From Azospirillaceae bacterium (GTDB lineage Bacteria; Pseudomonadota; Alphaproteobacteria; Azospirillales; Azospirillaceae): a stretch of DNA of 64,000 nucleotides. Positions 1-64,000 of this stretch are shown in pieces; position 1 is the stretch's first letter; every line of letters begins with the position of its first letter. The stretch lies in contig JAPWJW010000003.1 of NCBI GenBank assembly GCA_028283825.1, positions 1,860,501-1,924,500 on the forward strand. The letters run 5' to 3'. The position numbers were made by a program, and so were the translations under genes. Below the pieces are notes generated by a model. The model searched no databases. It was given only the letters and a program-made list of their open reading frames with translations, and was not told where the DNA came from.

Positions 1-1020
1 CGGGTGGAGGGCACGCCCACCGTGCCGTCGCGCTGGCTGTTGCGGCTGGACACGGTGCTGAAGGCGCTGGGCCGCCCCCGCGCGCTCAACGCCGGCATGG
101 GTCGCTGGACCGCCTGGGCCGACGGCATGGACACGCCCGCCGCCGTGCGTCCCTGTGCTGCCCCCGAACCGCGCCCGCCGGTGGAGGCGCGCCCCCGCCG
201 CCTGTCGGTCACCCAGGTGGAGACCTGGATGCGTGACCCGTACGCGCTATACGCCCGCCATGTCCTGAAGCTGGACGCGCTGGAACCGCTGGACGCCGAT
301 CCGGGCGCGGCCGAGCGCGGCACCCTGATCCACGATGCCCTGGACGCTTTCGTGAAGGCCTATCCCGGCACACTGCTGCCGGAGGACGCGCTGGCGCAGC
401 TGACCCGCTTCGGCCGCCAGTTCTTCGCGAAGTACAGCGGCCAGCCCACCCTGGAAACCTTCTGGTGGCCCCGGTTCGAGCGCATCGCCGCCTGGTTCAT
501 CGCCCTGGAGCGCGACCGCCGGGCCGGCGGCATCCAACCCCTGGCGACCGAGGCGCGGGGCAGCCTGATGGTGGAGGCGGCGTACAAGCCGTTCGAGGTC
601 ATCGCCAAGGCCGACCGCATCGACCGCCTGCCCGACGGATCCATCGCCCTGATCGACTACAAGACCGGCATGCCGCCGCGTGCGAAAGAAGTGGAGCTGG
701 GTTTTGCCCCGCAATTGCCGCTGGAAACCGCCATCGCCCTGGGCAGCGGTTTCGGTTTCCGCGCCGAGGCGGTGGAGCAACTGGCGTTCTGGCGCCTGAC
801 GGGCGGGGAACCCGCCGGCCAGGTGGTGGCGTTGAAGCTGGACCCCGGCCAGTTGGCGGCCGAAGCGGTGGAGGGCTTGCGCCAGTTGATCGACCTGTTC
901 GACCAGCCATCCACCCCCTACCGATCGCAGCCCCGGCCGGGCATGGCGCCGCGCTATTCCGATTACCTGCACCTGGCGCGGGTGGCGGAATGGTCGGTGG
1001 GTGATGGGGGTGAGGCATGA
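1..1020 (+). CDS. addB: AddB, ATP-dependent helicase-nuclease subunit (C-terminal part)
   Basis: The reading frame is open from the first base, so the N-terminal bulk lies outside the window. About 339 C-terminal residues remain. They carry a RecB-type PD-(D/E)XK nuclease domain: GTLIHDALDAF near residue 105 and DRIDRLPDGS...LIDYKTG near 205-220, whose Asp and Lys are the catalytic metal-site residues. AddB pairs with AddA to resect double-strand breaks for RecA. The stop overlaps the addA start by four bases (ATGA), so the two are translationally coupled. No cysteine follows the nuclease motif, so the Fe-S cluster pairing known from Firmicutes AddB is not visible here; this is an inference from the fragment only. 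Confidence 0.93.
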   Translation, partial: RVEGTPTVPSRWLLRLDTVLKALGRPRALNAGMGRWTAWADGMDTPAAVRPCAAPEPRPPVEARPRRLSVTQVETWMRDPYALYARHVLKLDALEPLDADPGAAERGTLIHDALDAFVKAYPGTLLPEDALAQLTRFGRQFFAKYSGQPTLETFWWPRFERIAAWFIALERDRRAGGIQPLATEARGSLMVEAAYKPFEVIAKADRIDRLPDGSIALIDYKTGMPPRAKEVELGFAPQLPLETAIALGSGFGFRAEAVEQLAFWRLTGGEPAGQVVALKLDPGQLAAEAVEGLRQLIDLFDQPSTPYRSQPRPGMAPRYSDYLHLARVAEWSVGDGGEA

Positions 1021-4000
1021 ACGATGTGCGCGAGCGCCCGATCGACCCGACGGTGAAGCAGCGCCAGGCGTCGGACCCCCGGACGTCCGTCTGGGTGGGG
1101 GCATCGGCGGGAACCGGCAAGACCAAGGTGCTGACCGACCGGGTGGTGCGGCTGATGCTGGCCGGCACCCTGCCCGGCCGCGTGTTGTGCCTGACCTTCA
1201 CCAAGGCGGCGGCGGCGGAAATGGCCAACCGCATCGCCGAGCGCCTGGCCGGCTGGGCGGTGATGCCGGACGGCGACCTGACCCTGGCGCTGGATGAGCT
1301 GAACGGCCGGCCGCCGACACGGGATGAGGTGCTGACCGCCCGCCGCCTGTTCGCCCGGGTTCTGGACACCGCCGGCGGCATGAAGATCCAGACCATCCAC
1401 GCCTTCTGCCAATCGCTGCTGCGCCGCTTCCCCCTGGAAGCCCGGCTGCCACCGAATTTCGAGGTGATGGACGACCGCACGGCGGCCGAAGCCCTGGCGG
1501 AGGCGCAGGCCCACATGCTGGCCTCGGCCCAGGAACGCCCGGACACGGCCCTGGGCCGGGCGCTGGCCCGCCTGGCCGGCGCCCTGAATGAGGAGAGCTT
1601 CGGCGACCTTTTGGGCGACCTGGTAGCCCAGCGCGGCCGCATCCGCCGCATCCTGGAAAGCCATGGTGGCCTGGACGCCACCATCGCGGCCCTGTTCCGC
1701 CATTTGGGCGTGGCACCGGGGGAGAGCGAGGGGGGCGTGCTGGCCGCCGGCTGCCGCGACGACGTGCTGGACGTGGCGGGCCTGCGCGCCGCCTGCGCCG
1801 CCCTGGCCGAGGGCACCAAGACGGATGTGGAGCGGGGCATCGGCATCCAGCTGTGGCTGGACCAGATCGACCGGCGCGTCGCCGACCTGGACGCCTACCG
1901 CCGCCTGTTCCTGACGGCGGAAGGCACGGTGCGGGCCAAACTGGCCGGCAAGGACGCCACGGCCGCCAACGCCCGCGCGCCGGACATCCTGGCGGCCGAG
2001 GGTCAGCGCCTGATCGACTTGCAGGAAAAGCTGCGCGCCGTCACCGTGGCCCATTCCACATCCGCCCTGCTGACCCTGGCGGAAAGCATGCTGGAGGGGT
2101 ACCAGCGCTGGAAGGCGGGGCGCGCCCTGCTGGACTTCGACGACCTGATCCTGGCGGCCAGCGCCCTGCTGACCGGCGACGCCCAGGCCTGCGCCTGGGT
2201 GCTGTACAAGCTGGACGGCGGCCTGGACCATATCCTGATCGATGAGGCGCAGGACACCAACCCGGAGCAATGGCGCGTGGTCAGCGCCCTGGCGGAGGAA
2301 TTCTTCGCCGGCCAGGGCCAGGCGGAAACCAACCGCACCCTGTTCGTGGTGGGCGACGAGAAGCAGTCTATCTTCAGTTTCCAGGGCGCCGACCCGGCCG
2401 AATTCGCCCACATGCGCCGCACCTTCCAGGCGCGGGTGGAGGCGGCGGAACAGCCTTGGGCCACGGTGGACCTGGAAACCTCGTTCCGGTCGGTGGGTGC
2501 GGTATTACAGGCGGTGGACACGGTGTTCGCGCAACGCGAGGCGCGTGATGGCGTGTCCGGCGGCGACATCCTGCACCGCCCCTTCCGCCAGGGCATGGCG
2601 GGCAAGGTGGAGCTGTGGCCCCTGGTGCGGCCGGGCGACAGCCTGGAAAGCCCGGCCTGGGCCCCGCCCCTGCACCATGAGCCGGAGGACAAGCCCGCAG
2701 CCCGCCTGGCCACCGTCATCGCCGACCAGATCGCCCACTGGCTGGCGAAGGGGGAGGTGCTGGAGGCGCGCGGCCGGCCGCTGACCGCCGGCGACATCCT
2801 GGTGCTGGTCCGCCGCCGCAACGCCTTCGTGCAGCAGTTGGTGCGCGCGCTGAAGGACCGGGGCGTGCCGGTGGCCGGTGTGGACCGCATGGTGCTGACC
2901 GAACAGCTGGCGGTGATGGATCTGATGGCGGTGGGCCAGTTCCTGCTGATGCCCGAGGATGATTTGACCCTGGCCACCGTGCTGAAGGGGCCCTTCGTCG
3001 GCCTGGGTGAGGACGACCTGTTCACCATCGCCCACGGCCGGCGCGGCCATCTGTGGCCGGCGCTGGTCAAGCGGGCGGAGACGGACGACCGCTTTCGCCC
3101 CGCCTATCTGTGGCTGCGCGGCCTGCTGGGGGCCGTGGACTACACCGCGCCCTATGAGCTGTTCGCCGGATTGCTGACCCGGGCCTGCCCGGCGGATGGG
3201 GCCAGTGGGCGCCGCGCCCTGCTGGGCCGGTTGGGGGCGGAGGCGATCGACCCGGTGGATGAGTTCCTGAGCCTCAGCCTGGCCTTCGACCGCACCCATC
3301 CGCCGTCGCTGCAGACCTTCCTGCACTGGCTGGCGGCCGGGCAGACGGAGGTGAAGCGCGAGCTGGACGTGGGCGCCAAGCAGGGCGGGCCGCCGGGCGG
3401 CCAGGTACGCATCATGACGGTGCACGGATCCAAGGGCCTGCAGGCCCCCGTGGTCATCCTGCCCGACACCACGCGCAAGCCGGTGGCCAGCCCCCGCATC
3501 CTGTGGCCGCAAGGACAGGACGGCGGCGTGCCGCTCTACGCCCCGAGGCGGGAACAGGAGGACAAGGCCAGCCGGATAGCCCGGGCGGACGCAGACCGCC
3601 GGCGCGACCAGGAATACCGCCGCCTGCTGTACGTGGCCCTGACCCGGGCGGAGGACCGCCTGCACGTCTGCGGTTACGAGGGCAAGACCGCCACGGGCGA
3701 CGACACCTGGTTCCGCCTGACGGAAAAGGCCCTGGCCACGGTGGCGCCCAGCCAGCCCTTCGACCTGACCCTGGTGTCGCGCCAGGGGTGGAGCGGCGAT
3801 GGCCGCGTGCTGTCGCAGCCGCAGACCAGGCCACCGGTCACCAGGGCGGCGACGCGGGAGGGGACGGAGGACACACCGCCACCCCCCACCTGGCTGTCGG
3901 CCCCACCCCCGGCCGAGCCCACGCCGTCGCGCCCCCTGGCGCCGTCGCGGCCCGACGCGGAGGAGCCGGCGGTGCGATCCCCCCTGGGCCAGGGCGAGGC

Positions 4001-4508
4001 GCGGGAGGCGCGGCGCTTCAAGCGCGGCACTCTGATCCACAAGCTGTTGCAGCTGCTGCCCGAAATGCCGGTGGAAGGGCGGGCGCACGCGGCAAGGCGC
4101 TGGCTGGCCCGGCCCGGCCACGGCCTGGCCCCGGCGGACCGCGCGGAGATCCTGGCCGAAACCCTGCGCGTGCTGACCGACCCGCTGTTCGCCGACCTGT
4201 TCGGGCCTGCCAGCCGGGCGGAAGTGCCGCTGGTGGGCACGGTGGGCACGCGGCCCCTGGCCGCCCAGATCGACCGGCTGGTGGTGACGGACACGGAAGT
4301 ACGGATCGTCGATTTCAAGACCAACCGCCCGCCGCCCCTGACCCCGGACGAGATCCCGACGCTGTACGTGCAGCAGATGGCGGCCTACCGCGCGGCCCTG
4401 CGCCAGATCTATCCCGGCCTGGAGATCCGCTGCCTGCTGCTGTGGACGGACGGTCCCCACACCACCGAGGTCGATCCCGCCCGCATGGACGCCATCGCGC
4501 TGAATTGA
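1017..4508 (+). CDS. addA: AddA, ATP-dependent helicase-nuclease subunit
   Basis: This 1163-residue protein is a UvrD/RecB-type superfamily 1 helicase with a C-terminal nuclease. Walker A is ASAGTGKT at residues 29-36, motif II LIDEAQDT near 406, motif III VVGDEKQSIFSFQGA near 443, and motif VI LLYVALTRAEDRL near 868. The nuclease motifs are RGTLIHKLLQLLP near 1002 and IVDFKTNRPP near 1097. With AddB it forms the alphaproteobacterial counterpart of RecBCD: it unwinds and trims broken ends and loads RecA. Its start overlaps the addB stop. A Pro/Ala-rich linker near residues 940-985 separates helicase and nuclease. Length matches alphaproteobacterial AddA. Confidence 0.97.
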   Translation: MNDVRERPIDPTVKQRQASDPRTSVWVGASAGTGKTKVLTDRVVRLMLAGTLPGRVLCLTFTKAAAAEMANRIAERLAGWAVMPDGDLTLALDELNGRPPTRDEVLTARRLFARVLDTAGGMKIQTIHAFCQSLLRRFPLEARLPPNFEVMDDRTAAEALAEAQAHMLASAQERPDTALGRALARLAGALNEESFGDLLGDLVAQRGRIRRILESHGGLDATIAALFRHLGVAPGESEGGVLAAGCRDDVLDVAGLRAACAALAEGTKTDVERGIGIQLWLDQIDRRVADLDAYRRLFLTAEGTVRAKLAGKDATAANARAPDILAAEGQRLIDLQEKLRAVTVAHSTSALLTLAESMLEGYQRWKAGRALLDFDDLILAASALLTGDAQACAWVLYKLDGGLDHILIDEAQDTNPEQWRVVSALAEEFFAGQGQAETNRTLFVVGDEKQSIFSFQGADPAEFAHMRRTFQARVEAAEQPWATVDLETSFRSVGAVLQAVDTVFAQREARDGVSGGDILHRPFRQGMAGKVELWPLVRPGDSLESPAWAPPLHHEPEDKPAARLATVIADQIAHWLAKGEVLEARGRPLTAGDILVLVRRRNAFVQQLVRALKDRGVPVAGVDRMVLTEQLAVMDLMAVGQFLLMPEDDLTLATVLKGPFVGLGEDDLFTIAHGRRGHLWPALVKRAETDDRFRPAYLWLRGLLGAVDYTAPYELFAGLLTRACPADGASGRRALLGRLGAEAIDPVDEFLSLSLAFDRTHPPSLQTFLHWLAAGQTEVKRELDVGAKQGGPPGGQVRIMTVHGSKGLQAPVVILPDTTRKPVASPRILWPQGQDGGVPLYAPRREQEDKASRIARADADRRRDQEYRRLLYVALTRAEDRLHVCGYEGKTATGDDTWFRLTEKALATVAPSQPFDLTLVSRQGWSGDGRVLSQPQTRPPVTRAATREGTEDTPPPPTWLSAPPPAEPTPSRPLAPSRPDAEEPAVRSPLGQGEAREARRFKRGTLIHKLLQLLPEMPVEGRAHAARRWLARPGHGLAPADRAEILAETLRVLTDPLFADLFGPASRAEVPLVGTVGTRPLAAQIDRLVVTDTEVRIVDFKTNRPPPLTPDEIPTLYVQQMAAYRAALRQIYPGLEIRCLLLWTDGPHTTEVDPARMDAIALN

Positions 4509-4567
4509 TGCAACCTCTCGGCCGTCGCCGGGTTGATTGCCCTGTCAACCGACGGGAGATGACGAGG

Positions 4568-5269
4568 ATGTCCGACTACACCCTGTATTACTGGCCCGTG
4601 CCGTTCCGCGGCGAATTCATCCGCGCCATCCTGGCCCACGCCGGGAAACGCTGGGACGAACCCGACGTGGACGCCCTGACCCAGGCGATGGAGGCCGCAC
4701 CCACCGACCAGCCGGTGCCCTTCATGGGACCGCCGGTGCTGGTCGACCGGGCCAACGGCTTCACCGTGTCGGAGATGCCGGCCATCGCCCTGTACCTGGG
4801 CGAGACGCTGAGCCTGGTGCCGGACACGGCGGAGGGCCGGGCCATGACCGTGAAGATCACGGCCGACGCCAACGACGTGATCGATGAGATCACCCTGGAT
4901 GGCGGGCGGGAGATGTGGACGCCGGAAAGCTGGGCCAAGTTCCAGCCCCGGCTGAAACGCTGGATGGCCATCTGGGAAGCCGGCGCCCTGGCGCACGGCG
5001 TGACCAAGGATGGCGGCTTCCTGCTGGACGGCGGCGCCATCGGCGTGGCCGACATCATCACGGCCACCCTGTGGTCCACCCTGCGCCGCGTGTTGCCCGG
5101 CACCGGCACGCTGCTGGACGCCGAGGCACCGCTGGTGGCGAACCTTAGCCGCCGCGTCTGGACGACACCGGCCCTGGCCGCCTGGGACAGGGAATCCGTC
5201 AGGCTCTATGGCGACAGCTATTGCGCCGGGCAGATCGAGAAATCGCTGAAGAAGGTCGCCAACACCTGA
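4568..5269 (+). CDS. Glutathione S-transferase family protein
   Basis: A 233-residue protein with a thioredoxin-like N-terminal half (YTLYYWPVPFRGEFIRAILAHAG) and an all-alpha C-terminal half, as in soluble glutathione transferases. The GSH-binding turn contains VSEMPAIALYLGE, where the family usually has the Glu/Gln-Ser motif. It probably conjugates or reduces electrophilic substrates in the cytosol; the substrate cannot be told. The ATG at 4568 is chosen because GGGAG lies nine bases upstream; a second ATG nine bases earlier has no spacing for a ribosome site. It follows addA by 60 bases on the same strand. A palindromic repeat pair lies just downstream. Confidence 0.9.
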   Translation: MSDYTLYYWPVPFRGEFIRAILAHAGKRWDEPDVDALTQAMEAAPTDQPVPFMGPPVLVDRANGFTVSEMPAIALYLGETLSLVPDTAEGRAMTVKITADANDVIDEITLDGGREMWTPESWAKFQPRLKRWMAIWEAGALAHGVTKDGGFLLDGGAIGVADIITATLWSTLRRVLPGTGTLLDAEAPLVANLSRRVWTTPALAAWDRESVRLYGDSYCAGQIEKSLKKVANT

Positions 5270-5278
5270 CCCACGCTG

Positions 5279-5325
5279 GAGCAGATCGCGTAAAGGCGGA
5301 ATCGCCTTGAAGCGTGAATCTGCTC
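5279..5325. repeat. TA/GAGC-type palindrome with GGAATC loop
   Basis: Outer arms GAGCAGAT and ATCTGCTC enclose an inner hairpin AAGGC-GGAATC-GCCTT. The same plan (GAGCGGA arms, AGGT-GGAATC-ACCT core) recurs at 11194-11244. It lies ten bases after the glutathione transferase stop. Palindromes with a GGAATC loop resemble intergenic palindromes I recall from other alphaproteobacteria; that link is from memory. Confidence 0.7.
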
Positions 5326-5339
5326 GCCAAACAAAGGCT

Positions 5340-5379
5340 TAGAGCCTGTTACGTTTCCGATTAAACGCAACAGGCTCTA
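5340..5379. repeat. TA-flanked palindrome overlapping a stop codon
   Basis: Arms AGAGCCTGTTACGTTT and AAACGCAACAGGCTCT form a 16-bp stem with one mismatch and a six-base loop. It is bounded by TA on both sides (TA-GAGCC...GGCTC-TA), as expected for a TA target-site duplication. The last TA overlaps the TAG stop of the minus-strand gene at 5377. It may also act as a transcription terminator between the convergent genes. Confidence 0.65.
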
Positions 5380-6753
5380 ACTCAACCGCCGGTTCCATTC
5401 GCGGTACAGCCGTTCCGCCTCGTCCGGCCCCACCAGGATTTCGATCAGGCGCAGATTGTTGAACATCTGGCGCTTGACCTCGGGGTTGGTGCGGGAGTCC
5501 GGGGCCGACAGCATGCGGTCGGTCTGGCGGTCGATCTCGCGCCGGATGTCGGTGATCTTGGTGCCGACCTCGCGCTGGATGCCCAGGCTGCCGGCCAGCT
5601 TGGCGGTGCGCTTCAGGGCCAGCGCGGTGGATTCGGCCCGCTTCAGACTGTCGGGTGCGGTGGTGATGCCGCCTTCGGCCGGGAACATCAGGTCGTTCAG
5701 GGTCTGGCCCACGTCGCCCAGCACGGTGGTCAGCACGAAGCCGCCGATCTCCCCCCGTGCCGCCGCCACGCGGTCGGTGATCTTCTTGTCGCGCAGCAGG
5801 GCGACCGTGTCGTTGATGGAGGTGAGGCCGTCGGTCAGCCGTTCGGCCGCCACCGCCAGGCTGCCCAGCTTCTGTACCGGGTCAGGTGGTGCCAGCCCCG
5901 GGTCCGTCGGCGGCGGGTTGCTGACGACGCCGGTCTGGCGCAGCAGGTTGCCCACCACCACGCCCGACAGGTCGCGGGTCAGCTGGTCGCGTTCCACCAC
6001 GCCGGCGCCGCTGACCCGCAGGTCGGCCAGCATCTTCAGCGCCACGCCGGGCCGCAGCATGCGCGCCGTCAGCACCAGCAGCACCGGGGCGGCCGCCTTG
6101 GGGCTTTCCGTGCCCAGGCGGGCCAGCACGCCGCGGATGGCCTCGACATGGAATTCCGCCAGGTCGCCGATGGGCCGTTCCGGCAGACGCAGCTTCAGTT
6201 CCTCGATCTCCGCACCCAGCTTCAGGACGTCGCGCAGGATTTGCAGCTGGCGCAGCACGTCGTCGTCGCGGCCGAAATGCTCGGCCATGAAGCGCAGATT
6301 GGCCTCCGCCTCGGCCACGATGTCCACCATGGCCTGGGACCCGGCCTCCCACAAGGGGGTGGCGATGCGGCTGAGCGCGCGGGGATCGCGGGGATCGGTC
6401 TTGAGGATGGCCTGGCCCGCATCCGCCACCAGGGCGGGATCCAGCCGGGTGACGACCACGTTCCAGCAGGGTGCCAGCGTGCTGCGCGACACCCGTTGCA
6501 GCCGGCGGCTGTAGGCCATGGGATCATCGAACAGATCCTCCGCCGGGCGAAAGAACAGGCGCGACACCGTGGGCCGCCGGGGCGGGCGCAGCTGCGTCAG
6601 GCGGGGGCGCATGGCCTCGAACGCGCCGGCGATGCCGGGCTTGTCGCCCAGCTGTTCCAGCAGGGTGTAGATTTGCAGGAACTTGACGTCGCTGAGTTTC
6701 GTGGCGTCGCGGGCCAGGTTTTCCCACTGCGCCACGGCGGCGGGATCACTCAT
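5377..6753 (-). CDS. Hypothetical protein, second gene of a two-gene unit
   Basis: A 458-residue protein that I do not recognise. It has no signal peptide or clear membrane segment. An early basic, Pro-rich stretch (LRPPRRPTVSRLFFRP near residues 55-70) is followed by a mostly helical sequence with many Leu, Arg and Glu residues, including likely amphipathic helices near 180-230 and 330-440. Its ATG overlaps the stop of the upstream gene (6750-7862) by four bases (ATGA), so the two proteins are probably made in fixed ratio and may form a complex. Its TAG stop lies inside a palindromic repeat. Codon use and GC match the surroundings. Function unknown. Confidence 0.85.
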   Translation of the reverse strand: MSDPAAVAQWENLARDATKLSDVKFLQIYTLLEQLGDKPGIAGAFEAMRPRLTQLRPPRRPTVSRLFFRPAEDLFDDPMAYSRRLQRVSRSTLAPCWNVVVTRLDPALVADAGQAILKTDPRDPRALSRIATPLWEAGSQAMVDIVAEAEANLRFMAEHFGRDDDVLRQLQILRDVLKLGAEIEELKLRLPERPIGDLAEFHVEAIRGVLARLGTESPKAAAPVLLVLTARMLRPGVALKMLADLRVSGAGVVERDQLTRDLSGVVVGNLLRQTGVVSNPPPTDPGLAPPDPVQKLGSLAVAAERLTDGLTSINDTVALLRDKKITDRVAAARGEIGGFVLTTVLGDVGQTLNDLMFPAEGGITTAPDSLKRAESTALALKRTAKLAGSLGIQREVGTKITDIRREIDRQTDRMLSAPDSRTNPEVKRQMFNNLRLIEILVGPDEAERLYREWNRRLS

Positions 6754-7862
6754 GTCATCACCGCCTTAAGCGCCTCGATCCGCATCACGGCGTTCATGTC
6801 CAGCCCGCCCCCCCGGGCGTCGTCGCCCGGTCGATGCCAACGGGCCTGGATCTTGGCCAAGGCGTCCATCTCGGCGAACGACGGCTCCCGCCCGCCTTCA
6901 CCCTTGGGCACCAGGGGAACCAGGCGGAACATCTCCCCCATGGTGGATTGCTGGGCTTCCTGCGGGCGGTCGGACACGCTGTCCCACAGGCGGCCCAGGA
7001 AGGGCCAGCCATCCAGCAGCCAAGCCAGGCGCTCCACCTCCTCCGCCACGGCGGCGCGCATGGCGGGGAAGTCCCGGGCGATGGCGGCCAGGTCGCGGCA
7101 GCGCGTATCCGCCCGCGCCACGCGGTCGCGCGCCAGCGCCAGCGTGGCCTGGGCGGCGGTGCCGACGAATTCCGCCAGACGCGCCACTTCGGACAGGTCG
7201 GACCGGGCCCACTGTGCCAATACTTTGACCAGGGTCTCCAACTCCGTCACCTGCACACGCAGGCGGCCCAACTGCCCGCATTGCGGCAGGCCCAGGGGTG
7301 CTGCGACGGTGCTGAGCGCATCCACCCGCGTCACCATCTCATCCGGCGGCAGGCCGACGCGCTGCGCCAGCTGGGTCAGGGCGGCGCGCACCAGCCGGCG
7401 ACTTTCCGACCCCGTCATGCCGGTGGCCAGCAAATCACCCGGATCCATGCGCGCCAGGCGCAGCAGTTCCGTCACCAGGGTGAACTGGGTCAGCGCCTGG
7501 TAACCCTGGTCCAGCGCCAGGGCCCGTTCCGCCGCGGTCGACGCGTCGCCGCCGGCGACGCCGGTGGACTGCACCATCAGTACCGCGCCGCGCACCGCTT
7601 CCGGCGTGTGGCGATCCACGGCCAGCAGCGCGTCGTACAGCAGGCGGTCGTGCAGGGTGACGGTCATGACCGCCGGCAGCGAGCGCCAGGGCATGATGTA
7701 GAGTTCGCGGCCGCCCTTGAAACCCTGGACCAGGAATTCCGGGTCGCCCTGCCGCGTCGGCCGCATGCGCGCCTGGCTGAGCATCGGGGTGGTGAAGGGG
7801 ATCGCGATGCCGCGGTCCACGAAGGTGCCTGGCGCCGTATCCAGCTTTCTCGCCTGACTCAT
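6750..7862 (-). CDS. Hypothetical protein, first gene of a two-gene unit
   Basis: A 370-residue protein that I do not recognise. It begins with an extended, weakly structured segment (FVDRGIAIPFTTPMLSQARMRP near residues 14-35) and continues as a largely helical, Ala/Leu/Arg-rich protein without obvious transmembrane segments or catalytic motifs. It overlaps the next gene (5377-6753) by four bases. The 294-base gap to trxA on the other strand makes this the divergent side of that promoter region. The shared helical character of both proteins suggests a cytosolic complex; this is inference only. Confidence 0.85.
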   Translation of the reverse strand: MSQARKLDTAPGTFVDRGIAIPFTTPMLSQARMRPTRQGDPEFLVQGFKGGRELYIMPWRSLPAVMTVTLHDRLLYDALLAVDRHTPEAVRGAVLMVQSTGVAGGDASTAAERALALDQGYQALTQFTLVTELLRLARMDPGDLLATGMTGSESRRLVRAALTQLAQRVGLPPDEMVTRVDALSTVAAPLGLPQCGQLGRLRVQVTELETLVKVLAQWARSDLSEVARLAEFVGTAAQATLALARDRVARADTRCRDLAAIARDFPAMRAAVAEEVERLAWLLDGWPFLGRLWDSVSDRPQEAQQSTMGEMFRLVPLVPKGEGGREPSFAEMDALAKIQARWHRPGDDARGGGLDMNAVMRIEALKAVMT

Positions 7863-8062
7863 CCCGGCTCCCGCGCACCGTTTCGTCCCGCCCGGGACCG
7901 GACCCGTGCCACGGATCCGCCCCGTTTCGACTATAGGCCGGGGCCAACAGCGGGCGAAGGAAATGTTGACCGGAATTCAAGAGGGGCCAGCCCATCCCCA
8001 GACCCCCGCTTGGGCCCGCCTTGACCGTACCGACCCTGCCCCCCTACATTTAGCGGGACGAC

Positions 8063-8083
8063 GGACGTGGGCCCCCCACGTCC
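8063..8083. other. Perfect hairpin in the trxA leader
   Basis: GGACGTGGG and CCCACGTCC form a nine-bp stem with a CCC loop, about 75 bases before the trxA start, inside the gap that separates trxA from the divergent unknown gene. It could be a protein-binding palindrome or a leader-RNA hairpin; nothing decides between these. Confidence 0.45.
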
Positions 8084-8156
8084 ACCTACCGGTACCAGGG
8101 TAGGGCCACGGGAACAGGGTGCCCACCCAACGGGGCCCTATAGAAGGATAGAAGTG

Positions 8157-8483
8157 ATGAGCGAGAATACGGTGAAGGTGACGGACACCAGCTTTGACAC
8201 CGACGTGCTGAAGGCCCCGGGCCCGGTGCTGGTGGATTTCTGGGCGGAATGGTGCGGCCCCTGCAAGATGATCGCCCCGTCGCTGGACGCCATCGCCGGT
8301 GAGCTGAGCGGCCAGGTGACCGTGGCCAAGCTGGACATCGACAGCAACCCCAACACCCCCGGCAAGTACGGCGTGCGCGGCGTGCCCACCCTGATGCTGT
8401 TCAAGGACGGCCAGGTCGCGGCCACCAAGGTCGGCGCCCTGCCCAAGCAGGCCCTGGCCGATTGGATCAAGTCGGTTCTCTGA
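8157..8483 (+). CDS. trxA: Thioredoxin 1
   Basis: A 108-residue thioredoxin, the usual length. The redox motif WCGPCK is at residues 32-37, followed by the cis-proline loop RGVPTLMLF near 74-82. It reduces cytosolic disulfides with electrons from thioredoxin reductase, and serves ribonucleotide reductase and peroxiredoxins. The ATG at 8157 is chosen over an in-frame upstream start because it lies just after an AAGGATAGAAG ribosome site and gives the canonical length. It is followed within nine bases by a structured repeat (copy A) and then by a Rho-independent terminator at 8704. addA-trxA proximity is common in this group; here two unknown genes intervene on the other strand. Confidence 0.97.
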
Positions 8484-8491
8484 TACCGCGC

Positions 8492-8651
8492 GGCGTTTGA
8501 TCGGCCACGATCAAACGCCCCCCTCAGGCGCCGGGCGCCAGCATCCGCTGGCTGGGCTTATCCTCCCTTTCCGGTCCGCCTACGGCTCCCCGGAAAGGTC
8601 CGGCGGCTGCGGTCGCAGCCTACGGCGGCACAAGGTGGGACCTCGTGCCGC
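8492..8651 (-). repeat. Five-hairpin intergenic repeat, copy A
   Basis: This is the most complete copy of the repeat family. In plus-strand order the hairpins are H1 8492-8519 (12-bp perfect stem GGCGTTTGATCG / CGATCAAACGCC), H2 8537-8552 (GCCAGC-ATCC-GCTGGC), H3 8566-8598 (CCTTTCCGG / CCGGAAAGG), H4 8605-8620 (GGCTGC-GGTC-GCAGCC) and H5 8625-8651 (GCGGCAC... / ...GTGCCGC). It starts eight bases after the trxA stop. The conserved CGGATG loop reads on the minus strand. Open frames across it are chance products of its high GC. Confidence 0.85.
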
Positions 8652-8703
8652 TGGTATGAAAGATGATCCGCGGGCGGTGACGTCTGCGGTGTTTGAAGGA
8701 AAA

Positions 8704-8736
8704 GGCGGGCGCCCCCGGTGGCAGCCCGCCTTTTTC
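8704..8736 (+). terminator. Rho-independent terminator after trxA
   Basis: GGCGGGC (8704-8710) pairs with GCCCGCC (8724-8730), followed by five T residues. It ends the trxA transcript after the repeat copy A. Confidence 0.8.
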
Positions 8737-8784
8737 TTGCGCCCGTGTCACGAAAGGACGCGGCCCGGAATTCCAACCTAACTT

Positions 8785-8805
8785 TGCGACTAATATTGAT
8801 TCGCA
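8785..8805 (+). promoter_or_regulatory. Iron-box-like palindrome upstream of the TonB receptor
   Basis: A 21-base imperfect palindrome with TGCGA and TCGCA ends around an AT-rich centre (TAATATTGAT) sits 49 bases before the receptor start, in a sharply AT-rich patch. TGCGAAT-type ends are seen in Fur/iron operators of this group. The sequence supports an operator; which regulator binds (Fur or the Irr homologue at 23699) is inference. Confidence 0.5.
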
Positions 8806-8853
8806 TTAACTTTTTCGTTAATTTTCCCCGCTTGATGAAGGGGAAGATAAAAA

Positions 8854-11157
8854 ATGATAACAAAATCAGAGATTTCATACCTGGCCTTGATGGTGGCGAC
8901 CCTGCTGGCGCCGGCCGGAGCGGCCCTGGCGGCGGACGCGTCGAACGCGGCGCCGGCGGAGGCGCCGATCGAGGAAATCATCATCACCGGTGAGAAGGCC
9001 GGCCGCACCCTGAAGGAAACCACCACCAGCGTCGCGGTCACCACGCCCGCCCGGATCGAGCAGGAGAACATCCAGTCCATCCAGGACATCTATGACCGGA
9101 CGGCCAACGTCTCACAGACCTATGGCGCCGCCGGCTTCACCATCCGCGGCATCGGCAACGCCGGCGTGTCGGGGGCGGGCAAGGCGGACGCGGCCACCGT
9201 CTACATCGATGGCGCGCCCATCCCCAGCGCCGCCCTGTTCGGCGGCCCCACCGACATGTGGGACGTCGCCCAGGTGGAGGTGCTGCGCGGCCCGCAGTCC
9301 ACCATCCAGGGCCTGAACGCCATGGCCGGGTCGGTGGTCATCACGACGCGCGAGCCCACCGACCATTGGACCGCCGACGCCCGCATCAAATGGACCGACC
9401 AGGACGAACGCACCTTCTCCGCCGCCGTCGGCGGCCCGCTGATCCAGGATGAGCTGGCCTTCCGCCTGTCGGCCGAACGGCGCGACGACCAGGGCCTGAT
9501 CAAAAACACGACGCTGGGCGGCTATGACGACGCGCTGCAATCCACCGATCTGCGCGGCAAGCTGAAATGGACGCCCAAGGCCATCCCCGACCTGACGGCG
9601 GTGTTGAGCTACAACCGCACCCGGCGTGACGGCGGTTACCTGTACGAATATGTCCGCACCGACGTGCCGGACTTCTACGACAACCGCACCTCGGCCTCCA
9701 ACCGGCCCAACATCGGCGACGTCGATACCGACATCGCCACCCTGAACCTATCCTACAAGCTGTCCGACACCCTGACGCTGACCAACGTCGCGTCGTGGAA
9801 CCAGTTGAAGCAGCGCGCCAGCCAGGACGGCGACGGCACGGCGGTGGATTCCCAGTACATCGACAACCGCACCAAGGCGACCACCTATACCGAGGAATTG
9901 CGCCTGAATTACCAAGGCGAACGGCTGAGCGGCCTGATCGGCGGCTGGTACTACAACCGCGACCTGACGCTGGACGCCGCCAACCAGATCAACGTCACCA
10001 CGCCCACCGCCACCATCGCCAGCCTGCTGCGCTCCGCCGGTTTTCCCACCGCCACGGCCAACGCCATCACCGCCAGCTATGCCGCGGCCTTGCCGGTCAT
10101 CCCCGTGGCCTACCAGTCCCAGCAGCCGGAAAGCGTGCAGACCGCCGCCCTGTTCGCCGACGGCCGCTATCGCCTGACCGACCAGCTGTCGCTGCTGGCG
10201 GGCTTCCGTTATGACCATGAGCAGAACCGCTATGGCGCCGGCACCACCACCCGCTTCACCGGCACCTATCCCGACCCCGCCGCCTTCGGCGCCGCCGGCA
10301 CGGCGCTGAACAGCGCCATCCGGGCCATCAACAGCGGTGTCGCCGGCATCGTGGCGCAAGCCGCGTCGGCCGCCGGGTCCAATGAGCGGACCTTCGACGC
10401 CTTCCTGCCCAAGCTGGGCGTTTCCATGGAATGGACGCCGGACCTGACCACCGCCTTCACGGTGCAGCGCGGCTATCGTTCCGGCGGGTCCAGCCAGAAC
10501 GCGGCCCACGCCACCCTGGTGCCCTACGATCCGGAATACAGCTGGAACTATGAGGGATCGATCCGCTCAAGCTGGCTGGACGGCACGCTGGGCCTGAACG
10601 CCAACGCCTTCTACACGGACTGGAGCGACCAGCAGGTCACCGTCTTCCTCAGCGACAACACCTACGACTACAACACCGTCAACGCCGGCAAGTCGCACCT
10701 GTACGGGTTCGAGCTGGAGGCCACGCACAAGATCAGCCCGGTGGTGGACTGGTACGCCTCCGCCGGTTACGTGCGCACCAAGTTCGATGAGCTGAACCTG
10801 CCGGCGGGGTCCACCACCACCGTCAGCCTGGCGGGGTCGGAATTCCCCTACGCCCCGCACTGGACCCTGGCCGGCGGCGTGAACCTGCATTTCGGCGGCG
10901 GCTTCGTCGGCAACCTGAACGCCAACTGGCGCGACGCCGTCTACACCTCCGTCGGCACCAACCAGTCACAGTACCGGGTGGACGCGCGCACGGTGGTCAA
11001 CACCCGCGTCGGGTACGAGACCGACCATTGGGGCGCCTATCTGTTCGTCGCCAACCTGCTGGACGAGAAGTACGAGCAGTACGTCTACGCCGCCCAGAAC
11101 CGCGCCATCCTGGGCGCCCCGCGCACCATCGGCGGCACGCTGGAGGTGCACTGGTAA
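8854..11157 (+). CDS. TonB-dependent outer-membrane receptor
   Basis: A 767-residue receptor. A signal peptide (LALMVATLLAPAGAALA, cleavage near residue 27) is followed by a TonB-box-like EEIIITGEK near 44-52, a plug domain to about residue 165 (IRGIGNAG, VEVLRGPQSTIQGLNAMAG), and a 22-strand beta-barrel that ends in an aromatic residue (GGTLEVHW). It imports a large ligand, probably a siderophore, in a TonB/ExbBD-driven way. The upstream palindrome suggests iron control. No transporter, FecIR-type regulator or siderophore gene is next to it, so the ligand is unknown. The long GATGAAGGGGAAG stretch before the ATG serves as ribosome site. Confidence 0.93.
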   Translation: MITKSEISYLALMVATLLAPAGAALAADASNAAPAEAPIEEIIITGEKAGRTLKETTTSVAVTTPARIEQENIQSIQDIYDRTANVSQTYGAAGFTIRGIGNAGVSGAGKADAATVYIDGAPIPSAALFGGPTDMWDVAQVEVLRGPQSTIQGLNAMAGSVVITTREPTDHWTADARIKWTDQDERTFSAAVGGPLIQDELAFRLSAERRDDQGLIKNTTLGGYDDALQSTDLRGKLKWTPKAIPDLTAVLSYNRTRRDGGYLYEYVRTDVPDFYDNRTSASNRPNIGDVDTDIATLNLSYKLSDTLTLTNVASWNQLKQRASQDGDGTAVDSQYIDNRTKATTYTEELRLNYQGERLSGLIGGWYYNRDLTLDAANQINVTTPTATIASLLRSAGFPTATANAITASYAAALPVIPVAYQSQQPESVQTAALFADGRYRLTDQLSLLAGFRYDHEQNRYGAGTTTRFTGTYPDPAAFGAAGTALNSAIRAINSGVAGIVAQAASAAGSNERTFDAFLPKLGVSMEWTPDLTTAFTVQRGYRSGGSSQNAAHATLVPYDPEYSWNYEGSIRSSWLDGTLGLNANAFYTDWSDQQVTVFLSDNTYDYNTVNAGKSHLYGFELEATHKISPVVDWYASAGYVRTKFDELNLPAGSTTTVSLAGSEFPYAPHWTLAGGVNLHFGGGFVGNLNANWRDAVYTSVGTNQSQYRVDARTVVNTRVGYETDHWGAYLFVANLLDEKYEQYVYAAQNRAILGAPRTIGGTLEVHW

Positions 11158-11167
11158 AGCATGCCCC

Positions 11168-11195
11168 GGGGCATGAGATTTGACTCATGCCCCTA
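11168..11195 (+). repeat. Left remnant of intergenic repeat copy F (hairpin H5 and TA)
   Basis: GGGGCATGAG and CTCATGCCCC form a 10-bp stem ten bases after the receptor stop, followed by TA. This matches hairpin H5 of copies B, C and E, which share the GGCATGAG arm and are joined to H4 near a TA. The rest of the copy continues at 12351, beyond the inserted elements. Confidence 0.65.
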
Positions 11196-11244
11196 GAGCG
11201 GAACGCGATCAGGTGGAATCACCTGATCGTGTAAATCCGCTCTA
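11194..11244. repeat. TA-GAGC palindromic mini-element with GGAATC loop
   Basis: TAGAGCGGA and TCCGCTCTA are the ends, so the element is bounded by TA on both sides. Inside is the hairpin GATCAGGT-GGAATC-ACCTGATC. The plan matches the palindrome at 5279. It has no coding capacity. The GAGC termini match the first four bases of the neighbouring IS630 ends, which suggests a miniature element; that relation is inferred. Confidence 0.65.
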
Positions 11245-11258
11245 TCATGAACAGCTTA

Positions 11259-11297
11259 AGAGCAAGATGCGATCACACGTGATCGCATCTTGCTCTA
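11259..11297. repeat. 18-bp-stem perfect palindrome abutting the IS
   Basis: AGAGCAAGATGCGATCAC and its exact complement are separated by two bases, giving a 38-base near-perfect palindrome. Its right end (GCTC-TA) is directly joined to the left end of the IS630 element. It resembles the AGAGCCTG palindrome at 5340. Confidence 0.65.
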
Positions 11298-11310
11298 GAG
11301 CATTATGATT

Positions 11311-11853
11311 TTAGGTTGGTCCATACCCGCAACTTTTGAAGTAGTTTGAGCATTCCGCTGGCGTAACAGTATCCATGGTCTTTACGATGCTCTTGCAGAG
11401 GGCCTCGATAGATCGTGGCTGGGCCTCACGCAAAGAATGCTTGAGCTTGGAGAAGAACTTCTCGATGGGGTTCATGTCCGGGGAGTATTTTGGTAAGAAG
11501 ATTAACTTAGCGCCGGCGTCGCGGATGGCCTTGCGAACGGGCTTGGCCTTGTGGGAGGGAAGGTTGTCCATGATGACGACATCGCCCTTGCTCAAGGTCG
11601 GAGCGAGAACCTCCTCGACATAGACCTGGAAGCGCTGGCCGTTGACGGGCTTGTTCAAGAGCCAAGGAGCCTCGATGCGGTCATGGCGCAGGGCGGCCAG
11701 GAAGGTCATGGTGTTCCAATGGCCAAAGGGCGCCTTGCCGACAAGGCGCTCACTGCGCGGCCCCCATCCTCGGAGTGGCGCCATGTTGGTTTTGGTCCAG
11801 GTTTCGTCGATGAACACCAGGCGGGACGGATCGACCGACGCCCGGTGCTTCAC
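11311..11853 (-). CDS. IS630-family transposase, catalytic part (orfB)
   Basis: This 180-residue frame is the DDE domain of an IS630-type transposase: FIDETWTKTNM holds the first Asp, VIMDNLPSHK the second, and SPDMNPIEKFFSKLK the final Glu. Translated alone it would start at an internal ATG. The region upstream in this frame (KTLVASEQDRPDVAHRRAQW) is typical of a full-length transposase, so the product is most likely made by -1 frameshifting from the HTH frame at 11850-12269. The two frames overlap by four bases at the formal stop/start. Confidence 0.88.
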   Translation of the reverse strand: MKHRASVDPSRLVFIDETWTKTNMAPLRGWGPRSERLVGKAPFGHWNTMTFLAALRHDRIEAPWLLNKPVNGQRFQVYVEEVLAPTLSKGDVVIMDNLPSHKAKPVRKAIRDAGAKLIFLPKYSPDMNPIEKFFSKLKHSLREAQPRSIEALCKSIVKTMDTVTPAECSNYFKSCGYGPT

Positions 11854-12269
11854 CCATTGCGCTCGTCGGTGGGCAACGTCGGGGCGGTCCTGCTCGCTGG
11901 CGACCAGCGTCTTTTTTTATAAGTCAGCCCCTGGCCACGGACGAACTCCCAGACCGAACGGTAGTCGACCTTCAGGCCGCGTTCCCCCAGTTCCGCGATC
12001 AGGACGGCCAGGGTGAAGGGCCGCTCCTGGCAGCGCGCAACAAGCCAGGTGTGATGGTCACCGGATATCTTCTTGGGCTTGTGACCGCCCATCTGACCAG
12101 GGGCGACGTCACCCGTCTCGTTCAGGCGCTTCATCCACCTGATCGCCGCGCTGTCGCTCACACCGAACCGAGCCGCCGCCTGACGCCGCGACAGGCCCCC
12201 CTGAACTGCGGCCACTACCCGTTCACGAAGATCCATTGAATACGGACGACCCATCGCCACTGCCTCCAT
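11850..12269 (-). CDS. IS630-family transposase, DNA-binding part (orfA)
   Basis: The 139-residue frame contains two helix-turn-helix units: SRRQAAARFGVSDSAAIRWMKR near residues 26-47 and a second winged region to about 115 (ERGLKVDYRSVWEFVRGQGLTYKKR). These bind the terminal repeats. The last 20 residues after YKK are out-of-frame sequence. Translation is expected to slip back one base at a run of seven A residues (minus strand, 11918-11912) to join the catalytic frame. Confidence 0.85.
   Translation of the reverse strand: MEAVAMGRPYSMDLRERVVAAVQGGLSRRQAAARFGVSDSAAIRWMKRLNETGDVAPGQMGGHKPKKISGDHHTWLVARCQERPFTLAVLIAELGERGLKVDYRSVWEFVRGQGLTYKKRRWSPASRTAPTLPTDERNG
11911..11919 (-). other. Probable -1 frameshift signal in the IS630 transposase
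   Basis: On the minus strand the sequence is TAAAAAAAG. In the orfA frame it reads TAT-AAA-AAA-AGA; re-reading one A gives AAG-ACG-CTG and continues into the catalytic frame as KTLVASEQDRPD. Seven consecutive A residues allow ribosomal or transcriptional slippage. Confidence 0.7.
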
Positions 12270-12350
12270 CTCAAGACAGACGCAGTGAATCAGAGGCCCA
12301 AATAAATGGGAATCCCCCTTACCGATTCAGCCTTATTTCAAAATGCTCTA

Positions 12351-12450
12351 GGCCGCGACTGCGGCCACCGGAGTTTTGTGGGGAGCCGAAGGCGGACTGC
12401 AAAACGAGGATAGCCAAGCCGCCGGATGGTGGCGCCCGGCGACTGAGGGG
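12351..12450 (+). repeat. Intergenic repeat copy F, right part
   Basis: Hairpin H4 12351-12366 (GGCCGC-GACT-GCGGCC), H3 12373-12405 (GTTTTG / CAAAAC around GGGGAGCCGAAGGCGGAC) and H2 12418-12433 (GCCGCC-GGAT-GGTGGC, with one G-T pair) end with CGGCGACTGAGGGG. The copy begins directly at the TA flanking the IS and ends a few bases before the folC stop. Its H5 lies at 11168. Confidence 0.85.
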
Positions 12451-12454
12451 TGGG

Positions 12455-13741
12455 CTAACCGTTGTCGGCCAGGATGGCGCCCGCCAGGTACAGCGACCCG
12501 CAGATCAGCGTGCGGGTCGCCGCGTCCTGGGCCAACTGGGCCACGGCGTCGGCCGGGCTGGCGGCCTCGCTCACCTGGCCGATGCCCACGGTGCGGGCGG
12601 CCTCGGCGATGTCGGCAGCGGGGCGTGTCGCCTCCTCCCCCGGGATGGCAATGGCCACCAGGCGGCGGACATGGGGGGCGATGGGCGCCAGGAAGTCGGC
12701 CGGCACCTTGCTGGTTATCATGCCGACCACCAGGTCCAGCGATTGGTCGCCTTCGGTCCAGCTGGCGGCCTGGTGGCCCAGCACCTCACCCGCCGAGTCG
12801 TTATGGCCGCCGTCCAGCCACAGCTCGGTGGACGGCAGCAGGGCGGCCAAGGGCCCCTGGGTCAGACGCTGCAACCGGCCCGGCCATTCCACCGTGGCCA
12901 GGCCCCTGACGATGTCGGCGTCCTGCACCGTCAACGGCACGTGGTGCAATGCGGCGATAGCGGTGCCGGCGTTGCCGATCTGGTGGGCGCCCAACAGGCC
13001 GGGCATGGGCAGATCCAGCACCCGGCCATAACCTTCGAAACGGAAACCCACGGCCGTGGGCAGGGCCGACCATTCGGCGCCGGCCAGGAACAGCGACGCC
13101 CCCAGCACGGCAGCACGCTCACGGAAGACGGACAGCGGCACGTCGGGCGCCTGCGGGCCCACCACCGCCGGCCGGCCGGCCTTGAAGATGCCGGCCTTCT
13201 CGCCCGCGATCTCAAACAGGGTCTCGCCCAGGAACTGGGTGTGGTCGAAGGAGATGCGGGTGACCACCGACACGGCCGGCGCGTCCACCAGGTTGGTGGC
13301 GTCCAGCCGCCCGCCCAGGCCGGTTTCCAGCAGCAGCACGTCGGCCGGCACCTCGGAATACGCCAGGAAGGCGGCGACGGTGATGATCTCGAAGATGGTG
13401 ATGGGTTCGCCCTGGTTGGCGGCCTCGCACCGTTCCAGCAGGTCGATCAGCTGGGCATCGTCCACCAGCTTTCCCGCCAGGCGGACACGCTCATTGAAGC
13501 GCACCAGGTGGGGACTGGTGTAGACGTGGACCTTGTGGCCCGCCGCCTCCAGCATGGCGCGCAGGAAGGCGATGGTGCTGCCCTTGCCGTTGGTGCCGGC
13601 GACGTGCACCACGGGGGGCAGATGATCCTGCGGCCGCCCCAGCCGGTCCAGCAGCCGCTGTACCCGCTGTAGCGACAGGTCGATGACCTTGGGATGCAAT
13701 TGGCCCAACCGGGCCAACACCTGGTCCAGATCGCTTACCAT
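12455..13741 (-). CDS. folC: Bifunctional folylpolyglutamate / dihydrofolate synthase
   Basis: A 428-residue Mur-ligase-fold enzyme. The ATP loop is HVAGTNGKGS at residues 46-55, followed by SPHLVRFNERVRL and the conserved ETGLGGRLDATN near 140. It adds glutamate to dihydropteroate and to folates in the cytosol. The ATG lies behind GAGGGGGAA. It is the last gene of trpB-trpA-accD-folC on the minus strand, an order common in alphaproteobacteria. A copy of the structured repeat (B) separates it from accD, so it may need its own promoter or read-through. Confidence 0.97.
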   Translation of the reverse strand: MVSDLDQVLARLGQLHPKVIDLSLQRVQRLLDRLGRPQDHLPPVVHVAGTNGKGSTIAFLRAMLEAAGHKVHVYTSPHLVRFNERVRLAGKLVDDAQLIDLLERCEAANQGEPITIFEIITVAAFLAYSEVPADVLLLETGLGGRLDATNLVDAPAVSVVTRISFDHTQFLGETLFEIAGEKAGIFKAGRPAVVGPQAPDVPLSVFRERAAVLGASLFLAGAEWSALPTAVGFRFEGYGRVLDLPMPGLLGAHQIGNAGTAIAALHHVPLTVQDADIVRGLATVEWPGRLQRLTQGPLAALLPSTELWLDGGHNDSAGEVLGHQAASWTEGDQSLDLVVGMITSKVPADFLAPIAPHVRRLVAIAIPGEEATRPAADIAEAARTVGIGQVSEAASPADAVAQLAQDAATRTLICGSLYLAGAILADNG

Positions 13742-13777
13742 TTCCCCCTCAATCGCCGGTCGTGGCCTAATACGCGC

Positions 13778-13923
13778 GGCCTTTGATCGTGACCGATCTA
13801 AGGCCCCCTCAATCGCCGGGCGCCGGCATCCGCCGGCTTGGCTTGTCCTCGTTGCGCCCTGCGGTGCTCACTCCGGCGGCTGCGGTCGCAGCCTAAGCGG
13901 CATGAGTCAAAGTCTCATGCCGC
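13778..13923 (-). repeat. Five-hairpin intergenic repeat, copy B
   Basis: H1 13778-13805 (GGCCTTTGATCG / CGATCTAAGGCC, one mismatch), H2 13822-13837 (GCCGGC-ATCC-GCCGGC), a degenerate H3, H4 13878-13893 (GGCTGC-GGTC-GCAGCC) and H5 13897-13923 (GCGGCATGAG / CTCATGCCGC). It fills most of the accD-folC gap. The motif CCCCCTCAATCGCCGG that follows H1 occurs a second time at 13744-13759, just before folC. Confidence 0.85.
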
Positions 13924-13940
13924 TGGTTTTGTTTTAGGTC

Positions 13941-14858
13941 TTAACGGTTTTTACCGACGGCCACGGGACGCGGGCGGCCTTCGGTGGGGATACGCACCAC
14001 GTCGGCGCCGGGGCCGGGGCTGCGCAGCAGGTCGATCAGGCGGGCCAGCATGCCGCGCATCTCACGACGGTGCACCACCATGTCCACCATGCCGTGTTCC
14101 AGCAGGTATTCCGACCGCTGGAAGCCTTCCGGCAGGGTCTCGCGGATGGTGCTTTCGATCACGCGGGCGCCGGCGAAGCCGATCTGGGCGCCGGGTTCGG
14201 CCAGGTGGATGTCGCCCAGCATGGCGAAACTGGCGGTCACGCCACCCGTGGTCGGGTCGGTCAGGATGACCAGATAGGGCAGGCCCGCCTCTTTCACCAT
14301 CTCGGCCGCGATGATGGTGCGCGGCATCTGCATCAGCGACAGGATGCCTTCCTGCATGCGCGCCCCACCGGAGGCCGGCACCACGATCAGCGGCGCCTGC
14401 TGCAGCACGGCCAGCTTGGCGGCGGCCAGCAGGCCCTCGCCCACCGCCATGCCCATGGAACCGCCCATGAAGGTGAAGTCGAAGGCGGCAACCACGGCGG
14501 CGCGCCCGTCGATGCGGCCATGCGCCACGACGATGGCGTCCGGCCGGCCGGTCTTGGACTGCGCGTCCTTCAGGCGGTCGGTATAGCGCTTCTGGTCGCG
14601 GAACTTCAGCGGATCCACCACCGGCTTGGGCAGCTCAATGGTCTGGAAGCCGGGGTCCAGGGTCATGCGCAGGCGCTGCATCGGGTCCAGGCGCATGTGG
14701 AAGCCGCAATGCTGGCAGACGTGCAGGTTCTCTTCCAGGTCGCGGTGGAAGATCATCGCGCCGCAGGACGGGCACTTGTGCCAGAGGTTGTCCGGCACCT
14801 CTTTCTTGGACACCAGGGCCTGAAGCTTGGGGCGGACGAAATTAGTGAGCCAGTTCAT
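13941..14858 (-). CDS. accD: Acetyl-CoA carboxylase carboxyltransferase subunit beta
   Basis: The 305-residue protein begins [13 protein letters not shown] and carries the four-cysteine zinc finger typical of AccD (C29, C32, C48, C51), followed by the crotonase-fold carboxyltransferase core ([22 protein letters not shown]). With AccA it transfers carboxyl from biotin carboxyl carrier protein to acetyl-CoA, the first step of fatty-acid synthesis. The ATG at 14858 gives the family N-terminus; the longer frame to 15242 is trpA sequence in another frame. It follows trpA after 109 bases and is followed by repeat copy B. Confidence 0.97.
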
Positions 14859-14967
14859 GTGCTTAACCTTGGAAAGACATTCGCCGGACCGGGACCGGCG
14901 CTGACAAACACCAGCGGGGGCGGCACCATGCGGTGCGCCCCCGATAGGCGAAAGCCGATCTTGTAGC

Positions 14968-15804
14968 CTATTTCCGCGCGCCGCGCACCCCGGCCGCCAA
15001 CTGTCCCACGAAACCCAGCACGTCGGGCACCAGGCCCGGCTGTGGCCGGCCCTCGCCATCCAGGTTGGCTTCCAGGCGGCGGACGATGGCGCTGCCCACC
15101 ACGGCAGCGTCGGCCACGCGGGCCACGTCGGCCGCCCCTTCCGGCGTGGTGATGCCGAAGCCCACGGCCACCGGCAGCGGCGTGCCGGACCGCAGATGCG
15201 CCACCGCCGTGGCGATGGCGTCGCTGGTGGCGGAACCCGCACCGGTGATGCCGGCGATGGAGACGTAGTAGATGAAGCCCGAAGTGTTGGCCAACACCGC
15301 CGGCAGGCGCGCCTTGTCCGTGGTCGGCGTCGCCAGGCGGATGAAGTTCAATCCGGCGGCCTGGGCCGGCAGGCACAACTCGCCATCCTCTTCCGGCGGC
15401 AGGTCGACGACGATCAGGCCGTCCACCCCGGCCACCTTGGCGTCCACCAGGAAGCGGTCCACGCCATAGGCGTAGACGGGGTTGTAATAGCCCATGAGGA
15501 TGATGGGCGTGTCGGCGTCCGTCTCCCGGAACGCCCGTACCAAGTCCAGCGTCCGGGTCATGCGGGCGCCGGCGGCCAGCGCCCGCAGGGTGGAGGCCTG
15601 GATGGCCGGGCCGTCCGCCATGGGATCGGTGAAGGGCATGCCCAACTCGATCAGGTCGGCACCGGCGGCCGGCAGCCCCTTCAGCAGGGCCAGGCAGGTC
15701 TCATGGTCCGGGTCGCCGGCGGTGATGAAGGCGACCAGGCCGGCGCGGCCCTCAGCCTTCAAGGCGGCGAAACGGCGGTCGATACGAGAAGAAGTGGCGC
15801 TCAC
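14968..15804 (-). CDS. trpA: Tryptophan synthase alpha chain
   Basis: A 278-residue TIM-barrel enzyme that splits indole-3-glycerol phosphate into indole and glyceraldehyde 3-phosphate. The catalytic pair is visible as Glu53 and Asp64 in [16 protein letters not shown]. The phosphate-binding end [11 protein letters not shown] and VGSAIV are also present. It overlaps trpB by four bases (ATGA) and so is coupled to its partner, with which it forms the channelled alpha2-beta2 complex. Confidence 0.98.
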
Positions 15805-17009
15805 AGGCTGACCCCCAGTTCGGCGGCGACGGTGAAAATGTCCTTGTCGCCCCGGCCGCTGAGGTTGACGACCATCAGGTGATCCTTGGGCAGGCTGGGC
15901 GCGCTGCGAATGACTTCAGCGAGAGCGTGGGAGGATTCCAGGGCGGGGATGATGCCCTCCACCCGCGACAGGCGCTGGAAGGCGGCCAGCGCCTCCTGAT
16001 CCGTGGCGCTGACGTAGGTCACGCGGCCCACGTCGTGCAGCCACGAATGCTCCGGCCCGATGCCGGGATAGTCCAGCCCGGCGGAGATGGAGTGGCCTTC
16101 CAGGATCTGCCCGTCTTCATCCTGCAACAGATAGGTGCGGTTGCCGTGCAGCACGCCGGGACGCCCGCCGGTGAGGGAGGCGGCGTGCGCCCCCGTCTCG
16201 ATACCGTGGCCCGCGGCCTCCACCGCCGTCATGGCGACGCTTAGGTCATCCAGGAAGGGGTGGAACAGGCCCAGCGCGTTGGACCCGCCGCCGATGCATG
16301 CCACCAGGGTGTCGGGCAGGCGGCCTTCCGCCGCCAGCATCTGCTCGCGCGTCTCGCGCCCGATGATGGACTGGAAGTCGCGCACCAATGCGGGATAGGG
16401 GTGCGGGCCGGCGGTGGTGCCGATGATGTAGAAGGTGTCGGTGACGTTGGTGACCCAGTCGCGCAGCGCCTCGTTCATCGCGTCCTTCAGCGTGCGCGAG
16501 CCGGAGGTGACGGACTTCACCTCCGCCCCCAGCAGCTTCATGCGGAAGACGTTGGGCTGCTGGCGGGCGATGTCGACCTCGCCCATGTAGATGGTGCAGG
16601 GCAGGCCGAACAGGGCGCAGACGGTGGCGGTGGCCACGCCATGCTGGCCGGCGCCGGTTTCCGCGATGATGCGGGTCTTGCCCATGCGCTTGGCCAGCAG
16701 GATCTGGCCGACGCAGTTGTTGATCTTGTGCGCGCCGGTGTGGTTCAGCTCCTCGCGCTTCAGGTAGATCTTGGCGCCGCCCAGTTGGGCCGTCAGCCGT
16801 TCCGCGAAGTACAGCGGGCTGGGCCGGCCGACATACTGGGCCAGGTAGTAGTCGAATTCCGCCTTGAAGGCCGGATCGTCCTTGGCGGCGTCATACGCCT
16901 TTTCCAAGTCCAGGATCAGCGGCATCAGGGTTTCGGCGACGAAGCGCCCCCCGAAGATTCCGAAATGTCCGTGCTCGTCTGGACCGGCGCGGTAGGTGTT
17001 CAAGCTCAT
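15801..17009 (-). CDS. trpB: Tryptophan synthase beta chain
   Basis: A 402-residue PLP enzyme that joins indole and serine into tryptophan. The PLP lysine is K95 in [10 protein letters not shown], and the phosphate cup is [15 protein letters not shown] near residue 238. Length and N-terminus ([15 protein letters not shown]) are typical of TrpB1. It is the first gene of the trpB-trpA-accD-folC run. trpF, which usually precedes trpB in this order, is not here; a two-component system lies upstream instead. Confidence 0.98.
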
Positions 17010-17035
17010 GGGGGCGCTCTCACGTCATCGTCTGG

Positions 17036-17064
17036 GCGGCACCTGGTTGGACTCGAGGTGCCGC
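17036..17064. other. Inverted repeat between chvG and trpB
   Basis: GCGGCACCT and AGGTGCCGC are perfect 9-bp arms with an 11-base loop, 27 bases before the trpB start. It has no T tract, so it looks more like an operator or leader hairpin than a terminator. Nothing identifies the factor. Confidence 0.45.
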
Positions 17065-17175
17065 AGGCCGCCGACGATAACGGCCCTGGCGGCGAATTCA
17101 AGGCCGGCACGCGCGCGGACGTCCGGATGCCCGCCATGCGTACACGGTGCCACCGGTGAAATTTAATTGCTCGGA

Positions 17176-18975
17176 TCAGGCCCGCGGCAACTGAACCGTG
17201 AACACCGCCCCCAGCACCTTGCCGTTGGCGTCCGTGCGGTTGACAGCGAAGATCTTGCCGTTATGGGCATCGACGATCTGTTTGGAGATGGACAGGCCCA
17301 GGCCGGAATGGGTCCCGAACTTCTCGCCCGCCGGCCGTTCGGTATAGAAGCGGTCGAAGATCGCCTCCGTCTTGCCGGCGGGGATGCCGGGGCCGTCGTC
17401 GGTGCAGGTGATCTCCACCCTGTCGCCCGCCACCTTGGCCGCCAGCACCACCTTGCCGCCGGGCGGCGAGAAGGACAGGGCGTTGGAGATCAGGTTCTGG
17501 AACACCTGGGTCAGGCGGCCCTCGATGCCCGGCACCACCAGGTTGCGGTTGGCCGGCGGCAATTGCACCTCCACCTTCACCGGCGCGGGCGCCCCATCCT
17601 CGACGTCCTGGCCCAGGGTGGCGTCGTGGATGTCGTGCAGCATGGTCAGCATGCGCCGCAGATCGACGGAGTTGGCCTCCGCCCGGCTGAGTTCCGCGTC
17701 CAGCCGGCTGGCGTTGGAGATGTCGCTGATCAGGCGATCCAGGCGGCCGACATCGTCGGCGATGATGGCCAGCAGCTTGCGCAGCCGTGTCTCATCCTTC
17801 ACCAGTTGCACCGTCTCCACCGCACTGCGCATGGAGGTCAGGGGGTTCTTGATCTCATGCGCCACGTCGGCGGCGAACCGTTCGATGGCATCCATGCGGT
17901 CCCACAGGGCGGACGTCATGGCGCGCAGGGACTGCGACAGGTCGCCGATCTCATCATGCCGGCCGGAGAAGTCGGGCAGCACCGCCTGGCGGCCGTGGCC
18001 GTACCGCACCTCGTCCGCCGCCGCCGCCAGCCGGCGGATGGGACGCACGATGGTGCTGGCCAGGTAGATCGACATCAGCACGGTCAGCACGATGACGCCG
18101 CCGAACACCTTCAGGATATTGACGCGAAATTCCCGCACCTCGGTATCGATTTCCGACCCGCCCCGGCTGATCAGTACCGCGCCCAGCACCTGCTTGTAGC
18201 GCTGGATGGGTACCGCCACCGTCAGCACCATGTCCTGCCGCCCGGCGTCACCCGCCACGCGCCAGACGTGGGTGGCGGGTTCGCCGTTCAGCGCCTTCTG
18301 CACATCGGGGAAATGGGTCCCGTCGCCCATCCGGTTCTCCGGATAGACCGGCAGATGGTCGCGGGTCGGCAAGGCGCGGACGATGGCGTTGTACAGGTCG
18401 ATGCCGAACTGGGTCAGCTGGTTGCCGTCGGGCAGGGGCGCCAGCTCCTCGATCTGGACGCGGGTGCCCTTGGCCAGGCTCAGCACCCGGCTGTCGGCCT
18501 GCAGGACGCCCTTGGGGTCGAACAGGCGGAAGCGGGTGTCGGTGGTGTCGCCCAGGCGACGCACCATCTGGGCCGCCAAGGTCCAGGACAGGGTGCCCGC
18601 CGGTTCGTTGAACTCATCCGCGCTGGGCTCCATCGCCCCTTCGCCCAGGGCGCCGGCGAAGATGCGCGCCTCGGTCGTCAGGATGTCCAGCTGGCGCTGC
18701 ACCAGCCAGTCCTGATAGCGCTCAAGATACAGCAGGCCGGACAGCAGCAGGGCCAGCGCCAGCAGGTTGACGGTCAGGATGTGGCGCGTCAGGGGCGAGA
18801 TGACGCCATAGGACCGACGCCGACGCCGGGGCGCCACCGTCCTGCCTTCCGGGTCGGCGGCGCCCGCTTTCGCGGTCCCCCGGCCCGGGCTGCGGGCCTG
18901 GGCCGGGATCGGTCCCTCGGCCGAGGCGTCGCCGCCGCCAGCGGCCCCGCGCCAGGCCAGCATGTCCTTCAGCAT
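17176..18975 (-). CDS. chvG: ChvG-type sensor histidine kinase
   Basis: About 599 residues. A basic, Pro/Ala-rich cytosolic N-terminus leads to TM1 (ILTVNLLALALLLSGLLYL), a periplasmic sensor domain of roughly 220 residues, TM2 (VFGGVIVLTVLMSIYLAST), a HAMP domain, the phospho-acceptor H-box DVAHEIKNPLTS and an ATPase domain (NLISNALSFSPP, DDGPGIP, GLGLSISK). ChvG/ExoS kinases sense acid or envelope stress and phosphorylate ChvI. I place the start at the ATG at 18975, just after the chvI stop; an in-frame ATG at 19023 would overlap chvI by 26 bases. Confidence 0.93.
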   Translation of the reverse strand: MLKDMLAWRGAAGGGDASAEGPIPAQARSPGRGTAKAGAADPEGRTVAPRRRRRSYGVISPLTRHILTVNLLALALLLSGLLYLERYQDWLVQRQLDILTTEARIFAGALGEGAMEPSADEFNEPAGTLSWTLAAQMVRRLGDTTDTRFRLFDPKGVLQADSRVLSLAKGTRVQIEELAPLPDGNQLTQFGIDLYNAIVRALPTRDHLPVYPENRMGDGTHFPDVQKALNGEPATHVWRVAGDAGRQDMVLTVAVPIQRYKQVLGAVLISRGGSEIDTEVREFRVNILKVFGGVIVLTVLMSIYLASTIVRPIRRLAAAADEVRYGHGRQAVLPDFSGRHDEIGDLSQSLRAMTSALWDRMDAIERFAADVAHEIKNPLTSMRSAVETVQLVKDETRLRKLLAIIADDVGRLDRLISDISNASRLDAELSRAEANSVDLRRMLTMLHDIHDATLGQDVEDGAPAPVKVEVQLPPANRNLVVPGIEGRLTQVFQNLISNALSFSPPGGKVVLAAKVAGDRVEITCTDDGPGIPAGKTEAIFDRFYTERPAGEKFGTHSGLGLSISKQIVDAHNGKIFAVNRTDANGKVLGAVFTVQLPRA

Positions 18976-18997
18976 GGCTTTACCTAACAGTGTTCCC

Positions 18998-19705
18998 TCA
19001 GGCGTCGCGGTACTTGTAGCCAACGCCGTACAGCGTCTCGATCTGGGCGAAGTCGGTGTCGGCCACCTTGAACTTCTTGCGCAGGCGCTTCACGTGGCTG
19101 TCGATGGTGCGGTCGTCGACATAGATGTGCTCGCCATAGGCCGCGTCCATCAGCTGGTCGCGGCTTTTCACGTGGCCCGGCCGCTGCGCCAGCGCCTTGA
19201 CCAGCAGGAATTCCGTGACGGTCAGGTCGATCTCCTGCCCCTTCCAGGTGCAGGAATGGCGGGCGTTGTCCAGCACCAGCTCCCCACGCACCATGACGGT
19301 GCTGGGGTCCACCGGGCCGCCCTTGCCGCCGCCCGCGTTCAACGCCTCGCGCCGCAGCAGGGCCTTGATGCGTTCGATCAGCAGGCGCTGGGAGAAGGGC
19401 TTCTTGATGTAGTCGTCGGCCCCCATGCGCAGGCCCTGCAACTCATCGATCTCATCATCCTTGGAGGTCAGGAAAATGACCGGCATGGCGGAGTTCTGGC
19501 GGATGCGCTGCAACAGTTCCATGCCGTCCATGCGCGGCATCTTGATGTCCAGCACGGCCAAATCCACCGGCCGCGCGCTGAGGGCCCGGTGCGCCTCATC
19601 CCCGTCGGAATAGGTGCGGACCTCGTACCCCTCCGCCTCCAGGGCGATGGAGACGGATGTCAGGATGTTGCGATCGTCGTCAACCAGCGCGATGGTCTGA
19701 ACCAC
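18998..19705 (-). CDS. chvI: ChvI-type response regulator
   Basis: A 235-residue OmpR-family regulator. The receiver domain has the acidic pair DDD at 9-11, the phospho-acceptor Asp53 ([11 protein letters not shown]), the Thr/Ser switch in FLTSKDD, and Lys in DYIKKPFS. The C-terminal winged helix contains [30 protein letters not shown]. The start is GTG behind GAGGGGA. It is upstream of chvG in the same operon. In related bacteria ChvI controls envelope and acid responses; targets here are unknown. Confidence 0.95.
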
Positions 19706-19807
19706 GGAGTTTTCCCCTCTTCTCTAACCAACCCCGGCGGTAGCCCCCAAGGACGCCGACCAGGAACCCCATTCCACCAGAATGCCGCGCACTATGGCAT
19801 GATTACG

Positions 19808-19848
19808 GCGGAATATGCAGCCGCCCTGCCCCCAAGGAAATATTCCGC
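19808..19848. promoter_or_regulatory. Inverted repeat between chvI and the divergent PNPOx-like gene
   Basis: GCGGAATAT and ATATTCCGC are exact 9-bp arms 23 bases apart, in the 170-base gap between two divergent genes. Spacing and symmetry suit a dimeric regulator or DNA looping. No regulator can be named; ChvI autoregulation is one possibility. Confidence 0.4.
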
Positions 19849-19875
19849 AGAGGGTAGGGCTGATTTCCCAAAGAA

Positions 19876-20430
19876 ATGGGTGGAGACGGCCAAGTGGCAA
19901 TGCCCGGCGACGACCAAACCGAACCCCAGGACGACATTCCCGGCCCTTCAGCGCCGCCTGAGGCGGTGGATACCGCCCGCGCCCTGCTGCGTGGCCGGCC
20001 GCAGGCGACCCTGGCCACCCTGGTGGCGGCCACGGCGGAGGATGCCGGCCCCCTGACCGGCTGGCCCTACCCCTCGCTGGTCATGGTGGCGACGGACGGG
20101 TTGGGCCGACCCCTGCTGCTGCTGTCGGAACTGGCGCTGCACACCCGCGACCTGCGCCAGGACGGCCGCGCCGCCCTGCTGTTCGAGGAGACGCAGGGCC
20201 TGGAAAACCCGCTGACCGGCCCGCGCCTGTCGGTGCTGGGCCAGATGGTCCAGCTGGCGGGGGCGGAGGCCGAGGCGGCGCGGGCCGCCTACCTGGAACG
20301 CCACCCCTCGGCCGCCCTCTACGCCGACTTCCCCGACTTCCGCTTCTGGCGGCTGGACATCGCCCGCGCCCACCTGGTGGCGGGCTTCGGCCGCATCCAC
20401 TGGCTGGAGGCGGGTGAGTTGGTGGGCTGA
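19876..20430 (+). CDS. Pyridoxamine 5'-phosphate oxidase-like (HugZ-type) protein
   Basis: A 184-residue protein with a split-barrel flavin-binding fold. The core starts near residue 33 with ARALLRGRPQATLATLV, continues with YPSLVMVATDGLGRPLLLLSELALHTRDLR and ends FRFWRLDIARAHLVAGFGRIHWLE, the pattern of HugZ/PNPOx-like proteins that bind FMN or heme. The first 30 residues are acidic and Pro-rich; an ATG at 19900 is an alternative start. It is divergent from chvI. The exact reaction is unknown. Confidence 0.82.
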   Translation: MGGDGQVAMPGDDQTEPQDDIPGPSAPPEAVDTARALLRGRPQATLATLVAATAEDAGPLTGWPYPSLVMVATDGLGRPLLLLSELALHTRDLRQDGRAALLFEETQGLENPLTGPRLSVLGQMVQLAGAEAEAARAAYLERHPSAALYADFPDFRFWRLDIARAHLVAGFGRIHWLEAGELVG

Positions 20431-20437
20431 CGGGCGA

Positions 20438-21115
20438 TTACTTCCCGGCCAGCGAGCGGATAGCGCTGTATTCGTGGGTGCGGATGCCGCCGATGGCGGG
20501 CTGGCTGGCCGTCTTCACCAGGGCGGCGGCCACCACCTTGGCCGGGATGGGGCGGTACTTCTCCAGCCGGCCGCTGAGGAAGGGGCCGATCACCGGCGCC
20601 AGCATCTGGGCGTAGCGTTCCAGCGGCCGATCCTGCCTACGCTGGCCCAGCAGCAGCGAGGGGCGCAGGTAATGCTGGGAGGTGAAGCCCAGCGAGCCCA
20701 CGTAATCCTCCATCATGCCCTTGGTCTTCAGGTACAGGTGCCGCGAGGTGGAATCGGCACCGACGGAGGAGACGGCGCCGAAATAGGTGGCGCCCGCCCG
20801 CCGGCCGGCCCGGCCCACGGCCACCACATACTTGAAGTCCACGTCCTGGAAGGCGGCATCGCTGCCGGCCTCCTTCCGGGTGGTGCCCAGCGCGGACAGC
20901 ACGGCGTCCACCTTCACCTCCGGCGGCAGGTCGCCCAGGGTGGCGAAGTCCACCACCAGTTCCGTCAGCTTGGGGTGCTGGCGTCCGGTGGGGCGGCGCA
21001 CCAGGCTGAACACCTGCGCCACGGTGGGCGAGTCCAGCAGCATGGACAGGGCGTATCCACCCACCAGACCGGTTCCACCCGCCAGCAGCACCCGCAAACC
21101 CGACGCCTGTTCCAT
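20438..21115 (-). CDS. NAD(P)-binding Rossmann-fold protein (TIP30-like)
   Basis: A 225-residue protein with the dinucleotide-binding motif GGTGLVGG at residues 13-20. It resembles atypical short-chain dehydrogenases of the HTATIP2/TIP30 kind: DAVLSALGTTRKEAGSDAAFQDVDF near 95-120, then YFGAVSSVGADSTSRHLYLKTKGMMED and YLRPSLLLG. The ATG at 21115 follows GGCAGGGGTC; the longer frame upstream shows no family sequence. It is convergent with the PNPOx-like gene, with only seven bases between stops. Substrate unknown. Confidence 0.85.
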   Translation of the reverse strand: MEQASGLRVLLAGGTGLVGGYALSMLLDSPTVAQVFSLVRRPTGRQHPKLTELVVDFATLGDLPPEVKVDAVLSALGTTRKEAGSDAAFQDVDFKYVVAVGRAGRRAGATYFGAVSSVGADSTSRHLYLKTKGMMEDYVGSLGFTSQHYLRPSLLLGQRRQDRPLERYAQMLAPVIGPFLSGRLEKYRPIPAKVVAAALVKTASQPAIGGIRTHEYSAIRSLAGK

Positions 21116-21352
21116 GACCCCTGCCGTCCCTTCAATCCCTGGCCCCGAAACCCCAAGTCCGGAACCGCAAATCGCCGGGACCTTAACACGGAACCTGGGC
21201 GTTAAGGGAAGAGGCAGGGGCTCACGGGCGCTGGCGGGATCGCCCCGCCAAGCCCGGCGTCCCCCCGCCGTCCCGTGCACTGGCGTCCATAAGGGTAGTG
21301 GCGCAATTCGAAAAGTGGGCGCATCATTCCTGTAATAAATCGGGAGGCTACG

Positions 21353-21802
21353 ATGAAAAAGGACAATCAGATCCTTCAGGATGTGCCTGCTTTCAACGCT
21401 GTCGGCCTTGGGCTGGTTTTCGGTTTGTCCGAACTGGCCGTGTATGCCGGCGCCAATGTCTTGATCCCCACCCTGGACCTTAAGATAGACGTGGCCATCC
21501 TGGCCTGGGGCGCCAGCCTCATGTTGCTGGGGCCCAGCCTGGGCCTGGCGGCGATGTATGGGCTGCACCAGGCGGCCACCGGCCACCGGCCGGGCAAACC
21601 GTCGGGCTTCGGCCTGGCGCCTGTGCCGCCAAGCCGGCCCGGATCGGATGGCAAGCCGGACGGCACGCCGCCCCAAGGGCGTCGGCCGAACTGGTTCCCC
21701 TATGATCCCGACACCATCGGACTGTTCGACCTGGACAGCCCCTATCCCGCCCTGCAGAAGGCGCCGCCCGAAAGGGAAAGACGGCCCCTGGAAGCGATGT
21801 GA
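21353..21802 (+). CDS. Small two-helix membrane protein, paralogue 1
   Basis: A 149-residue protein behind a good GGGAGG ribosome site. Two hydrophobic segments, near residues 17-38 (GLGLVFGLSELAVYAGANVL) and 46-70 (DVAILAWGASLMLLGPSLGLAAMYG), are separated by IPTLDLKI; the C-terminal half is soluble, Pro/Gly-rich and basic. I do not recognise the family. The membrane half aligns closely with the next gene, including PAF..LGL..V.G..ELAVYA and LAWG..L.L.GP..GLAA.Y, so the two arose by tandem duplication. It is followed by its own terminator. Confidence 0.8.
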   Translation: MKKDNQILQDVPAFNAVGLGLVFGLSELAVYAGANVLIPTLDLKIDVAILAWGASLMLLGPSLGLAAMYGLHQAATGHRPGKPSGFGLAPVPPSRPGSDGKPDGTPPQGRRPNWFPYDPDTIGLFDLDSPYPALQKAPPERERRPLEAM

Positions 21803-21843
21803 CGGGACAGCGTCCCCTCCGCTATCCGGGCAATCCCAAAGTC

Positions 21844-21875
21844 AAAAGGCCGGCGCGTTTGTGCCGGCCTTTTTC
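21844..21875 (+). terminator. Rho-independent terminator after paralogue 1
   Basis: AAAGGCCGGC pairs with GCCGGCCTTT and is followed by a T run. It separates the two small membrane-protein genes, so each probably has its own promoter. Confidence 0.82.
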
Positions 21876-22020
21876 GTTGGCCGCCTGCCACCACCGCGCC
21901 TACGGCGGCACCACCATCCTACCCCATCAGGACGCCCACCGGTTGTAACGCCCACCCTTAATAGTCGTGTTCCGCCAGGGAAATGTGTATTAATTATCCA
22001 ATCTGGAGGTGCGGGTTCCG

Positions 22021-22479
22021 ATGCGTGAGGGCGTTCAAATCGTGGGTGAGGCGATGACCGGGCCGGCCGTTGGGCCGGGTGTCGTGGCGTCCTCCATGGC
22101 GAATGCCCTGGGCGTCGATGCGCCGGCCTTCGGTCCATTGGGTCTGGCGGCTGTGCTGGGCGGTGCTGAGCTGGCGGTCTATGCCGTGCTGGTTCAGACC
22201 CTGCCCCTGCTGGACCTGGGCGTCGATGCCACCCTGCTGGCCTGGGGCGTCGGCCTTACCCTGATGGGGCCCCTGATGGGCCTGGCCGCGCTGTACGCCA
22301 TCCTGCAGGTGCGTCTGCGCAAGGCAGGCGACAGGATGGCGCCCCCGAACGTCGCCCAAGCGCCGCCGCGAGGGCCCCTGCCCGCCGCCACCCGCGCGAT
22401 CCCGCGTCCGGTGGAGGCATCGGCCCGTTCCACCACCTTCCCGGTGGAAACGGCCCACCCGTTCAGCCATCCGGGCTGA
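22021..22479 (+). CDS. Small two-helix membrane protein, paralogue 2
   Basis: About 152 residues. GGAGG at 22005-22009 supports the ATG at 22021; a GTG at 22009 lies within that ribosome site. Two hydrophobic segments ([21 protein letters not shown] near 44-64 and [27 protein letters not shown] near 71-97) match those of the gene at 21353, while the Pro/Ala-rich soluble tail does not. The N-terminus adds about 30 residues with a Gly/Pro-rich stretch. Function unknown; the AT-rich leader upstream (21960-22000) may hold the promoter. Confidence 0.78.
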
Positions 22480-22510
22480 CGTCCGGCATCCCCCCGGGCA
22501 CCAGCGTGGA

Positions 22511-23095
22511 TCAGTCGAAGTCCGCGGCCAGGGCGGCGCGCACCATCTCCGGCACCATGGTCATGTGCGGGTATTGCGGGTGGCTGATGCCCAGCACGAC
22601 CCGCATCCCGGGCCGGCGGAACAAATCCGCCTGCGCGTCGGCGAACGGGAAATGGATGAACTGCACGGCCGACGCCCGGCCGTCGCGGTCCGGGGCGTCC
22701 GCCGGCGCACCGGCCACCTTTTGGTCGGCGAATTCCAGCCACAGCGTATTGCCCACCCCGCCCAGGCGGCCCAGCAGGGCAGCGCGGCGCGCGGGGTCGT
22801 CGATCTCGAACATCAGGGTGGCCACCAACTCGCGGCCCTGGGGAATCAGGGGATTGAAGGCACGCAACTCATCATCGACCTGCGCATCGCCACCGCCCTC
22901 GATGAACAGCATCTCATGCACCTGGGCCCACATCGTCTCATAATTCTCAAAATGGACGGTGGCGTTGGGGCCGACGGCCAGGCGGCGATGGCGCTTCATC
23001 GCCACCAGGGCGCGGCGCCGCTCCGCCCGCACCCGGGCGTAATCCGCCATGGGCATGATGTCGTCGCGGCCGATCTGGTGACGATCCTGGGTCAC
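22511..23095 (-). CDS. DUF3501 family protein
   Basis: The 194-residue protein matches DUF3501: it starts with an [20 protein letters not shown] region, then [25 protein letters not shown] and ends IGISHPQY-like ([22 protein letters not shown]). DUF3501 genes are commonly found next to rubrerythrin genes, and that holds here: the rubrerythrin gene ends 26 bases upstream on the same strand. The function is not known; a role in peroxide or iron handling is inferred from its company. Confidence 0.88.
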
Positions 23096-23121
23096 GGGAG
23101 CGGGTTCCCTTCAAGGAGAGA

Positions 23122-23535
23122 TCAGAGCCGGTCCAACGCCTTCTGGAAACGGCCGGCGTGGGTTCTTTCCGCCTTGGCCAGGGTTTCGAACCAGTCGGCG
23201 ATCTCGTCAAAACCTTCATCCCGGGCGGTGCGCGCCATGCCCGGATACATGTCCGTGGACTCAAAGGTCTCACCCGCGATGGCGGCCTTCAGGTTGGCTT
23301 GCGTATCGCCGATGGGGGCGCCGGTGACAGGATCGCCCACTTCCTCCAGGAATTCCAGATGGCCGTGGGCATGCCCCGTCTCCCCTTCCGCGGTGGAGCG
23401 GAAGACGCCGGCCACGTCGTGGTAGCCCTCATCGTCGGCCTTGCGGGCGAAATAGAGATAGCGGCGGTTGGCCTGGCTTTCGGCCGAGAACGCCGCCTTC
23501 AGGTTGCTTTCGGTCTTGCTGCCCTTGAGCGGCAT
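23122..23535 (-). CDS. Rubrerythrin family protein without rubredoxin domain
   Basis: A 137-residue four-helix-bundle di-iron protein. Ligand motifs are [16 protein letters not shown] near residue 18, [10 protein letters not shown] near 52, the Glu in [11 protein letters not shown] near 94, and [16 protein letters not shown] near 112-127. The C-terminal rubredoxin-type Cys4 iron site of classical rubrerythrin is absent; the protein stops after the bundle. Such proteins reduce peroxide or buffer iron. The ATG at 23535 follows TTGGAG. It lies between an Irr-like regulator and DUF3501 on the same strand. Confidence 0.9.
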
Positions 23536-23698
23536 GGGGCCCGTGCTCCAACATCTGGTTTGCAACGGCGCCGGCGGAAAACATGGACAGCTCCCAGCCG
23601 GTGCCTTCGGCCGGTCATAAGAACCGTTCAGGCGACGGCGCCAAAGCGGAAGCTGGGGATGGCAGGCCCGCGCGCGGCGGGGGCCCCACCTTACATGG

Positions 23699-24139
23699 TC
23701 ACTCGCCGCTGAGGCGGATGATGACGTCCACGCGGGCGACGCGGGTACCGGCCGGCGCCTCGGGCAGGCCACTGACCGCCAAGGCGTCACCCGGGATGTC
23801 GATCAGGTGGCCGTTGCCTTCGAAGAAGAAGTGATGGTGATCGGACACGTTGGTGTCGAAATAGGACCGCCCGGCCTCCACCACCACCTCGCGCAGCAGG
23901 CCCGCCTCGGTGAACTGGTGCAGGGTGTTGTAGACGGTGGCCAGCGACACCCGCATGTCGGCGCCGGACGCCTCACCATGCAACTGTTCCGCCGTCACGT
24001 GGCGGTCGAGCCCGTCGAACAGCAGCCGGGCCAGGGCCACGCGCTGGCGGGTGGGGCGCAGACCGGCACGCGCCAGGCGATCGGTGGCCTGGATGCCGGT
24101 GTCGTGGGGGTGGGTGTGATGAGCGGTCATATCTGACAT
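23699..24139 (-). CDS. irr: Irr-type Fur-family transcriptional regulator
   Basis: A 146-residue Fur-superfamily protein. The winged helix contains RPTRQRVALARLLF and VSLATVYNTLHQFTEAGLL, and the metal/heme region has FDTNVSDHHHFFFEGNGHLID with the His-rich motif characteristic of Irr. The N-terminal heme regulatory motif (Cys-Pro) of Bradyrhizobium Irr is absent. Irr proteins act under low iron and respond to heme. It precedes the rubrerythrin and DUF3501 genes, which it may regulate. Length and His cluster favour Irr over PerR, though PerR is the alternative. Confidence 0.88.
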   Translation of the reverse strand: MSDMTAHHTHPHDTGIQATDRLARAGLRPTRQRVALARLLFDGLDRHVTAEQLHGEASGADMRVSLATVYNTLHQFTEAGLLREVVVEAGRSYFDTNVSDHHHFFFEGNGHLIDIPGDALAVSGLPEAPAGTRVARVDVIIRLSGE

Positions 24140-24202
24140 ATGGGCAGGGTTTCGAACCGGGAAAAGCCCCGATCCTCAGCGTTCCCGCTATTCAGCCATG
24201 AA

Positions 24203-24220
24203 ATTTGGAATGAATCCAGA
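24203..24220 (-). promoter_or_regulatory. Possible iron-control element upstream of irr
   Basis: TTTGGAATGAATCCAGA is an imperfect palindrome (TGGA and TCCA arms) about 65 bases before the irr start. It resembles TTTAGAA-n-TTCTAAA iron-control elements bound by Irr, with mismatches. The resemblance is visual only. Confidence 0.35.
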
Positions 24221-24304
24221 TTTAAAGGCGCCGGCCTGGGCTGCAGGACGTCGGTATCCGGATAAGCGAAGGGGGCCGAAACCGGCCCCCTGCTAAAACC
24301 CCGC

Positions 24305-25702
24305 TCAGTAACCGCTGGCGATGCGTTCCACCAGCTGCTTCACCGTCGGCACGAAGCCGTCCTTGTACCAGGGGTCGCTGGCGAAACGGTAGGCGTTGTG
24401 GCCGGCGAACATCAGCTGGTGTTCCACATCCTCGGAGTGGCTGATGTTCTGCAGGGTCTTCTGAATGCAGAAGGACCGGGGGTCGGCCCGGCGACCGGTG
24501 GTGCCTTCCTCGTTCTGCGCCCAGTTGGAGAAGTTGCAGGCCGACAGGCAACCCATGCAGTCGATCTGGTCCTGGCGGATGACATCGGACTCCTGCGGGG
24601 TCACGAAGATCAGCGTGGTGTCCGGGGTCTTCAGCGCCGTGCTGAAACCGGCACCCACCCAGCCCTGGGCCCGTTCGCGGTCGTGTTCGGTCAGATAGAT
24701 CGGGCGGCCGCGCGGCCCCACCATGAACTCCGCCGTCAGATCGCCCACCGGTTCCACCGAGAAGGCCACCTGGCGTTCCGCCCGGCCCTTCAACTCTTCC
24801 AGGAAGGGGTTGCTGACGGCCGAGGAATAGAAGCCGGTGGGGGAGAAGTGGTTGAGATAGACGTCGCCCTTCTTCAGGGTCAGCAGGCGCTGCTTCCACG
24901 CGTCGGAAATGGGGCTTTCCTGGGTCAGCAGCGGCCGGGTCCCGAACTGGAAGGCGATGGGCCCGATCTCGGGATTGTCCAGCCAGTCTTCCCATTCCGA
25001 CAGCCACCACACGCCGCCCGCCATGATGATGGGCGTCTCATGCAGGCCGAAGCTGTTCATCATGTCGCGCAGCGCCTTGACCCGGGGATACGGGTCCTCG
25101 GGCTTCAGCGGATCCTCGCTGTTGGACAGGCCGTTGTGGCCGCCGGCCAGCCACGGATCCTCATAGACGACGCCGCCCAGGAAATCGCGGAACTTGTTGT
25201 AGGCGCGCAGCCACAGCGCGCGGAAGGCGCGGGCGGAGGAGACGATGGGATAATAGTGGACGCCGTACTTCACCGCGATCTCGGCCACGCGGTAGGGCAT
25301 GCCCGCACCACAGGTGATGCCGTCGATCAGGCCGGGGGCCCCCTCCAGCACGCCGTGCAGGATTTCCTCGGCCGCCGCCATTTCCCACAGCACGTTCATG
25401 TGGACGCGGCCCTGGCCGCCCGCCGTCTCATGCGCCACCCGGGCCTGGTAGATGCCGCCGCGGATGGAGTGCTGGATCAACTCATGATGGCGTTCGCGAC
25501 GGGTCTTGGTGAGATAGGTCTGGGGGATCAGCCGGCCTTCGTCGTCATAGGCATCGGCGTTGACGCCCGAAAAGGTGCCGATACCGCCGGTCGACGCCCA
25601 CGCGCCGGAGCTTTCGCCGTTGGACACGGCGATGCCTTTGCCGCCTTCGACCACGGGCAGCACTTCCTTACCGGACATCACCAAGGGCCGCAGCGCCTTC
25701 AA
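24305..25702 (-). CDS. Nitronate monooxygenase-like flavin oxidoreductase
   Basis: About 465 residues, a TIM-barrel FMN protein of the 2-nitropropane dioxygenase family: SNGESSGAWASTGGIGTFSGVNA near the start, GITCGAGMPYRVAEIAVKYG, PIIMAGGVWW, and IAFQFGTRPLLTQESPI. It is longer than standard nitronate monooxygenases and has an extra Cys motif, DCMGCLSACNF (CxxCxxxC), near residue 385. The start is probably TTG at 25702, seven bases after AGGAG (MKALRPLVMSGKEVLP); an ATG at 25750 has no ribosome site. Substrate unknown. Confidence 0.85.
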   Translation of the reverse strand: MKALRPLVMSGKEVLPVVEGGKGIAVSNGESSGAWASTGGIGTFSGVNADAYDDEGRLIPQTYLTKTRRERHHELIQHSIRGGIYQARVAHETAGGQGRVHMNVLWEMAAAEEILHGVLEGAPGLIDGITCGAGMPYRVAEIAVKYGVHYYPIVSSARAFRALWLRAYNKFRDFLGGVVYEDPWLAGGHNGLSNSEDPLKPEDPYPRVKALRDMMNSFGLHETPIIMAGGVWWLSEWEDWLDNPEIGPIAFQFGTRPLLTQESPISDAWKQRLLTLKKGDVYLNHFSPTGFYSSAVSNPFLEELKGRAERQVAFSVEPVGDLTAEFMVGPRGRPIYLTEHDRERAQGWVGAGFSTALKTPDTTLIFVTPQESDVIRQDQIDCMGCLSACNFSNWAQNEEGTTGRRADPRSFCIQKTLQNISHSEDVEHQLMFAGHNAYRFASDPWYKDGFVPTVKQLVERIASGY

Positions 25703-25960
25703 CTCACATCTCCTGAAAACCGGGTGCTTCGGACCGGACCCATGAACCAACCGCCGGGGATGGCGACAGGTTCACTCGGGATGGTTCGGTCCCCTTACTA
25801 TATAGGGTCGCGGCGACCGGCCGCTAACATGCCGCAGGCTGGATATAGGAAAACCGGGGCGGGCGAAAGAGCCCTCGTCCGCCTGACGCGGACTGCATTT
25901 CGCGATTCCCGTCTTTTTTCTTTCCGCGGCGTCCCTGTCCAGCCCTTCAGGTACCGCCCG

Positions 25961-26710
25961 TCAGGCGTTGATTTCCGCCAATCCCGACGGCGTGTCGGTG
26001 AATACCGCCGACACGCCCCAGCCCAGCACCTCACGTGCCATGGGCACGGTGTTGACGGTGTAGGCCAGGACGGGCAGCCCGGTGGACTTATACTCCCGAA
26101 CGCTGCTCGCGTCCTCCCTCCGGGCATTAATGTTTATGGTCGCGGCATTCAGCGCCGCCACCCGCTGGCGCCAGTTGGCCGGGCGCCGGTCAATCAGATA
26201 GCCCAGCGGCCAGCGCGGCACCACCTGGCGCGCCATGTCCAGCGACGCGTCGGCGAAGGAGGAGACCAGCGGTGGCGGCCTATCCTCCGGCCACAGGGAA
26301 TAGGCCAGGGTCAGCGCCACGCCGGCCGTTTCCTCCTCCCGCCCTGGGCAGGGCTTGATCTCCAGGTTGATGCCCAGGTTGAGGGCCAGCACCAGCTGGA
26401 TCACCTCCACCAGGGTCGGCACCTTTTCGCCCCGGAAGGCGGGCGAGAACCAGGCGCCGGCATCCAGTTGGCGCAGGGCGTCCAGCGTCAGGTCCTTGGC
26501 CGGCCCCTCGCCGTCGGTGGTGCGGTCCAGGGTGTCGTCGTGCAGCAGCACCGGCACGTTGTCGGCTGTCAGCTTGACATCCACTTCCACCCACCGGGCG
26601 CCCTGGGCGGCGGCCATGCGGATGCCGGACAGGGTGTTCTCCGGCGCGTGGCGGGCGGCACCGCGATGGCCGATCAGGCGGGGCAGCGGCCCCAGGGGAA
26701 GATGGGTCAT
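25961..26710 (-). CDS. Glycerophosphodiester phosphodiesterase
   Basis: A 249-residue GDPD-domain TIM barrel that cleaves glycerophosphodiesters to glycerol 3-phosphate and an alcohol. Catalytic and metal residues are in GHRGAARHAPENTL (His-Arg...Glu-Asn), VEVDVKLTADNVPVLLHDDTLDRTT (Glu, Asp, His) and LEIKPCPG. There is no signal peptide, so it acts in the cytosol, as UgpQ does. Its ATG overlaps the stop of the L,D-transpeptidase gene by four bases. Confidence 0.94.
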   Translation of the reverse strand: MTHLPLGPLPRLIGHRGAARHAPENTLSGIRMAAAQGARWVEVDVKLTADNVPVLLHDDTLDRTTDGEGPAKDLTLDALRQLDAGAWFSPAFRGEKVPTLVEVIQLVLALNLGINLEIKPCPGREEETAGVALTLAYSLWPEDRPPPLVSSFADASLDMARQVVPRWPLGYLIDRRPANWRQRVAALNAATININARREDASSVREYKSTGLPVLAYTVNTVPMAREVLGWGVSAVFTDTPSGLAEINA

Positions 26711-27279
26711 GAGAGGTCCTTGTCAGGCGCCGGCACGCACAGCCGGTCGCCCGGCCGGCAATGGGACAGCAGCCATAGCAGATCAGGCCGGTCCAGCGCG
26801 GTGCAGCCGGCCGTGGCGGCGCGGTCGGGGCGGGTCAGGTGCATGAAGATGGCGCTGCCCAGCCCGGGCACCGGCGGATCGTCGTTATGGCCCAGCACCA
26901 CCATCAGGTCATAAACGTGATCCTGCCGCCACATCACCTCATGGCTGGCGGGAAACGGCAAAGTCACCGGGCGGTTGTAGTCGGGATCGTCGGGATCGTC
27001 GCACCAGCCGTCGTCCGGCGACAGGGCCGCCACCGGCAATCCGGTCACGGGGGCGCCGCCGCGGTCCGGCCGGTACAGCACCCGGCGCAGGGGAAAACAG
27101 CCGACCGGCGTGCCGCCGTCCCCTTCCCGCTTGTCGGCGATGACGCCGCCCCGGCCGATGACGCACGGCGCCTGGTTCACCGTGCCGTCGGGCGCCCGCC
27201 AGCGCAGGCGGTAACCGGCGCCCGGGGGCAAGGGTGCCGAGATATCGAGGTTGGGAGCGGGGATGAGGTCGATGTCCAT
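26707..27279 (-). CDS. YkuD-type L,D-transpeptidase family protein
   Basis: The 190-residue protein has a YkuD domain: CVIGRGGVIADKREGDGGTPVGCF near residues 39-62 and the catalytic motif IFMHLTRPDRAATAGCTAL near 145-163, with His and the nucleophilic Cys. Members either crosslink peptidoglycan peptides or process them. No signal peptide is evident, which fits a group of short L,D-transpeptidase-like proteins of unclear location. It is the first gene of a two-gene unit with GDPD. Confidence 0.9.
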   Translation of the reverse strand: MDIDLIPAPNLDISAPLPPGAGYRLRWRAPDGTVNQAPCVIGRGGVIADKREGDGGTPVGCFPLRRVLYRPDRGGAPVTGLPVAALSPDDGWCDDPDDPDYNRPVTLPFPASHEVMWRQDHVYDLMVVLGHNDDPPVPGLGSAIFMHLTRPDRAATAGCTALDRPDLLWLLSHCRPGDRLCVPAPDKDLS

Positions 27280-27326
27280 CCCCCTTCTATATCAGCCCCG
27301 GCGGCAAAGGGACCAGGGGCGCTGGA

Positions 27327-29054
27327 TCAGTGGGCGGGCCCCTGCGCGTCCTTCATCGCCTGATACTTGGCCAGGTTGGCCATCATGACATCGGCGATGA
27401 ACTGCTTGGGCACCGGGGGCGGCCCGCCGTTGGTGGCCTCCATGGCGGCGGCACCGGTGTTGGCGGCGACGCCATTAGCGCCCGCCGGGGTGGCACTGGC
27501 GGACAGGGTTCCAGCCGAGGGCGTGGGAGCGGAAGGACCGGCCGGCGTGCCGTTGGCGCTGGCCGAGGCGGCGGTCGCCTGCGCCAGCAGGGTGGCCGTA
27601 TCCTGGCCCATGGCGTTGTTGTAGGCCTGGATGGCCCGGGGCAGCGTCGCCCCCTGCTGGGCCGGCGCGCCGGGCGCGGCCGTGCCGCCGTTCATCACCT
27701 GCACCATGGCCGGATGGGCGGTGCCGGTGGGGGCGGCCGTGGGGGCGGGCGCGGCAGTAGAAATAGCCGTGGGGGCGGTCTTCGCGGTGTACAGGGTGTT
27801 GGCCGGCGCCTTGCCGGCCCCCGCCGCCGCGACCTGCCCGGTGGGACGGGTGCCCGCAGCGGAAAGGACGGTGGACTGGCCGGCGGCGGCCTTGATGTTC
27901 TGCATATAGCCGGGGGCCACCAGCGTCTTGCTGCTGACAGTATCGACGGCGACGCCGGCCTGGGCACGGTAATTGGACAGGGTCATGCCGTGCGCGGCAT
28001 CACGCTTCTGCCCCGCGGCGGCGGGATGGTTGCCGGCACCGGCCATGCCGGCGGCCTGGGCGGGGCTCAGCTGCGGGGCGGCCGCCTGGGGCATGGACTG
28101 GGTGCCCACGCCGACGTTGGCTGTGGCGTTGGCCGCCTGCTGCATGGCCTGGGTGGCGTTGGTGATCTGCGACGCCTGTTCCGCCATCGCCTGGGTCGGG
28201 TTGACCGTCTGGCTGCTGGCGGAGACGGTCGGGCCCACGGCCATGGCCGGCACGGCCGCCATGTTGGGGAAACGCCTGTTGATGTCCTCGGGCTTCAGCG
28301 CCGAGGCCACGCCGGGCACCGGGCCGCTCTTCGTGGCAACCGCGTTCCGCATCGCATCAGCGACAGCAGCAGCGGGCGCCGTGACAGGTGCCGCAGCGGC
28401 GGCGACTTCCTTCTGCGGCCCCAGCGTCGTCGTTTCAACCGCCGCCACAGGGGCGCGGCCGGCCGTAGGGGATTGGTCGGGTGTTTCTTCCTGGTCGGAC
28501 GCGCCCTGGCCGCCACGACGCTTGCCGCCACCGTCGCCATCGGGGTCGGGCGTGACCTCGCCCACCTGATGATGGTGTTCGATGCCCAGGGCCGACATGA
28601 TGTGGCCTTCGACGTCGTCCCCGGTCTCCTGCTGGATGATGGCGTCGCCGGTGGCCAGCGCGAAGCCGATGGGGCCGCCATACAGCATGCCGCCCAGGAT
28701 CTTGGCCGGCGTCTTGATGGTGTCGCCGGTGATCTCACGATAGATGGTGCTGACGACGGGAATGTGTTGCAGCGGGTTGATGACATCCACGAAGTCCCAG
28801 AAGGACATGTGGTTGTCGGCCTTGGCATGCGCGCCCACTGCCGCCGCCGTCGCAGTGCCGGCCTGGGCCGGCAATTGCCCGGCGGTGGTGCCGGCCTGGG
28901 CCTGTTCCACCTGGTCTTGAAAGCCCTGATCCTGCCCACCCTGGACGCCCGACACCTGGCCCGCCTGCGGATTGGCGGACGCGTTGGCGGCCCCCGCCAT
29001 CATGGAGGGGTCTGGACGGGGTGAAGACAGGGCAGACTGGACGCTAGAGGTCAT
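27327..29054 (-). CDS. Low-complexity Ala/Pro/Gln-rich protein with a conserved helical domain
   Basis: A 575-residue protein behind a strong AGGAG site at eight bases. Residues 1-65 are Gln/Gly/Ala-rich; residues about 75-155 form the only compact domain (SFWDFVDVINPLQHIPVVSTIYREITGDTI, then GGMLYGGPIGFALATGDAIIQQETG), with a hydrophobic stretch that may insert in a membrane. The remaining 420 residues are Ala/Thr/Pro/Gln-rich and likely disordered, with Met/Gln-rich patches. I recall similar NPLQHIPVVSTIYR domains in other alphaproteobacterial proteins of unknown function. Repeat copy C lies downstream of ribA, immediately upstream of this gene. Confidence 0.82.
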   Translation of the reverse strand: MTSSVQSALSSPRPDPSMMAGAANASANPQAGQVSGVQGGQDQGFQDQVEQAQAGTTAGQLPAQAGTATAAAVGAHAKADNHMSFWDFVDVINPLQHIPVVSTIYREITGDTIKTPAKILGGMLYGGPIGFALATGDAIIQQETGDDVEGHIMSALGIEHHHQVGEVTPDPDGDGGGKRRGGQGASDQEETPDQSPTAGRAPVAAVETTTLGPQKEVAAAAAPVTAPAAAVADAMRNAVATKSGPVPGVASALKPEDINRRFPNMAAVPAMAVGPTVSASSQTVNPTQAMAEQASQITNATQAMQQAANATANVGVGTQSMPQAAAPQLSPAQAAGMAGAGNHPAAAGQKRDAAHGMTLSNYRAQAGVAVDTVSSKTLVAPGYMQNIKAAAGQSTVLSAAGTRPTGQVAAAGAGKAPANTLYTAKTAPTAISTAAPAPTAAPTGTAHPAMVQVMNGGTAAPGAPAQQGATLPRAIQAYNNAMGQDTATLLAQATAASASANGTPAGPSAPTPSAGTLSASATPAGANGVAANTGAAAMEATNGGPPPVPKQFIADVMMANLAKYQAMKDAQGPAH

Positions 29055-29197
29055 GGGGCTTTCTCCTGCACCCACGTCCTTAAGCAAGCGATATGCCAGC
29101 TTATATTTTGTTCTATATCAAGCGCTTAATATAAGACATCGCTGGGCGGAAGACGCCCCCCGGCAGATTCAGCCCGGCAGCGCGCGTCCCTTACACC

Positions 29198-29357
29198 TGC
29201 ATTTGATCGTGAACGCTCAAATGCACCCTCAAGCGCCGGGCGCCAGCATCCGCCGGCTTGGCTGATCCTCGCGTTTTGGTCCGCTATGCTCCCCCAAAAC
29301 ACTGCGGCGGCCGCCGTCGCGGCCTACAGCGGCATGAGCGGAAGTCTCATGCCGCTG
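29198..29357 (-). repeat. Five-hairpin intergenic repeat, copy C
   Basis: H1 29198-29225 (TGCATTTGA / TCAAATGCA), H2 29242-29257 (GCCAGC-ATCC-GCCGGC, one mismatch), H3 29273-29300 (GTTTTGG / CCAAAAC), H4 29309-29324 (GGCCGC-CGTC-GCGGCC) and H5 29327-29357 (CAGCGGCATGAG / CTCATGCCGCTG, 12 bp perfect). H5 directly abuts the ribA stop codon. Confidence 0.87.
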
Positions 29358-30521
29358 TCAGAACAGATGCCCGGACTTCTCAGCCTTGGTCCGCAGATAG
29401 GCGACGTTATGGCCGTTGGCCGGGAAGATGTGGGGCACGCGGTCTTCCACCTGCACGCCCCAGCGGGCCAGCTGCGCCAGCTTGTCCGGGTTGTTGGTCA
29501 TCAGCCGGACACGGGTATAACCCAGGGCCTTCAGCATGGTGGCGGCCGGCAGATAGGTGCGCTCGTCCGCCTCGAACCCCAGGGCCAGGTTGGCATCCAC
29601 GGTATCGACGCCGGTGTCCTGCAGGCGATAGGCGCGCAGCTTGTTCATCAGGCCGATGTTGCGGCCTTCCTGCGCCAGGTACAGCACCACGCCGCTGCCC
29701 TGTTCCGCGATCTCACGGATGGCGCCGCGCAGCTGGGCGCCGCAGTCGCACCGCAGGGAGCCCAGCAGGTCGCCGGTGAAGCATTCGGAATGCAGGCGCG
29801 CCAGCACCGGCTGGGTGGGATCGGGATCGCCGATCACGATGGCCAGGTGTTCCACCCCGCCATCGGGGGAACGGAAGGCCACCAAACGAGTATTCTCTGC
29901 ATCCAGCAGCGGCACCGCCGCCTCCACCACCGCATGCAGCGAGGCCTCGCCCGCGCGCTGGTAGGATTGGATGGCGGCGCCGTCCACCGACAGCACATCG
30001 TCGCGGCCGGTGATCACGCCGGCGCGGTCGGCCGGCACCTCGGCCACGATGACCGCCGGCAGCAGGCGCGCCAGCTTCACCAGCAGCAGCGCCTCACCCT
30101 CGGCGGACGGAAACGGACGCACGGTCACGGGCAACGCCGCATCATCGGTGCGTGCGGGCCCCGGGCGCGTGGGGTCGGCCAGATGACGGACCAGATCGCA
30201 GGTCAGCCCCCCCAAGGGTGCCACCACCACCGTGCCGGCGCCGATGGGATCGGCGGCGTGCGCGGGAACCGCCGCCGCCAGCAGGCCGGCGGCCACGGCA
30301 CGCTTGTCAGTCACCACCAGGGCCGGTTCCGACCCCGCCGCCTGGCGCACCAGGGCGACGGCGGCGGCGTCCGCCATCTCCGCCGCGCGCACCAGCAGGC
30401 AGCGCCCGTCCGACCCGTTCAGCATCACCAGGTCGCCCCGGCGCAGTTCGGCGAACGCCCGCTGCACGGACCGGCTGACGGCACGGGGAAGCGGCTGGAT
30501 CGGTGCGGCGGCAAGCGGCAT
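29358..30521 (-). CDS. ribA: GTP cyclohydrolase II
   Basis: A 387-residue protein. The C-terminal half (from about residue 190) is GTP cyclohydrolase II, which opens GTP to the first riboflavin intermediate: the zinc ligands are in SECFTGDLLGSLRCDCG, and the active-site stretches are YLAQEGRNIGLMNKLRAYRLQDTG and RVRLMTNNPDKL. The N-terminal 180 residues resemble a degenerate RibB (dihydroxybutanone phosphate synthase) domain without its acidic active-site motif (DDENREDEGD type), as in many alphaproteobacterial RibA proteins. No FMN riboswitch is recognisable upstream. Confidence 0.94.
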   Translation of the reverse strand: MPLAAAPIQPLPRAVSRSVQRAFAELRRGDLVMLNGSDGRCLLVRAAEMADAAAVALVRQAAGSEPALVVTDKRAVAAGLLAAAVPAHAADPIGAGTVVVAPLGGLTCDLVRHLADPTRPGPARTDDAALPVTVRPFPSAEGEALLLVKLARLLPAVIVAEVPADRAGVITGRDDVLSVDGAAIQSYQRAGEASLHAVVEAAVPLLDAENTRLVAFRSPDGGVEHLAIVIGDPDPTQPVLARLHSECFTGDLLGSLRCDCGAQLRGAIREIAEQGSGVVLYLAQEGRNIGLMNKLRAYRLQDTGVDTVDANLALGFEADERTYLPAATMLKALGYTRVRLMTNNPDKLAQLARWGVQVEDRVPHIFPANGHNVAYLRTKAEKSGHLF

Positions 30522-30948
30522 GGCAGGCTAATCCAAAAGCGGACAAGAGACGGCAGGAGGCGGACGGCCACGGCTGGCAGATGGGGATGCGGCACCCCGT
30601 CCACAACGGTTCGCCCCGGCTTTCACCCCGGGGAGGGTACCGTATCGGGGCCCGGGGTGCCCGCGAAAGCGCCAGGGTTGCATGGGACCTAGACCGGACG
30701 GCCCGCCGGCACCCACCGCGGCTGCAAACCACCCTTGGCACCGCGGCCTTATATGACCCATCGAACCATGGCTTTTCCCAACCGATGATACCAGAGTATG
30801 GATGGATTTCCCGCGCCGGGTTTCGGGCGTACGATGGATGATGCCGTTGCCCGATGCGATTTAACATCCTGGTTTCATTGAAATCTCACTTGGCCCTTCC
30901 GCAGCACCCCATACGGATGTGCCGGGGCGGGGCGGCGGGGGTGCCGCC
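30522..30948. other. 427-base intergenic region between ribA and a methyltransferase
   Basis: Two divergent genes share this gap, so promoters for both must lie here. It holds GC-rich inverted repeats, for example GGGTACC at 30635-30641 with GGTGCCC at 30656-30662, and a CACCGCGG direct repeat near 30714 and 30738. I looked for an FMN riboswitch and could not match one. Short open frames here look like chance. Confidence 0.5.
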
Positions 30949-31836
30949 ATGATCCAGCCGTCGGACATCGACGTCGCCTGGCTGGCGTTGCGTGAGCCGC
31001 TGGACGACAAGGCCCGGGCCATCGAACTGGCCTGGGAATTCGCCCGCATGGTGCCGTCGCGCCCCCACATCCTGGACCTGGGCGCCGGTGTCGGCGCCAA
31101 TGTCCGCCACCTGCTGCCGCGGCTGGGCCGCATGATCCAGGACTGGACCCTGATGGATGCCGATGCCGCCGCCCTGGACGGGGTGGCGGAACGCATGCAG
31201 CGCTGGGCGCATGAGCTGGGCTGGGGCGTGGCGCGCAACGCCGTCGAGGGCACCCAGGGTGAATTGATCCTGTTTGGCGACGACATGCGCAGCCGCCTGA
31301 CCCTGCTGTGCCAGGACATGTCCACCGACCTGCACGATGTCGGCATCCAGCGCCACGACGGCGTGGCCGGCAACGCCTTCTTTGACCGTGTTTCAGCGGA
31401 ATGGCTTGATGATTTCGTATCCGAATTGATTGCCAGCGGCCGGCCGCCGGTGCTGGCCACCAGCCTGCAGGATGGTCGGCTGGAATGGCGGCCGGAGGAT
31501 CCGGACGATGGCATGGTGGTGGACCTGGCGACCACGGCGGCCGCGGCCCGGGACTACGGCTTCGGGGCCCCCTTGGGCGACCAGGCCGCCGCCCGGCTGA
31601 TCGCCAAGCTGGAAGGCGTCGGCTATCGGCTGGACGGTGGCCGGTCGGACTGGCGGTTGTCGGGCCTGCGGTCGCGCCAGGCGCACCTGGACCTGGTGGA
31701 CACGCTGGCGGCCACGGCCGAAGCGCGGGACCCGTCCATGGCCGACCGCATCGCCGCCTGGCGCGAACGGCGGCGGGCCGCCGTGATGCGGGTTGAATTG
31801 GTCATCGGCCAGGCCGACATCCTGGCGCGTCGCTGA
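30949..31836 (+). CDS. Class I SAM-dependent methyltransferase
   Basis: A 295-residue protein with a Rossmann-like methyltransferase core: motif I HILDLGAGVGANVRHLLPRLG near residues 41-61 and an acidic residue after the next strand (WTLMDADAAAL). The rest is divergent, with a DLHDVGIQRHDGVAGNAFFDRVSAEWLDDFV stretch near 135-165 and a helical C-terminus. It probably methylates a small molecule; the substrate is unknown. The ATG at 30949 follows a G-rich stretch (GGCGGGGGTG). Confidence 0.82.
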   Translation: MIQPSDIDVAWLALREPLDDKARAIELAWEFARMVPSRPHILDLGAGVGANVRHLLPRLGRMIQDWTLMDADAAALDGVAERMQRWAHELGWGVARNAVEGTQGELILFGDDMRSRLTLLCQDMSTDLHDVGIQRHDGVAGNAFFDRVSAEWLDDFVSELIASGRPPVLATSLQDGRLEWRPEDPDDGMVVDLATTAAAARDYGFGAPLGDQAAARLIAKLEGVGYRLDGGRSDWRLSGLRSRQAHLDLVDTLAATAEARDPSMADRIAAWRERRRAAVMRVELVIGQADILARR

Positions 31837-31969
31837 GATCCCGTGGCGCTTCCCCGATGGCGCCTATATCGCCTGTCGGCGATGCGTCCGGGCCGGCCCC
31901 ATGGTAAGAAGGCGGCTGGCACGCCCTGAACCGTTGCCCCCTCCTAGCCGTTCCCCATAGCCAGGCCTC

Positions 31970-32647
31970 ATGACGACCCCCGGTGCCAAGAAACTTCTGT
32001 TGGTGGAGGATGACGAAACCCTGCGCCACCTGCTGGCCGAGCAGTTGACGGCACTGGAGGAATTCGACGTGTGCCTGGCGGCCACCGGCGCGGACGCGCT
32101 GGCCGCCCTGGACAGCGGCCCGTTCGAGGCCATCCTGCTGGACCACAGCCTGCCCGACCTGGACGGCGCCACCATCTGCGCCCGCCTGCGCCAGGCCGGC
32201 GTGTCCTGTCCCATCCTGCTGATGATGCCGGAGGGGGAAGTGCCGCCCGATACCGTGGGGGCCAGCGAGCACCTGGCCAAGCCCTTCCGCATCGGTACCC
32301 TGCTAGCCCGGCTGCGCCTGCATGTGCGCCAGGGCCCGGCGGAGGATCCGCCCCCGCGCATCGGCCCCTATGAGTTCCGCGCCGACGCCCGCACCCTGCG
32401 GGACGGGACCGGCGCCGAGACCCGCCTGACCGACAAGGAGGCCCAAATCCTGGCGTACCTGCACCGTGCCGAAGGCGCCGTGGTCAGCCGCGAACAGCTG
32501 CTGGACCAGGTGTGGAACTATAACGAGGGGGTCACCACCCACACCCTGGAAACCCACGTCTACCGCCTGCGGCAGAAGATGGAACGGGACCCGGCCAATG
32601 CCACCCTGCTGGTGACCGAACCCGGCGGATACCGGCTGATACCATGA
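31970..32647 (+). CDS. OmpR-family response regulator with an atypical receiver
   Basis: A 225-residue protein. The receiver has EDDE at 13-16, phospho-acceptor Asp58 (LLDHSLPDLDG) and Lys in EHLAKPF, but the usual Thr/Ser switch position is MM (ILLMMPEGE), so signalling may differ from a classical receiver. The winged helix has TDKEAQILAYLHRAEGAVVSREQLLDQVWNYN and ETHVYRLRQKME. No kinase gene is adjacent. Its stop overlaps the start of a DUF882 lipoprotein gene by four bases. Confidence 0.92.
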   Translation: MTTPGAKKLLLVEDDETLRHLLAEQLTALEEFDVCLAATGADALAALDSGPFEAILLDHSLPDLDGATICARLRQAGVSCPILLMMPEGEVPPDTVGASEHLAKPFRIGTLLARLRLHVRQGPAEDPPPRIGPYEFRADARTLRDGTGAETRLTDKEAQILAYLHRAEGAVVSREQLLDQVWNYNEGVTTHTLETHVYRLRQKMERDPANATLLVTEPGGYRLIP

Positions 32648-33249
32648 TGAAGACGATGGTGCGCGCGGCGGCGGCCGCCCTGATGCTGGGCCTGGCGGCC
32701 TGCAGCGGCGGAAAAACGCCCAAGCCCTTCGACGTTCCGGCTGCGGACGCCGACCTGCCACCAGCCAATACGCTGGCCATCCGCCGCATCGTGCTGGTGC
32801 ACCCGCCCAGCAAGGAGAAGGTGGACGTCATCTACTGGCACGACGGCGCCTATGACGCCCATGCCATGGCGGAGGTCGCCCACATCATGCGCGACCGCCA
32901 TACCGGTGAGACGCACGACATCGACCCGGCGCTGATGGATTTCATCAGCGGCGTCATCCTGCGGTCCAGCCTGCCGCCCAGCACGCAGGTGGACATCCTC
33001 TCCGGTTACCGCTCGCCCGAGACCAACGCCGCCCTGGTCAAGGTCAACCGCAACGCCGCCCGTGAAAGCTTTCACATGCAGGGCCGGGCCGCCGACATCC
33101 GCATCCCCGCGCTGAAGGGCGACGCCATCACCGAGATCGCCAAGACCATGCAGCGCGGCGGCGCCGCCTTCTACGACGGCAGCGGCCACACCCACGTGGA
33201 CACCGGCCCGGTGCGTACCTGGGCCACATATTCCAATTCCAGCCGCTGA
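32644..33249 (+). CDS. DUF882 / M15-type peptidase-like lipoprotein
   Basis: A 201-residue protein with a lipoprotein signal (MLGLAACSGG; lipobox LAAC, Cys20). The mature part has the zinc-site pattern of DUF882/YcbK D,D-carboxypeptidase-like domains: GYRSPETN, SFHMQGRAADI (His and Asp) and GHTHVDTG (His). It probably trims peptidoglycan peptides in the periplasm. It overlaps the response-regulator gene by four bases, so the two form one unit. Confidence 0.9.
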   Translation: MMKTMVRAAAAALMLGLAACSGGKTPKPFDVPAADADLPPANTLAIRRIVLVHPPSKEKVDVIYWHDGAYDAHAMAEVAHIMRDRHTGETHDIDPALMDFISGVILRSSLPPSTQVDILSGYRSPETNAALVKVNRNAARESFHMQGRAADIRIPALKGDAITEIAKTMQRGGAAFYDGSGHTHVDTGPVRTWATYSNSSR

Positions 33250-33261
33250 TGAACCGGCCAT

Positions 33262-33297
33262 GAAAAAGGCCCGGGCAAGCAAGCGCCCGGGCCTTCT
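33262..33297. terminator. Bidirectional terminator
   Basis: AGGCCCGGGC and GCCCGGGCCT form a 10-bp stem. On the minus strand it is followed by TTTTTCA, so it best terminates the beta-barrel gene that ends at 33331; it can also end the lipoprotein transcript. Confidence 0.8.
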
Positions 33298-33330
33298 CAT
33301 GCGTCAAACGGCGGGCATTAACCCGACTTT

Positions 33331-33981
33331 TTAGAACCGCAGGCCCAGGCCGACACGAACGGTGCTCTCGTTCGGCGTGGTGCGGACTTCGCCGGCCGCC
33401 AGGTTCTTGCTGTCGTGCGAGTAGTCGGTGTAGTCGTACTCGAGACGCGTGAACAGGTGCTCGTCGATGGCGTAGTCGCCACCCACGCCGTAGCGCACGC
33501 CATTGTATTCGTGGCTGTACTGCTGGATGGCGCCGTTGGTGCCGGGCTGGATGGTGTCGTAGTCGACCATGGTGTGCTGCCAACCGACGCGGGCGAACAG
33601 CAGCAGATCGGGCTGCACCACGTAACCGACGCGGGCGCTGACGCCGAAGCCGTAATCGGGCTGGGTACGGTAGTTGCCCAGGCTGTCACCGAAGGTGCGG
33701 TCGGCGGTGTAGAAGTTCACTTCGCTTTCGGCGCCGACATAGATGTTGTCGTAGACGGTCTGGCCGTAACCGGCGAAGACGCCGCCGTTGAAACCCTGGG
33801 CCTGGTTGTCCGGGGTGCTCTGCTGGCCGGCGACCTTGGCGCGGGGGTGCGCGCCGAACCAGTCGTAGCCGGCATTGGCACCAACATAGCCGCCATCGAA
33901 CGTGCTCTGCGCCAGAGCCGGGGTCGCAGCGAGGGCGACCAGAGCCGACGCGGCCAAGACAAGAGTCCGCATATGCGACAT
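33331..33981 (-). CDS. Outer-membrane beta-barrel protein (Omp25/31-like)
   Basis: A 216-residue protein with a signal peptide (LVLAASALVALAATPALAQ, cleavage near residue 25) and an eight-strand barrel pattern: GGYVGANAGYDWFG, GFNGGVFAGYGQ, YVGAESEVNFY, VSARVGYVVQPDLLLFARVGW, GVRYGVGGDYAIDEHLFTRLEYDYTDY, ending VRVGLGLRF with a terminal Phe as barrel proteins require. A clear AGGAG site lies eight bases before the ATG. It is preceded by an unusually AT-rich gap of over 400 bases. Confidence 0.92.
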   Translation of the reverse strand: MSHMRTLVLAASALVALAATPALAQSTFDGGYVGANAGYDWFGAHPRAKVAGQQSTPDNQAQGFNGGVFAGYGQTVYDNIYVGAESEVNFYTADRTFGDSLGNYRTQPDYGFGVSARVGYVVQPDLLLFARVGWQHTMVDYDTIQPGTNGAIQQYSHEYNGVRYGVGGDYAIDEHLFTRLEYDYTDYSHDSKNLAAGEVRTTPNESTVRVGLGLRF

Positions 33982-34424
33982 GGTAATTCTCCTTTTAGGT
34001 CCCTAAATCCGCCATTATCTCATTGCTGCAAGCAATAAAACTTAGGCGTGTCTTGGCGATGTATCGTCATCGCCTTCAAGTCCATCGCGTTACTATTGCG
34101 GGTAACTACTGATGGACACCCGATTCAGTACGCCTGTGAAGGTTTGATTACCTGTGAGCGCCATCACACTTTCCATGTGGCTGACGCATGGATGGAAATC
34201 AGTACTCGGGTCTTATTTCATGTCCAAACCGGATTACTGCCCCAGGTTCGCCACAAAGTCCGCGTTAACGGGCCGTTATGGCCATGAAATAAGCCGCCCG
34301 GATTACTCCGAGCGGCTTATTCCTTGACCCAAGGTCATCGGCCGGGGCCGACGCCCGCCCCGCCGGCCGGCCTTAAATCCTAGGGGATCAAAGGGCCTGG
34401 CCGGGAAGGGTGGGGTATGGCCGA
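33982..34424. other. AT-richer 443-base intergenic region
   Basis: This gap lies between the barrel-protein start and the pnp stop. From 33990 to 34280 the GC content drops visibly below the surroundings. It contains small inverted repeats such as CCATG-n9-CATGG near 34174. It may be a long regulated leader of the barrel gene or hold a small RNA. No convincing open frame exists; the frame at 34048-34287 lacks a ribosome site and family features. Confidence 0.4.
34288..34321. terminator. Terminator-like hairpin downstream of pnp
   Basis: AATAAGCCGC and GCGGCTTATT form a perfect 10-bp stem about 100 bases after the pnp stop. On the minus strand it is followed by a short T-rich stretch, so it probably ends the rimP-to-pnp transcript. 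Confidence 0.6.
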
Positions 34425-36554
34425 TCAGGCCTCCTCGGTCTTTTCCTTCTTGGACAGGTCCTCACCGGTGGCCTGGTCCACGACCTTCATCGACAGCTTC
34501 ACCTTGCCGCGATCGTCGAAGCCCAGGACCTTCACCTTGACCTCGTCACCCTGGTTGACCACGTCCGTCACCTTGGCCACGCGCTGCGCGGACAGTTCGG
34601 AGATGTGGACCAGGCCGTCACGGGCACCCAGGAAGTTCACGAAGGCGCCGAAGTCCATGACCTTGACGACCTTGCCGATGTAGATCTCACCCAGTTCGGG
34701 TTCGGCGACGATGCCCTTGATCCACTTGATGGCGGCGTCGGACGCCTTGCTGTCCACGGCCGCCACCTTGACGGTGCCGTCGTCCTCGATGTCGATCTTG
34801 GCGCCGGTCTGCTCCACGATCTCGCGGATCACCTTGCCGCCGGAGCCGATCACGTCGCGGATCTTCTCCTTCGGGATGTTGATCACGGTGATGCGCGGGG
34901 CGTTCTGATTCACCGCCTCACGGGCGCCGCCGATGGCCCGGGCCATCTCGCCCAGGATGTGCAGACGGCCGTCCTTGGCCTGCGCCAGGGCGACCTTCAT
35001 GATGTCCTCGGTGATCGAGGTGATCTTGATGTCCATCTGCAGGGCGGTGACGCCGGCTTCCGTGCCGGCCACCTTGAAGTCCATGTCGCCCAGGTGATCT
35101 TCGTCACCCAGGATGTCGGACAGCACGGCGACGCCGGTGTCTTCCTTGATCAGGCCCATGGCGATGCCGGCCACGGGGCGCGGCAGCGGCACACCGGCGT
35201 CCATCAGCGACAGCGAGGTGCCGCAGACGGTGGCCATGGAGGACGAGCCGTTGGACTCGGTGATCTCGGACACCAGGCGCAGGGTGTAGGGGAACTGCTC
35301 CTTGGCCGGCAGCAGCGGGTGGATGGCGCGCCACGCCAGCTTGCCGTGGCCGATTTCGCGGCGGCCCGGGCTGCCCATGCGGCCGGCTTCACCCACGGAG
35401 TACGGGGGGAAGTTGTAGTGCAGCATGAAGTTTTCGCGGTATTCGCCTTCCAGCGCGTCCACGATCTGCTCGTCCTGGGCGGTGCCCAGGGTGGCGACCA
35501 CCAGGGCCTGGGTCTCGCCGCGGGTGAACAGCGAGGAGCCGTGGGCGCGGGGCAGGACGCCGACCTCGGCCACGATCGGGCGGATGTCGCTGGTCGACCG
35601 GCCGTCGATGCGCTTGCCCGTCTCCAGGACGGTGCCGCGCAGCACGTCGGCTTCCAGTTCCTTGAAGGTGGTGGTCACGGCCTCGACGGCGTTGGCGCCG
35701 TCGGCGGTCAGGGCCTCGACCGCCTTCTTCTTGGCGGCGCCGACAGCCTCGTAACGCTCCTGCTTCACGGTCTTGGTGTAGGCGGCGCGGATGTCCGCAC
35801 CCACCAGGTCGCTCAGCTTGCCCTTCAGGGCGGCCTTGTCATAGGCCGGCGCCGGCAGGTCCCACGGGTCCTTGGCGGCCTGCTCGGCCAGGTCGATGAT
35901 CATCTGGATCACCGGCTGGAAGTGGCTGTGGCCGAACATGACGGCGCCCAGCATGACTTCCTCGGACAGCTCCTTGGCTTCCGATTCCACCATCAGCACG
36001 CCTTCCTGCGTGCCGGCGACCACCAGGTCCAGGTCCGTCGTCTCGACCTGCTCCAGCGTCGGGTTCAGGATGAATTCGCCATCCTTGTAGCCGACGCGGG
36101 CGCCGCCGATGGGGCCCAGGAAGGGCAGGCCGGACAGGGTCAGCGCGGCGGAGGCGCCGATCAGGGCGACGATGTCGGGATCGTTCTCCAGATCGTGGCT
36201 CAGCACGGTGCAGACCACCTGGGTCTCATTGCGGAAGCCGTCCACGAACAGGGGGCGGATGGGGCGGTCGATCAGGCGGGAGGTCAGGACCTCCTTCTCG
36301 GTCGGACGGCCCTCACGCTTGAAGAAACCACCCGGGATCTTGCCGGCGGCGAACGCCTTTTCCTGGTAGTTGACGGTTAGCGGGAAGAAGTCGATGCCCG
36401 GCTTGGGCGACTTGGCGCCAACGGCGGTGCAGAGGACCACCGTGTCGCCGTAGGTGGCGATGACCGCGCCGTCAGCCTGGCGGGCGACTTTGCCGGTCTC
36501 CAGGGTCAGCTTGCGGCCGCCCCAGTTCAGCTCTTTGCGGAAAACCTTGAACAT
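34425..36554 (-). CDS. pnp: Polyribonucleotide nucleotidyltransferase (PNPase)
   Basis: A 709-residue enzyme that degrades RNA phosphorolytically from the 3' end. Two RNase PH domains are visible ([12 protein letters not shown] near 34; [21 protein letters not shown] near 387), then a KH domain ([26 protein letters not shown]) and an S1 domain ([33 protein letters not shown]). A GGAAGGAAT site precedes the ATG. It is the last gene of the cluster and lies about 300 bases after rpsO, as in many bacteria. The hairpin at 36660 could be an RNase III or autoregulatory site. Confidence 0.98.
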
Positions 36555-36659
36555 ATCTCTATTCCTTCCATCCGATACTCGGAGGACACGTCCCGGATTG
36601 GACGGCCGAGCCGGGGCCCTATCGGCAGCACCCGCGTTAGAAGCTCTTTAGATGACAGA

Positions 36660-36690
36660 ATGGCCAGCCGGGTCCACCCCGGCTGGCCAT
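36660..36690 (-). other. Strong hairpin between rpsO and pnp
   Basis: ATGGCCAGCCGG pairs exactly with CCGGCTGGCCAT. There is no T tract on the minus strand, so it may be an RNA-processing site or weak attenuator between rpsO and pnp. In enterobacteria this region holds an attenuator and an RNase III site; carrying that over is inference. Confidence 0.6.
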
Positions 36691-36852
36691 CTGCACTACT
36701 CAATAACCATGTACCGCACGCTTTTGGACGATCCGGGCGGGAGTCCGGGCGCCGCGCACCGGCGTCGGGACACCCGATCCGCCGGAAGGCGGATGGCAGG
36801 TGCCACCGGTCGCTGGGAACAGGCGCGCCAAGGACGTCGTCCGGAGCCGCAC

Positions 36853-37122
36853 TTAGCGACGCAGGCCCAGACGCTGGATCAGCGTGGTGTAGCGGGCCTG
36901 GTTCTTGGACTTCAGATAGTCCAGCAGGCTGCGACGCTGGCTGACCATGACCAGCAGGCCACGGCGGGAGTGGAAGTCCTTGGAGTGGGACTTCATGTGG
37001 TCGGTCAGGTTGACGATGCGTTCCGTCAGGATCGCGACCTGGACCTCGGGCGAACCCGTGTCGGTTTCGTTGGTCTTGTACTCGGCGATAAGCGCCTGCT
37101 TGCGCTCAGCAGTGATCGACAT
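36853..37122 (-). CDS. rpsO: 30S ribosomal protein S15
   Basis: An 89-residue protein, the standard S15 length. It binds 16S rRNA early in 30S assembly. Family signatures are [27 protein letters not shown] and [19 protein letters not shown]. The ATG at 37122 (MSITAERK) is used; an upstream in-frame ATG at 37134 would add METT. It lies 14 bases after the truB stop. Confidence 0.98.
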
Positions 37123-37136
37123 CGTCGTCTCCATGC

Positions 37137-38078
37137 TTAAAGGTTCAACACGCGCACCGGACGAACCTCCGCCCCCTCGACATGGACCAGCGCAACGGGC
37201 TTACCACCCGAAACGGCAAGCGCGATGGGCTCCCCGCCCGTCATGCGACCCTGAATGGCTTCAAGCCGTTCCAGGTCCTGACGGCGCAGCAGCGCCACCG
37301 TTTGTCCGTGTCTCAGTCGGTGCGCTTCCGCTTCCGCCAGGGCCAGTGCCGGGATGTCGTCCAGCGCGGTCTCGATCGGTTGCAGAAGTCTTTCGACCGC
37401 AGGTGTCTGCGCCACCCGCTCCAATTCGTCAAGCGAAATCGCCTGATCCATGGTGAAGCGGCCGACCCGCAGCCGGCGCAGGACGGCGACATGGCCGACC
37501 GTGCCCAGCGCCAGCGCCAGGTCGCGGGCCAGCGAGCGCATATAGGTGCCCTTGCCGCACTCCACCTCGAACTCGGCATGGTCGGCGTCGGGCCGGCCGG
37601 TCAGCAGGAAGCTGTCCACCCGCACGATGCGCGGCGCCAGGTCCACCCGCTCACCCTCGCGCGCCAGGTCATAGGCGCGCTCGCCAGCCACCTTGATGGC
37701 GGAGAACTGGGGCGGCACCTGGCTGATCTCACCCTGGAAATTCTCCAGGGCGGCCTCGATGGCCTCATCGCTGGGACGGTGATCATGGGTGGCCGTCACC
37801 TGGCCGGCCAGGTCGTCGGTCGTCCGAGACTCACCGAACTTCAGGGTGAAGCGGTAGGTCTTGCCGCAGTCCATGGCGTAGGACACGGTCTTGGTCGCCT
37901 CGCCGAAGGCGATGGGCAGGATGCCGGTGGCGATGGGGTCCAGCGTGCCGGCGTGGCCGGCCTTCTGCGCCTGCATCAGCCAGCGGGTCTTGGCCATCGC
38001 CTGGGTGGAGGTGATGCCCGACGGCTTGTCCAGCACCAGCCAGCCGTGCAGCGGCAGGCCCTTGCGCTTACGGGCCAT
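37137..38078 (-). CDS. truB: tRNA pseudouridine(55) synthase
   Basis: A 313-residue enzyme that makes pseudouridine 55 in the T loop of tRNAs. The catalytic Asp is Asp47 in [12 protein letters not shown]; the N-terminal [13 protein letters not shown] and the later [16 protein letters not shown] are family marks. The ATG at 38078 lies inside the 3' end of rbfA, an 11-base overlap; ATGs at 38087 and 38090 are alternatives. Sequence further upstream in frame is rbfA read in another frame. Confidence 0.96.
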
Positions 38079-38559
38079 CGTGGGGGCCATCATGGGGCGC
38101 CGCCCCATCTTCGCCGGCCTCGTCCTCGTCAGCCTCATCCGCCGCCTTGGCGGCGCGTTCGGCCTCAAGGTCGCGCTGCACGTCGGGGCGGTGCAGCAAC
38201 TGGTCGATGCGCTGGGCATAGTCGAACGAGACATCGACCTGGAAGCTGAGGCGCGGCACGTGCTGCAGGCGCATGGCCTTGGCCACCTGGCTGCGCAGGT
38301 AGGCCGAAACGCGGTTCAGCCCCGCCACCTGTTCCAGATGGCCGCCGCCCAGCGGCATCACGAAAGCCGTGGCGTTCTTCAGGTCGGGGCTGATGCGCAC
38401 CTCGCTGACCGTCACGTTCAGGTCCAGCAGGGCCGGGTCGCGGAAGTCGGCCCGGCGCAGGACATCGGCCAGCGCGTGGCGCAGTTCCTCACCCACCCGC
38501 AGTTGACGTTGAGAGGGGGTCTTGCCGGCGCGCGTGTCGCCGTCGCCATGTCGGCTCAT
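38068..38559 (-). CDS. rbfA: Ribosome-binding factor A
   Basis: A 163-residue KH-fold protein needed for late 16S rRNA maturation. The core runs from RQLRVGEELRHALADVLRRADF near residue 18 through VTVSEVRISPDLKNATAFVMPLGG to FDYAQRIDQLLHR near 122. The last 35 residues are acidic and Ala-rich (an alphaproteobacterial extension). It lies between infB and truB, the usual order. Confidence 0.97.
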   Translation of the reverse strand: MSRHGDGDTRAGKTPSQRQLRVGEELRHALADVLRRADFRDPALLDLNVTVSEVRISPDLKNATAFVMPLGGGHLEQVAGLNRVSAYLRSQVAKAMRLQHVPRLSFQVDVSFDYAQRIDQLLHRPDVQRDLEAERAAKAADEADEDEAGEDGAAPHDGPHDGP

Positions 38560-38688
38560 GGGTCATAATCCTAGGATGGGCCCGGGTGCCCGGCCCTGTC
38601 TTCCAGGAAACGGTGCGGCCGGGCGGCGGCGGTTGCGTCCGTCGGACGGACGGGAAACGGCGGCCGTAACAGCCCCTTTTCAGGGGCC

Positions 38689-38721
38689 AAAACGGCCGTC
38701 CGGGGTTGGACCGGACGGCCG
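38689..38721 (-). terminator. Terminator-like hairpin between infB and rbfA
   Basis: CGGCCGTCCGG and CCGGACGGCCG form an 11-bp stem, followed on the minus strand by TTTT. It would reduce read-through from infB into rbfA. Confidence 0.65.
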
Positions 38722-38769
38722 GATGTCAGGCAGGTACTAAATCCAGTGGGGAAGGAACCGGCGGCCCTG

Positions 38770-41502
<2,733 letters not shown>

Positions 41503-41559
41503 CCGATATCCGACTGTTTCATCGTTGTCGCCCTGGGGCCGATACCCCGGGGCCATCCC

Positions 41560-42255
41560 TTACCCAGCACTGGGCCCCGGCTTCGAGGCCACGGCACCCT
41601 TTGTCAGGGCGCGCAGCCTGTCCACCTCCCGCAGCAGGCGCAGGGCCAAGGGCCCCGATCCCACCACCGCATGCACCGCATCATCGCGGCCCAGCGCCAT
41701 GCCCAACTCCCCCCGGTCGAACAAGTCGACCACCGGGATGCCGGGGGACAGCGCGTCCAGCTTGGACCGGCCGTCGGCAGCCCCATCGGACGCCTCCAGC
41801 CTGAGCCCTATGCCCGACCGCGTACCAATGGCCCTGGCGCGTAGCGCAGCGGCCACCTTCTCAAACCCCGCCACCGCCTGGCCACCACGCCGGGAAAGCC
41901 CGACCATGTCCAGACAGCGGCGACGCAACAGGCCCATCACCTGGGGCCTCAACTCAACCGAGGCCCGCACCGACCGGCGCGCCGCCTTGGCGAACAAACC
42001 CTTCGCGACCGCCTTTTCAACCAAGGCGGGGTCCGCCGTCAACCACAGCCCACGTCCGGGCAGGGTTTCCTCCACGTCGGGGACGACCGTGCCGTCGGGA
42101 CCGACGACAAAACGGATCATCCCGTCCTTGGGGCCGACCACGCCGCTGGCGATGCACCGGCGCAAGGGGCTTTTGGCCCCACCGACCGCCTCCGCCTCGC
42201 CTTCCGGCAGCAGGGACTCGTCGGTGTCCGGTATCATCGCCGCGGCGGGCACCAT
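41560..42255 (-). CDS. YlxR-type RNA-binding protein with L7Ae-like C-terminal domain
   Basis: About 231 residues. The N-terminal DUF448/YlxR domain has PLRRCIASGVVGPKDGMIRFVVGPDG and LPGRGLWLTADPALVEKAV. The C-terminal half (RRCLDMVGLSRRGGQAVAGFEKVAAALR, then VVDLFDRGELGMALGRDDAVHAVVGSGPLA) resembles the L7Ae/YlxQ fold, so two proteins separate in Firmicutes are joined here, as in other alphaproteobacteria. It sits between nusA and infB. The ATG at 42255 starts just after the nusA stop; earlier in-frame ATGs at 42279 and 42297 overlap nusA. Confidence 0.92.
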   Translation of the reverse strand: MVPAAAMIPDTDESLLPEGEAEAVGGAKSPLRRCIASGVVGPKDGMIRFVVGPDGTVVPDVEETLPGRGLWLTADPALVEKAVAKGLFAKAARRSVRASVELRPQVMGLLRRRCLDMVGLSRRGGQAVAGFEKVAAALRARAIGTRSGIGLRLEASDGAADGRSKLDALSPGIPVVDLFDRGELGMALGRDDAVHAVVGSGPLALRLLREVDRLRALTKGAVASKPGPSAG

Positions 42256-42259
42256 CGGA

Positions 42260-43753
42260 TCAGGCCCCAGCCTCTTCATCCGCGAACCAATGGGCACGCG
42301 CCGCCATGATGAGGTTGTTGGCCTCTTCCTCGCTGAAGGCGTCCTTGCCCAGGATTTCGATCAGCTCGTCACCCGCCAGGTCGGCGAAGTCGTCCAGGGT
42401 CTTGACGCCCTTCTCACCCAGCTTCACCAGCATGGGCGTGGTCAGGGCTTCAATGGCCGCCACCTCGTCGGTGACACCCAGTTCCTGGCGACGGTTTTCC
42501 AGGCGGCTGTTCTGTTCTTCCAGGAAGTTGCGGGCACGTTCCCGCAGTTCCTCGGCCACGTCCTCGTCGAAGGCGTCGATGGAGGTCAGCTCATCGGTTT
42601 CGACGTAGGCGATTTCCTCGACCGAGGTGAAGCCTTCCGCAACCAACAGATGGGCGATGACATCGTCAACGTCCAGGGCCTCGATGAACATCTGCGACCG
42701 GGTCTTGAATTCCTCGGTGCGACGGTCGGATTCCTCCTGCTCCGTCATGATGTCGATGTCCCAACCGGTCAGCATGGACGCCAGGCGGACGTTCTGGCCA
42801 CGACGGCCGATGGCCAGCGACAGCTGGTCGTCGGGCACCACCACCTCGATGCGCTTGGTCTCTTCGTCCAGCACCACCTTGGCCACTTCGGCCGGGGCCA
42901 GCGCGTTCACCACGAAGGTGGCGGGGTCGCGGCTCCAGGGGATGATGTCGATCTTCTCCCCCTGCAACTCGCCCACCACGGCCTGGACGCGGCTGCCGCG
43001 CATGCCGACGCAGGCGCCCACGGGGTCGATGGCGCTGTCGTTGCTGATGACGGCGATCTTGGCGCGGCTGCCCGGGTCGCGGGCCACGGCCTTGATCTCG
43101 ATGATGCCGTCATAGATTTCCGGCACTTCCTGCTTGAACAGGCCGGCCATGAAGCTGGGATGGGTGCGCGACAGGAAAATCTGCGGGCCACGCGGCTCAC
43201 GCCGCACGTCGTAGATGAAGGCGCGCACGCGGTCGCCGTTCTTGAAATGCTCGCGCGGCAGGCATTCGTCGCGGCGCAGCACGGCCTCGGCGCGGCCCAG
43301 ATCGACCGTCACGTTGCCGTATTCCACACGCTTCACCAGGCCGTTGACGATATCGCCCATACGGTCCTTGTACTCGTCGAACTGGCGGTCGCGCTCGGCC
43401 TCGCGCACCTTCTGCACGATGACCTGCTTGGCCGTCTGCGCGGCGATGCGGCCGAAATCGATGGGCGGCAGCGGGTCGATCAGGAAATCGCCGACCTTGG
43501 CATCCGGGCGCTTGCGCTTGGCCTGGGACACGGTGACCTGAGTCGCCTCGTCCTCGACCGCGTCCACGACCTCGAGATAGCGCATCAGGTGGATGTCGCC
43601 GCTCTTGCGGTCAATGCGGGCGCGAATGTCGTGCTCGTGGCCGTACTTTGAACGGCCCGCCTTCTTAATGGCCTCTTCCATCGCCTCGAGCACATGCTCT
43701 TTGTCGATGTTCTTCTCGCGGGCGACGGCGTCAGCGACTTGAAGCAGTTCCAT
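42260..43753 (-). CDS. nusA: Transcription termination/antitermination factor NusA
   Basis: A 497-residue RNA polymerase-binding factor. Domains in order: N-terminal RNAP-binding region, S1 domain (near 130-200), KH domains ([30 protein letters not shown] near 275; [22 protein letters not shown] near 345), and C-terminal acidic helix-hairpin-helix repeats ([31 protein letters not shown]). It controls pausing and rRNA antitermination. It lies between rimP and the ylxR-like gene, the conserved order. Confidence 0.98.
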
Positions 43754-43814
43754 CGAAGCGAACCTTGCCTTCTGTTACATCAGTAAGAACGGGTACGAAA
43801 AAACAAACCAAAAC

Positions 43815-44309
43815 TCAGTGCTGGTGACGACCTTCAGCCGCCGCCTTCAGCAGCGCGTCGTTCATGACCAGCTTGGCGCGCAGGATCAGGTCGAAGGGCA
43901 CGGCGGCGGGGCCCGTGGGCATCTCCACCAGCACCTTGCCGTCCTCTACCCCCTTCAGCATGCCGATGAAACGGCGCCGTTCATCCACGGCCTGCGACGT
44001 TTCCACCCGCACTTCGAAGCCCGCGTAGCGCTCGAAATCCTTGATGCGGGTCAGCGGCCGGTCGATACCGGGGCTGCTGACCTCCAGCGTGTAGGCGACC
44101 TCGATGGGGTCTTCCACGTCCATGAGCGCCGACACCGCGCGGCTGATCTCCGCGCAATCGTCCACCGTCATGGCCGCACCGTCCAGGCGCTCGGCCATCA
44201 CCTGCAGCGTGGGGCGGGCGTTGCCCGTCAACTGCACGCGCACCAAATCGTACCCCATGGATTCAACCGTGGGGCCGATGATGCCGGTGATGCGGTCGTG
44301 AACGTCCAT
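43815..44309 (-). CDS. rimP: Ribosome maturation factor RimP
   Basis: A 164-residue protein required for 30S maturation. Family marks are TVESMGYDLVRVQL, DCAEISRAVSALMDVEDPIEVAYTLEVSSPGIDRPL, and ETSQAVDERRRFIGMLKGVEDGKV. GGAAGAG lies four bases before the ATG at 44309; the longer upstream frame is not family sequence. It is the first gene of the nusA-infB operon. Confidence 0.97.
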   Translation of the reverse strand: MDVHDRITGIIGPTVESMGYDLVRVQLTGNARPTLQVMAERLDGAAMTVDDCAEISRAVSALMDVEDPIEVAYTLEVSSPGIDRPLTRIKDFERYAGFEVRVETSQAVDERRRFIGMLKGVEDGKVLVEMPTGPAAVPFDLILRAKLVMNDALLKAAAEGRHQH

Positions 44310-44410
44310 CAATCTCTTCCGGGGTGCGCGCGATCCGCCCGCCCCCGCCCTTGGCTTGGGGACGGATATGGGGCGAAACACGCCCGCCTGACATCGCCGA
44401 CCCCAGATAA

Positions 44411-44434
44411 TAAAAAAAGTGGGCCAATGGCCCA
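44411..44434 (-). terminator. Rho-independent terminator upstream of rimP
   Basis: On the minus strand GTGGGCCA-TT-GGCCCAC is followed by seven T residues. It stops transcription arriving from the hydroxyacid dehydrogenase side and isolates the rimP operon, whose promoter should then lie between it and 44309. Confidence 0.8.
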
Positions 44435-44690
44435 CCCGCAAAGCGTTCCAGCCAGCCACCAGATCGTCGATGGCCGGATCGTTATGAGGATTGCTGCGGC
44501 GGATCATAGTCGCCACGGCGTTTTGCGCAAAGGGTTTTCATGCGCCATCCGCCATGTCCCTGGGGAGGTGCAGGCCAGCGTCACCGCCGGTTGTCCCACA
44601 ACCCACCAGTATTGGTGCCAATAAGAACCACCGAGACCCCATATGGTGTTCGGTCGCCCCTTTGACAAGAGGTATCAAGCCCCCAAACCG
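44435..44690. other. Non-coding stretch in the rimP-dehydrogenase gap
   Basis: This is part of a 517-base gap. I looked for the tRNA that precedes rimP in enterobacteria and found none. No open frame with a ribosome site is visible. Repeat copy G follows. Confidence 0.4.
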
Positions 44691-44822
44691 GCGGCATGAA
44701 AGCTTATTTCATGGCGCTGTAGACCGCGACCGCGGTCGCCGGAGATTTTCGGGGAGCCGAAGGCGGACTGAAAATCGAGGACAAGGCAAGGCCCCGGATG
44801 GGGCCGCCCGCCGCCTGAGGGC
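44691..44822 (+). repeat. Intergenic repeat copy G (four hairpins)
   Basis: H5 44691-44717 (GCGGCATGAAA / TTTCATGGCGC, one mismatch), TA, H4 44722-44737 (GACCGC-GACC-GCGGTC), H3 44744-44776 (GATTTTC / GAAAATC around GGGGAGCCGAAGGCGGAC), H2 44790-44805 (GGCCCC-GGAT-GGGGCC), then CGCCTGAGGG. It ends five bases before the dehydrogenase stop. H1 is absent. Confidence 0.87.
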
Positions 44823-44826
44823 AAAT

Positions 44827-45816
44827 TTAAAACATGGATTCGATCACGCGGTCGGGCGGCTTGTGACCATCGACGAAGGTCTTGATATTGACGATGACCT
44901 TTTCGCCCATATCCTGCCGCCCCTCGATGGTGGCGGACCCCATGTGCGGCAAAAGCACCACGTTGTTCAGCGCCAGCAGCTTGGGATTGACGGCCGGTTC
45001 CTGTTCGAACACGTCCAGGCCGGCGGCGCCGATCTCACCCTTCGCCAGCTTGCGCGTCAACTCGTTCTCGTCGATCACCTCGCCGCGCGCGGTGTTGACG
45101 ATGATGCTGTTGGGGCGCAGCAGGTTCAGGCGCCGGGCGGACAGCAGATGGTACGTCGCCGGCGTGTGCGGGCAGTTGATGGAGATGACGTCCATCCGCG
45201 CCAGCATCTGGTCCAGGCTTTCCCAGTAGGTCGCCTCCAGTTCCTGCTCGATCTCGGGATGGACGCGGTGCCGGTTGTGATAGTGGACCGACAGGCCGAA
45301 GCCGCGGGCGCGGCGGGCCAGCGCCTGGCCGATGCGGCCCATGCCGACGATGCCCAGGCGCTTGCCCCAGATGCGGGTGCCCAGCATCTGGGTGGGGCCC
45401 CAGCCCGTCCACTGGCCGGCGCGGATCAGGCGCTCGCCCTCGCCCACGCGCCGCGCGGTGGCCAGGATCAGGGCCATGGTCATGTCGGCCGTGTCCTCGG
45501 TCAGGACGCCCGGCGTGTTGGTGACCATGATGCCGCGCTCACGCGCCGCCTTCAGGTCGATGTGGTCGACGCCGTTGCCGAAATTGGCGATCAGCTTCAA
45601 CTGCGGTCCGGCGTGGGCCAGGACGGCGGCGTCGATGCGGTCGGTGACGGTGGGGACGACGACGGTGGCGACCCGGAACGCCTCCGCCAGTTCGGCGGGG
45701 GGCATGGCGTGGTCGTCGGCGGAAAGCCGGGTGTCGAACAGCTCCATCATCCGCGTCTCGATGACGTCGGGCAGCTTGCGCGTCACGATGACGAGGGGTT
45801 TTTTCCGCTCGGACAT
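44827..45816 (-). CDS. D-isomer-specific 2-hydroxyacid dehydrogenase (glyoxylate/hydroxypyruvate reductase type)
   Basis: A 329-residue NAD(P)-dependent enzyme. The dinucleotide motif is GIVGMGRIGQALARRARGFG near 150; the catalytic Arg is in NTARGEVID, Glu in AAGLDVFEQEP and His in LLPHMGSAT. It probably reduces glyoxylate or hydroxypyruvate; the substrate is not fixed by the sequence. The ATG at 45816 follows GGGAGGAACCA. It is monocistronic, divergent from the SH3 protein gene. Confidence 0.93.
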   Translation of the reverse strand: MSERKKPLVIVTRKLPDVIETRMMELFDTRLSADDHAMPPAELAEAFRVATVVVPTVTDRIDAAVLAHAGPQLKLIANFGNGVDHIDLKAARERGIMVTNTPGVLTEDTADMTMALILATARRVGEGERLIRAGQWTGWGPTQMLGTRIWGKRLGIVGMGRIGQALARRARGFGLSVHYHNRHRVHPEIEQELEATYWESLDQMLARMDVISINCPHTPATYHLLSARRLNLLRPNSIIVNTARGEVIDENELTRKLAKGEIGAAGLDVFEQEPAVNPKLLALNNVVLLPHMGSATIEGRQDMGEKVIVNIKTFVDGHKPPDRVIESMF

Positions 45817-46035
45817 TGGTTCCTCCCGCGATGGCGTTCCTGCCATAGCAGGGGGGGCGGCGCCTGTCCAGGGGGGCCCGTCCGCACAGCCGTTTCAGAA
45901 AGCCGACCCCGGGCCTACCCGGGGGGACGCTTGACCCCGATGCGCGCCCGATCCTTATATGGGGACCGAATTATCAGCTTTTTCACCCAACACCTTTTCG
46001 TATCGAAGCGGGGACAGCCTTTGGAACGGTCGCCT

Positions 46036-46650
46036 ATGGTCGGGGTCATCCGGCGCCTTTTGCCGCTCAGCGCCATGGTCCTGGCCCTATCCGCCGGCCC
46101 GCTGACGGCATGGGCGGAGGCCGGTCCGGCGAAACCCAGCCCCACCACCGGCCCCATCACGGGTAACGACGGCGACCCGCAGGAGGCCGACCCCCAGACC
46201 GACGCCGCCCACCCCGACGCCATCGTGCGCAGCGGCCTGCCCGTGCCGCGCTTCGTCACGCTCCGGTCCAACGAGGTCAACGTGCGCACCGGCCCCGGCG
46301 TGCGCTATCCGGTGGAATGGGTGTTCGTGAAGGCGGCCATGCCGGTGGAGATCACGGCGGAGTTCGACACCTGGCGCCGCATCCGCGATGTGGAGGGCAC
46401 GCAAGGCTGGGTGCACCAGAGCACCCTGTCCGGCCGGCGCGGCATCGTCGTCACCGGCCAGCTGGCACGCACCCTGCGCCGCGACGCCTCCTCCACATCC
46501 GAGGCGGTGGCCCAGCTGGACCCTGGCGTCATCGCCAAGCTGCGCAAGTGCAAGGACAGCTGGTGCCAGGTGGACGTCGGCGGTTTCCGCGGCTGGCTGC
46601 AACGGGACGAGATATGGGGCGTCTACCCCAAGGAGACTGTCGGCGAATGA
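46036..46650 (+). CDS. Secreted bacterial SH3-domain protein
   Basis: About 204 residues. A signal peptide (RRLLPLSAMVLALSAGPLTAWA, cleavage near residue 26) precedes an acidic linker and two SH3-like domains: VTLRSNEVNVRTGPGVRYPVEWVF...GTQGWVHQSTLSGRRG and a second one ending DSWCQVDVGGFRGWLQRDEIWGVYP. Such domains bind peptidoglycan or partner proteins in the periplasm. The ribosome site is weak; a TTG at 46021 with GGGGA upstream is an alternative start. Its stop overlaps the aldolase start by four bases. Confidence 0.86.
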   Translation: MVGVIRRLLPLSAMVLALSAGPLTAWAEAGPAKPSPTTGPITGNDGDPQEADPQTDAAHPDAIVRSGLPVPRFVTLRSNEVNVRTGPGVRYPVEWVFVKAAMPVEITAEFDTWRRIRDVEGTQGWVHQSTLSGRRGIVVTGQLARTLRRDASSTSEAVAQLDPGVIAKLRKCKDSWCQVDVGGFRGWLQRDEIWGVYPKETVGE

Positions 46651-47360
46651 GCGATGCCCTGCCCCCGGCGGATGACGCGGCCCTGCGCCAGGCGGTGATC
46701 GACACCGCCCGGGCCATGAACACGGTGGGCATCAACCAGGGCAAGGCCGGCAACGTCAGCGCCCGTTGCCAGGGCGGCTTCCTGGTCACACCCTCGGGCG
46801 TGCCTTATGACGCGCTGGTGCCGGACAGCATCGTCTTCATGGACCTGGAAGGCCGTTATCGCGGTACTATGGTACCGTCCAGCGAATGGCGCATGCACCT
46901 GTCCATCTATCAGGAACGGCCCCAGGCGGGTGCGGTGGTGCACACCCATTCCACCTTCTGCACCACCCTGGCCTGCCTGCGGGAGCGCATCCCGGCCTTC
47001 CACTACATGGTGGCCGTGGCCGGTGGCACCAGCATCGAGGTGGCGGACTACGCCACCTTCGGCACGCAGGCCCTGTCGGACGCCATGATGGCGGCGCTGG
47101 GTCCCCGCCGCGCCTGCCTGCTGGCCAACCACGGCATGATCGCCTTCGGCGCCGACCTGCGCCGCGCCCTGGACCTGGCGGTGGAGGTGGAGACGCTGGC
47201 CCGCCAGTACTGGCACGCCCGCATGATGGGCACGCCCGTCATCCTGGATGAGGGGGAGATGGCGGAAGTAATGCGCCGCTTCGCCACCTACGGCCGCCAG
47301 CCCAAGGACTTGGCGCCCGGCACGCCGCAGGCCCTGGAGTTCCCACCCAAACTCGACTGA
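46647..47360 (+). CDS. Class II aldolase (FucA/Ald2-like), probable methylthioribulose-1-phosphate aldolase
   Basis: A 237-residue zinc aldolase of the FucA/AraD family: GKAGNVSARCQGGFLVTPSGVPYD near 32-55, the zinc-site HTHSTF near 91-96 and ANHGMIAFGADL near 153. Fuculose-phosphate aldolase is the generic name, but mtnK lies immediately downstream and mtnA close by. In Rhodospirillum rubrum and some E. coli an Ald2-type class II aldolase in that context cleaves 5-methylthioribulose 1-phosphate to DHAP and 2-methylthioacetaldehyde (the DHAP shunt). That specific role is inferred from context. It overlaps the SH3 gene by four bases. Confidence 0.9.
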   Translation: MSDALPPADDAALRQAVIDTARAMNTVGINQGKAGNVSARCQGGFLVTPSGVPYDALVPDSIVFMDLEGRYRGTMVPSSEWRMHLSIYQERPQAGAVVHTHSTFCTTLACLRERIPAFHYMVAVAGGTSIEVADYATFGTQALSDAMMAALGPRRACLLANHGMIAFGADLRRALDLAVEVETLARQYWHARMMGTPVILDEGEMAEVMRRFATYGRQPKDLAPGTPQALEFPPKLD

Positions 47361-47375
47361 TGGCCCCCTCGAGTT

Positions 47376-47438
47376 CCCTCAGTCGCCGGGCGCCCGCAGT
47401 CGCGGGCTACAGCGGCATGAGCAAGAACTCACGCCGCC
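47376..47438 (-). repeat. Intergenic repeat copy E (internally deleted)
   Basis: The CCCTCAGTCGCCGGGC end runs directly into H4 47392-47407 (GCCCGC-AGTC-GCGGGC) and H5 47412-47437 (GCGGCATGAG / CTCACGCCGC, one mismatch). H2 and H3 are missing, as if lost by deletion between GC-rich repeats. It sits between the aldolase and mtnK. Confidence 0.75.
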
Positions 47439-47552
47439 GGACCGGGGGAAATTCAACCGATGCGCGCCTGGACGGGCGCTGGCATCGGGATCACAGTGGC
47501 ACCCAGCGCTGCCCCCTGAGGCGGCGACAAAACAACTGGGAGTGCGCCACCG

Positions 47553-48914
47553 ATGACCGAGAACAGGTCGGACAAGACGTCGCTGGAAACGCCGCCGGGC
47601 TATGCCCCGCTGAATGAGACCACCCTGCCCGGATTCCTGGCCACCGTGCCGGCCCTGGCCGCCCGCCTGGGCGGCAGCCCCGCCGACTGGACGGTACGGG
47701 AAGTGGGCGACGGCAATCTGAACCAGGTGTTCCTGGTTGAGGGGCCGGGCGCCGACGGCCGGCCCGCGGGCCTGTGCGTCAAGCAGTCCCTGCCCTATCT
47801 GCGCCTGGTGGGCGAGGGCTGGCCGCTGGACCTGAACCGCGCCTGGTTCGAGCAGCGGGCCATGGCCCTGCATGCCGCCGGCGCGTCTGGCCGGGCGCCG
47901 GTGCTGCTGCACTACGACCCCACGCTGTACACCATCGTGATGGAGCGCCTGAGCCCCCACATCATCCTGCGGCGGGGCATGGTGCAGGGCATCCGCTATC
48001 CCCGCCTGGCCGATCATGTCAGCGATTACCTGGCCGGTACCCTGTACGCCACCAGCGACCTGGCCCTGCCCGCTACCCGCAAACGCCCGCTGGTGGCATC
48101 TTTCGCCGCCAACGACGCCCTCTGCCGCCTGACGGAGGACGTGATCTTCACCCAGCCCTACATGACCCACCCCCACAACCGCTGGACCAGCCCGCAGCTG
48201 GACACCACGGCCAAGGCGGTGCGGGCCGACGCCGACTGGAAGCTGGCGGCCAGCCGGCTGAAGCTGAAGTTCATGGCGGCGCCCGAAGCGCTGATCCACG
48301 GCGACCTGCACACCGGATCCATCATGGTGACGGAGACGGACACGCGGGTGATCGATCCGGAATTCGCCTTCTTCGGCCCTATGGGCTTCGATGTCGGCGC
48401 CATGATCGGCAATCTGCTGCTGAACTACCTGGCCCAGGACGGGCACGCCACGGAGGAGCATCCGCGCGACGCCTACCAGGACTGGGTGCTGGAAACGGTG
48501 GAGGAGTTGTGGACCCTGTTCCGCGCCAAGTTCCTGCACCTGTGGCGCACCAGCGGTGAGGGCGACGCCTATCCCGCTGCATTGTTCGCCGGGCCCGAAG
48601 GCACCGCCTGCCTGGAAACGGAGCGCCGCGCCTATCTGGACCGGCTGTTCGCCGACGCCCTGGGCTACGCCGGCGCCAAGATCACCCGCCGCATCCTGGG
48701 CTTGGCCCACAACATCGATCTGGAATGGATCGCCGACCCGGACATACGCGCCCTGTCTGAGACCCGCTGCCTGGTCCTGGCCCGGTCGCTGATGGTGGAA
48801 ACCGGCCGCTACCCCACCATCAAGGCGGTGACGGAGGCCGCCCGCCACGTGCGCCGGACCATCACCACGGTGGGGCCGGTGGATAAGCGGGGGTTGGGGC
48901 TGGACGCGATGTAG
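47553..48914 (+). CDS. mtnK: S-methyl-5-thioribose kinase
   Basis: A 453-residue aminoglycoside-phosphotransferase-fold kinase. The N-lobe has VREVGDGNLNQVFLVEG, the catalytic loop LIHGDLHTGSIM near 247 and the metal-binding VIDPEFAFFGPMGFDVG near 266. It phosphorylates methylthioribose from methylthioadenosine breakdown, giving MTR-1-P for MtnA. It follows the aldolase by 192 bases, which include repeat copy E. mtnA is 0.8 kb further on the other strand. Confidence 0.95.
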   Translation: MTENRSDKTSLETPPGYAPLNETTLPGFLATVPALAARLGGSPADWTVREVGDGNLNQVFLVEGPGADGRPAGLCVKQSLPYLRLVGEGWPLDLNRAWFEQRAMALHAAGASGRAPVLLHYDPTLYTIVMERLSPHIILRRGMVQGIRYPRLADHVSDYLAGTLYATSDLALPATRKRPLVASFAANDALCRLTEDVIFTQPYMTHPHNRWTSPQLDTTAKAVRADADWKLAASRLKLKFMAAPEALIHGDLHTGSIMVTETDTRVIDPEFAFFGPMGFDVGAMIGNLLLNYLAQDGHATEEHPRDAYQDWVLETVEELWTLFRAKFLHLWRTSGEGDAYPAALFAGPEGTACLETERRAYLDRLFADALGYAGAKITRRILGLAHNIDLEWIADPDIRALSETRCLVLARSLMVETGRYPTIKAVTEAARHVRRTITTVGPVDKRGLGLDAM

Positions 48915-48945
48915 CACATAGCGGGTGCCAGCATTTGCACAAAAT

Positions 48946-48958
48946 AGAACAATGTTCT
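48946..48958. promoter_or_regulatory. Operator-like palindrome 1 upstream of the HTH-GrlR-like gene
   Basis: AGAACA-A-TGTTCT is a perfect 13-base palindrome. TAGAACAAT here and at 48966 are in direct repeat with 21-base spacing, two helical turns, which suits cooperative binding of a dimeric repressor. Confidence 0.6.
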
Positions 48959-48965
48959 TCTAAGA

Positions 48966-48982
48966 TAGAACAATCTGTTCTA
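48966..48982. promoter_or_regulatory. Operator-like palindrome 2 overlapping the HTH-GrlR-like start region
   Basis: TAGAACA-ATC-TGTTCTA is a perfect 7-bp inverted repeat ending two bases before the first ATG. It leaves no room for a normal ribosome site, so the mRNA may be leaderless or start within this region. Confidence 0.6.
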
Positions 48983-48984
48983 CG

Positions 48985-49557
48985 ATGATGCCCATGAACG
49001 CAGATGACCTTCGATCGCTCCTGAATGAAATTGGCCTTAGTCAGGTCGATCTCGCACACCTCATCGACGTGACGCCCCGGGCAGTAAACCTGTGGATCAC
49101 GGGACAGAGGGAGATCCCCGGTCCAGCTGCTTCCTATTTGCGCCTCCTGGTGTCCCTGCCTCAAAGCATGCGGACGCTGGAGTTGTCACGATTGAAGGAG
49201 GATCAAATGGCGCCTGAGGGAATGTACGGTGTCGCCTTCGCAGGCGTTGACGGAACTGGGCAAGGCGTCCTCGTTGTGAACAATGGGCTTGCCTATGGTT
49301 ACGACGTGGGTGGCGGGAAATACGATGGCAGCTATACGCCGTCGAAATCGCCCGGCCACATCGATCTCCGTCTACGCGTGACCGTGCCCCCGGGCACCTC
49401 ATTGGTGCAAGGCGTGCCACCCCAGCCGATGGAATATTCTTTCGACATCACCTGCACCTTGAAGGCACGTGCGGATACGTTCATCCAAGTCCCGACGCCC
49501 GTGGCCCCAACCCCCGTACAGGCGCATATTCAGTTCCTGCGTGACATTCCAAACTGA
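48985..49557 (+). CDS. HTH regulator fused to a GrlR-like domain
   Basis: A 190-residue protein. Residues 5-45 are an XRE-type helix-turn-helix (LRSLLNEIGLSQVDLAHLIDVTPRAVNLWITGQREIP). From about residue 75 (PEGMYGVAFAGVDGTGQGVLVVNNGLAYGYDVGGGKYDGSYT) it resembles the small beta-barrel of GrlR-type regulators, followed by LRLRVTVPPGT. No ribosome site precedes the ATGs at 48985, 48988 or 48994. GC content is lower than in the neighbours, which hints at transfer. Twin palindromes upstream are probable autoregulatory operators. The target is unknown. Confidence 0.8.
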   Translation: MMPMNADDLRSLLNEIGLSQVDLAHLIDVTPRAVNLWITGQREIPGPAASYLRLLVSLPQSMRTLELSRLKEDQMAPEGMYGVAFAGVDGTGQGVLVVNNGLAYGYDVGGGKYDGSYTPSKSPGHIDLRLRVTVPPGTSLVQGVPPQPMEYSFDITCTLKARADTFIQVPTPVAPTPVQAHIQFLRDIPN

Positions 49558-49704
49558 GCCTTTTCCAGCGCAAGGAGAAGCGCCTCAACACGCGCCATCG
49601 CCTCGGCATGCGGGATACTGGGTGCCGGATCATCCATGGACGCCCGCACCTTCGCCCGAAACCAGCGGTCATGGTCGGCCGCTGGTTTTTCTATTTCAGG
49701 CTCA

Positions 49705-49715
<11 letters not shown>
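49530..49715 (-). CDS. Orphan antitoxin / stability-determinant-like small protein
   Basis: About 61 residues: [36 protein letters not shown]...MARVEALL. The WFRAKV..ASMDDP..SIPH..AM pattern resembles short antitoxins annotated as stability determinants that precede RelE/ParE toxins. No toxin gene follows; instead the convergent HTH-GrlR-like gene overlaps its 3' end by 28 bases. Its ATG overlaps the mtnA stop by 11 bases (or 8 for the second ATG), so it is translationally coupled to mtnA. Confidence 0.72.
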
Positions 49716-50823
<1,108 letters not shown>

Positions 50824-50849
50824 CGGTGTCGCTCCCTTTTTTGTTGTCC

Positions 50850-50979
50850 CTCAGGCGCCGGGCGCGGACATCCGCCCGCTTGGGCTTCCTCAGTTTCCAG
50901 TCCGCTACGCTTCCCGGAAACTTCCGGCGCCCGCAGTCGCGGGCTTCAACGACATGAAGCACAGCTTCATGTCGTTGAA
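50850..50979 (-). repeat. Intergenic repeat copy D (four hairpins)
   Basis: H2 50864-50879 (GCGGAC-ATCC-GCCCGC, one A-C mismatch), H3 50892-50922 (AGTTTCC / GGAAACT), H4 50929-50944 (GCCCGC-AGTC-GCGGGC) and H5 50945-50979, a perfect 16-bp stem TTCAACGACATGAAGC with a three-base loop. H5 differs almost entirely in sequence from other copies yet pairs perfectly. H1 is absent. It lies just before mtnA. Confidence 0.87.
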
Positions 50980-51013
50980 CTTGACCATCCTGGCGACATG
51001 ACGCGCAAACGAC

Positions 51014-51045
51014 AAGGCCCCCGGAACCGGGGTTCCGAGGGCCTT
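51014..51045 (-). terminator. Terminator after infC
   Basis: AAGGCCC...GGAACC and GGTTCC...GGGCCTT form a long stem with small bulges about 35 bases after the infC stop. The T tract is weak, but position and stem strength suit a terminator. Confidence 0.65.
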
Positions 51046-51079
51046 TGACGAAGTCGACTGGATGACCGACCCGGCGCGT

Positions 51080-51616
51080 TTACCGCGGCGCCAGGATCAT
51101 GATCATCTGCTTGCCTTCCAGCTTGGGCATCTGTTCCACCTTGGCCAGATCGTCCAAGAGGTCCTTCACGCGCACAAGCACGTTCATGCCGAGATCCTGG
51201 TGCGCCATTTCACGGCCGCGGAAGCGCATGGTGACCTTCACCTTGTCGCCTTCCTCAAGGAAGCGGCGGGCGGCACGCATCTTCACATCGTAGTCGTTGT
51301 CGTCGATGTTCGGACGCAGCTTGATCTCTTTGACTTCGATGATCTTCTGCTTCTTCCGCGCCTCGGCGGCCTTCTTCTGCGCCTCGTACTTGAACTTGCC
51401 GTAGTCGAGGATTTTGCAGACGGGCGGCTCGGCGTTCGGCGAAACCTCGACCAAGTCGAGGCCGGCCTCTTCGGCGGCGATCAGCGCATCGCGCAGTGTA
51501 ACGACACCAACCATCTCGCCTTCGGCGTCGATGAGGCGGACGGAACGAGCGTTGATCTCCCGATTGACGCGGGGGCCCTCACGGGTGGGGGCCGATTCTT
51601 GGGTGGGCCTGGCTAT
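51080..51616 (-). CDS. infC: Translation initiation factor IF-3, apparent AUA start
   Basis: The full protein is 178 residues. The first ATG in frame (51514) would cut off the conserved N-terminal domain. Upstream, the frame stays open and reads (M)[32 protein letters not shown], the IF-3 N-terminus, beginning at ATA at 51616 with GGGAGAAGG five bases before it. IF-3 rejects non-AUG starts, and rare start codons (AUU in E. coli) let it limit its own synthesis; AUA here would act the same way. The C-terminal domain has [16 protein letters not shown] and [16 protein letters not shown]. It follows thrS, without rpmI-rplT. Confidence 0.95.
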
Positions 51617-51790
51617 GGAACCTTCTCCCTGGTTTACAGTGGCCGCCGGATGGTTCGGGCCCCGGTCGGGGCGGGCGGCATCACCGGTTCGAAAAAGACG
51701 TAGAAGAGTACTTGTAAGAAAAGACGGGGCGGCGCAACTGCGGATTTGGCTTACCGGCCCCGTCCAACGCTGGTCAGACCATAATTATCC

Positions 51791-53779
51791 TCAGAACGCG
51801 GTGTCCGTCACTCCCCCCGAAGGGACAGGGGCTTGCGCTTCCTGGCTAAGCGCCGCCACGGCGTCGTCCAGCGACATCAGTTCCTGGTCCTTGCCGCCCA
51901 GGCGACGTAGGGCCACGGTGCGGTTCTCCGCCTCGCGCCCGCCGACCACCACCATGACCGGCACCTTGGCCAGCGAATGCTCGCGGACCTTCAGGTTGAT
52001 CTTCTCATTGCGGATGTCGGTTTCGACCCGCAGGCCGGCCCGGCGCAACGTGGCCGCCACTTCCTTGGCATAGTCGTCGGCATCCGAAACGATGGTGGCC
52101 ACCACCGCCTGCACCGGCGCCAGCCACAGCGGGAACTTGCCGGCGTAATGCTCGATCAGCATGCCGATGAAACGCTCCAGCGAGCCCAGGATGGCCCGGT
52201 GCAGCATCACCGGCCGGTGCCGCTGGCTGTCCGCCCCGATGTAGGAGATGTCCAGCCGTTCCGGCAGGACAGCATCATACTGAAGCGTGCCGCACTGCCA
52301 GGTGCGGCCGATGGCGTCGGTCAGGTGGAATTCCACCTTGGGGCCGTAGAAGGCCCCCTCCTCCGGCAGTTCCTCGAACGGCAGGCCGGCGGCGTTCAGC
52401 GCGTCGCGCAGCGCCGTCTCGGCCATGTCCCAGGTCTCGTCGGAACCGGCGCGGACCGGCGGACGCAGCGCCAGCTTCACGTCGATCTTCTCAAAGCCCA
52501 GTTCCTGGTACACGCCCAGCTGCAGCTTGAAATACTCGGCCGCTTCCGACGCCGCCTGTTCGGGCGTGCAGAAGATGTGGGCGTCGTCCTGGGTGAAGGC
52601 GCGGACGCGCAGGATGCCGTGCAGCGCGCCCGAGGGCTCGTTGCGGTGGCAGGCGCCGAATTCCGCCATGCGCAGCGGCAGGTCGCGGTAGCTTTTCAGG
52701 CCCTGGCGGAAGATCTGGGCGTGGGCCGGGCAGTTCATGGGCTTCACCCCTAAGAACTTCTCATGCCCCTCGGCATCCACCGACTCCCGGATCTTGAACA
52801 TGTTGTCGCCATACATGTCCCAGTGGCCCGACGCCTTGAACAGGCTGCTGTCGTACAGCTGCGGCGTGCGCACCTCGACATAGTCGGCGGCGCGCAGCTT
52901 GGCCCGGATGTAGTTTTCCAGCGTGCGGTACAGGGTCCAGCCCTTGGCGTGCCAGAAGACGCTGCCCGCCGCCTCTTCCTGCAGATGGAACAGGTCCATC
53001 TCGCGGCCCAGCTTGCGATGGTCGCGCTTTTCCGCTTCCTCGATCTGGTGCAGGTGTTCCGCCAGCTCCTTCTCCGTCCGCCAGGCGGTGCCGTAGATGC
53101 GCTGGAGCATGGGGTTGCGGCTGTCGCCGCGCCAATAGGCGCCCGCCACCTTCATCAGCTTGAAGGCGTGGCCGACCTTGGAGGTGGACGGCAGGTGGGG
53201 GCCGCGGCAGAGGTCGTACCAGTCGCCCTGGCGATAGATGGTGATCTTCTCGCCCGCCGGGATGTCGCCGATGATCTCGGCCTTGTAATGCTCACCGATC
53301 GACTTGAAGTGGGCGATGGCCTCGTCCCGGTCCCATTCCTCACGGGTGAAGGGGCGGTCGGCGTCCACGATCTCGTGCATGCGCTTCTCGATCTTCACCA
53401 GATCGTCGGGCGTGAACGGCTCGGCGCGCGCGAAGTCGTAGTAGAAGCCGGTGGCGATGGACGGGCCGATGGTCACCTGGGTGCCGGGGTACAGCTGCTG
53501 CACCGCCTCGGCCAGGATGTGGGCGCTGTCGTGGCGGATCAGTTCCAGGGCGTAGGGCGCGTCGCGCGTCAGGATCGCGACCTTGGCGTCGGCCAGGATG
53601 GGACGCGTCAGATCCCATTCCGCCCCGTCCACCGTCACGGCCAGGGCGGCCTTCGCCAGGCTCTTGGAGATCGACTGCGCGATTTCCAAGCCAGTGACGC
53701 CCACCGCGTAAGTTCGCACGTTGCCATCGGGCAACGTGATCGCGATCTGGGGCTGGTCAAGGTTTTCAGCGGTCGTCAT
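51791..53779 (-). CDS. thrS: Threonine-tRNA ligase
   Basis: A 662-residue class II synthetase. Domains in order: TGS ([24 protein letters not shown]), the editing domain with its HxxxH motif ([18 protein letters not shown]), the catalytic core (motif 2 [47 protein letters not shown] region) and the anticodon-binding C-terminus ([23 protein letters not shown]). The ATG at 53779 gives the family N-terminus. It precedes infC, as in many bacteria. Confidence 0.98.
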
Positions 53780-53939
53780 GGCGTTCAGGGTTTGTCCAAA
53801 TTGAGGAAGGGCGACTTTGGGTAGCGGGGGCGGAACTGTCAAGGCCCGGGCCCGGGGGTAAGCCGGCTGGTGAGGCTGTGGGGCCGCATGGCTGTGTCCC
53901 TCAGGGCACAGCGGTACGCAACATTGGAACAAAACACCT

Positions 53940-54929
53940 TCAGAACAGCATGCCGCCGCCTTCGGGCGCGTCCTCCAGGGCCGTGTCGCCGGGGGCCACG
54001 TCCGGCGTAGCGCGCAGGCGCAGGGCGCTTTCCACCGCGTCCACGTCCAGATCGCCCAGGTCCAGGCTTTTGATCCAGGCCGCGTCCGGCCCCCAGGGGG
54101 CGGAGCGGGCGGGATCGGTGTGATGCGACATCAGCATCAGGGTCGGGCAGCCCAGGGCCGCCGTCAGGAAGATGGGGCCGGTGTCGTTGCCGACGGCACC
54201 CCGCGCCAGACGCGCCAGCCCGCCCAACTGGCCCAGGCTGGTGCGGCCCACCAGGTCCACCGCCCACGGACAATCCTTGACGATGGCGCGGGCGGCATCG
54301 CCGTCGGCGTCCGTGCCCACCACCACCGGCACCAGGCCGCGATCAGTGAGGCGGCGGCCCAGGGCGGCGTAGCGTTCCGCCGGCCAGCGCTTGTGCGGCA
54401 GATGGGGGGAGCATCCCGGCACCAACAGGACGAACGGCCCCTCGGGCGCCAATGCTGAAACATCGCCGTCCAGCCAGCCCAGATCGGCCGGCCCGGTGTC
54501 CGCCACGCCGGCGGCATCCAGCTGAAGGCGGTAACGGTCGTGGTTGTGCAGACCCGCCACCGGGGGCAGCGGAAAGGCGGCCCCCTTGGCGGCACCGGAC
54601 CACAGGGGGCGTTTCCCCGGGCCCATCAGCCAGAAATAGCGCGCCGTGCGCGGCTTGTTCTGCAAATCATAGATGTGGTCGAAACCCGCCCGGCGCAAGC
54701 GGGCCCGCATGCGCAGGTAGGCCAGCGGCGACGCGCTGCGCGCATCGTCCCACACCTCATCGAACCAGGGCATGGCCCGGCCGAAGCCGGTGAAGGCGGT
54801 GCCGGTCAACAGGGTGATGGAAGCGTCGGGATGCCGGTGGCGGATGGACTGGAAGGCGTCGAAGCACTGCACCAGGTCGCCCAGGGCACCCAGGCGGATG
54901 ACCAGGACGCGGCCGCCCTGCGCCGTCAC
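53940..54929 (-). CDS. Glycosyltransferase family 9 (heptosyltransferase-like)
   Basis: A 329-residue GT-B protein. It begins [36 protein letters not shown], the ADP-heptose-transferase pattern, and ends with [22 protein letters not shown], the nucleotide-sugar site. It probably adds heptose in the LPS core. The start is GTG at 54929, overlapping the stop of the upstream glycosyltransferase (GTGA). The two form an LPS-type pair. Confidence 0.92.
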
Positions 54930-56221
54930 GAACGCGCCTTGCGATAGGCGGCCATGCCGGTGGTGGCGCGCAGGTGCAGCAGCTCGGCATAAACCGCCAG
55001 CGTGCTGTCGCACATGCGTTCGCGGGTGTAGTTGGCCAGCACGAAGCGGCGGGCGTCGGCGGCCAGGGCGCGGCGCTGCAAGGCGTCCAGGTTCAGCGCC
55101 TCACCGATGGCGGCGGCCATGGTGGCGGGGTCGTTTGGGGGCACCACCAGGCCGGTTTCACCATCCACCACGGTTTCCTCAACCGCGCCATGGTTGGTGA
55201 CGATGACCGGCTTGCCCATGGCCTGGGCCTCCACGATCACGCGGCCGAAGGCCTCGGGCCGGGACGACGCGCTGACCACCACATCGGACAGCAGGTAGGC
55301 GGCCGCCATGTCGTTGCAATGGTCGGCGATGGTCACCTGGCCTTCCAGGCCCAGAGCCCGGATGCGGGCGACCAGTTCGGCGCGGTATTCGGTGCGGCCC
55401 TGGTCCGACCCCACCAGCACGGCGCGCACGTCGTCGCGCTTCAGCAGGGCGATGGCCTCGATCAGGTCCAACTGGCCCTTCCAGCGGGTCAGGCGGCCGG
55501 GCAGCAGGACGATACGCTGGTCTTCCGGCAGGCGCCAGTCGCGCGCCAGCTTGATCAGGCGTTCCTGGCTGACCCGGTCGGGGTCCAGGTTCAGGGTGTC
55601 GACGCCGCGCGGGATGGTGCGCAGGCGGTCTGGCCCCACGCCGTAGTTGGCGGCCACATGGTCGGCCACGAAGCGCGACACGGCGATGACCCGGTCGCCC
55701 CGGCCCATGACGCTGTTGTAGCGGCGCTTCAGCTTGCCCTTGAAACCGTACGGCGCGTGGAAGGTGGTGACGAAGGGGATGCCGGTGCGGCGTGCCGCGA
55801 TCCAGGCGCTCCACGCCGGCGCGCGCGAGCGGGCATGGATGATGTCCACGCCGCGCGTGCGGATGATCTCTTCCAGCTTGGCGGCGTTGCGCCAGATGGT
55901 GAAGGGGTTCTTGGACGCCAGCGGCAGGGTGATGTGTTCCGCCTTGTAGCGTTCCAGTTCGCGCGCCATGGGCCCGCCGCCTGACGCCACCAGGGCCGTG
56001 CCGCCGGCGCGCATGAGGGCCGCCGCCATGTCGACGCAACCCCGCTCCGCCCCGCCGGTCACCAGGCTGGGGATGACCTGCAGCACCACGGGCCGCCCGC
56101 CGCCGAACCACCCCGCCGCTGCCGTCGTGGCACCATCGGGAATGGACCCGTCGGGCGGGGTCCCGGCATTGCCGGTGTCGATTGAGGCCGTTAGGGTGCC
56201 GGATGTGTGGGGGAGCGTCAT
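54926..56221 (-). CDS. Glycosyltransferase family 4
   Basis: A 431-residue GT-B enzyme. The N-lobe has VLQVIPSLVTGGAERGCVDMAAAL near residues 46-69; the donor site has LPGRLTRWKGQLDLIEAIALL and SSRPEAFGRVIVEAQAMGKPVIVTNHGAVEETV with the EX7E motif of this family. It probably builds a surface polysaccharide or LPS core. The first 40 residues are unstructured. Its start is divergent from the hydrolase gene at 56237 with 15 bases between, so both promoters overlap the coding starts. Confidence 0.92.
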   Translation of the reverse strand: MTLPHTSGTLTASIDTGNAGTPPDGSIPDGATTAAAGWFGGGRPVVLQVIPSLVTGGAERGCVDMAAALMRAGGTALVASGGGPMARELERYKAEHITLPLASKNPFTIWRNAAKLEEIIRTRGVDIIHARSRAPAWSAWIAARRTGIPFVTTFHAPYGFKGKLKRRYNSVMGRGDRVIAVSRFVADHVAANYGVGPDRLRTIPRGVDTLNLDPDRVSQERLIKLARDWRLPEDQRIVLLPGRLTRWKGQLDLIEAIALLKRDDVRAVLVGSDQGRTEYRAELVARIRALGLEGQVTIADHCNDMAAAYLLSDVVVSASSRPEAFGRVIVEAQAMGKPVIVTNHGAVEETVVDGETGLVVPPNDPATMAAAIGEALNLDALQRRALAADARRFVLANYTRERMCDSTLAVYAELLHLRATTGMAAYRKARS

Positions 56222-56236
56222 CTGGGGAAGGCAAGC

Positions 56237-56998
56237 ATGGCGGATACGTCGATACATAGCGTACAGCGGGGGGCCGCCACCATAGCCTATCGACGCACGC
56301 TCGGCCGTGGCCCCGGAATTGTCTTCCTGGGTGGGCTGAAGTCCGACATGACGGGAGCCAAAGCCACCACCCTGGAGGCCTACGCCCAGGCCCGGGGGCA
56401 TGCCTTCGTCCGTTTCGACTACCAGGGCCACGGGGCGTCCAGCGGCGACTTCCGCGACGGCACCATCGGCACCTGGGCCGAAGACGCGATCGCCGTGCTG
56501 GACACGGTGACCGAGGGGCCGCAAATCCTGGTGGGGTCCAGCATGGGCGGCTGGATCATGCTGCTAGCCGCCAGGGCACGGCTGGGCCGCGTGCACGCCC
56601 TGGTGGGCATCGCCCCGGCACCTGACTTCACCGAACGCCTGATGTGGGCGCGCATGGATCCGGAAGCGCGCGCCGCCCTGGTGCGCGACGGTGAATGGCG
56701 CCAGCCCTCGCTGTACGACGATGCGGGTTACCCCATCACCCGCACGCTGATCGAGGATGGCCGGCGCCACCTGCTGCTGGACAGCCCACTGGAATTGCCG
56801 GTGCCCGTGCGCCTGATCCACGGCCAGCGCGACGCGGACGTGCCGTGGCGAACCAGCCTGGATTTGGCGGCCACCCTGTCGCACGACGACGTGCGCGTCA
56901 CCCTGGTGAAGGACGGTGACCACCGCCTGTCCCGCCCCCAGGATTTGGACCTGATCGCCGCCACGGTGGGCGCGTTGCTGGAGACCACGCCATGCTGA
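56237..56998 (+). CDS. Alpha/beta hydrolase (ABHD10-like)
   Basis: A 253-residue alpha/beta hydrolase. The nucleophile is Ser in VGSSMGGW near 105, the acid Asp in IHGQRDADVPW near 199 and the His in KDGDHRLSRPQDL near 230. FLGGLKSDMTGAKA and RFDYQGHGASSGDF form the oxyanion side. It resembles ABHD10-type thioesterases. GGGGAAGG precedes the ATG at 56237. It overlaps the next gene by seven bases. Confidence 0.9.
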   Translation: MADTSIHSVQRGAATIAYRRTLGRGPGIVFLGGLKSDMTGAKATTLEAYAQARGHAFVRFDYQGHGASSGDFRDGTIGTWAEDAIAVLDTVTEGPQILVGSSMGGWIMLLAARARLGRVHALVGIAPAPDFTERLMWARMDPEARAALVRDGEWRQPSLYDDAGYPITRTLIEDGRRHLLLDSPLELPVPVRLIHGQRDADVPWRTSLDLAATLSHDDVRVTLVKDGDHRLSRPQDLDLIAATVGALLETTPC

Positions 56999-58062
56999 AC
57001 CGCCGCCATCTGCTGCTGGCCGGTGCCGCCCTGCCCCTGGCCGCGTCCTTTCCGGCGGTCGCCAAGGGCAACCCCGACGCCATCATCGACGCCTATGTCC
57101 GGGACACCGGCTTCCAGGGTGTGGTCATGCTGGGTCGCAACGGACATGCCGACTACACCCGGGTCATCGGCTTCGCGGATATCGAGGCGGGGGTGCCGGC
57201 CAAGGCCGATACGCTCTACGGCATCGCCTCCATCTCCAAATGGCTGACCAGCGTGACGGTGCTGAAGCTGGTGGAACGGGGGCTGCTGGATCTGGACGCC
57301 CCCATCACCAAGGCGCTGCCGGACTATCGCGCCGACACCGGCGCCAAGGTCAGCCTGCGCCGCCTGCTGTGCAACGCCAGCGGCGTGCCCAACCTGTTCA
57401 CGTCCGCCATCAAGGCCGATCCCGCCCTGTTCCGCACCCCGCTGACGACGGCGGAGGCGGTATCAAAGTTCTGTCTGGGCGACCTGGCGTTCGAGCCCGG
57501 GACCAGGTTCGACTACGCCCTGACCAACTGGATCCTGGTGGTGGCCATGGTGGAGCGGGTGACCGGCCTGCCCTTCCAGGCGGCGGTGCGGTCCATCACC
57601 CTGGAACCGTTGGGCCTGGCCGCGACATCGGCCACCGACGCGGCGTTCGCCGCGGCCGCCGCCTCATACCGCACGGTGACGCCGCCGGAACGCTGGCCCA
57701 ATGACCGCCAGGCCTATATGGCGGCGGCCGGCGGTTACTTCAGCACGGCCCCCGACCTGATGCGCGCGGCCCACCTGATCTTCGACACGGGCTTCCTGAC
57801 GCCCGCGTCGCGCCGCCAGCTGACGACGGTGGAGGTTCCGAGCGAATCCTACGCCCTGGGCGGCAGGGTGCGGACCCTGTCCATCGACGGCAAGACAGTG
57901 CCCGCCGGGTGGGAGACGGGCCGGACGGCCGGCTATCGTTCCGTCCTGGGGCATCGCCTGGACGGCAAGCGGACGGTGGTCATCCTGAACAACACCGGCC
58001 TGTCGCAGAAAACCATGGACCAGTTCGCCGACGCCCTGCTGGGTGCGGCACCACGGACATGA
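56992..58062 (+). CDS. Beta-lactamase-fold serine hydrolase
   Basis: A 356-residue protein with an N-terminal export signal (NRRHLLLAGAALPLAASFPAVAKG) and a class C beta-lactamase/PBP-like domain. SxxK is ISKW-type (SISK) near 81-84, YxN is FDYALTN near 174-180, and a GH-type stretch VLGHRLDGK lies near 322. It may be a D,D-peptidase or esterase in the periplasm; not a proven lactamase. It overlaps the hydrolase gene, and repeat copy H starts right after its stop. Confidence 0.9.
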   Translation: MLNRRHLLLAGAALPLAASFPAVAKGNPDAIIDAYVRDTGFQGVVMLGRNGHADYTRVIGFADIEAGVPAKADTLYGIASISKWLTSVTVLKLVERGLLDLDAPITKALPDYRADTGAKVSLRRLLCNASGVPNLFTSAIKADPALFRTPLTTAEAVSKFCLGDLAFEPGTRFDYALTNWILVVAMVERVTGLPFQAAVRSITLEPLGLAATSATDAAFAAAAASYRTVTPPERWPNDRQAYMAAAGGYFSTAPDLMRAAHLIFDTGFLTPASRRQLTTVEVPSESYALGGRVRTLSIDGKTVPAGWETGRTAGYRSVLGHRLDGKRTVVILNNTGLSQKTMDQFADALLGAAPRT

Positions 58063-58193
58063 GGCGCCACGAAATTCAGTTCGCGCCGTTATAGCCCGCG
58101 ACTGCGGGCACCGGAGATTTTTGGGGAGCCGAAGGCGGACTGAAAATCGAGGACAAGGCAAGGGCCCGGATGGGCCCGCCCGCCGTCTGAGGG
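58063..58193 (+). repeat. Intergenic repeat copy H (four hairpins)
   Basis: H5 58063-58087 (GGCGC / GCGCC with a bulge, then GAA / TTC), TA, H4 58094-58109 (GCCCGC-GACT-GCGGGC), H3 58116-58148 (GATTTT / AAAATC), H2 58162-58177 (GGGCCC-GGAT-GGGCCC), then GTCTGAGGG. It fills the whole space between two convergent stop codons, starting at the base after one stop and ending eight bases before the other. Confidence 0.87.
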
Positions 58194-58201
58194 AACGCGA
58201 A

Positions 58202-58912
58202 CTAACGCTTGCGCCTGCGAAAGCGCAGGTACACCGGCACGCGGCCGGCCTCCAGCGCCTTCTGTTCGTAGCGGGTCTGGACCCAGTCGGCCGGCGGCAC
58301 GCGCCAGTCGGCGGCGGATGTCGCCAGCCATTCCAGCTCCGGCCAGCGCCAGGCATGTTCCAGCATCCAGCGGCACAGCTGGGGATCGTCGGTCGCCAGG
58401 CGCAGTTCCGCCCCGTCCTTCAACACGCGGGCGATGCGCGGCAGGTTGGCCGGGCCGACGAAACGGCGTTCGGCATGACGCAGCTTGGGCCAGGGGTCGG
58501 CGAACAGCACGAACAGGCGGCCCACGCTGGCCTCGGGCAGGGCGTCCAGGATGGGGCGGGCGTCATCGGGGCAGATGCGCAGGTTGGCCGTCAGGTCGCG
58601 CGCCTCGACATGCTGCAGCAGGCCGGCGACGCCGTTGATGAACGGCTCACACCCGATGAAGCCGATGTCGGGATTGCTGGCCGCCTGTTCGGCCAGATGC
58701 TCGCCACCGCCGAACCCGACCTCGAACCACAGGTCGCGCTTAGGCGTGGCGAACAGGGTGCTTGGGTCCAACGGGCCGCCATCGGCGGGGGGATCCAGCT
58801 GCAACCGGGGCAGCAGGTCCTCGATCAGCGAGGTCCGGTGCTGGCGCAGGGGCCGGCCCCGGCGGCGGCCGTACAGCAGGGTGCGGTGCTGGGCGGAACT
58901 GTCATCGGTCAT
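58202..58912 (-). CDS. trmB: tRNA (guanine-N7)-methyltransferase
   Basis: A 236-residue SAM-dependent enzyme that makes m7G46 in tRNA. Marks are DLWFEVGFGGGEHLAEQA (motif I), RLFVLFADPWPKLRHAERRFV and the C-terminal RYEQKALEAGRVPVYLRF. The ATG at 58912 (MTDDSSAQHRTL) is chosen; the longer frame from 58975 runs through the metK terminator hairpin. It lies downstream of metK on the same strand. Confidence 0.95.
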   Translation of the reverse strand: MTDDSSAQHRTLLYGRRRGRPLRQHRTSLIEDLLPRLQLDPPADGGPLDPSTLFATPKRDLWFEVGFGGGEHLAEQAASNPDIGFIGCEPFINGVAGLLQHVEARDLTANLRICPDDARPILDALPEASVGRLFVLFADPWPKLRHAERRFVGPANLPRIARVLKDGAELRLATDDPQLCRWMLEHAWRWPELEWLATSAADWRVPPADWVQTRYEQKALEAGRVPVYLRFRRRKR

Positions 58913-58947
58913 GATGGGATCGGGATGTGCGGCCACAGAAAAGCCAA

Positions 58948-58980
58948 GGGCCTTGGCGATCAGGTGATCGGCCAAGGCCC
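58948..58980 (-). terminator. Terminator between metK and trmB
   Basis: GGGCCTTGGCGATC pairs with GATCGGCCAAGGCCC (one bulged base), followed on the minus strand by TTGGCTTTTC. It begins about 20 bases after the metK stop. Confidence 0.7.
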
Positions 58981-59002
58981 CGGCATCAGAACGGGCGAAC
59001 CC

Positions 59003-60163
59003 TTAGAACGCGCGCTTCAGCTCGTCCACCAGATCCAGCTTCTCCCACGAGAAGCCGCCGTCGGCGTCGGGCGTGCGGCCGAAATGGCCGTAGGCCGCCG
59101 TGCGGGCGTAGATGGGACGGTTCAGCTTCAGATGCTCCCGGATGCCGCGGGGGCTGAGGTTCATCAGCTCACGCAGCACACCGGCCAGCTTTTCCTCATC
59201 CACCCGGCCGGTGCCGGCGGTGTCGATGTAGACCGACAGCGGGTGCGACACGCCGATGGCGTAGCTGAGCTGGATGGTGCAGCGGTCGGCCAGGCCGGCG
59301 CCGACCACGTTCTTGGCCAGGTAGCGCGCGGCGTAGGCGGCCGAGCGGTCCACCTTCGTCGGGTCCTTGCCGGAGAAGGCGCCGCCGCCGTGCGGGGCGG
59401 CACCGCCGTAGGTGTCGACGATGATCTTGCGACCGGTCAGGCCGGCGTCGCCGTCCGGGCCGCCGATGACGAAGCGGCCGGTCGGGTTGACGTAGAAGTG
59501 CGCCTCATCGCACATCCAGCCTTCCGGCAGCACCTTCAGCACGTGCGGGCGCACGATCTCGCGCACGGCGTCCTGGTCCAGGCCCTCGGCATGCTGGGTG
59601 GACACGACGACGGAGGTGGCGCGCACCGGCTTGCCGTCCACGTACTGCAGGCTGACCTGGCTCTTGGCGTCGGGCGCCAGTTCCTTGACACCGCCGTGGC
59701 GGGCGTCGGCCAGCGACTTCAGGATGCGGTGGGAATAGTGGATGGGCGCCGGCATCAGATCGTCGGTCTCGCGGCAGGCGTAACCGAACATGATGCCCTG
59801 GTCGCCGGCCCCCTCGTCCTTGTTGCCGGCGGCGTCCACGCCCACGGCGATGTCGGCCGACTGGGCGTGCAGCAGGATTTCGATTTCCGCCGTGTTCCAG
59901 TGGAAACCATCCTGCTCGTAGCCGATGGCCTTGACGGTCTGACGGGCGACACCCTCGACCTCGCGCAGCAGGCCCTCGGGCCCGCGCACTTCACCGGCGA
60001 TGACGATGCGGTTGGTGGTGGCCAGCGTTTCGCAGGCGACACGGGCGTAGGGATCCTGAGCCAGGAACAGATCGACCACGCCATCCGAGATTTGATCGCA
60101 GACCTTATCCGGATGACCTTCGGAAACGGACTCGCTGGTGAAGACGTAATTGGATTGGGCCAC
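59003..60163 (-). CDS. metK: S-adenosylmethionine synthetase
   Basis: A 386-residue enzyme that makes SAM from methionine and ATP. Signatures are [19 protein letters not shown] at the N-terminus, [12 protein letters not shown] near 120 and [22 protein letters not shown] near 258. No SAM riboswitch is recognised in the 60-base leader; instead two CGTAAATA direct repeats lie there. It follows the XRE regulator gene and its terminator. Confidence 0.98.
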
Positions 60164-60178
60164 GGGATCGCCTCGGCT

Positions 60179-60199
60179 TATTTACGACGGCTATTTACG
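60179..60199 (-). promoter_or_regulatory. CGTAAATA direct repeats upstream of metK
   Basis: TATTTACG occurs at 60179-60186 and 60192-60199 (CGTAAATA on the minus strand), 13 bases apart, 16 to 36 bases before the metK start. They sit where a regulator or RNA polymerase would bind. No factor can be named. Confidence 0.4.
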
Positions 60200-60221
60200 G
60201 AAAACGGCATGTGATATGGAC

Positions 60222-60263
60222 AAAAAACGCCGCTTGGCGTGCAACGGCCAAGCGGCGTTTTTT
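60222..60263 (-). terminator. Strong bidirectional terminator after the XRE regulator
   Basis: AAAAAACGCCGCTTGG and CCAAGCGGCGTTTTTT form a 16-bp stem with T runs on both strands. It separates the regulator from metK. Confidence 0.9.
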
Positions 60264-60300
60264 CGCAGGCTTCTACAGAGCGGTCAAGGGGCAGCCCCTA

Positions 60301-60768
60301 TCACGCCACATCTGCCACAGATTCCACACCGGAATTGGCAACCGCCTTGGTCAGTTCGAACAGGCGCTTGCGCACGGCGGGATCGGCGATGCGGTAATAA
60401 GCGCGAACCAATTCAAGGGTTTCGCGCTTGGCCATCGGGTCGGCGTCGAAGCCCATGTCGGGCAGCGCCTCGTCCACGATGTCAGCGGGGTTGTCGCCCG
60501 CCATGTCGTCGAAGAAGAAGGAGACGGGGACGTCCAGCACGCGCGACAGGTCGAACAGGCGTGACGCGCCGATGCGGTTGGCGCCGCGCTCATACTTCTG
60601 CACCTGCTGGAAGGTCAGGCCGATGGCCTCGCCCAGCTTCTCCTGGCTCATGCCCAGCAGGGTGCGGCGCAAGCGCACGCGGCTGCCGACATGAACGTCG
60701 ATCGGGTTGGGCTTTCCGATCCGCGGTCGCCCACCGGTGGAGCGGCGGACCTCTACTTCAGTCTCCAT
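60301..60768 (-). CDS. XRE-family transcriptional regulator
   Basis: A 155-residue protein with a Cro/CI helix-turn-helix at residues 28-82 (VGSRVRLRRTLLGMSQEKLGEAIGLTFQQVQKYERGANRIGASRLFDLSRVLDVPVSFFFDDM). This form, with the following C-terminal RETLELVRAYYRIADPAVRKRLFELTKAV, is widespread next to metK in alphaproteobacteria. Its targets are unknown here. Confidence 0.94.
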   Translation of the reverse strand: METEVEVRRSTGGRPRIGKPNPIDVHVGSRVRLRRTLLGMSQEKLGEAIGLTFQQVQKYERGANRIGASRLFDLSRVLDVPVSFFFDDMAGDNPADIVDEALPDMGFDADPMAKRETLELVRAYYRIADPAVRKRLFELTKAVANSGVESVADVA

Positions 60769-61009
60769 GATCCAAATCCTTACGTTACGGATCGATTACG
60801 ACCCTAAGACAGGCGTTGCGGGGTGGTCAAGGTGCCGGCCTGCATCCCACCGTCCCGCTTCCTGGCCCTTGTTTCGGTGCGTTCCCTTCCCCTGGGGGCA
60901 GCCCCCAACGTCGCGGAACTTGGCCTCATGGTACGGCGGCGGAACCCATCCCGGTTCATGGATCACAACCCGGGATATGCATGGCCCCCAAGCCACCGAC
61001 CACTTCGCC

Positions 61010-62641
61010 TCAAAGGCCCTGCCTGCCTTGATACATCCGAAGCGTGAAAAAATAGATAACGCCCAATACAGCCAAGAGTAAAGCCGCCAAGGGGGCATCA
61101 CCCCATCGGGCATAAGGTGTAGGCGCCGGTATAGACTGCGGTAACGGAAGGTCGAGGACTCCCTGGGTCCCTAGCGCCAAATGACCCAATACGCGCCCAT
61201 AGGGATCTACCACGGCCGAAATACCCGTGTTGGCGGCGCGCACCAGGGGCAGGCCTTCCTCGATGGCGCGCATGGTGGCGATGGCCAGGTGCTGGTGCGG
61301 CCCCGCCGTCTGGCCGTACCAGGCGTCGTTGGTGACGTTCAGCAGCCATTGCGGGCGCTGGGCATCCTTCGTCCCCGCCTCCTGCGCCGTGACGGCGCCG
61401 GGGAAGATGACCTCGTAACAGATCAGGGGGCTGACCGGCGGCAGGCCCGGCAGGTCCAGGGTGCGCGGGCCGGCCCCCGCCCCCAGGATGGAGTTCGACG
61501 GCGCCACCAGCGCCACCGCGCGCAGGGGCAGCCAATGGCGGAAGGGCGTGTATTCGCCGAAGGGCACCAGGTGGGCCTTGTCGTAATGGTCCAGCGCCCG
61601 GCCCTGGTCGTTCACCACCACCAGGCTGTTCCAATAGGTGTCGGTATTGTCCTGCGCCCCGGGCGACCCGGCGGGCGTCAGGCGCAGGCTGCCGGTCAGG
61701 GTCAGGCCGCCGGGCGGCGTCACCTGGGCGACGGCCTTCAGCAGTTCAGGCTCATCCTCCAGCAGGTAGGGCACGGCCGTTTCCGGCCAGACCAGGGTGG
61801 TGACGGGTGCGGCCCCCGGCGGCTGCGGCTGGCGCGACAGGGCCAGCAGCAGGCGGACATGGTCCAGTTCCGTGTCCGCGTTCCACTTGTCGCTCTGCGC
61901 GATGTTGGGCTGCACCAGGCGCAGCGTGATACCCGGCACCAGCGGGGCCTCGCCCGCCGGCACGCGGATAATGCCGTAGACGGCCATCGCCATCACCAGG
62001 GCCAGGCCCGCCGCCGGCGCCCCCCAAGGCCGGCGCCCGCCATCCGCCAGCACGGCCGCCAGGCTGGCCGGCAGCACCGTCAACAGGGACAGGCCGTAGA
62101 CGCCCACCAGGGCACCCATCTGCGCCGGGCCCGGCAGGCCGACCCAGGCATAACCCATCAGGTTCCAGGGAAAACCGGTGAAGGCGTGGCCGCGCGCATA
62201 TTCCACCACCGTCCACAGCACGGCGAACAGCAGGCAGCGCGCGACGCCGCCCAGGCGGAAATGCCGCACCAGCGCCCACCAGGCCAGCGTGCCGGTGCCT
62301 ACGAACAAGCCCAGCAGGAAGGGCAGCCCGGCCACGGCGAAGGGCAGCATGGCCCAGAAGCGGGGGAAGACCAGCAGTGCCGCCCCCACCCAATAGAGGC
62401 CCAGCACGAAATGACCGAAGGCGAAGGCCAGGCCGGTCCAGAAGGCCTGGGCCGGCCGCTCCACCCCGTCCAGCAGCCAGATCAGCCCGGGAAAGGCCAG
62501 CCACAGCACCGGCACGGCGTTGATGGGCGGCATGGCCAGGGTGGCCAGCCCGCCCAGCAGGGCGGCCAGGCCCAGGCGCCGCCATCGGCCGGCCCCGCGC
62601 ATGCGGGTGGCGAGGCGGGCCAGGCGATCAGGCAGGCTCAC
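61010..62641 (-). CDS. lnt: Apolipoprotein N-acyltransferase
   Basis: A 543-residue inner-membrane enzyme that adds the third acyl chain to lipoproteins. About seven hydrophobic segments fill residues 20-215 and one more lies at the C-terminus (LAALLLAVLGVIYFFTL). The periplasmic nitrilase domain has the catalytic Glu in LVWPETAVPYLL, Lys in DHYDKAHLVPFGEYTPF and Cys in PLICYEVIFP. It lies between corC and the XRE-metK genes, a common order. Confidence 0.97.
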   Translation of the reverse strand: MSLPDRLARLATRMRGAGRWRRLGLAALLGGLATLAMPPINAVPVLWLAFPGLIWLLDGVERPAQAFWTGLAFAFGHFVLGLYWVGAALLVFPRFWAMLPFAVAGLPFLLGLFVGTGTLAWWALVRHFRLGGVARCLLFAVLWTVVEYARGHAFTGFPWNLMGYAWVGLPGPAQMGALVGVYGLSLLTVLPASLAAVLADGGRRPWGAPAAGLALVMAMAVYGIIRVPAGEAPLVPGITLRLVQPNIAQSDKWNADTELDHVRLLLALSRQPQPPGAAPVTTLVWPETAVPYLLEDEPELLKAVAQVTPPGGLTLTGSLRLTPAGSPGAQDNTDTYWNSLVVVNDQGRALDHYDKAHLVPFGEYTPFRHWLPLRAVALVAPSNSILGAGAGPRTLDLPGLPPVSPLICYEVIFPGAVTAQEAGTKDAQRPQWLLNVTNDAWYGQTAGPHQHLAIATMRAIEEGLPLVRAANTGISAVVDPYGRVLGHLALGTQGVLDLPLPQSIPAPTPYARWGDAPLAALLLAVLGVIYFFTLRMYQGRQGL

Positions 62642-62673
62642 GATAGGGGGAATCTCCGCTTCGGAAAGGCGGC

Positions 62674-63600
62674 TCAGGATCCGGTCGCCAGCGACGCGTC
62701 CAGGCCGGTTCTGGCCGGCAGGTTGCGCACCCGCAGCCGCTTGATGTGGCGGGGGTCGGCGTCCACCACCTCGAACTCGATGCCCGAGGGATGGACCAGC
62801 GTCTCACCCCGGCGGGGAATGCGGCCGGCCAGCGAGAACACCAGGCCACCCAAGGTATCGACCTCTTCGCGTTCCTCATCATCCAGGACGGGGCCGACGC
62901 GGGCCTCGAATTCCTCCAGCGGCAGGCGGGCGTCGACGATCAGCGTGCCGTCGGGACGTTCGATGATGCGCGGCTGCACCGCCTCATCATGTTCGTCCTC
63001 GATCTCGCCGACGATCTCCTCCACCAGATCCTCAATGGTGACCAGGCCGTCGATGCCGCCGAATTCATCCACCACCAGGGCCATGTGCTGGTGCGCCTGG
63101 CGCATGTGCAGCAGCAGGTCCAGGATGGGCATGCTGGGCGCCACGATCTGCACCTCGCGCACGATGGCGGCCAGGTCGAAGGGGCGCTGGTCGGCCACCA
63201 CCGCCAGCACGTCCTTGATGTGCACCATGCCGATCACGTCATCCAGGGTTTCCCGGTAGACCGGCATGCGGGAGTGCGCATCCTCCGAAAAACGGCGGAT
63301 CAGGTCGTTCAGGCTGATCGAGATCTCGATACCCAGGATGTCGGCGCGGGGGACCATGATGTCCACCACCGCGCGGCCGCGCAGCTTCAGGATGTTGGCC
63401 AGTAGCACGCGTTCGTTGCCGCCGACCGAGGTTTCATCCGCGCTGGTTTCCTCGATCAATTCTTCGATGGTGTCGCGCAGCGTGGGGTCCACGCGCCCGC
63501 CCAGGGCGGCACGCAGCCAGCCCCGGAATTGCTGGGTCAATGACCCGTGATCTTCCGCCCCGTCTTCACGGGGCGTTCGACTGTCGGAAAGGTCGGCCAT
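62674..63600 (-). CDS. corC: CorC/HlyC-type CBS-domain protein
   Basis: A 308-residue cytosolic protein with a CBS pair (DIMVPRADILGIE... and AIVREVQIVAPSMPILDLLLHMR) and a C-terminal CorC_HlyC domain (DGTLIVDARLPLEEFEARVG...EVDTLGGLVFSLAGRIPRRGE). It lacks the N-terminal membrane DUF21 domain of longer CorB-type proteins. The family is linked to Mg/Co efflux. It lies between ybeY and lnt, three bases after ybeY. Confidence 0.94.
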   Translation of the reverse strand: MADLSDSRTPREDGAEDHGSLTQQFRGWLRAALGGRVDPTLRDTIEELIEETSADETSVGGNERVLLANILKLRGRAVVDIMVPRADILGIEISISLNDLIRRFSEDAHSRMPVYRETLDDVIGMVHIKDVLAVVADQRPFDLAAIVREVQIVAPSMPILDLLLHMRQAHQHMALVVDEFGGIDGLVTIEDLVEEIVGEIEDEHDEAVQPRIIERPDGTLIVDARLPLEEFEARVGPVLDDEEREEVDTLGGLVFSLAGRIPRRGETLVHPSGIEFEVVDADPRHIKRLRVRNLPARTGLDASLATGS

Positions 63601-63603
63601 TGT

Positions 63604-64000
63604 TTAGTGCGCGTTCTCTTCGCTCTGGTCATCGCGGGTGGGGCCGGCGCCGTCCCGGTAGGGATCGGCGATGCCCATGTCGGCAAGGATCACCGTTTCA
63701 AGCCGTTCCATGGTTTCGGCCTCGGCATCCTCGATGTGATCATAACCCAACAAGTGAAGCACGCCATGGATCACGAGGTGGGTCAAGTGGTTGGCGATGG
63801 GTTTGGCCTGTTCGGCGGCCTCCGTCACCAAGGTTTCATACGCCAGGATGATGTCGCCCAGCAGATAGGGCGGGCGTTCCATGCCCTCCGGCAGGTCGAA
63901 ATCGTCGCCCTCATCCTCGTCATCCCCCTCATCCAGCATGGGGAAGGACAGGACGTTGGTGGGCTTGTCCTTGCCCCGGTACTGGTTGTTCAGCACCTGG
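63604..64000 (-). CDS. ybeY: Endoribonuclease YbeY / rRNA maturation factor (5' part outside window)
   Basis: About 132 C-terminal residues are visible; the start lies beyond the window. The zinc motif is [11 protein letters not shown] near the middle, preceded by [18 protein letters not shown]. YbeY trims 16S rRNA and acts in ribosome quality control. An acidic insert ([17 protein letters not shown]) follows the conserved start. It is first of the ybeY-corC-lnt set. Confidence 0.95.

What the first reader, a model, noticed from the sequence alone, without database searches (positions are those of the whole stretch)
8492..58193. Structured intergenic repeat family with covarying hairpins, at least eight copies in 64 kb
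Copies lie at 8492, 11168+12351, 13778, 29198, 44691, 47376, 50850 and 58063, in both orientations. The full form has five hairpins. The same stem has different sequences in different copies but usually still pairs: H4 is GGCTGC/GCAGCC, GGCCGC/GCGGCC, GACCGC/GCGGTC or GCCCGC/GCGGGC; H2 is GCCAGC/GCTGGC, GCCGGC/GCCGGC, GGCCCC/GGGGCC or GGGCCC/GGGCCC; H3 is CCTTTCCGG/CCGGAAAGG, AGTTTCC/GGAAACT, GTTTTG/CAAAAC or GATTTT/AAAATC. Loops and linkers stay constant (CGGATG, GGGGAGC..AGGCGGAC, GAGGA, GCGCCCGGCG-CTGAGGG). This pattern implies selection on structure, as RNA or as extruded DNA. I know no name for it. Roles could be 3' UTR processing, termination, protein binding, or a REP-like mobile repeat.
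Basis: partly seen in the sequence, partly recalled or inferred. Interest (0 to 1): 0.82.

Follow-up and report, generated by a model that had tools for sequence, protein, structure and literature searches.

The report
Mobile hairpin repeat at stop codons
A small mobile piece of bacterial DNA, present in hundreds of copies just behind genes, keeps a fixed folded shape although nearly every copy spells its hairpin stems differently, which makes it an unusually clear natural record of selection on nucleic-acid structure.

Summary
The window lies in a Nitrospirillum genome (Azospirillaceae). A covariance model from seven window copies finds 125 copies (E<=0.01) in 864 kb, extrapolated to roughly 700 per genome. 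In 97 aligned copies 97.2% of stem cells pair, and the 14 most strongly covarying column pairs are all stem pairs. Stem alleles of different helices assort almost independently: 94 of 97 copies have a unique H4/H3/H2 combination.

It is best read as a small non-autonomous mobile element. Fourteen copies of the homologous 156-bp element in Azospirillum ramasamyi have TACC...GATA-like ends, 12 of 14 with identical 3-bp TNA duplications. One filled/empty site pair shows insertion exactly at a cytochrome stop codon. Window copy 8484-8656 has the same kind of ends and duplicates the thioredoxin stop codon TGA. Copies avoid genes and divergent gaps.

One strand folds better, and its loops follow rules known for ultra-stable DNA mini-hairpins, so I favour a single-stranded-DNA fold at moderate confidence; RNA is not excluded. 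No transposase was found. No Rfam match; compensatory stems in mobile repeats have precedent (REPINs).

The parts
8484..8656 (-). Full element (H1 + core 8521-8622 + H5), ends TACC...GGTA on the + strand; TGA duplicated at 8481-8483 (thioredoxin stop codon) and 8657-8659
   Evidence: thioredoxin by Pfam
11168..11193 (+). H5 of the element at 12349, separated from its core by insertions at CTAG
12349..12449 (+). Core (H4-H3-H2-TGAGGG) of the interrupted element, 5 nt from the stop codon of a folC-like gene on the - strand
   Evidence: R1 117.3 bits; Mur-ligase domain
13778..13925 (-). Element with H1 (13778-13805), core with short H3 (13806-13895) and H5 (13896-13925), behind accD-like gene
   Evidence: R1 80.4 bits
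29198..29357 (-). Element with H1 (29198-29225), core (29226-29326) and H5 (29327-29357)
   Evidence: R1 104.9 bits
44690..44821 (+). Element with H5 (44690-44719) and core (44720-44821), 5 nt from the stop codon of the gene at 44827 (-)
   Evidence: R1 121.8 bits
47374..47425 (-). Internally deleted copy: TGAGGG end, H4 and H5 without H3 and H2
   Evidence: R1 33.7 bits, E=5e-4; a full copy stands at this site in G003
50848..50977 (-). Element with core (50848-50946) and H5 (50947-50977)
   Evidence: R1 98.3 bits
58080..58193 (+). Element with H5 remnant (58080-58091) and core (58092-58193) between convergent genes
   Evidence: R1 120.6 bits

Best explanation
A family of small non-autonomous mobile elements (about 100-190 bp). 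SHOWN: many copies, almost only behind genes; the homologous element in Azospirillum ramasamyi inserts with a 3-bp TNA target duplication that can be the stop codon itself, leaving the gene intact; three internal hairpins (H4, H3 with its cap, H2) keep pairing while their stems change; one strand ('B', reading TAG-H4-H3-H2-TGAGGG) is predicted to fold better than its complement; stem alleles recur in several Nitrospirillum strains and are mixed between copies. INFERRED: a transposase acting in trans recognises the TACC ends; the internal hairpins are selected because the B strand must fold, most likely as single-stranded DNA, to be recognised or protected when the element spreads; exchange between copies shuffles stem alleles; the place behind genes is kept because insertion there does little harm.
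For: Filled and empty site with TAA duplication at a stop codon (annotation of the cytochrome gene); 12 of 14 A. ramasamyi copies with identical TNA duplications; window copy 8484-8656 with the same ends and a TGA duplication; five window sites with no element in any relative whose flanks were found; homology across genera through H4 and H2; covariation with nearly free assortment of helices; B more stable in 94 of 97 (RNA) and 88 of 97 (DNA) copies; conserved G.T in H3 on B only; GNA/GNNA caps in 87 of 95 readable H3 loops, loops that PMC4686876 describes as ultra-stable DNA mini-hairpins; no orientation preference towards transcription in tandem gaps (33 v 32), which fits selection on the element rather than on an mRNA.
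Against: No transposase with matching ends was found. Clean duplications are visible in only about 5 of 21 Nitrospirillum copies with both terminal hairpins. Apart from two H3 columns, the G.T over A.C excess on B is clear only on the model-fitted alignment (44 v 18), not on the independent one (40 v 32, p=0.41). No replication-strand bias (63 v 60). H4 loops (GACB) fit no DNA-loop rule that I know. Of three annotated A. ramasamyi insertions only one is exactly at an annotated stop codon. RNA folding is also favoured on B, so ssDNA is not distinguished from RNA by energy.
Confidence: 0.6

Rival explanations
1. A 3'-UTR RNA element: the hairpin array protects mRNA 3' ends, slows ribosomes near the stop codon or ends transcription, and benefit to the host keeps the stems paired.
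For: Strict location behind genes, 56 of 89 copies facing a sense gene within 14 nt of its stop codon. REPs within 15 nt of a stop codon are reported to lower translation (PMC12306157, passages). B folds well as RNA.
Against: In tandem gaps both orientations are equally frequent (33 v 32) although only B is well folded; gene ends with the element have T-tailed hairpins about as often as those without (convergent 30 of 90 v 28 of 64, tandem 16 of 57 v 52 of 223); sites are not conserved between species. No RNA data were available.
Confidence: 0.22
2. A REP/REPIN family once spread by a RAYT (HUH) transposase that the genus has lost.
For: Palindromic intergenic repeat in both orientations, convergent and tandem gaps, near 3' ends, as for GTAG and CGTC REPs (PMC3733652, passages); TAG, often GTAG, before H4; single-strand preference; REPINs show compensatory changes (PMC3116915, passage).
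Against: No Y1_Tnp in any of the seven Nitrospirillum genomes, nor in G017 and G023, which carry related repeats; 3-bp duplications in the relative, whereas HUH ssDNA transposition leaves none (recalled).
Confidence: 0.1
3. Covariation without selection: hairpin-templated repair (quasipalindrome correction) copies a mutation from one arm to the other.
For: Unpaired intermediates are rare, and stems at the same site differ much between species.
Against: A G.T wobble persists in most copies instead of being corrected, and loops, linkers and several stem pairs hardly vary; each stem position has its own restricted allele set and H4 alleles behave as haplotypes (113 of 156 differ by exactly one swap, 66 expected).
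Confidence: 0.08

Closest known systems
Bacterial MITEs (ERIC, NEMIS/Correia, RUP, YPAL, CIR; reviewed in PMC2229807, two of three parts read)
   Same: Under about 200 bp, no protein, intergenic, structured transcripts, end repeats and target duplications
   Different: G+C-rich; several independent covarying hairpins inside; 3-bp TNA duplication that can be the stop codon; no end-to-end single hairpin; partner transposase unknown
REP / BIME / REPIN repeats (PMC3733652, PMC8266576, PMC3116915)
   Same: Hundreds of palindromic copies near 3' ends of convergent or tandem genes; one strand preferred; compensatory change reported for REPINs
   Different: No RAYT in the genus; target duplication in the relative; five-hairpin architecture; different conserved motifs
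CGTC-tagged REPs of Alphaproteobacteria (PMC3733652, passages)
   Same: Same class of host, near 3' ends, no dedicated transposase known
   Different: No CGTC tag at the ends read here; much longer and modular
BOX/SPRITE and bcr1-type structured mobile repeats (recalled; SPRITE and BOX mentioned in PMC10969869, passages)
   Same: Modular, mobile, structured
   Different: No sequence relation was tested; covariation and stop-codon insertion as seen here are not known to me for them

Membership tests
MITE | Short non-coding element with terminal inverted repeats | tested here: met
   TACC...GGTA at 8484-8656; TACC...GATA/GGTA in relatives; the strictly repeated part is short (4-5 bp)
MITE | Target-site duplication and empty sites | tested here: met
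   12 of 14 A. ramasamyi copies and one filled/empty pair; in Nitrospirillum itself only about 5 of 21 by eye
MITE | Ends shared with an autonomous transposon | tested here: inconclusive
   IS5-type elements in G000 and G033 have GAG-type ends; no matching long element in G033 with up to 3 mismatches
REP/RAYT | RAYT (Y1_Tnp, PF01797) in the genome | tested here: not met
   0 of 7 Nitrospirillum genomes; control genomes ring
REP/RAYT | GTAG next to the palindrome | tested here: inconclusive
   TAG precedes H4 in most copies; the preceding G is present mainly when H5 is present
REP/RAYT | Spread as ssDNA without target duplication | tested here: not met
   TNA duplications in the homologous element; the rule itself is recalled
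CGTC REP | CGTC at one end | tested here: not met
   Ends read are TACC / TAG / TGAGGG
Rfam family | Match at gathering score | tested here: not met
   None in the window; best weak matches E=0.024 or worse in the stretches tried
CsrA-binding RNA | CsrA (PF02599) in the genome | tested here: not met
   None in G000
3'-UTR RNA element | Transcript ends or RNA at the copies | not testable with these tools
   No RNA-seq at hand

The most novel reading that the evidence does not exclude
A genome-wide recombining pool of hairpin alleles: a mobile element whose B strand works as folded single-stranded DNA built from DNA-specific mini-hairpins, with stems that act as interchangeable cassettes swapped between hundreds of dispersed copies and shared between species, while loops and linkers are held fixed by a structure-reading enzyme not yet described.
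Probability: 0.3. Interest if true: 0.85.

Novelty: new variant of a known kind. Interest (0 to 1): 0.62.

Why it matters
Hundreds of structural variants in one genome form a ready-made covariation experiment. They allow a direct test of whether bacterial repeat hairpins are selected as RNA or as single-stranded DNA, and of how dispersed repeats exchange sequence. Insertion at a stop codon with duplication of that codon is a neat way for a mobile element to enter gene-dense DNA without breaking genes. Annotation or 3'-UTR studies in Nitrospirillum, Azospirillum and Niveispirillum will meet these elements.

Tried and rejected
RAYT/HUH mobilisation: no Y1_Tnp in the seven Nitrospirillum genomes. 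CsrA sponge, suggested by repeated GGA in unpaired parts: no CsrA in the genome. Terminator role: no clear difference in T-tailed hairpins. Replication-strand targeting: no orientation bias. Plasmid or phage origin: the 44690-44824 element has no match in either collection; related elements occur on Azospirillum and Niveispirillum records of the plasmid collection. Stand-alone H5, H1 or H2 modules: my patterns found none in 864 kb, every match lay beside a core. Autonomous partner in A. ramasamyi: the only end pair 0.3-10 kb apart is the IS-interrupted copy. IS1031-group transposition rests on a recalled TNA duplication; the paper search for it listed nothing. Literature: the listings of searches show no paper describing this repeat in Nitrospirillum or Azospirillum (30 of 272 papers listed; the library is partial). 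Gene calls come from a simple codon-usage script that misses atypical genes such as the IS transposase.

Full report
WHAT WAS CHECKED. I aligned seven window cores (A3), wrote the structure by hand and built a covariance model, R1. R1 finds seven full copies and one deleted copy in the window, and 125 hits with E<=0.01 in the 864 kb searched. Contig C3, from which the 864 kb come, carries 50 of the 94 exact H3-loop matches of the genome; scaling by this gives roughly 700 copies per genome, an extrapolation and not a count.

ANATOMY. I call 'B' the strand that reads TAG-H4-H3-H2-TGAGGG. H4 is a 6-bp stem with mostly a GACC, GACT or GACG loop. H3 is a 9-bp stem, then a GGA/GGA internal loop, then a mini-hairpin mostly capped by GNA or GNNA. 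H2 is a 6-bp stem with mostly a GGAT or GGAC loop inside an outer GCC/GGC or GGC/GCC stem. H5 lies before and H1 after the core; my hairpin finder saw H5 in 62 and H1 in 27 of 123 copies. Simple patterns for H5, H1 (two) and H2 (two) matched only beside a core: 24/24, 10/10, 19/19, 86/86 and 12/12.

COVARIATION. A MAFFT alignment of 97 copies (A7) was used because it was not fitted to the structure. These are the 99 best hits less two tandem copies (L106:5130 and L106:5239); the weaker hits, among them most short-H3 forms, were left out. Of 2433 cells 97.2% pair; 415 cells have both sides changed against 115.5 +- 7.5 in shuffles; the covariation score is 0.489 against 0.150, and at most 0.087 when the partner is slid. 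The number of pairs with any double change did not beat shuffling (16 v 15.1). Of all column pairs the 14 with the strongest corrected G statistic (57-171) are all pairs of the structure; 20 rounds of column shuffling reached at most 30. Shared descent is an unlikely cause: 94 of 97 copies have a unique combination of H4, H3 and H2 alleles, and mutual information between helices is at its shuffled level for most pairs, slightly above it for H4-H3 (11 of 500 shuffles as high) and H4-H2 (18 of 500), and clearly above it only for H2 with its own outer stem.

STEM ALLELES. H4 has five main alleles (GGACGC, GCCCGC, GGCCGC, GGCCCC, GGCTGC) among 177 aligned hits, 100 from G000 and 77 from named Nitrospirillum contigs. 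The first four recur in several strains; GGCTGC was seen there only in G000, though a G006 element carries it. Of 156 readable H4 stems 113 differ from GGCCGC at exactly one position; 66 would be expected if positions were independent. The stems thus behave like haplotypes that are mixed between copies. At site 58063, G000, G002, G003 and G005 carry a copy in the same orientation; no two share all stems, but G003 and G005 share H4 and G002 and G003 share H3. At site 50850, G003, G004 and G006 share the TTA-TACCAGCGG junction and differ in H4, H3 and H2, while G000 has a copy in the opposite orientation. The gene ends beside these two sites are 76-94% identical to G000 in these relatives. I read this as exchange between copies; replacement by new insertions or recurrent compensated change is not excluded.

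GENE CONTEXT. Using genes called by my own script, 1 of 123 copies overlaps a gene by more than 20 nt. Gaps of at least 100 bp are occupied in 48 of 77 convergent, 58 of 243 tandem and 2 of 117 divergent cases. On the TGAGGG side 56 of 89 copies that face a sense gene end within 14 nt of its stop codon, and 18 more lie at 35-60 nt, about the length of H1. In tandem gaps orientation is 33 to 32 (all). There is no bias against replication (63 to 60). T-tailed hairpins are about equally frequent at gene ends with and without the element (convergent 30 of 90 v 28 of 64; tandem 16 of 57 v 52 of 223).

MOBILITY. The gaps holding window copies at 8492, 12351, 13778, 29198 and 44691 have no element in any relative with both flanks found (4, 4, 4, 4 and 5 relatives; loose motif matches are short chance-level ones). 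Conversely, relatives carry copies where G000 has none, for example three in tandem in L119 of G003. Other genera of the family carry homologues with the same H4 and H2 but a shorter middle and other terminal hairpins. In G033, which matches Azospirillum ramasamyi by replicon lengths, I fetched 16 loci. Fourteen copies had both ends readable; all are 156 bp, and 12 of 14 have the same three bases on both sides: TGA, TCA or TAA. Three loci were not scored: one IS-interrupted, one without the right end, one without the exact core. In 8 of 14 the duplicated stop closes a frame open for at least 80 codons. At one locus the filled site reads AGAAG-TAA-[element]-TAA-GACCGC and the empty site in G025 AGAAG-TAA-GACCGC; the public annotation ends a c-type cytochrome gene at the base before the element. 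In two other annotated loci no annotated stop codon lies at the junction. In the window 8484-8656 has TACC and GGTA ends and TGA on both sides, the left one being the thioredoxin stop codon. Among 21 Nitrospirillum copies with both terminal hairpins about five keep a clean duplication by eye; age may explain this, but it is weaker evidence.

WHICH STRAND, WHICH NUCLEIC ACID. B is predicted to fold better than its complement in 94 of 97 copies with RNA and 88 of 97 with DNA parameters. In H3 one pair is G.T in 80 of 99 rows and another T.G in 25 of 99; the other strand would have A.C there. Outside these two columns the G.T over A.C excess is 44 to 18 on the model-fitted alignment (100 rows) but 40 to 32 on the independent one (p=0.41). 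H2 loops in 123 copies: GGAT 81, GGAC 16, GGAG 3, GCAT 2, GAAT 2, GAAG 1, GTAT 1, GCAA 1, AAAT 1, and 15 unread or unusual. H3 caps: GNA 73, GNNA 14, other 8; 28 of 123 were not read in standard context (sums). PMC4686876 (passages) states that GNA or GNNA loops on at least two G-C pairs make extraordinarily stable mini-hairpin DNA. That cGNABg is a stable DNA tetraloop and that GGA/GGA forms sheared pairs is recalled. This favours folded ssDNA, but RNA is not excluded.

WHAT IT IS CALLED. No Rfam family matches. It meets the MITE criteria apart from a known partner. It fails RAYT-REP membership, though it resembles REPs in location (PMC3733652, passages) and REPINs in compensatory change (PMC3116915, passage). 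I file it as a new family of MITE-like structured repeats, a new variant of a known kind. A pattern for one common H3 form found 64 stretches in the genome collection, all Nitrospirillum or 'Azospirillum sp. B4'.

PAPERS. Abstract and passages: PMC12306157, PMC3116915. Abstract and introduction: PMC8266576. Two of three parts of the text: PMC2229807. Passages only: PMC3733652, PMC10969869, PMC4686876, PMC2267715, PMC3899980.

Noticed in passing
window 11193-12351: Two nested insertions at CTAG: a small AGAGCGGAA..CCGCTCT-type palindrome and an IS630-type element (DDE_3 and HTH domains in two frames, joined at an A-run that looks like a frameshift site) split one repeat copy.
   Followed up: partly
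L106:5021-5338: Three head-to-tail copies at 109-bp spacing, two of them nearly identical; similar tandem or inverted neighbours occur elsewhere (L101, L081, L093).
   Followed up: no
site of window 58063 in G003 and G005: Both relatives carry a short tandem duplication of the H3 5' arm at this site, with different sequence and length, as if slippage or template switching recurs in this hairpin.
   Followed up: no
G033 C1:633933, C7:27049, C7:78223: Overlapping forward and reverse matches suggest stand-alone 38-bp TACC..GGTA palindromes resembling H5 alone in A. ramasamyi.
   Followed up: no
G010 (Azospirillaceae genus g5), many contig ends: Many copies of the homologous repeat with the same score lie within about 200 bp of contig ends, so recent amplification may break the assembly; this genome also has Y1_Tnp matches.
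   Followed up: no
G000 C2-C5: IS5-type insertion sequences with GAG-type ends and TNA-like duplications are present in the window's genome.
   Followed up: partly
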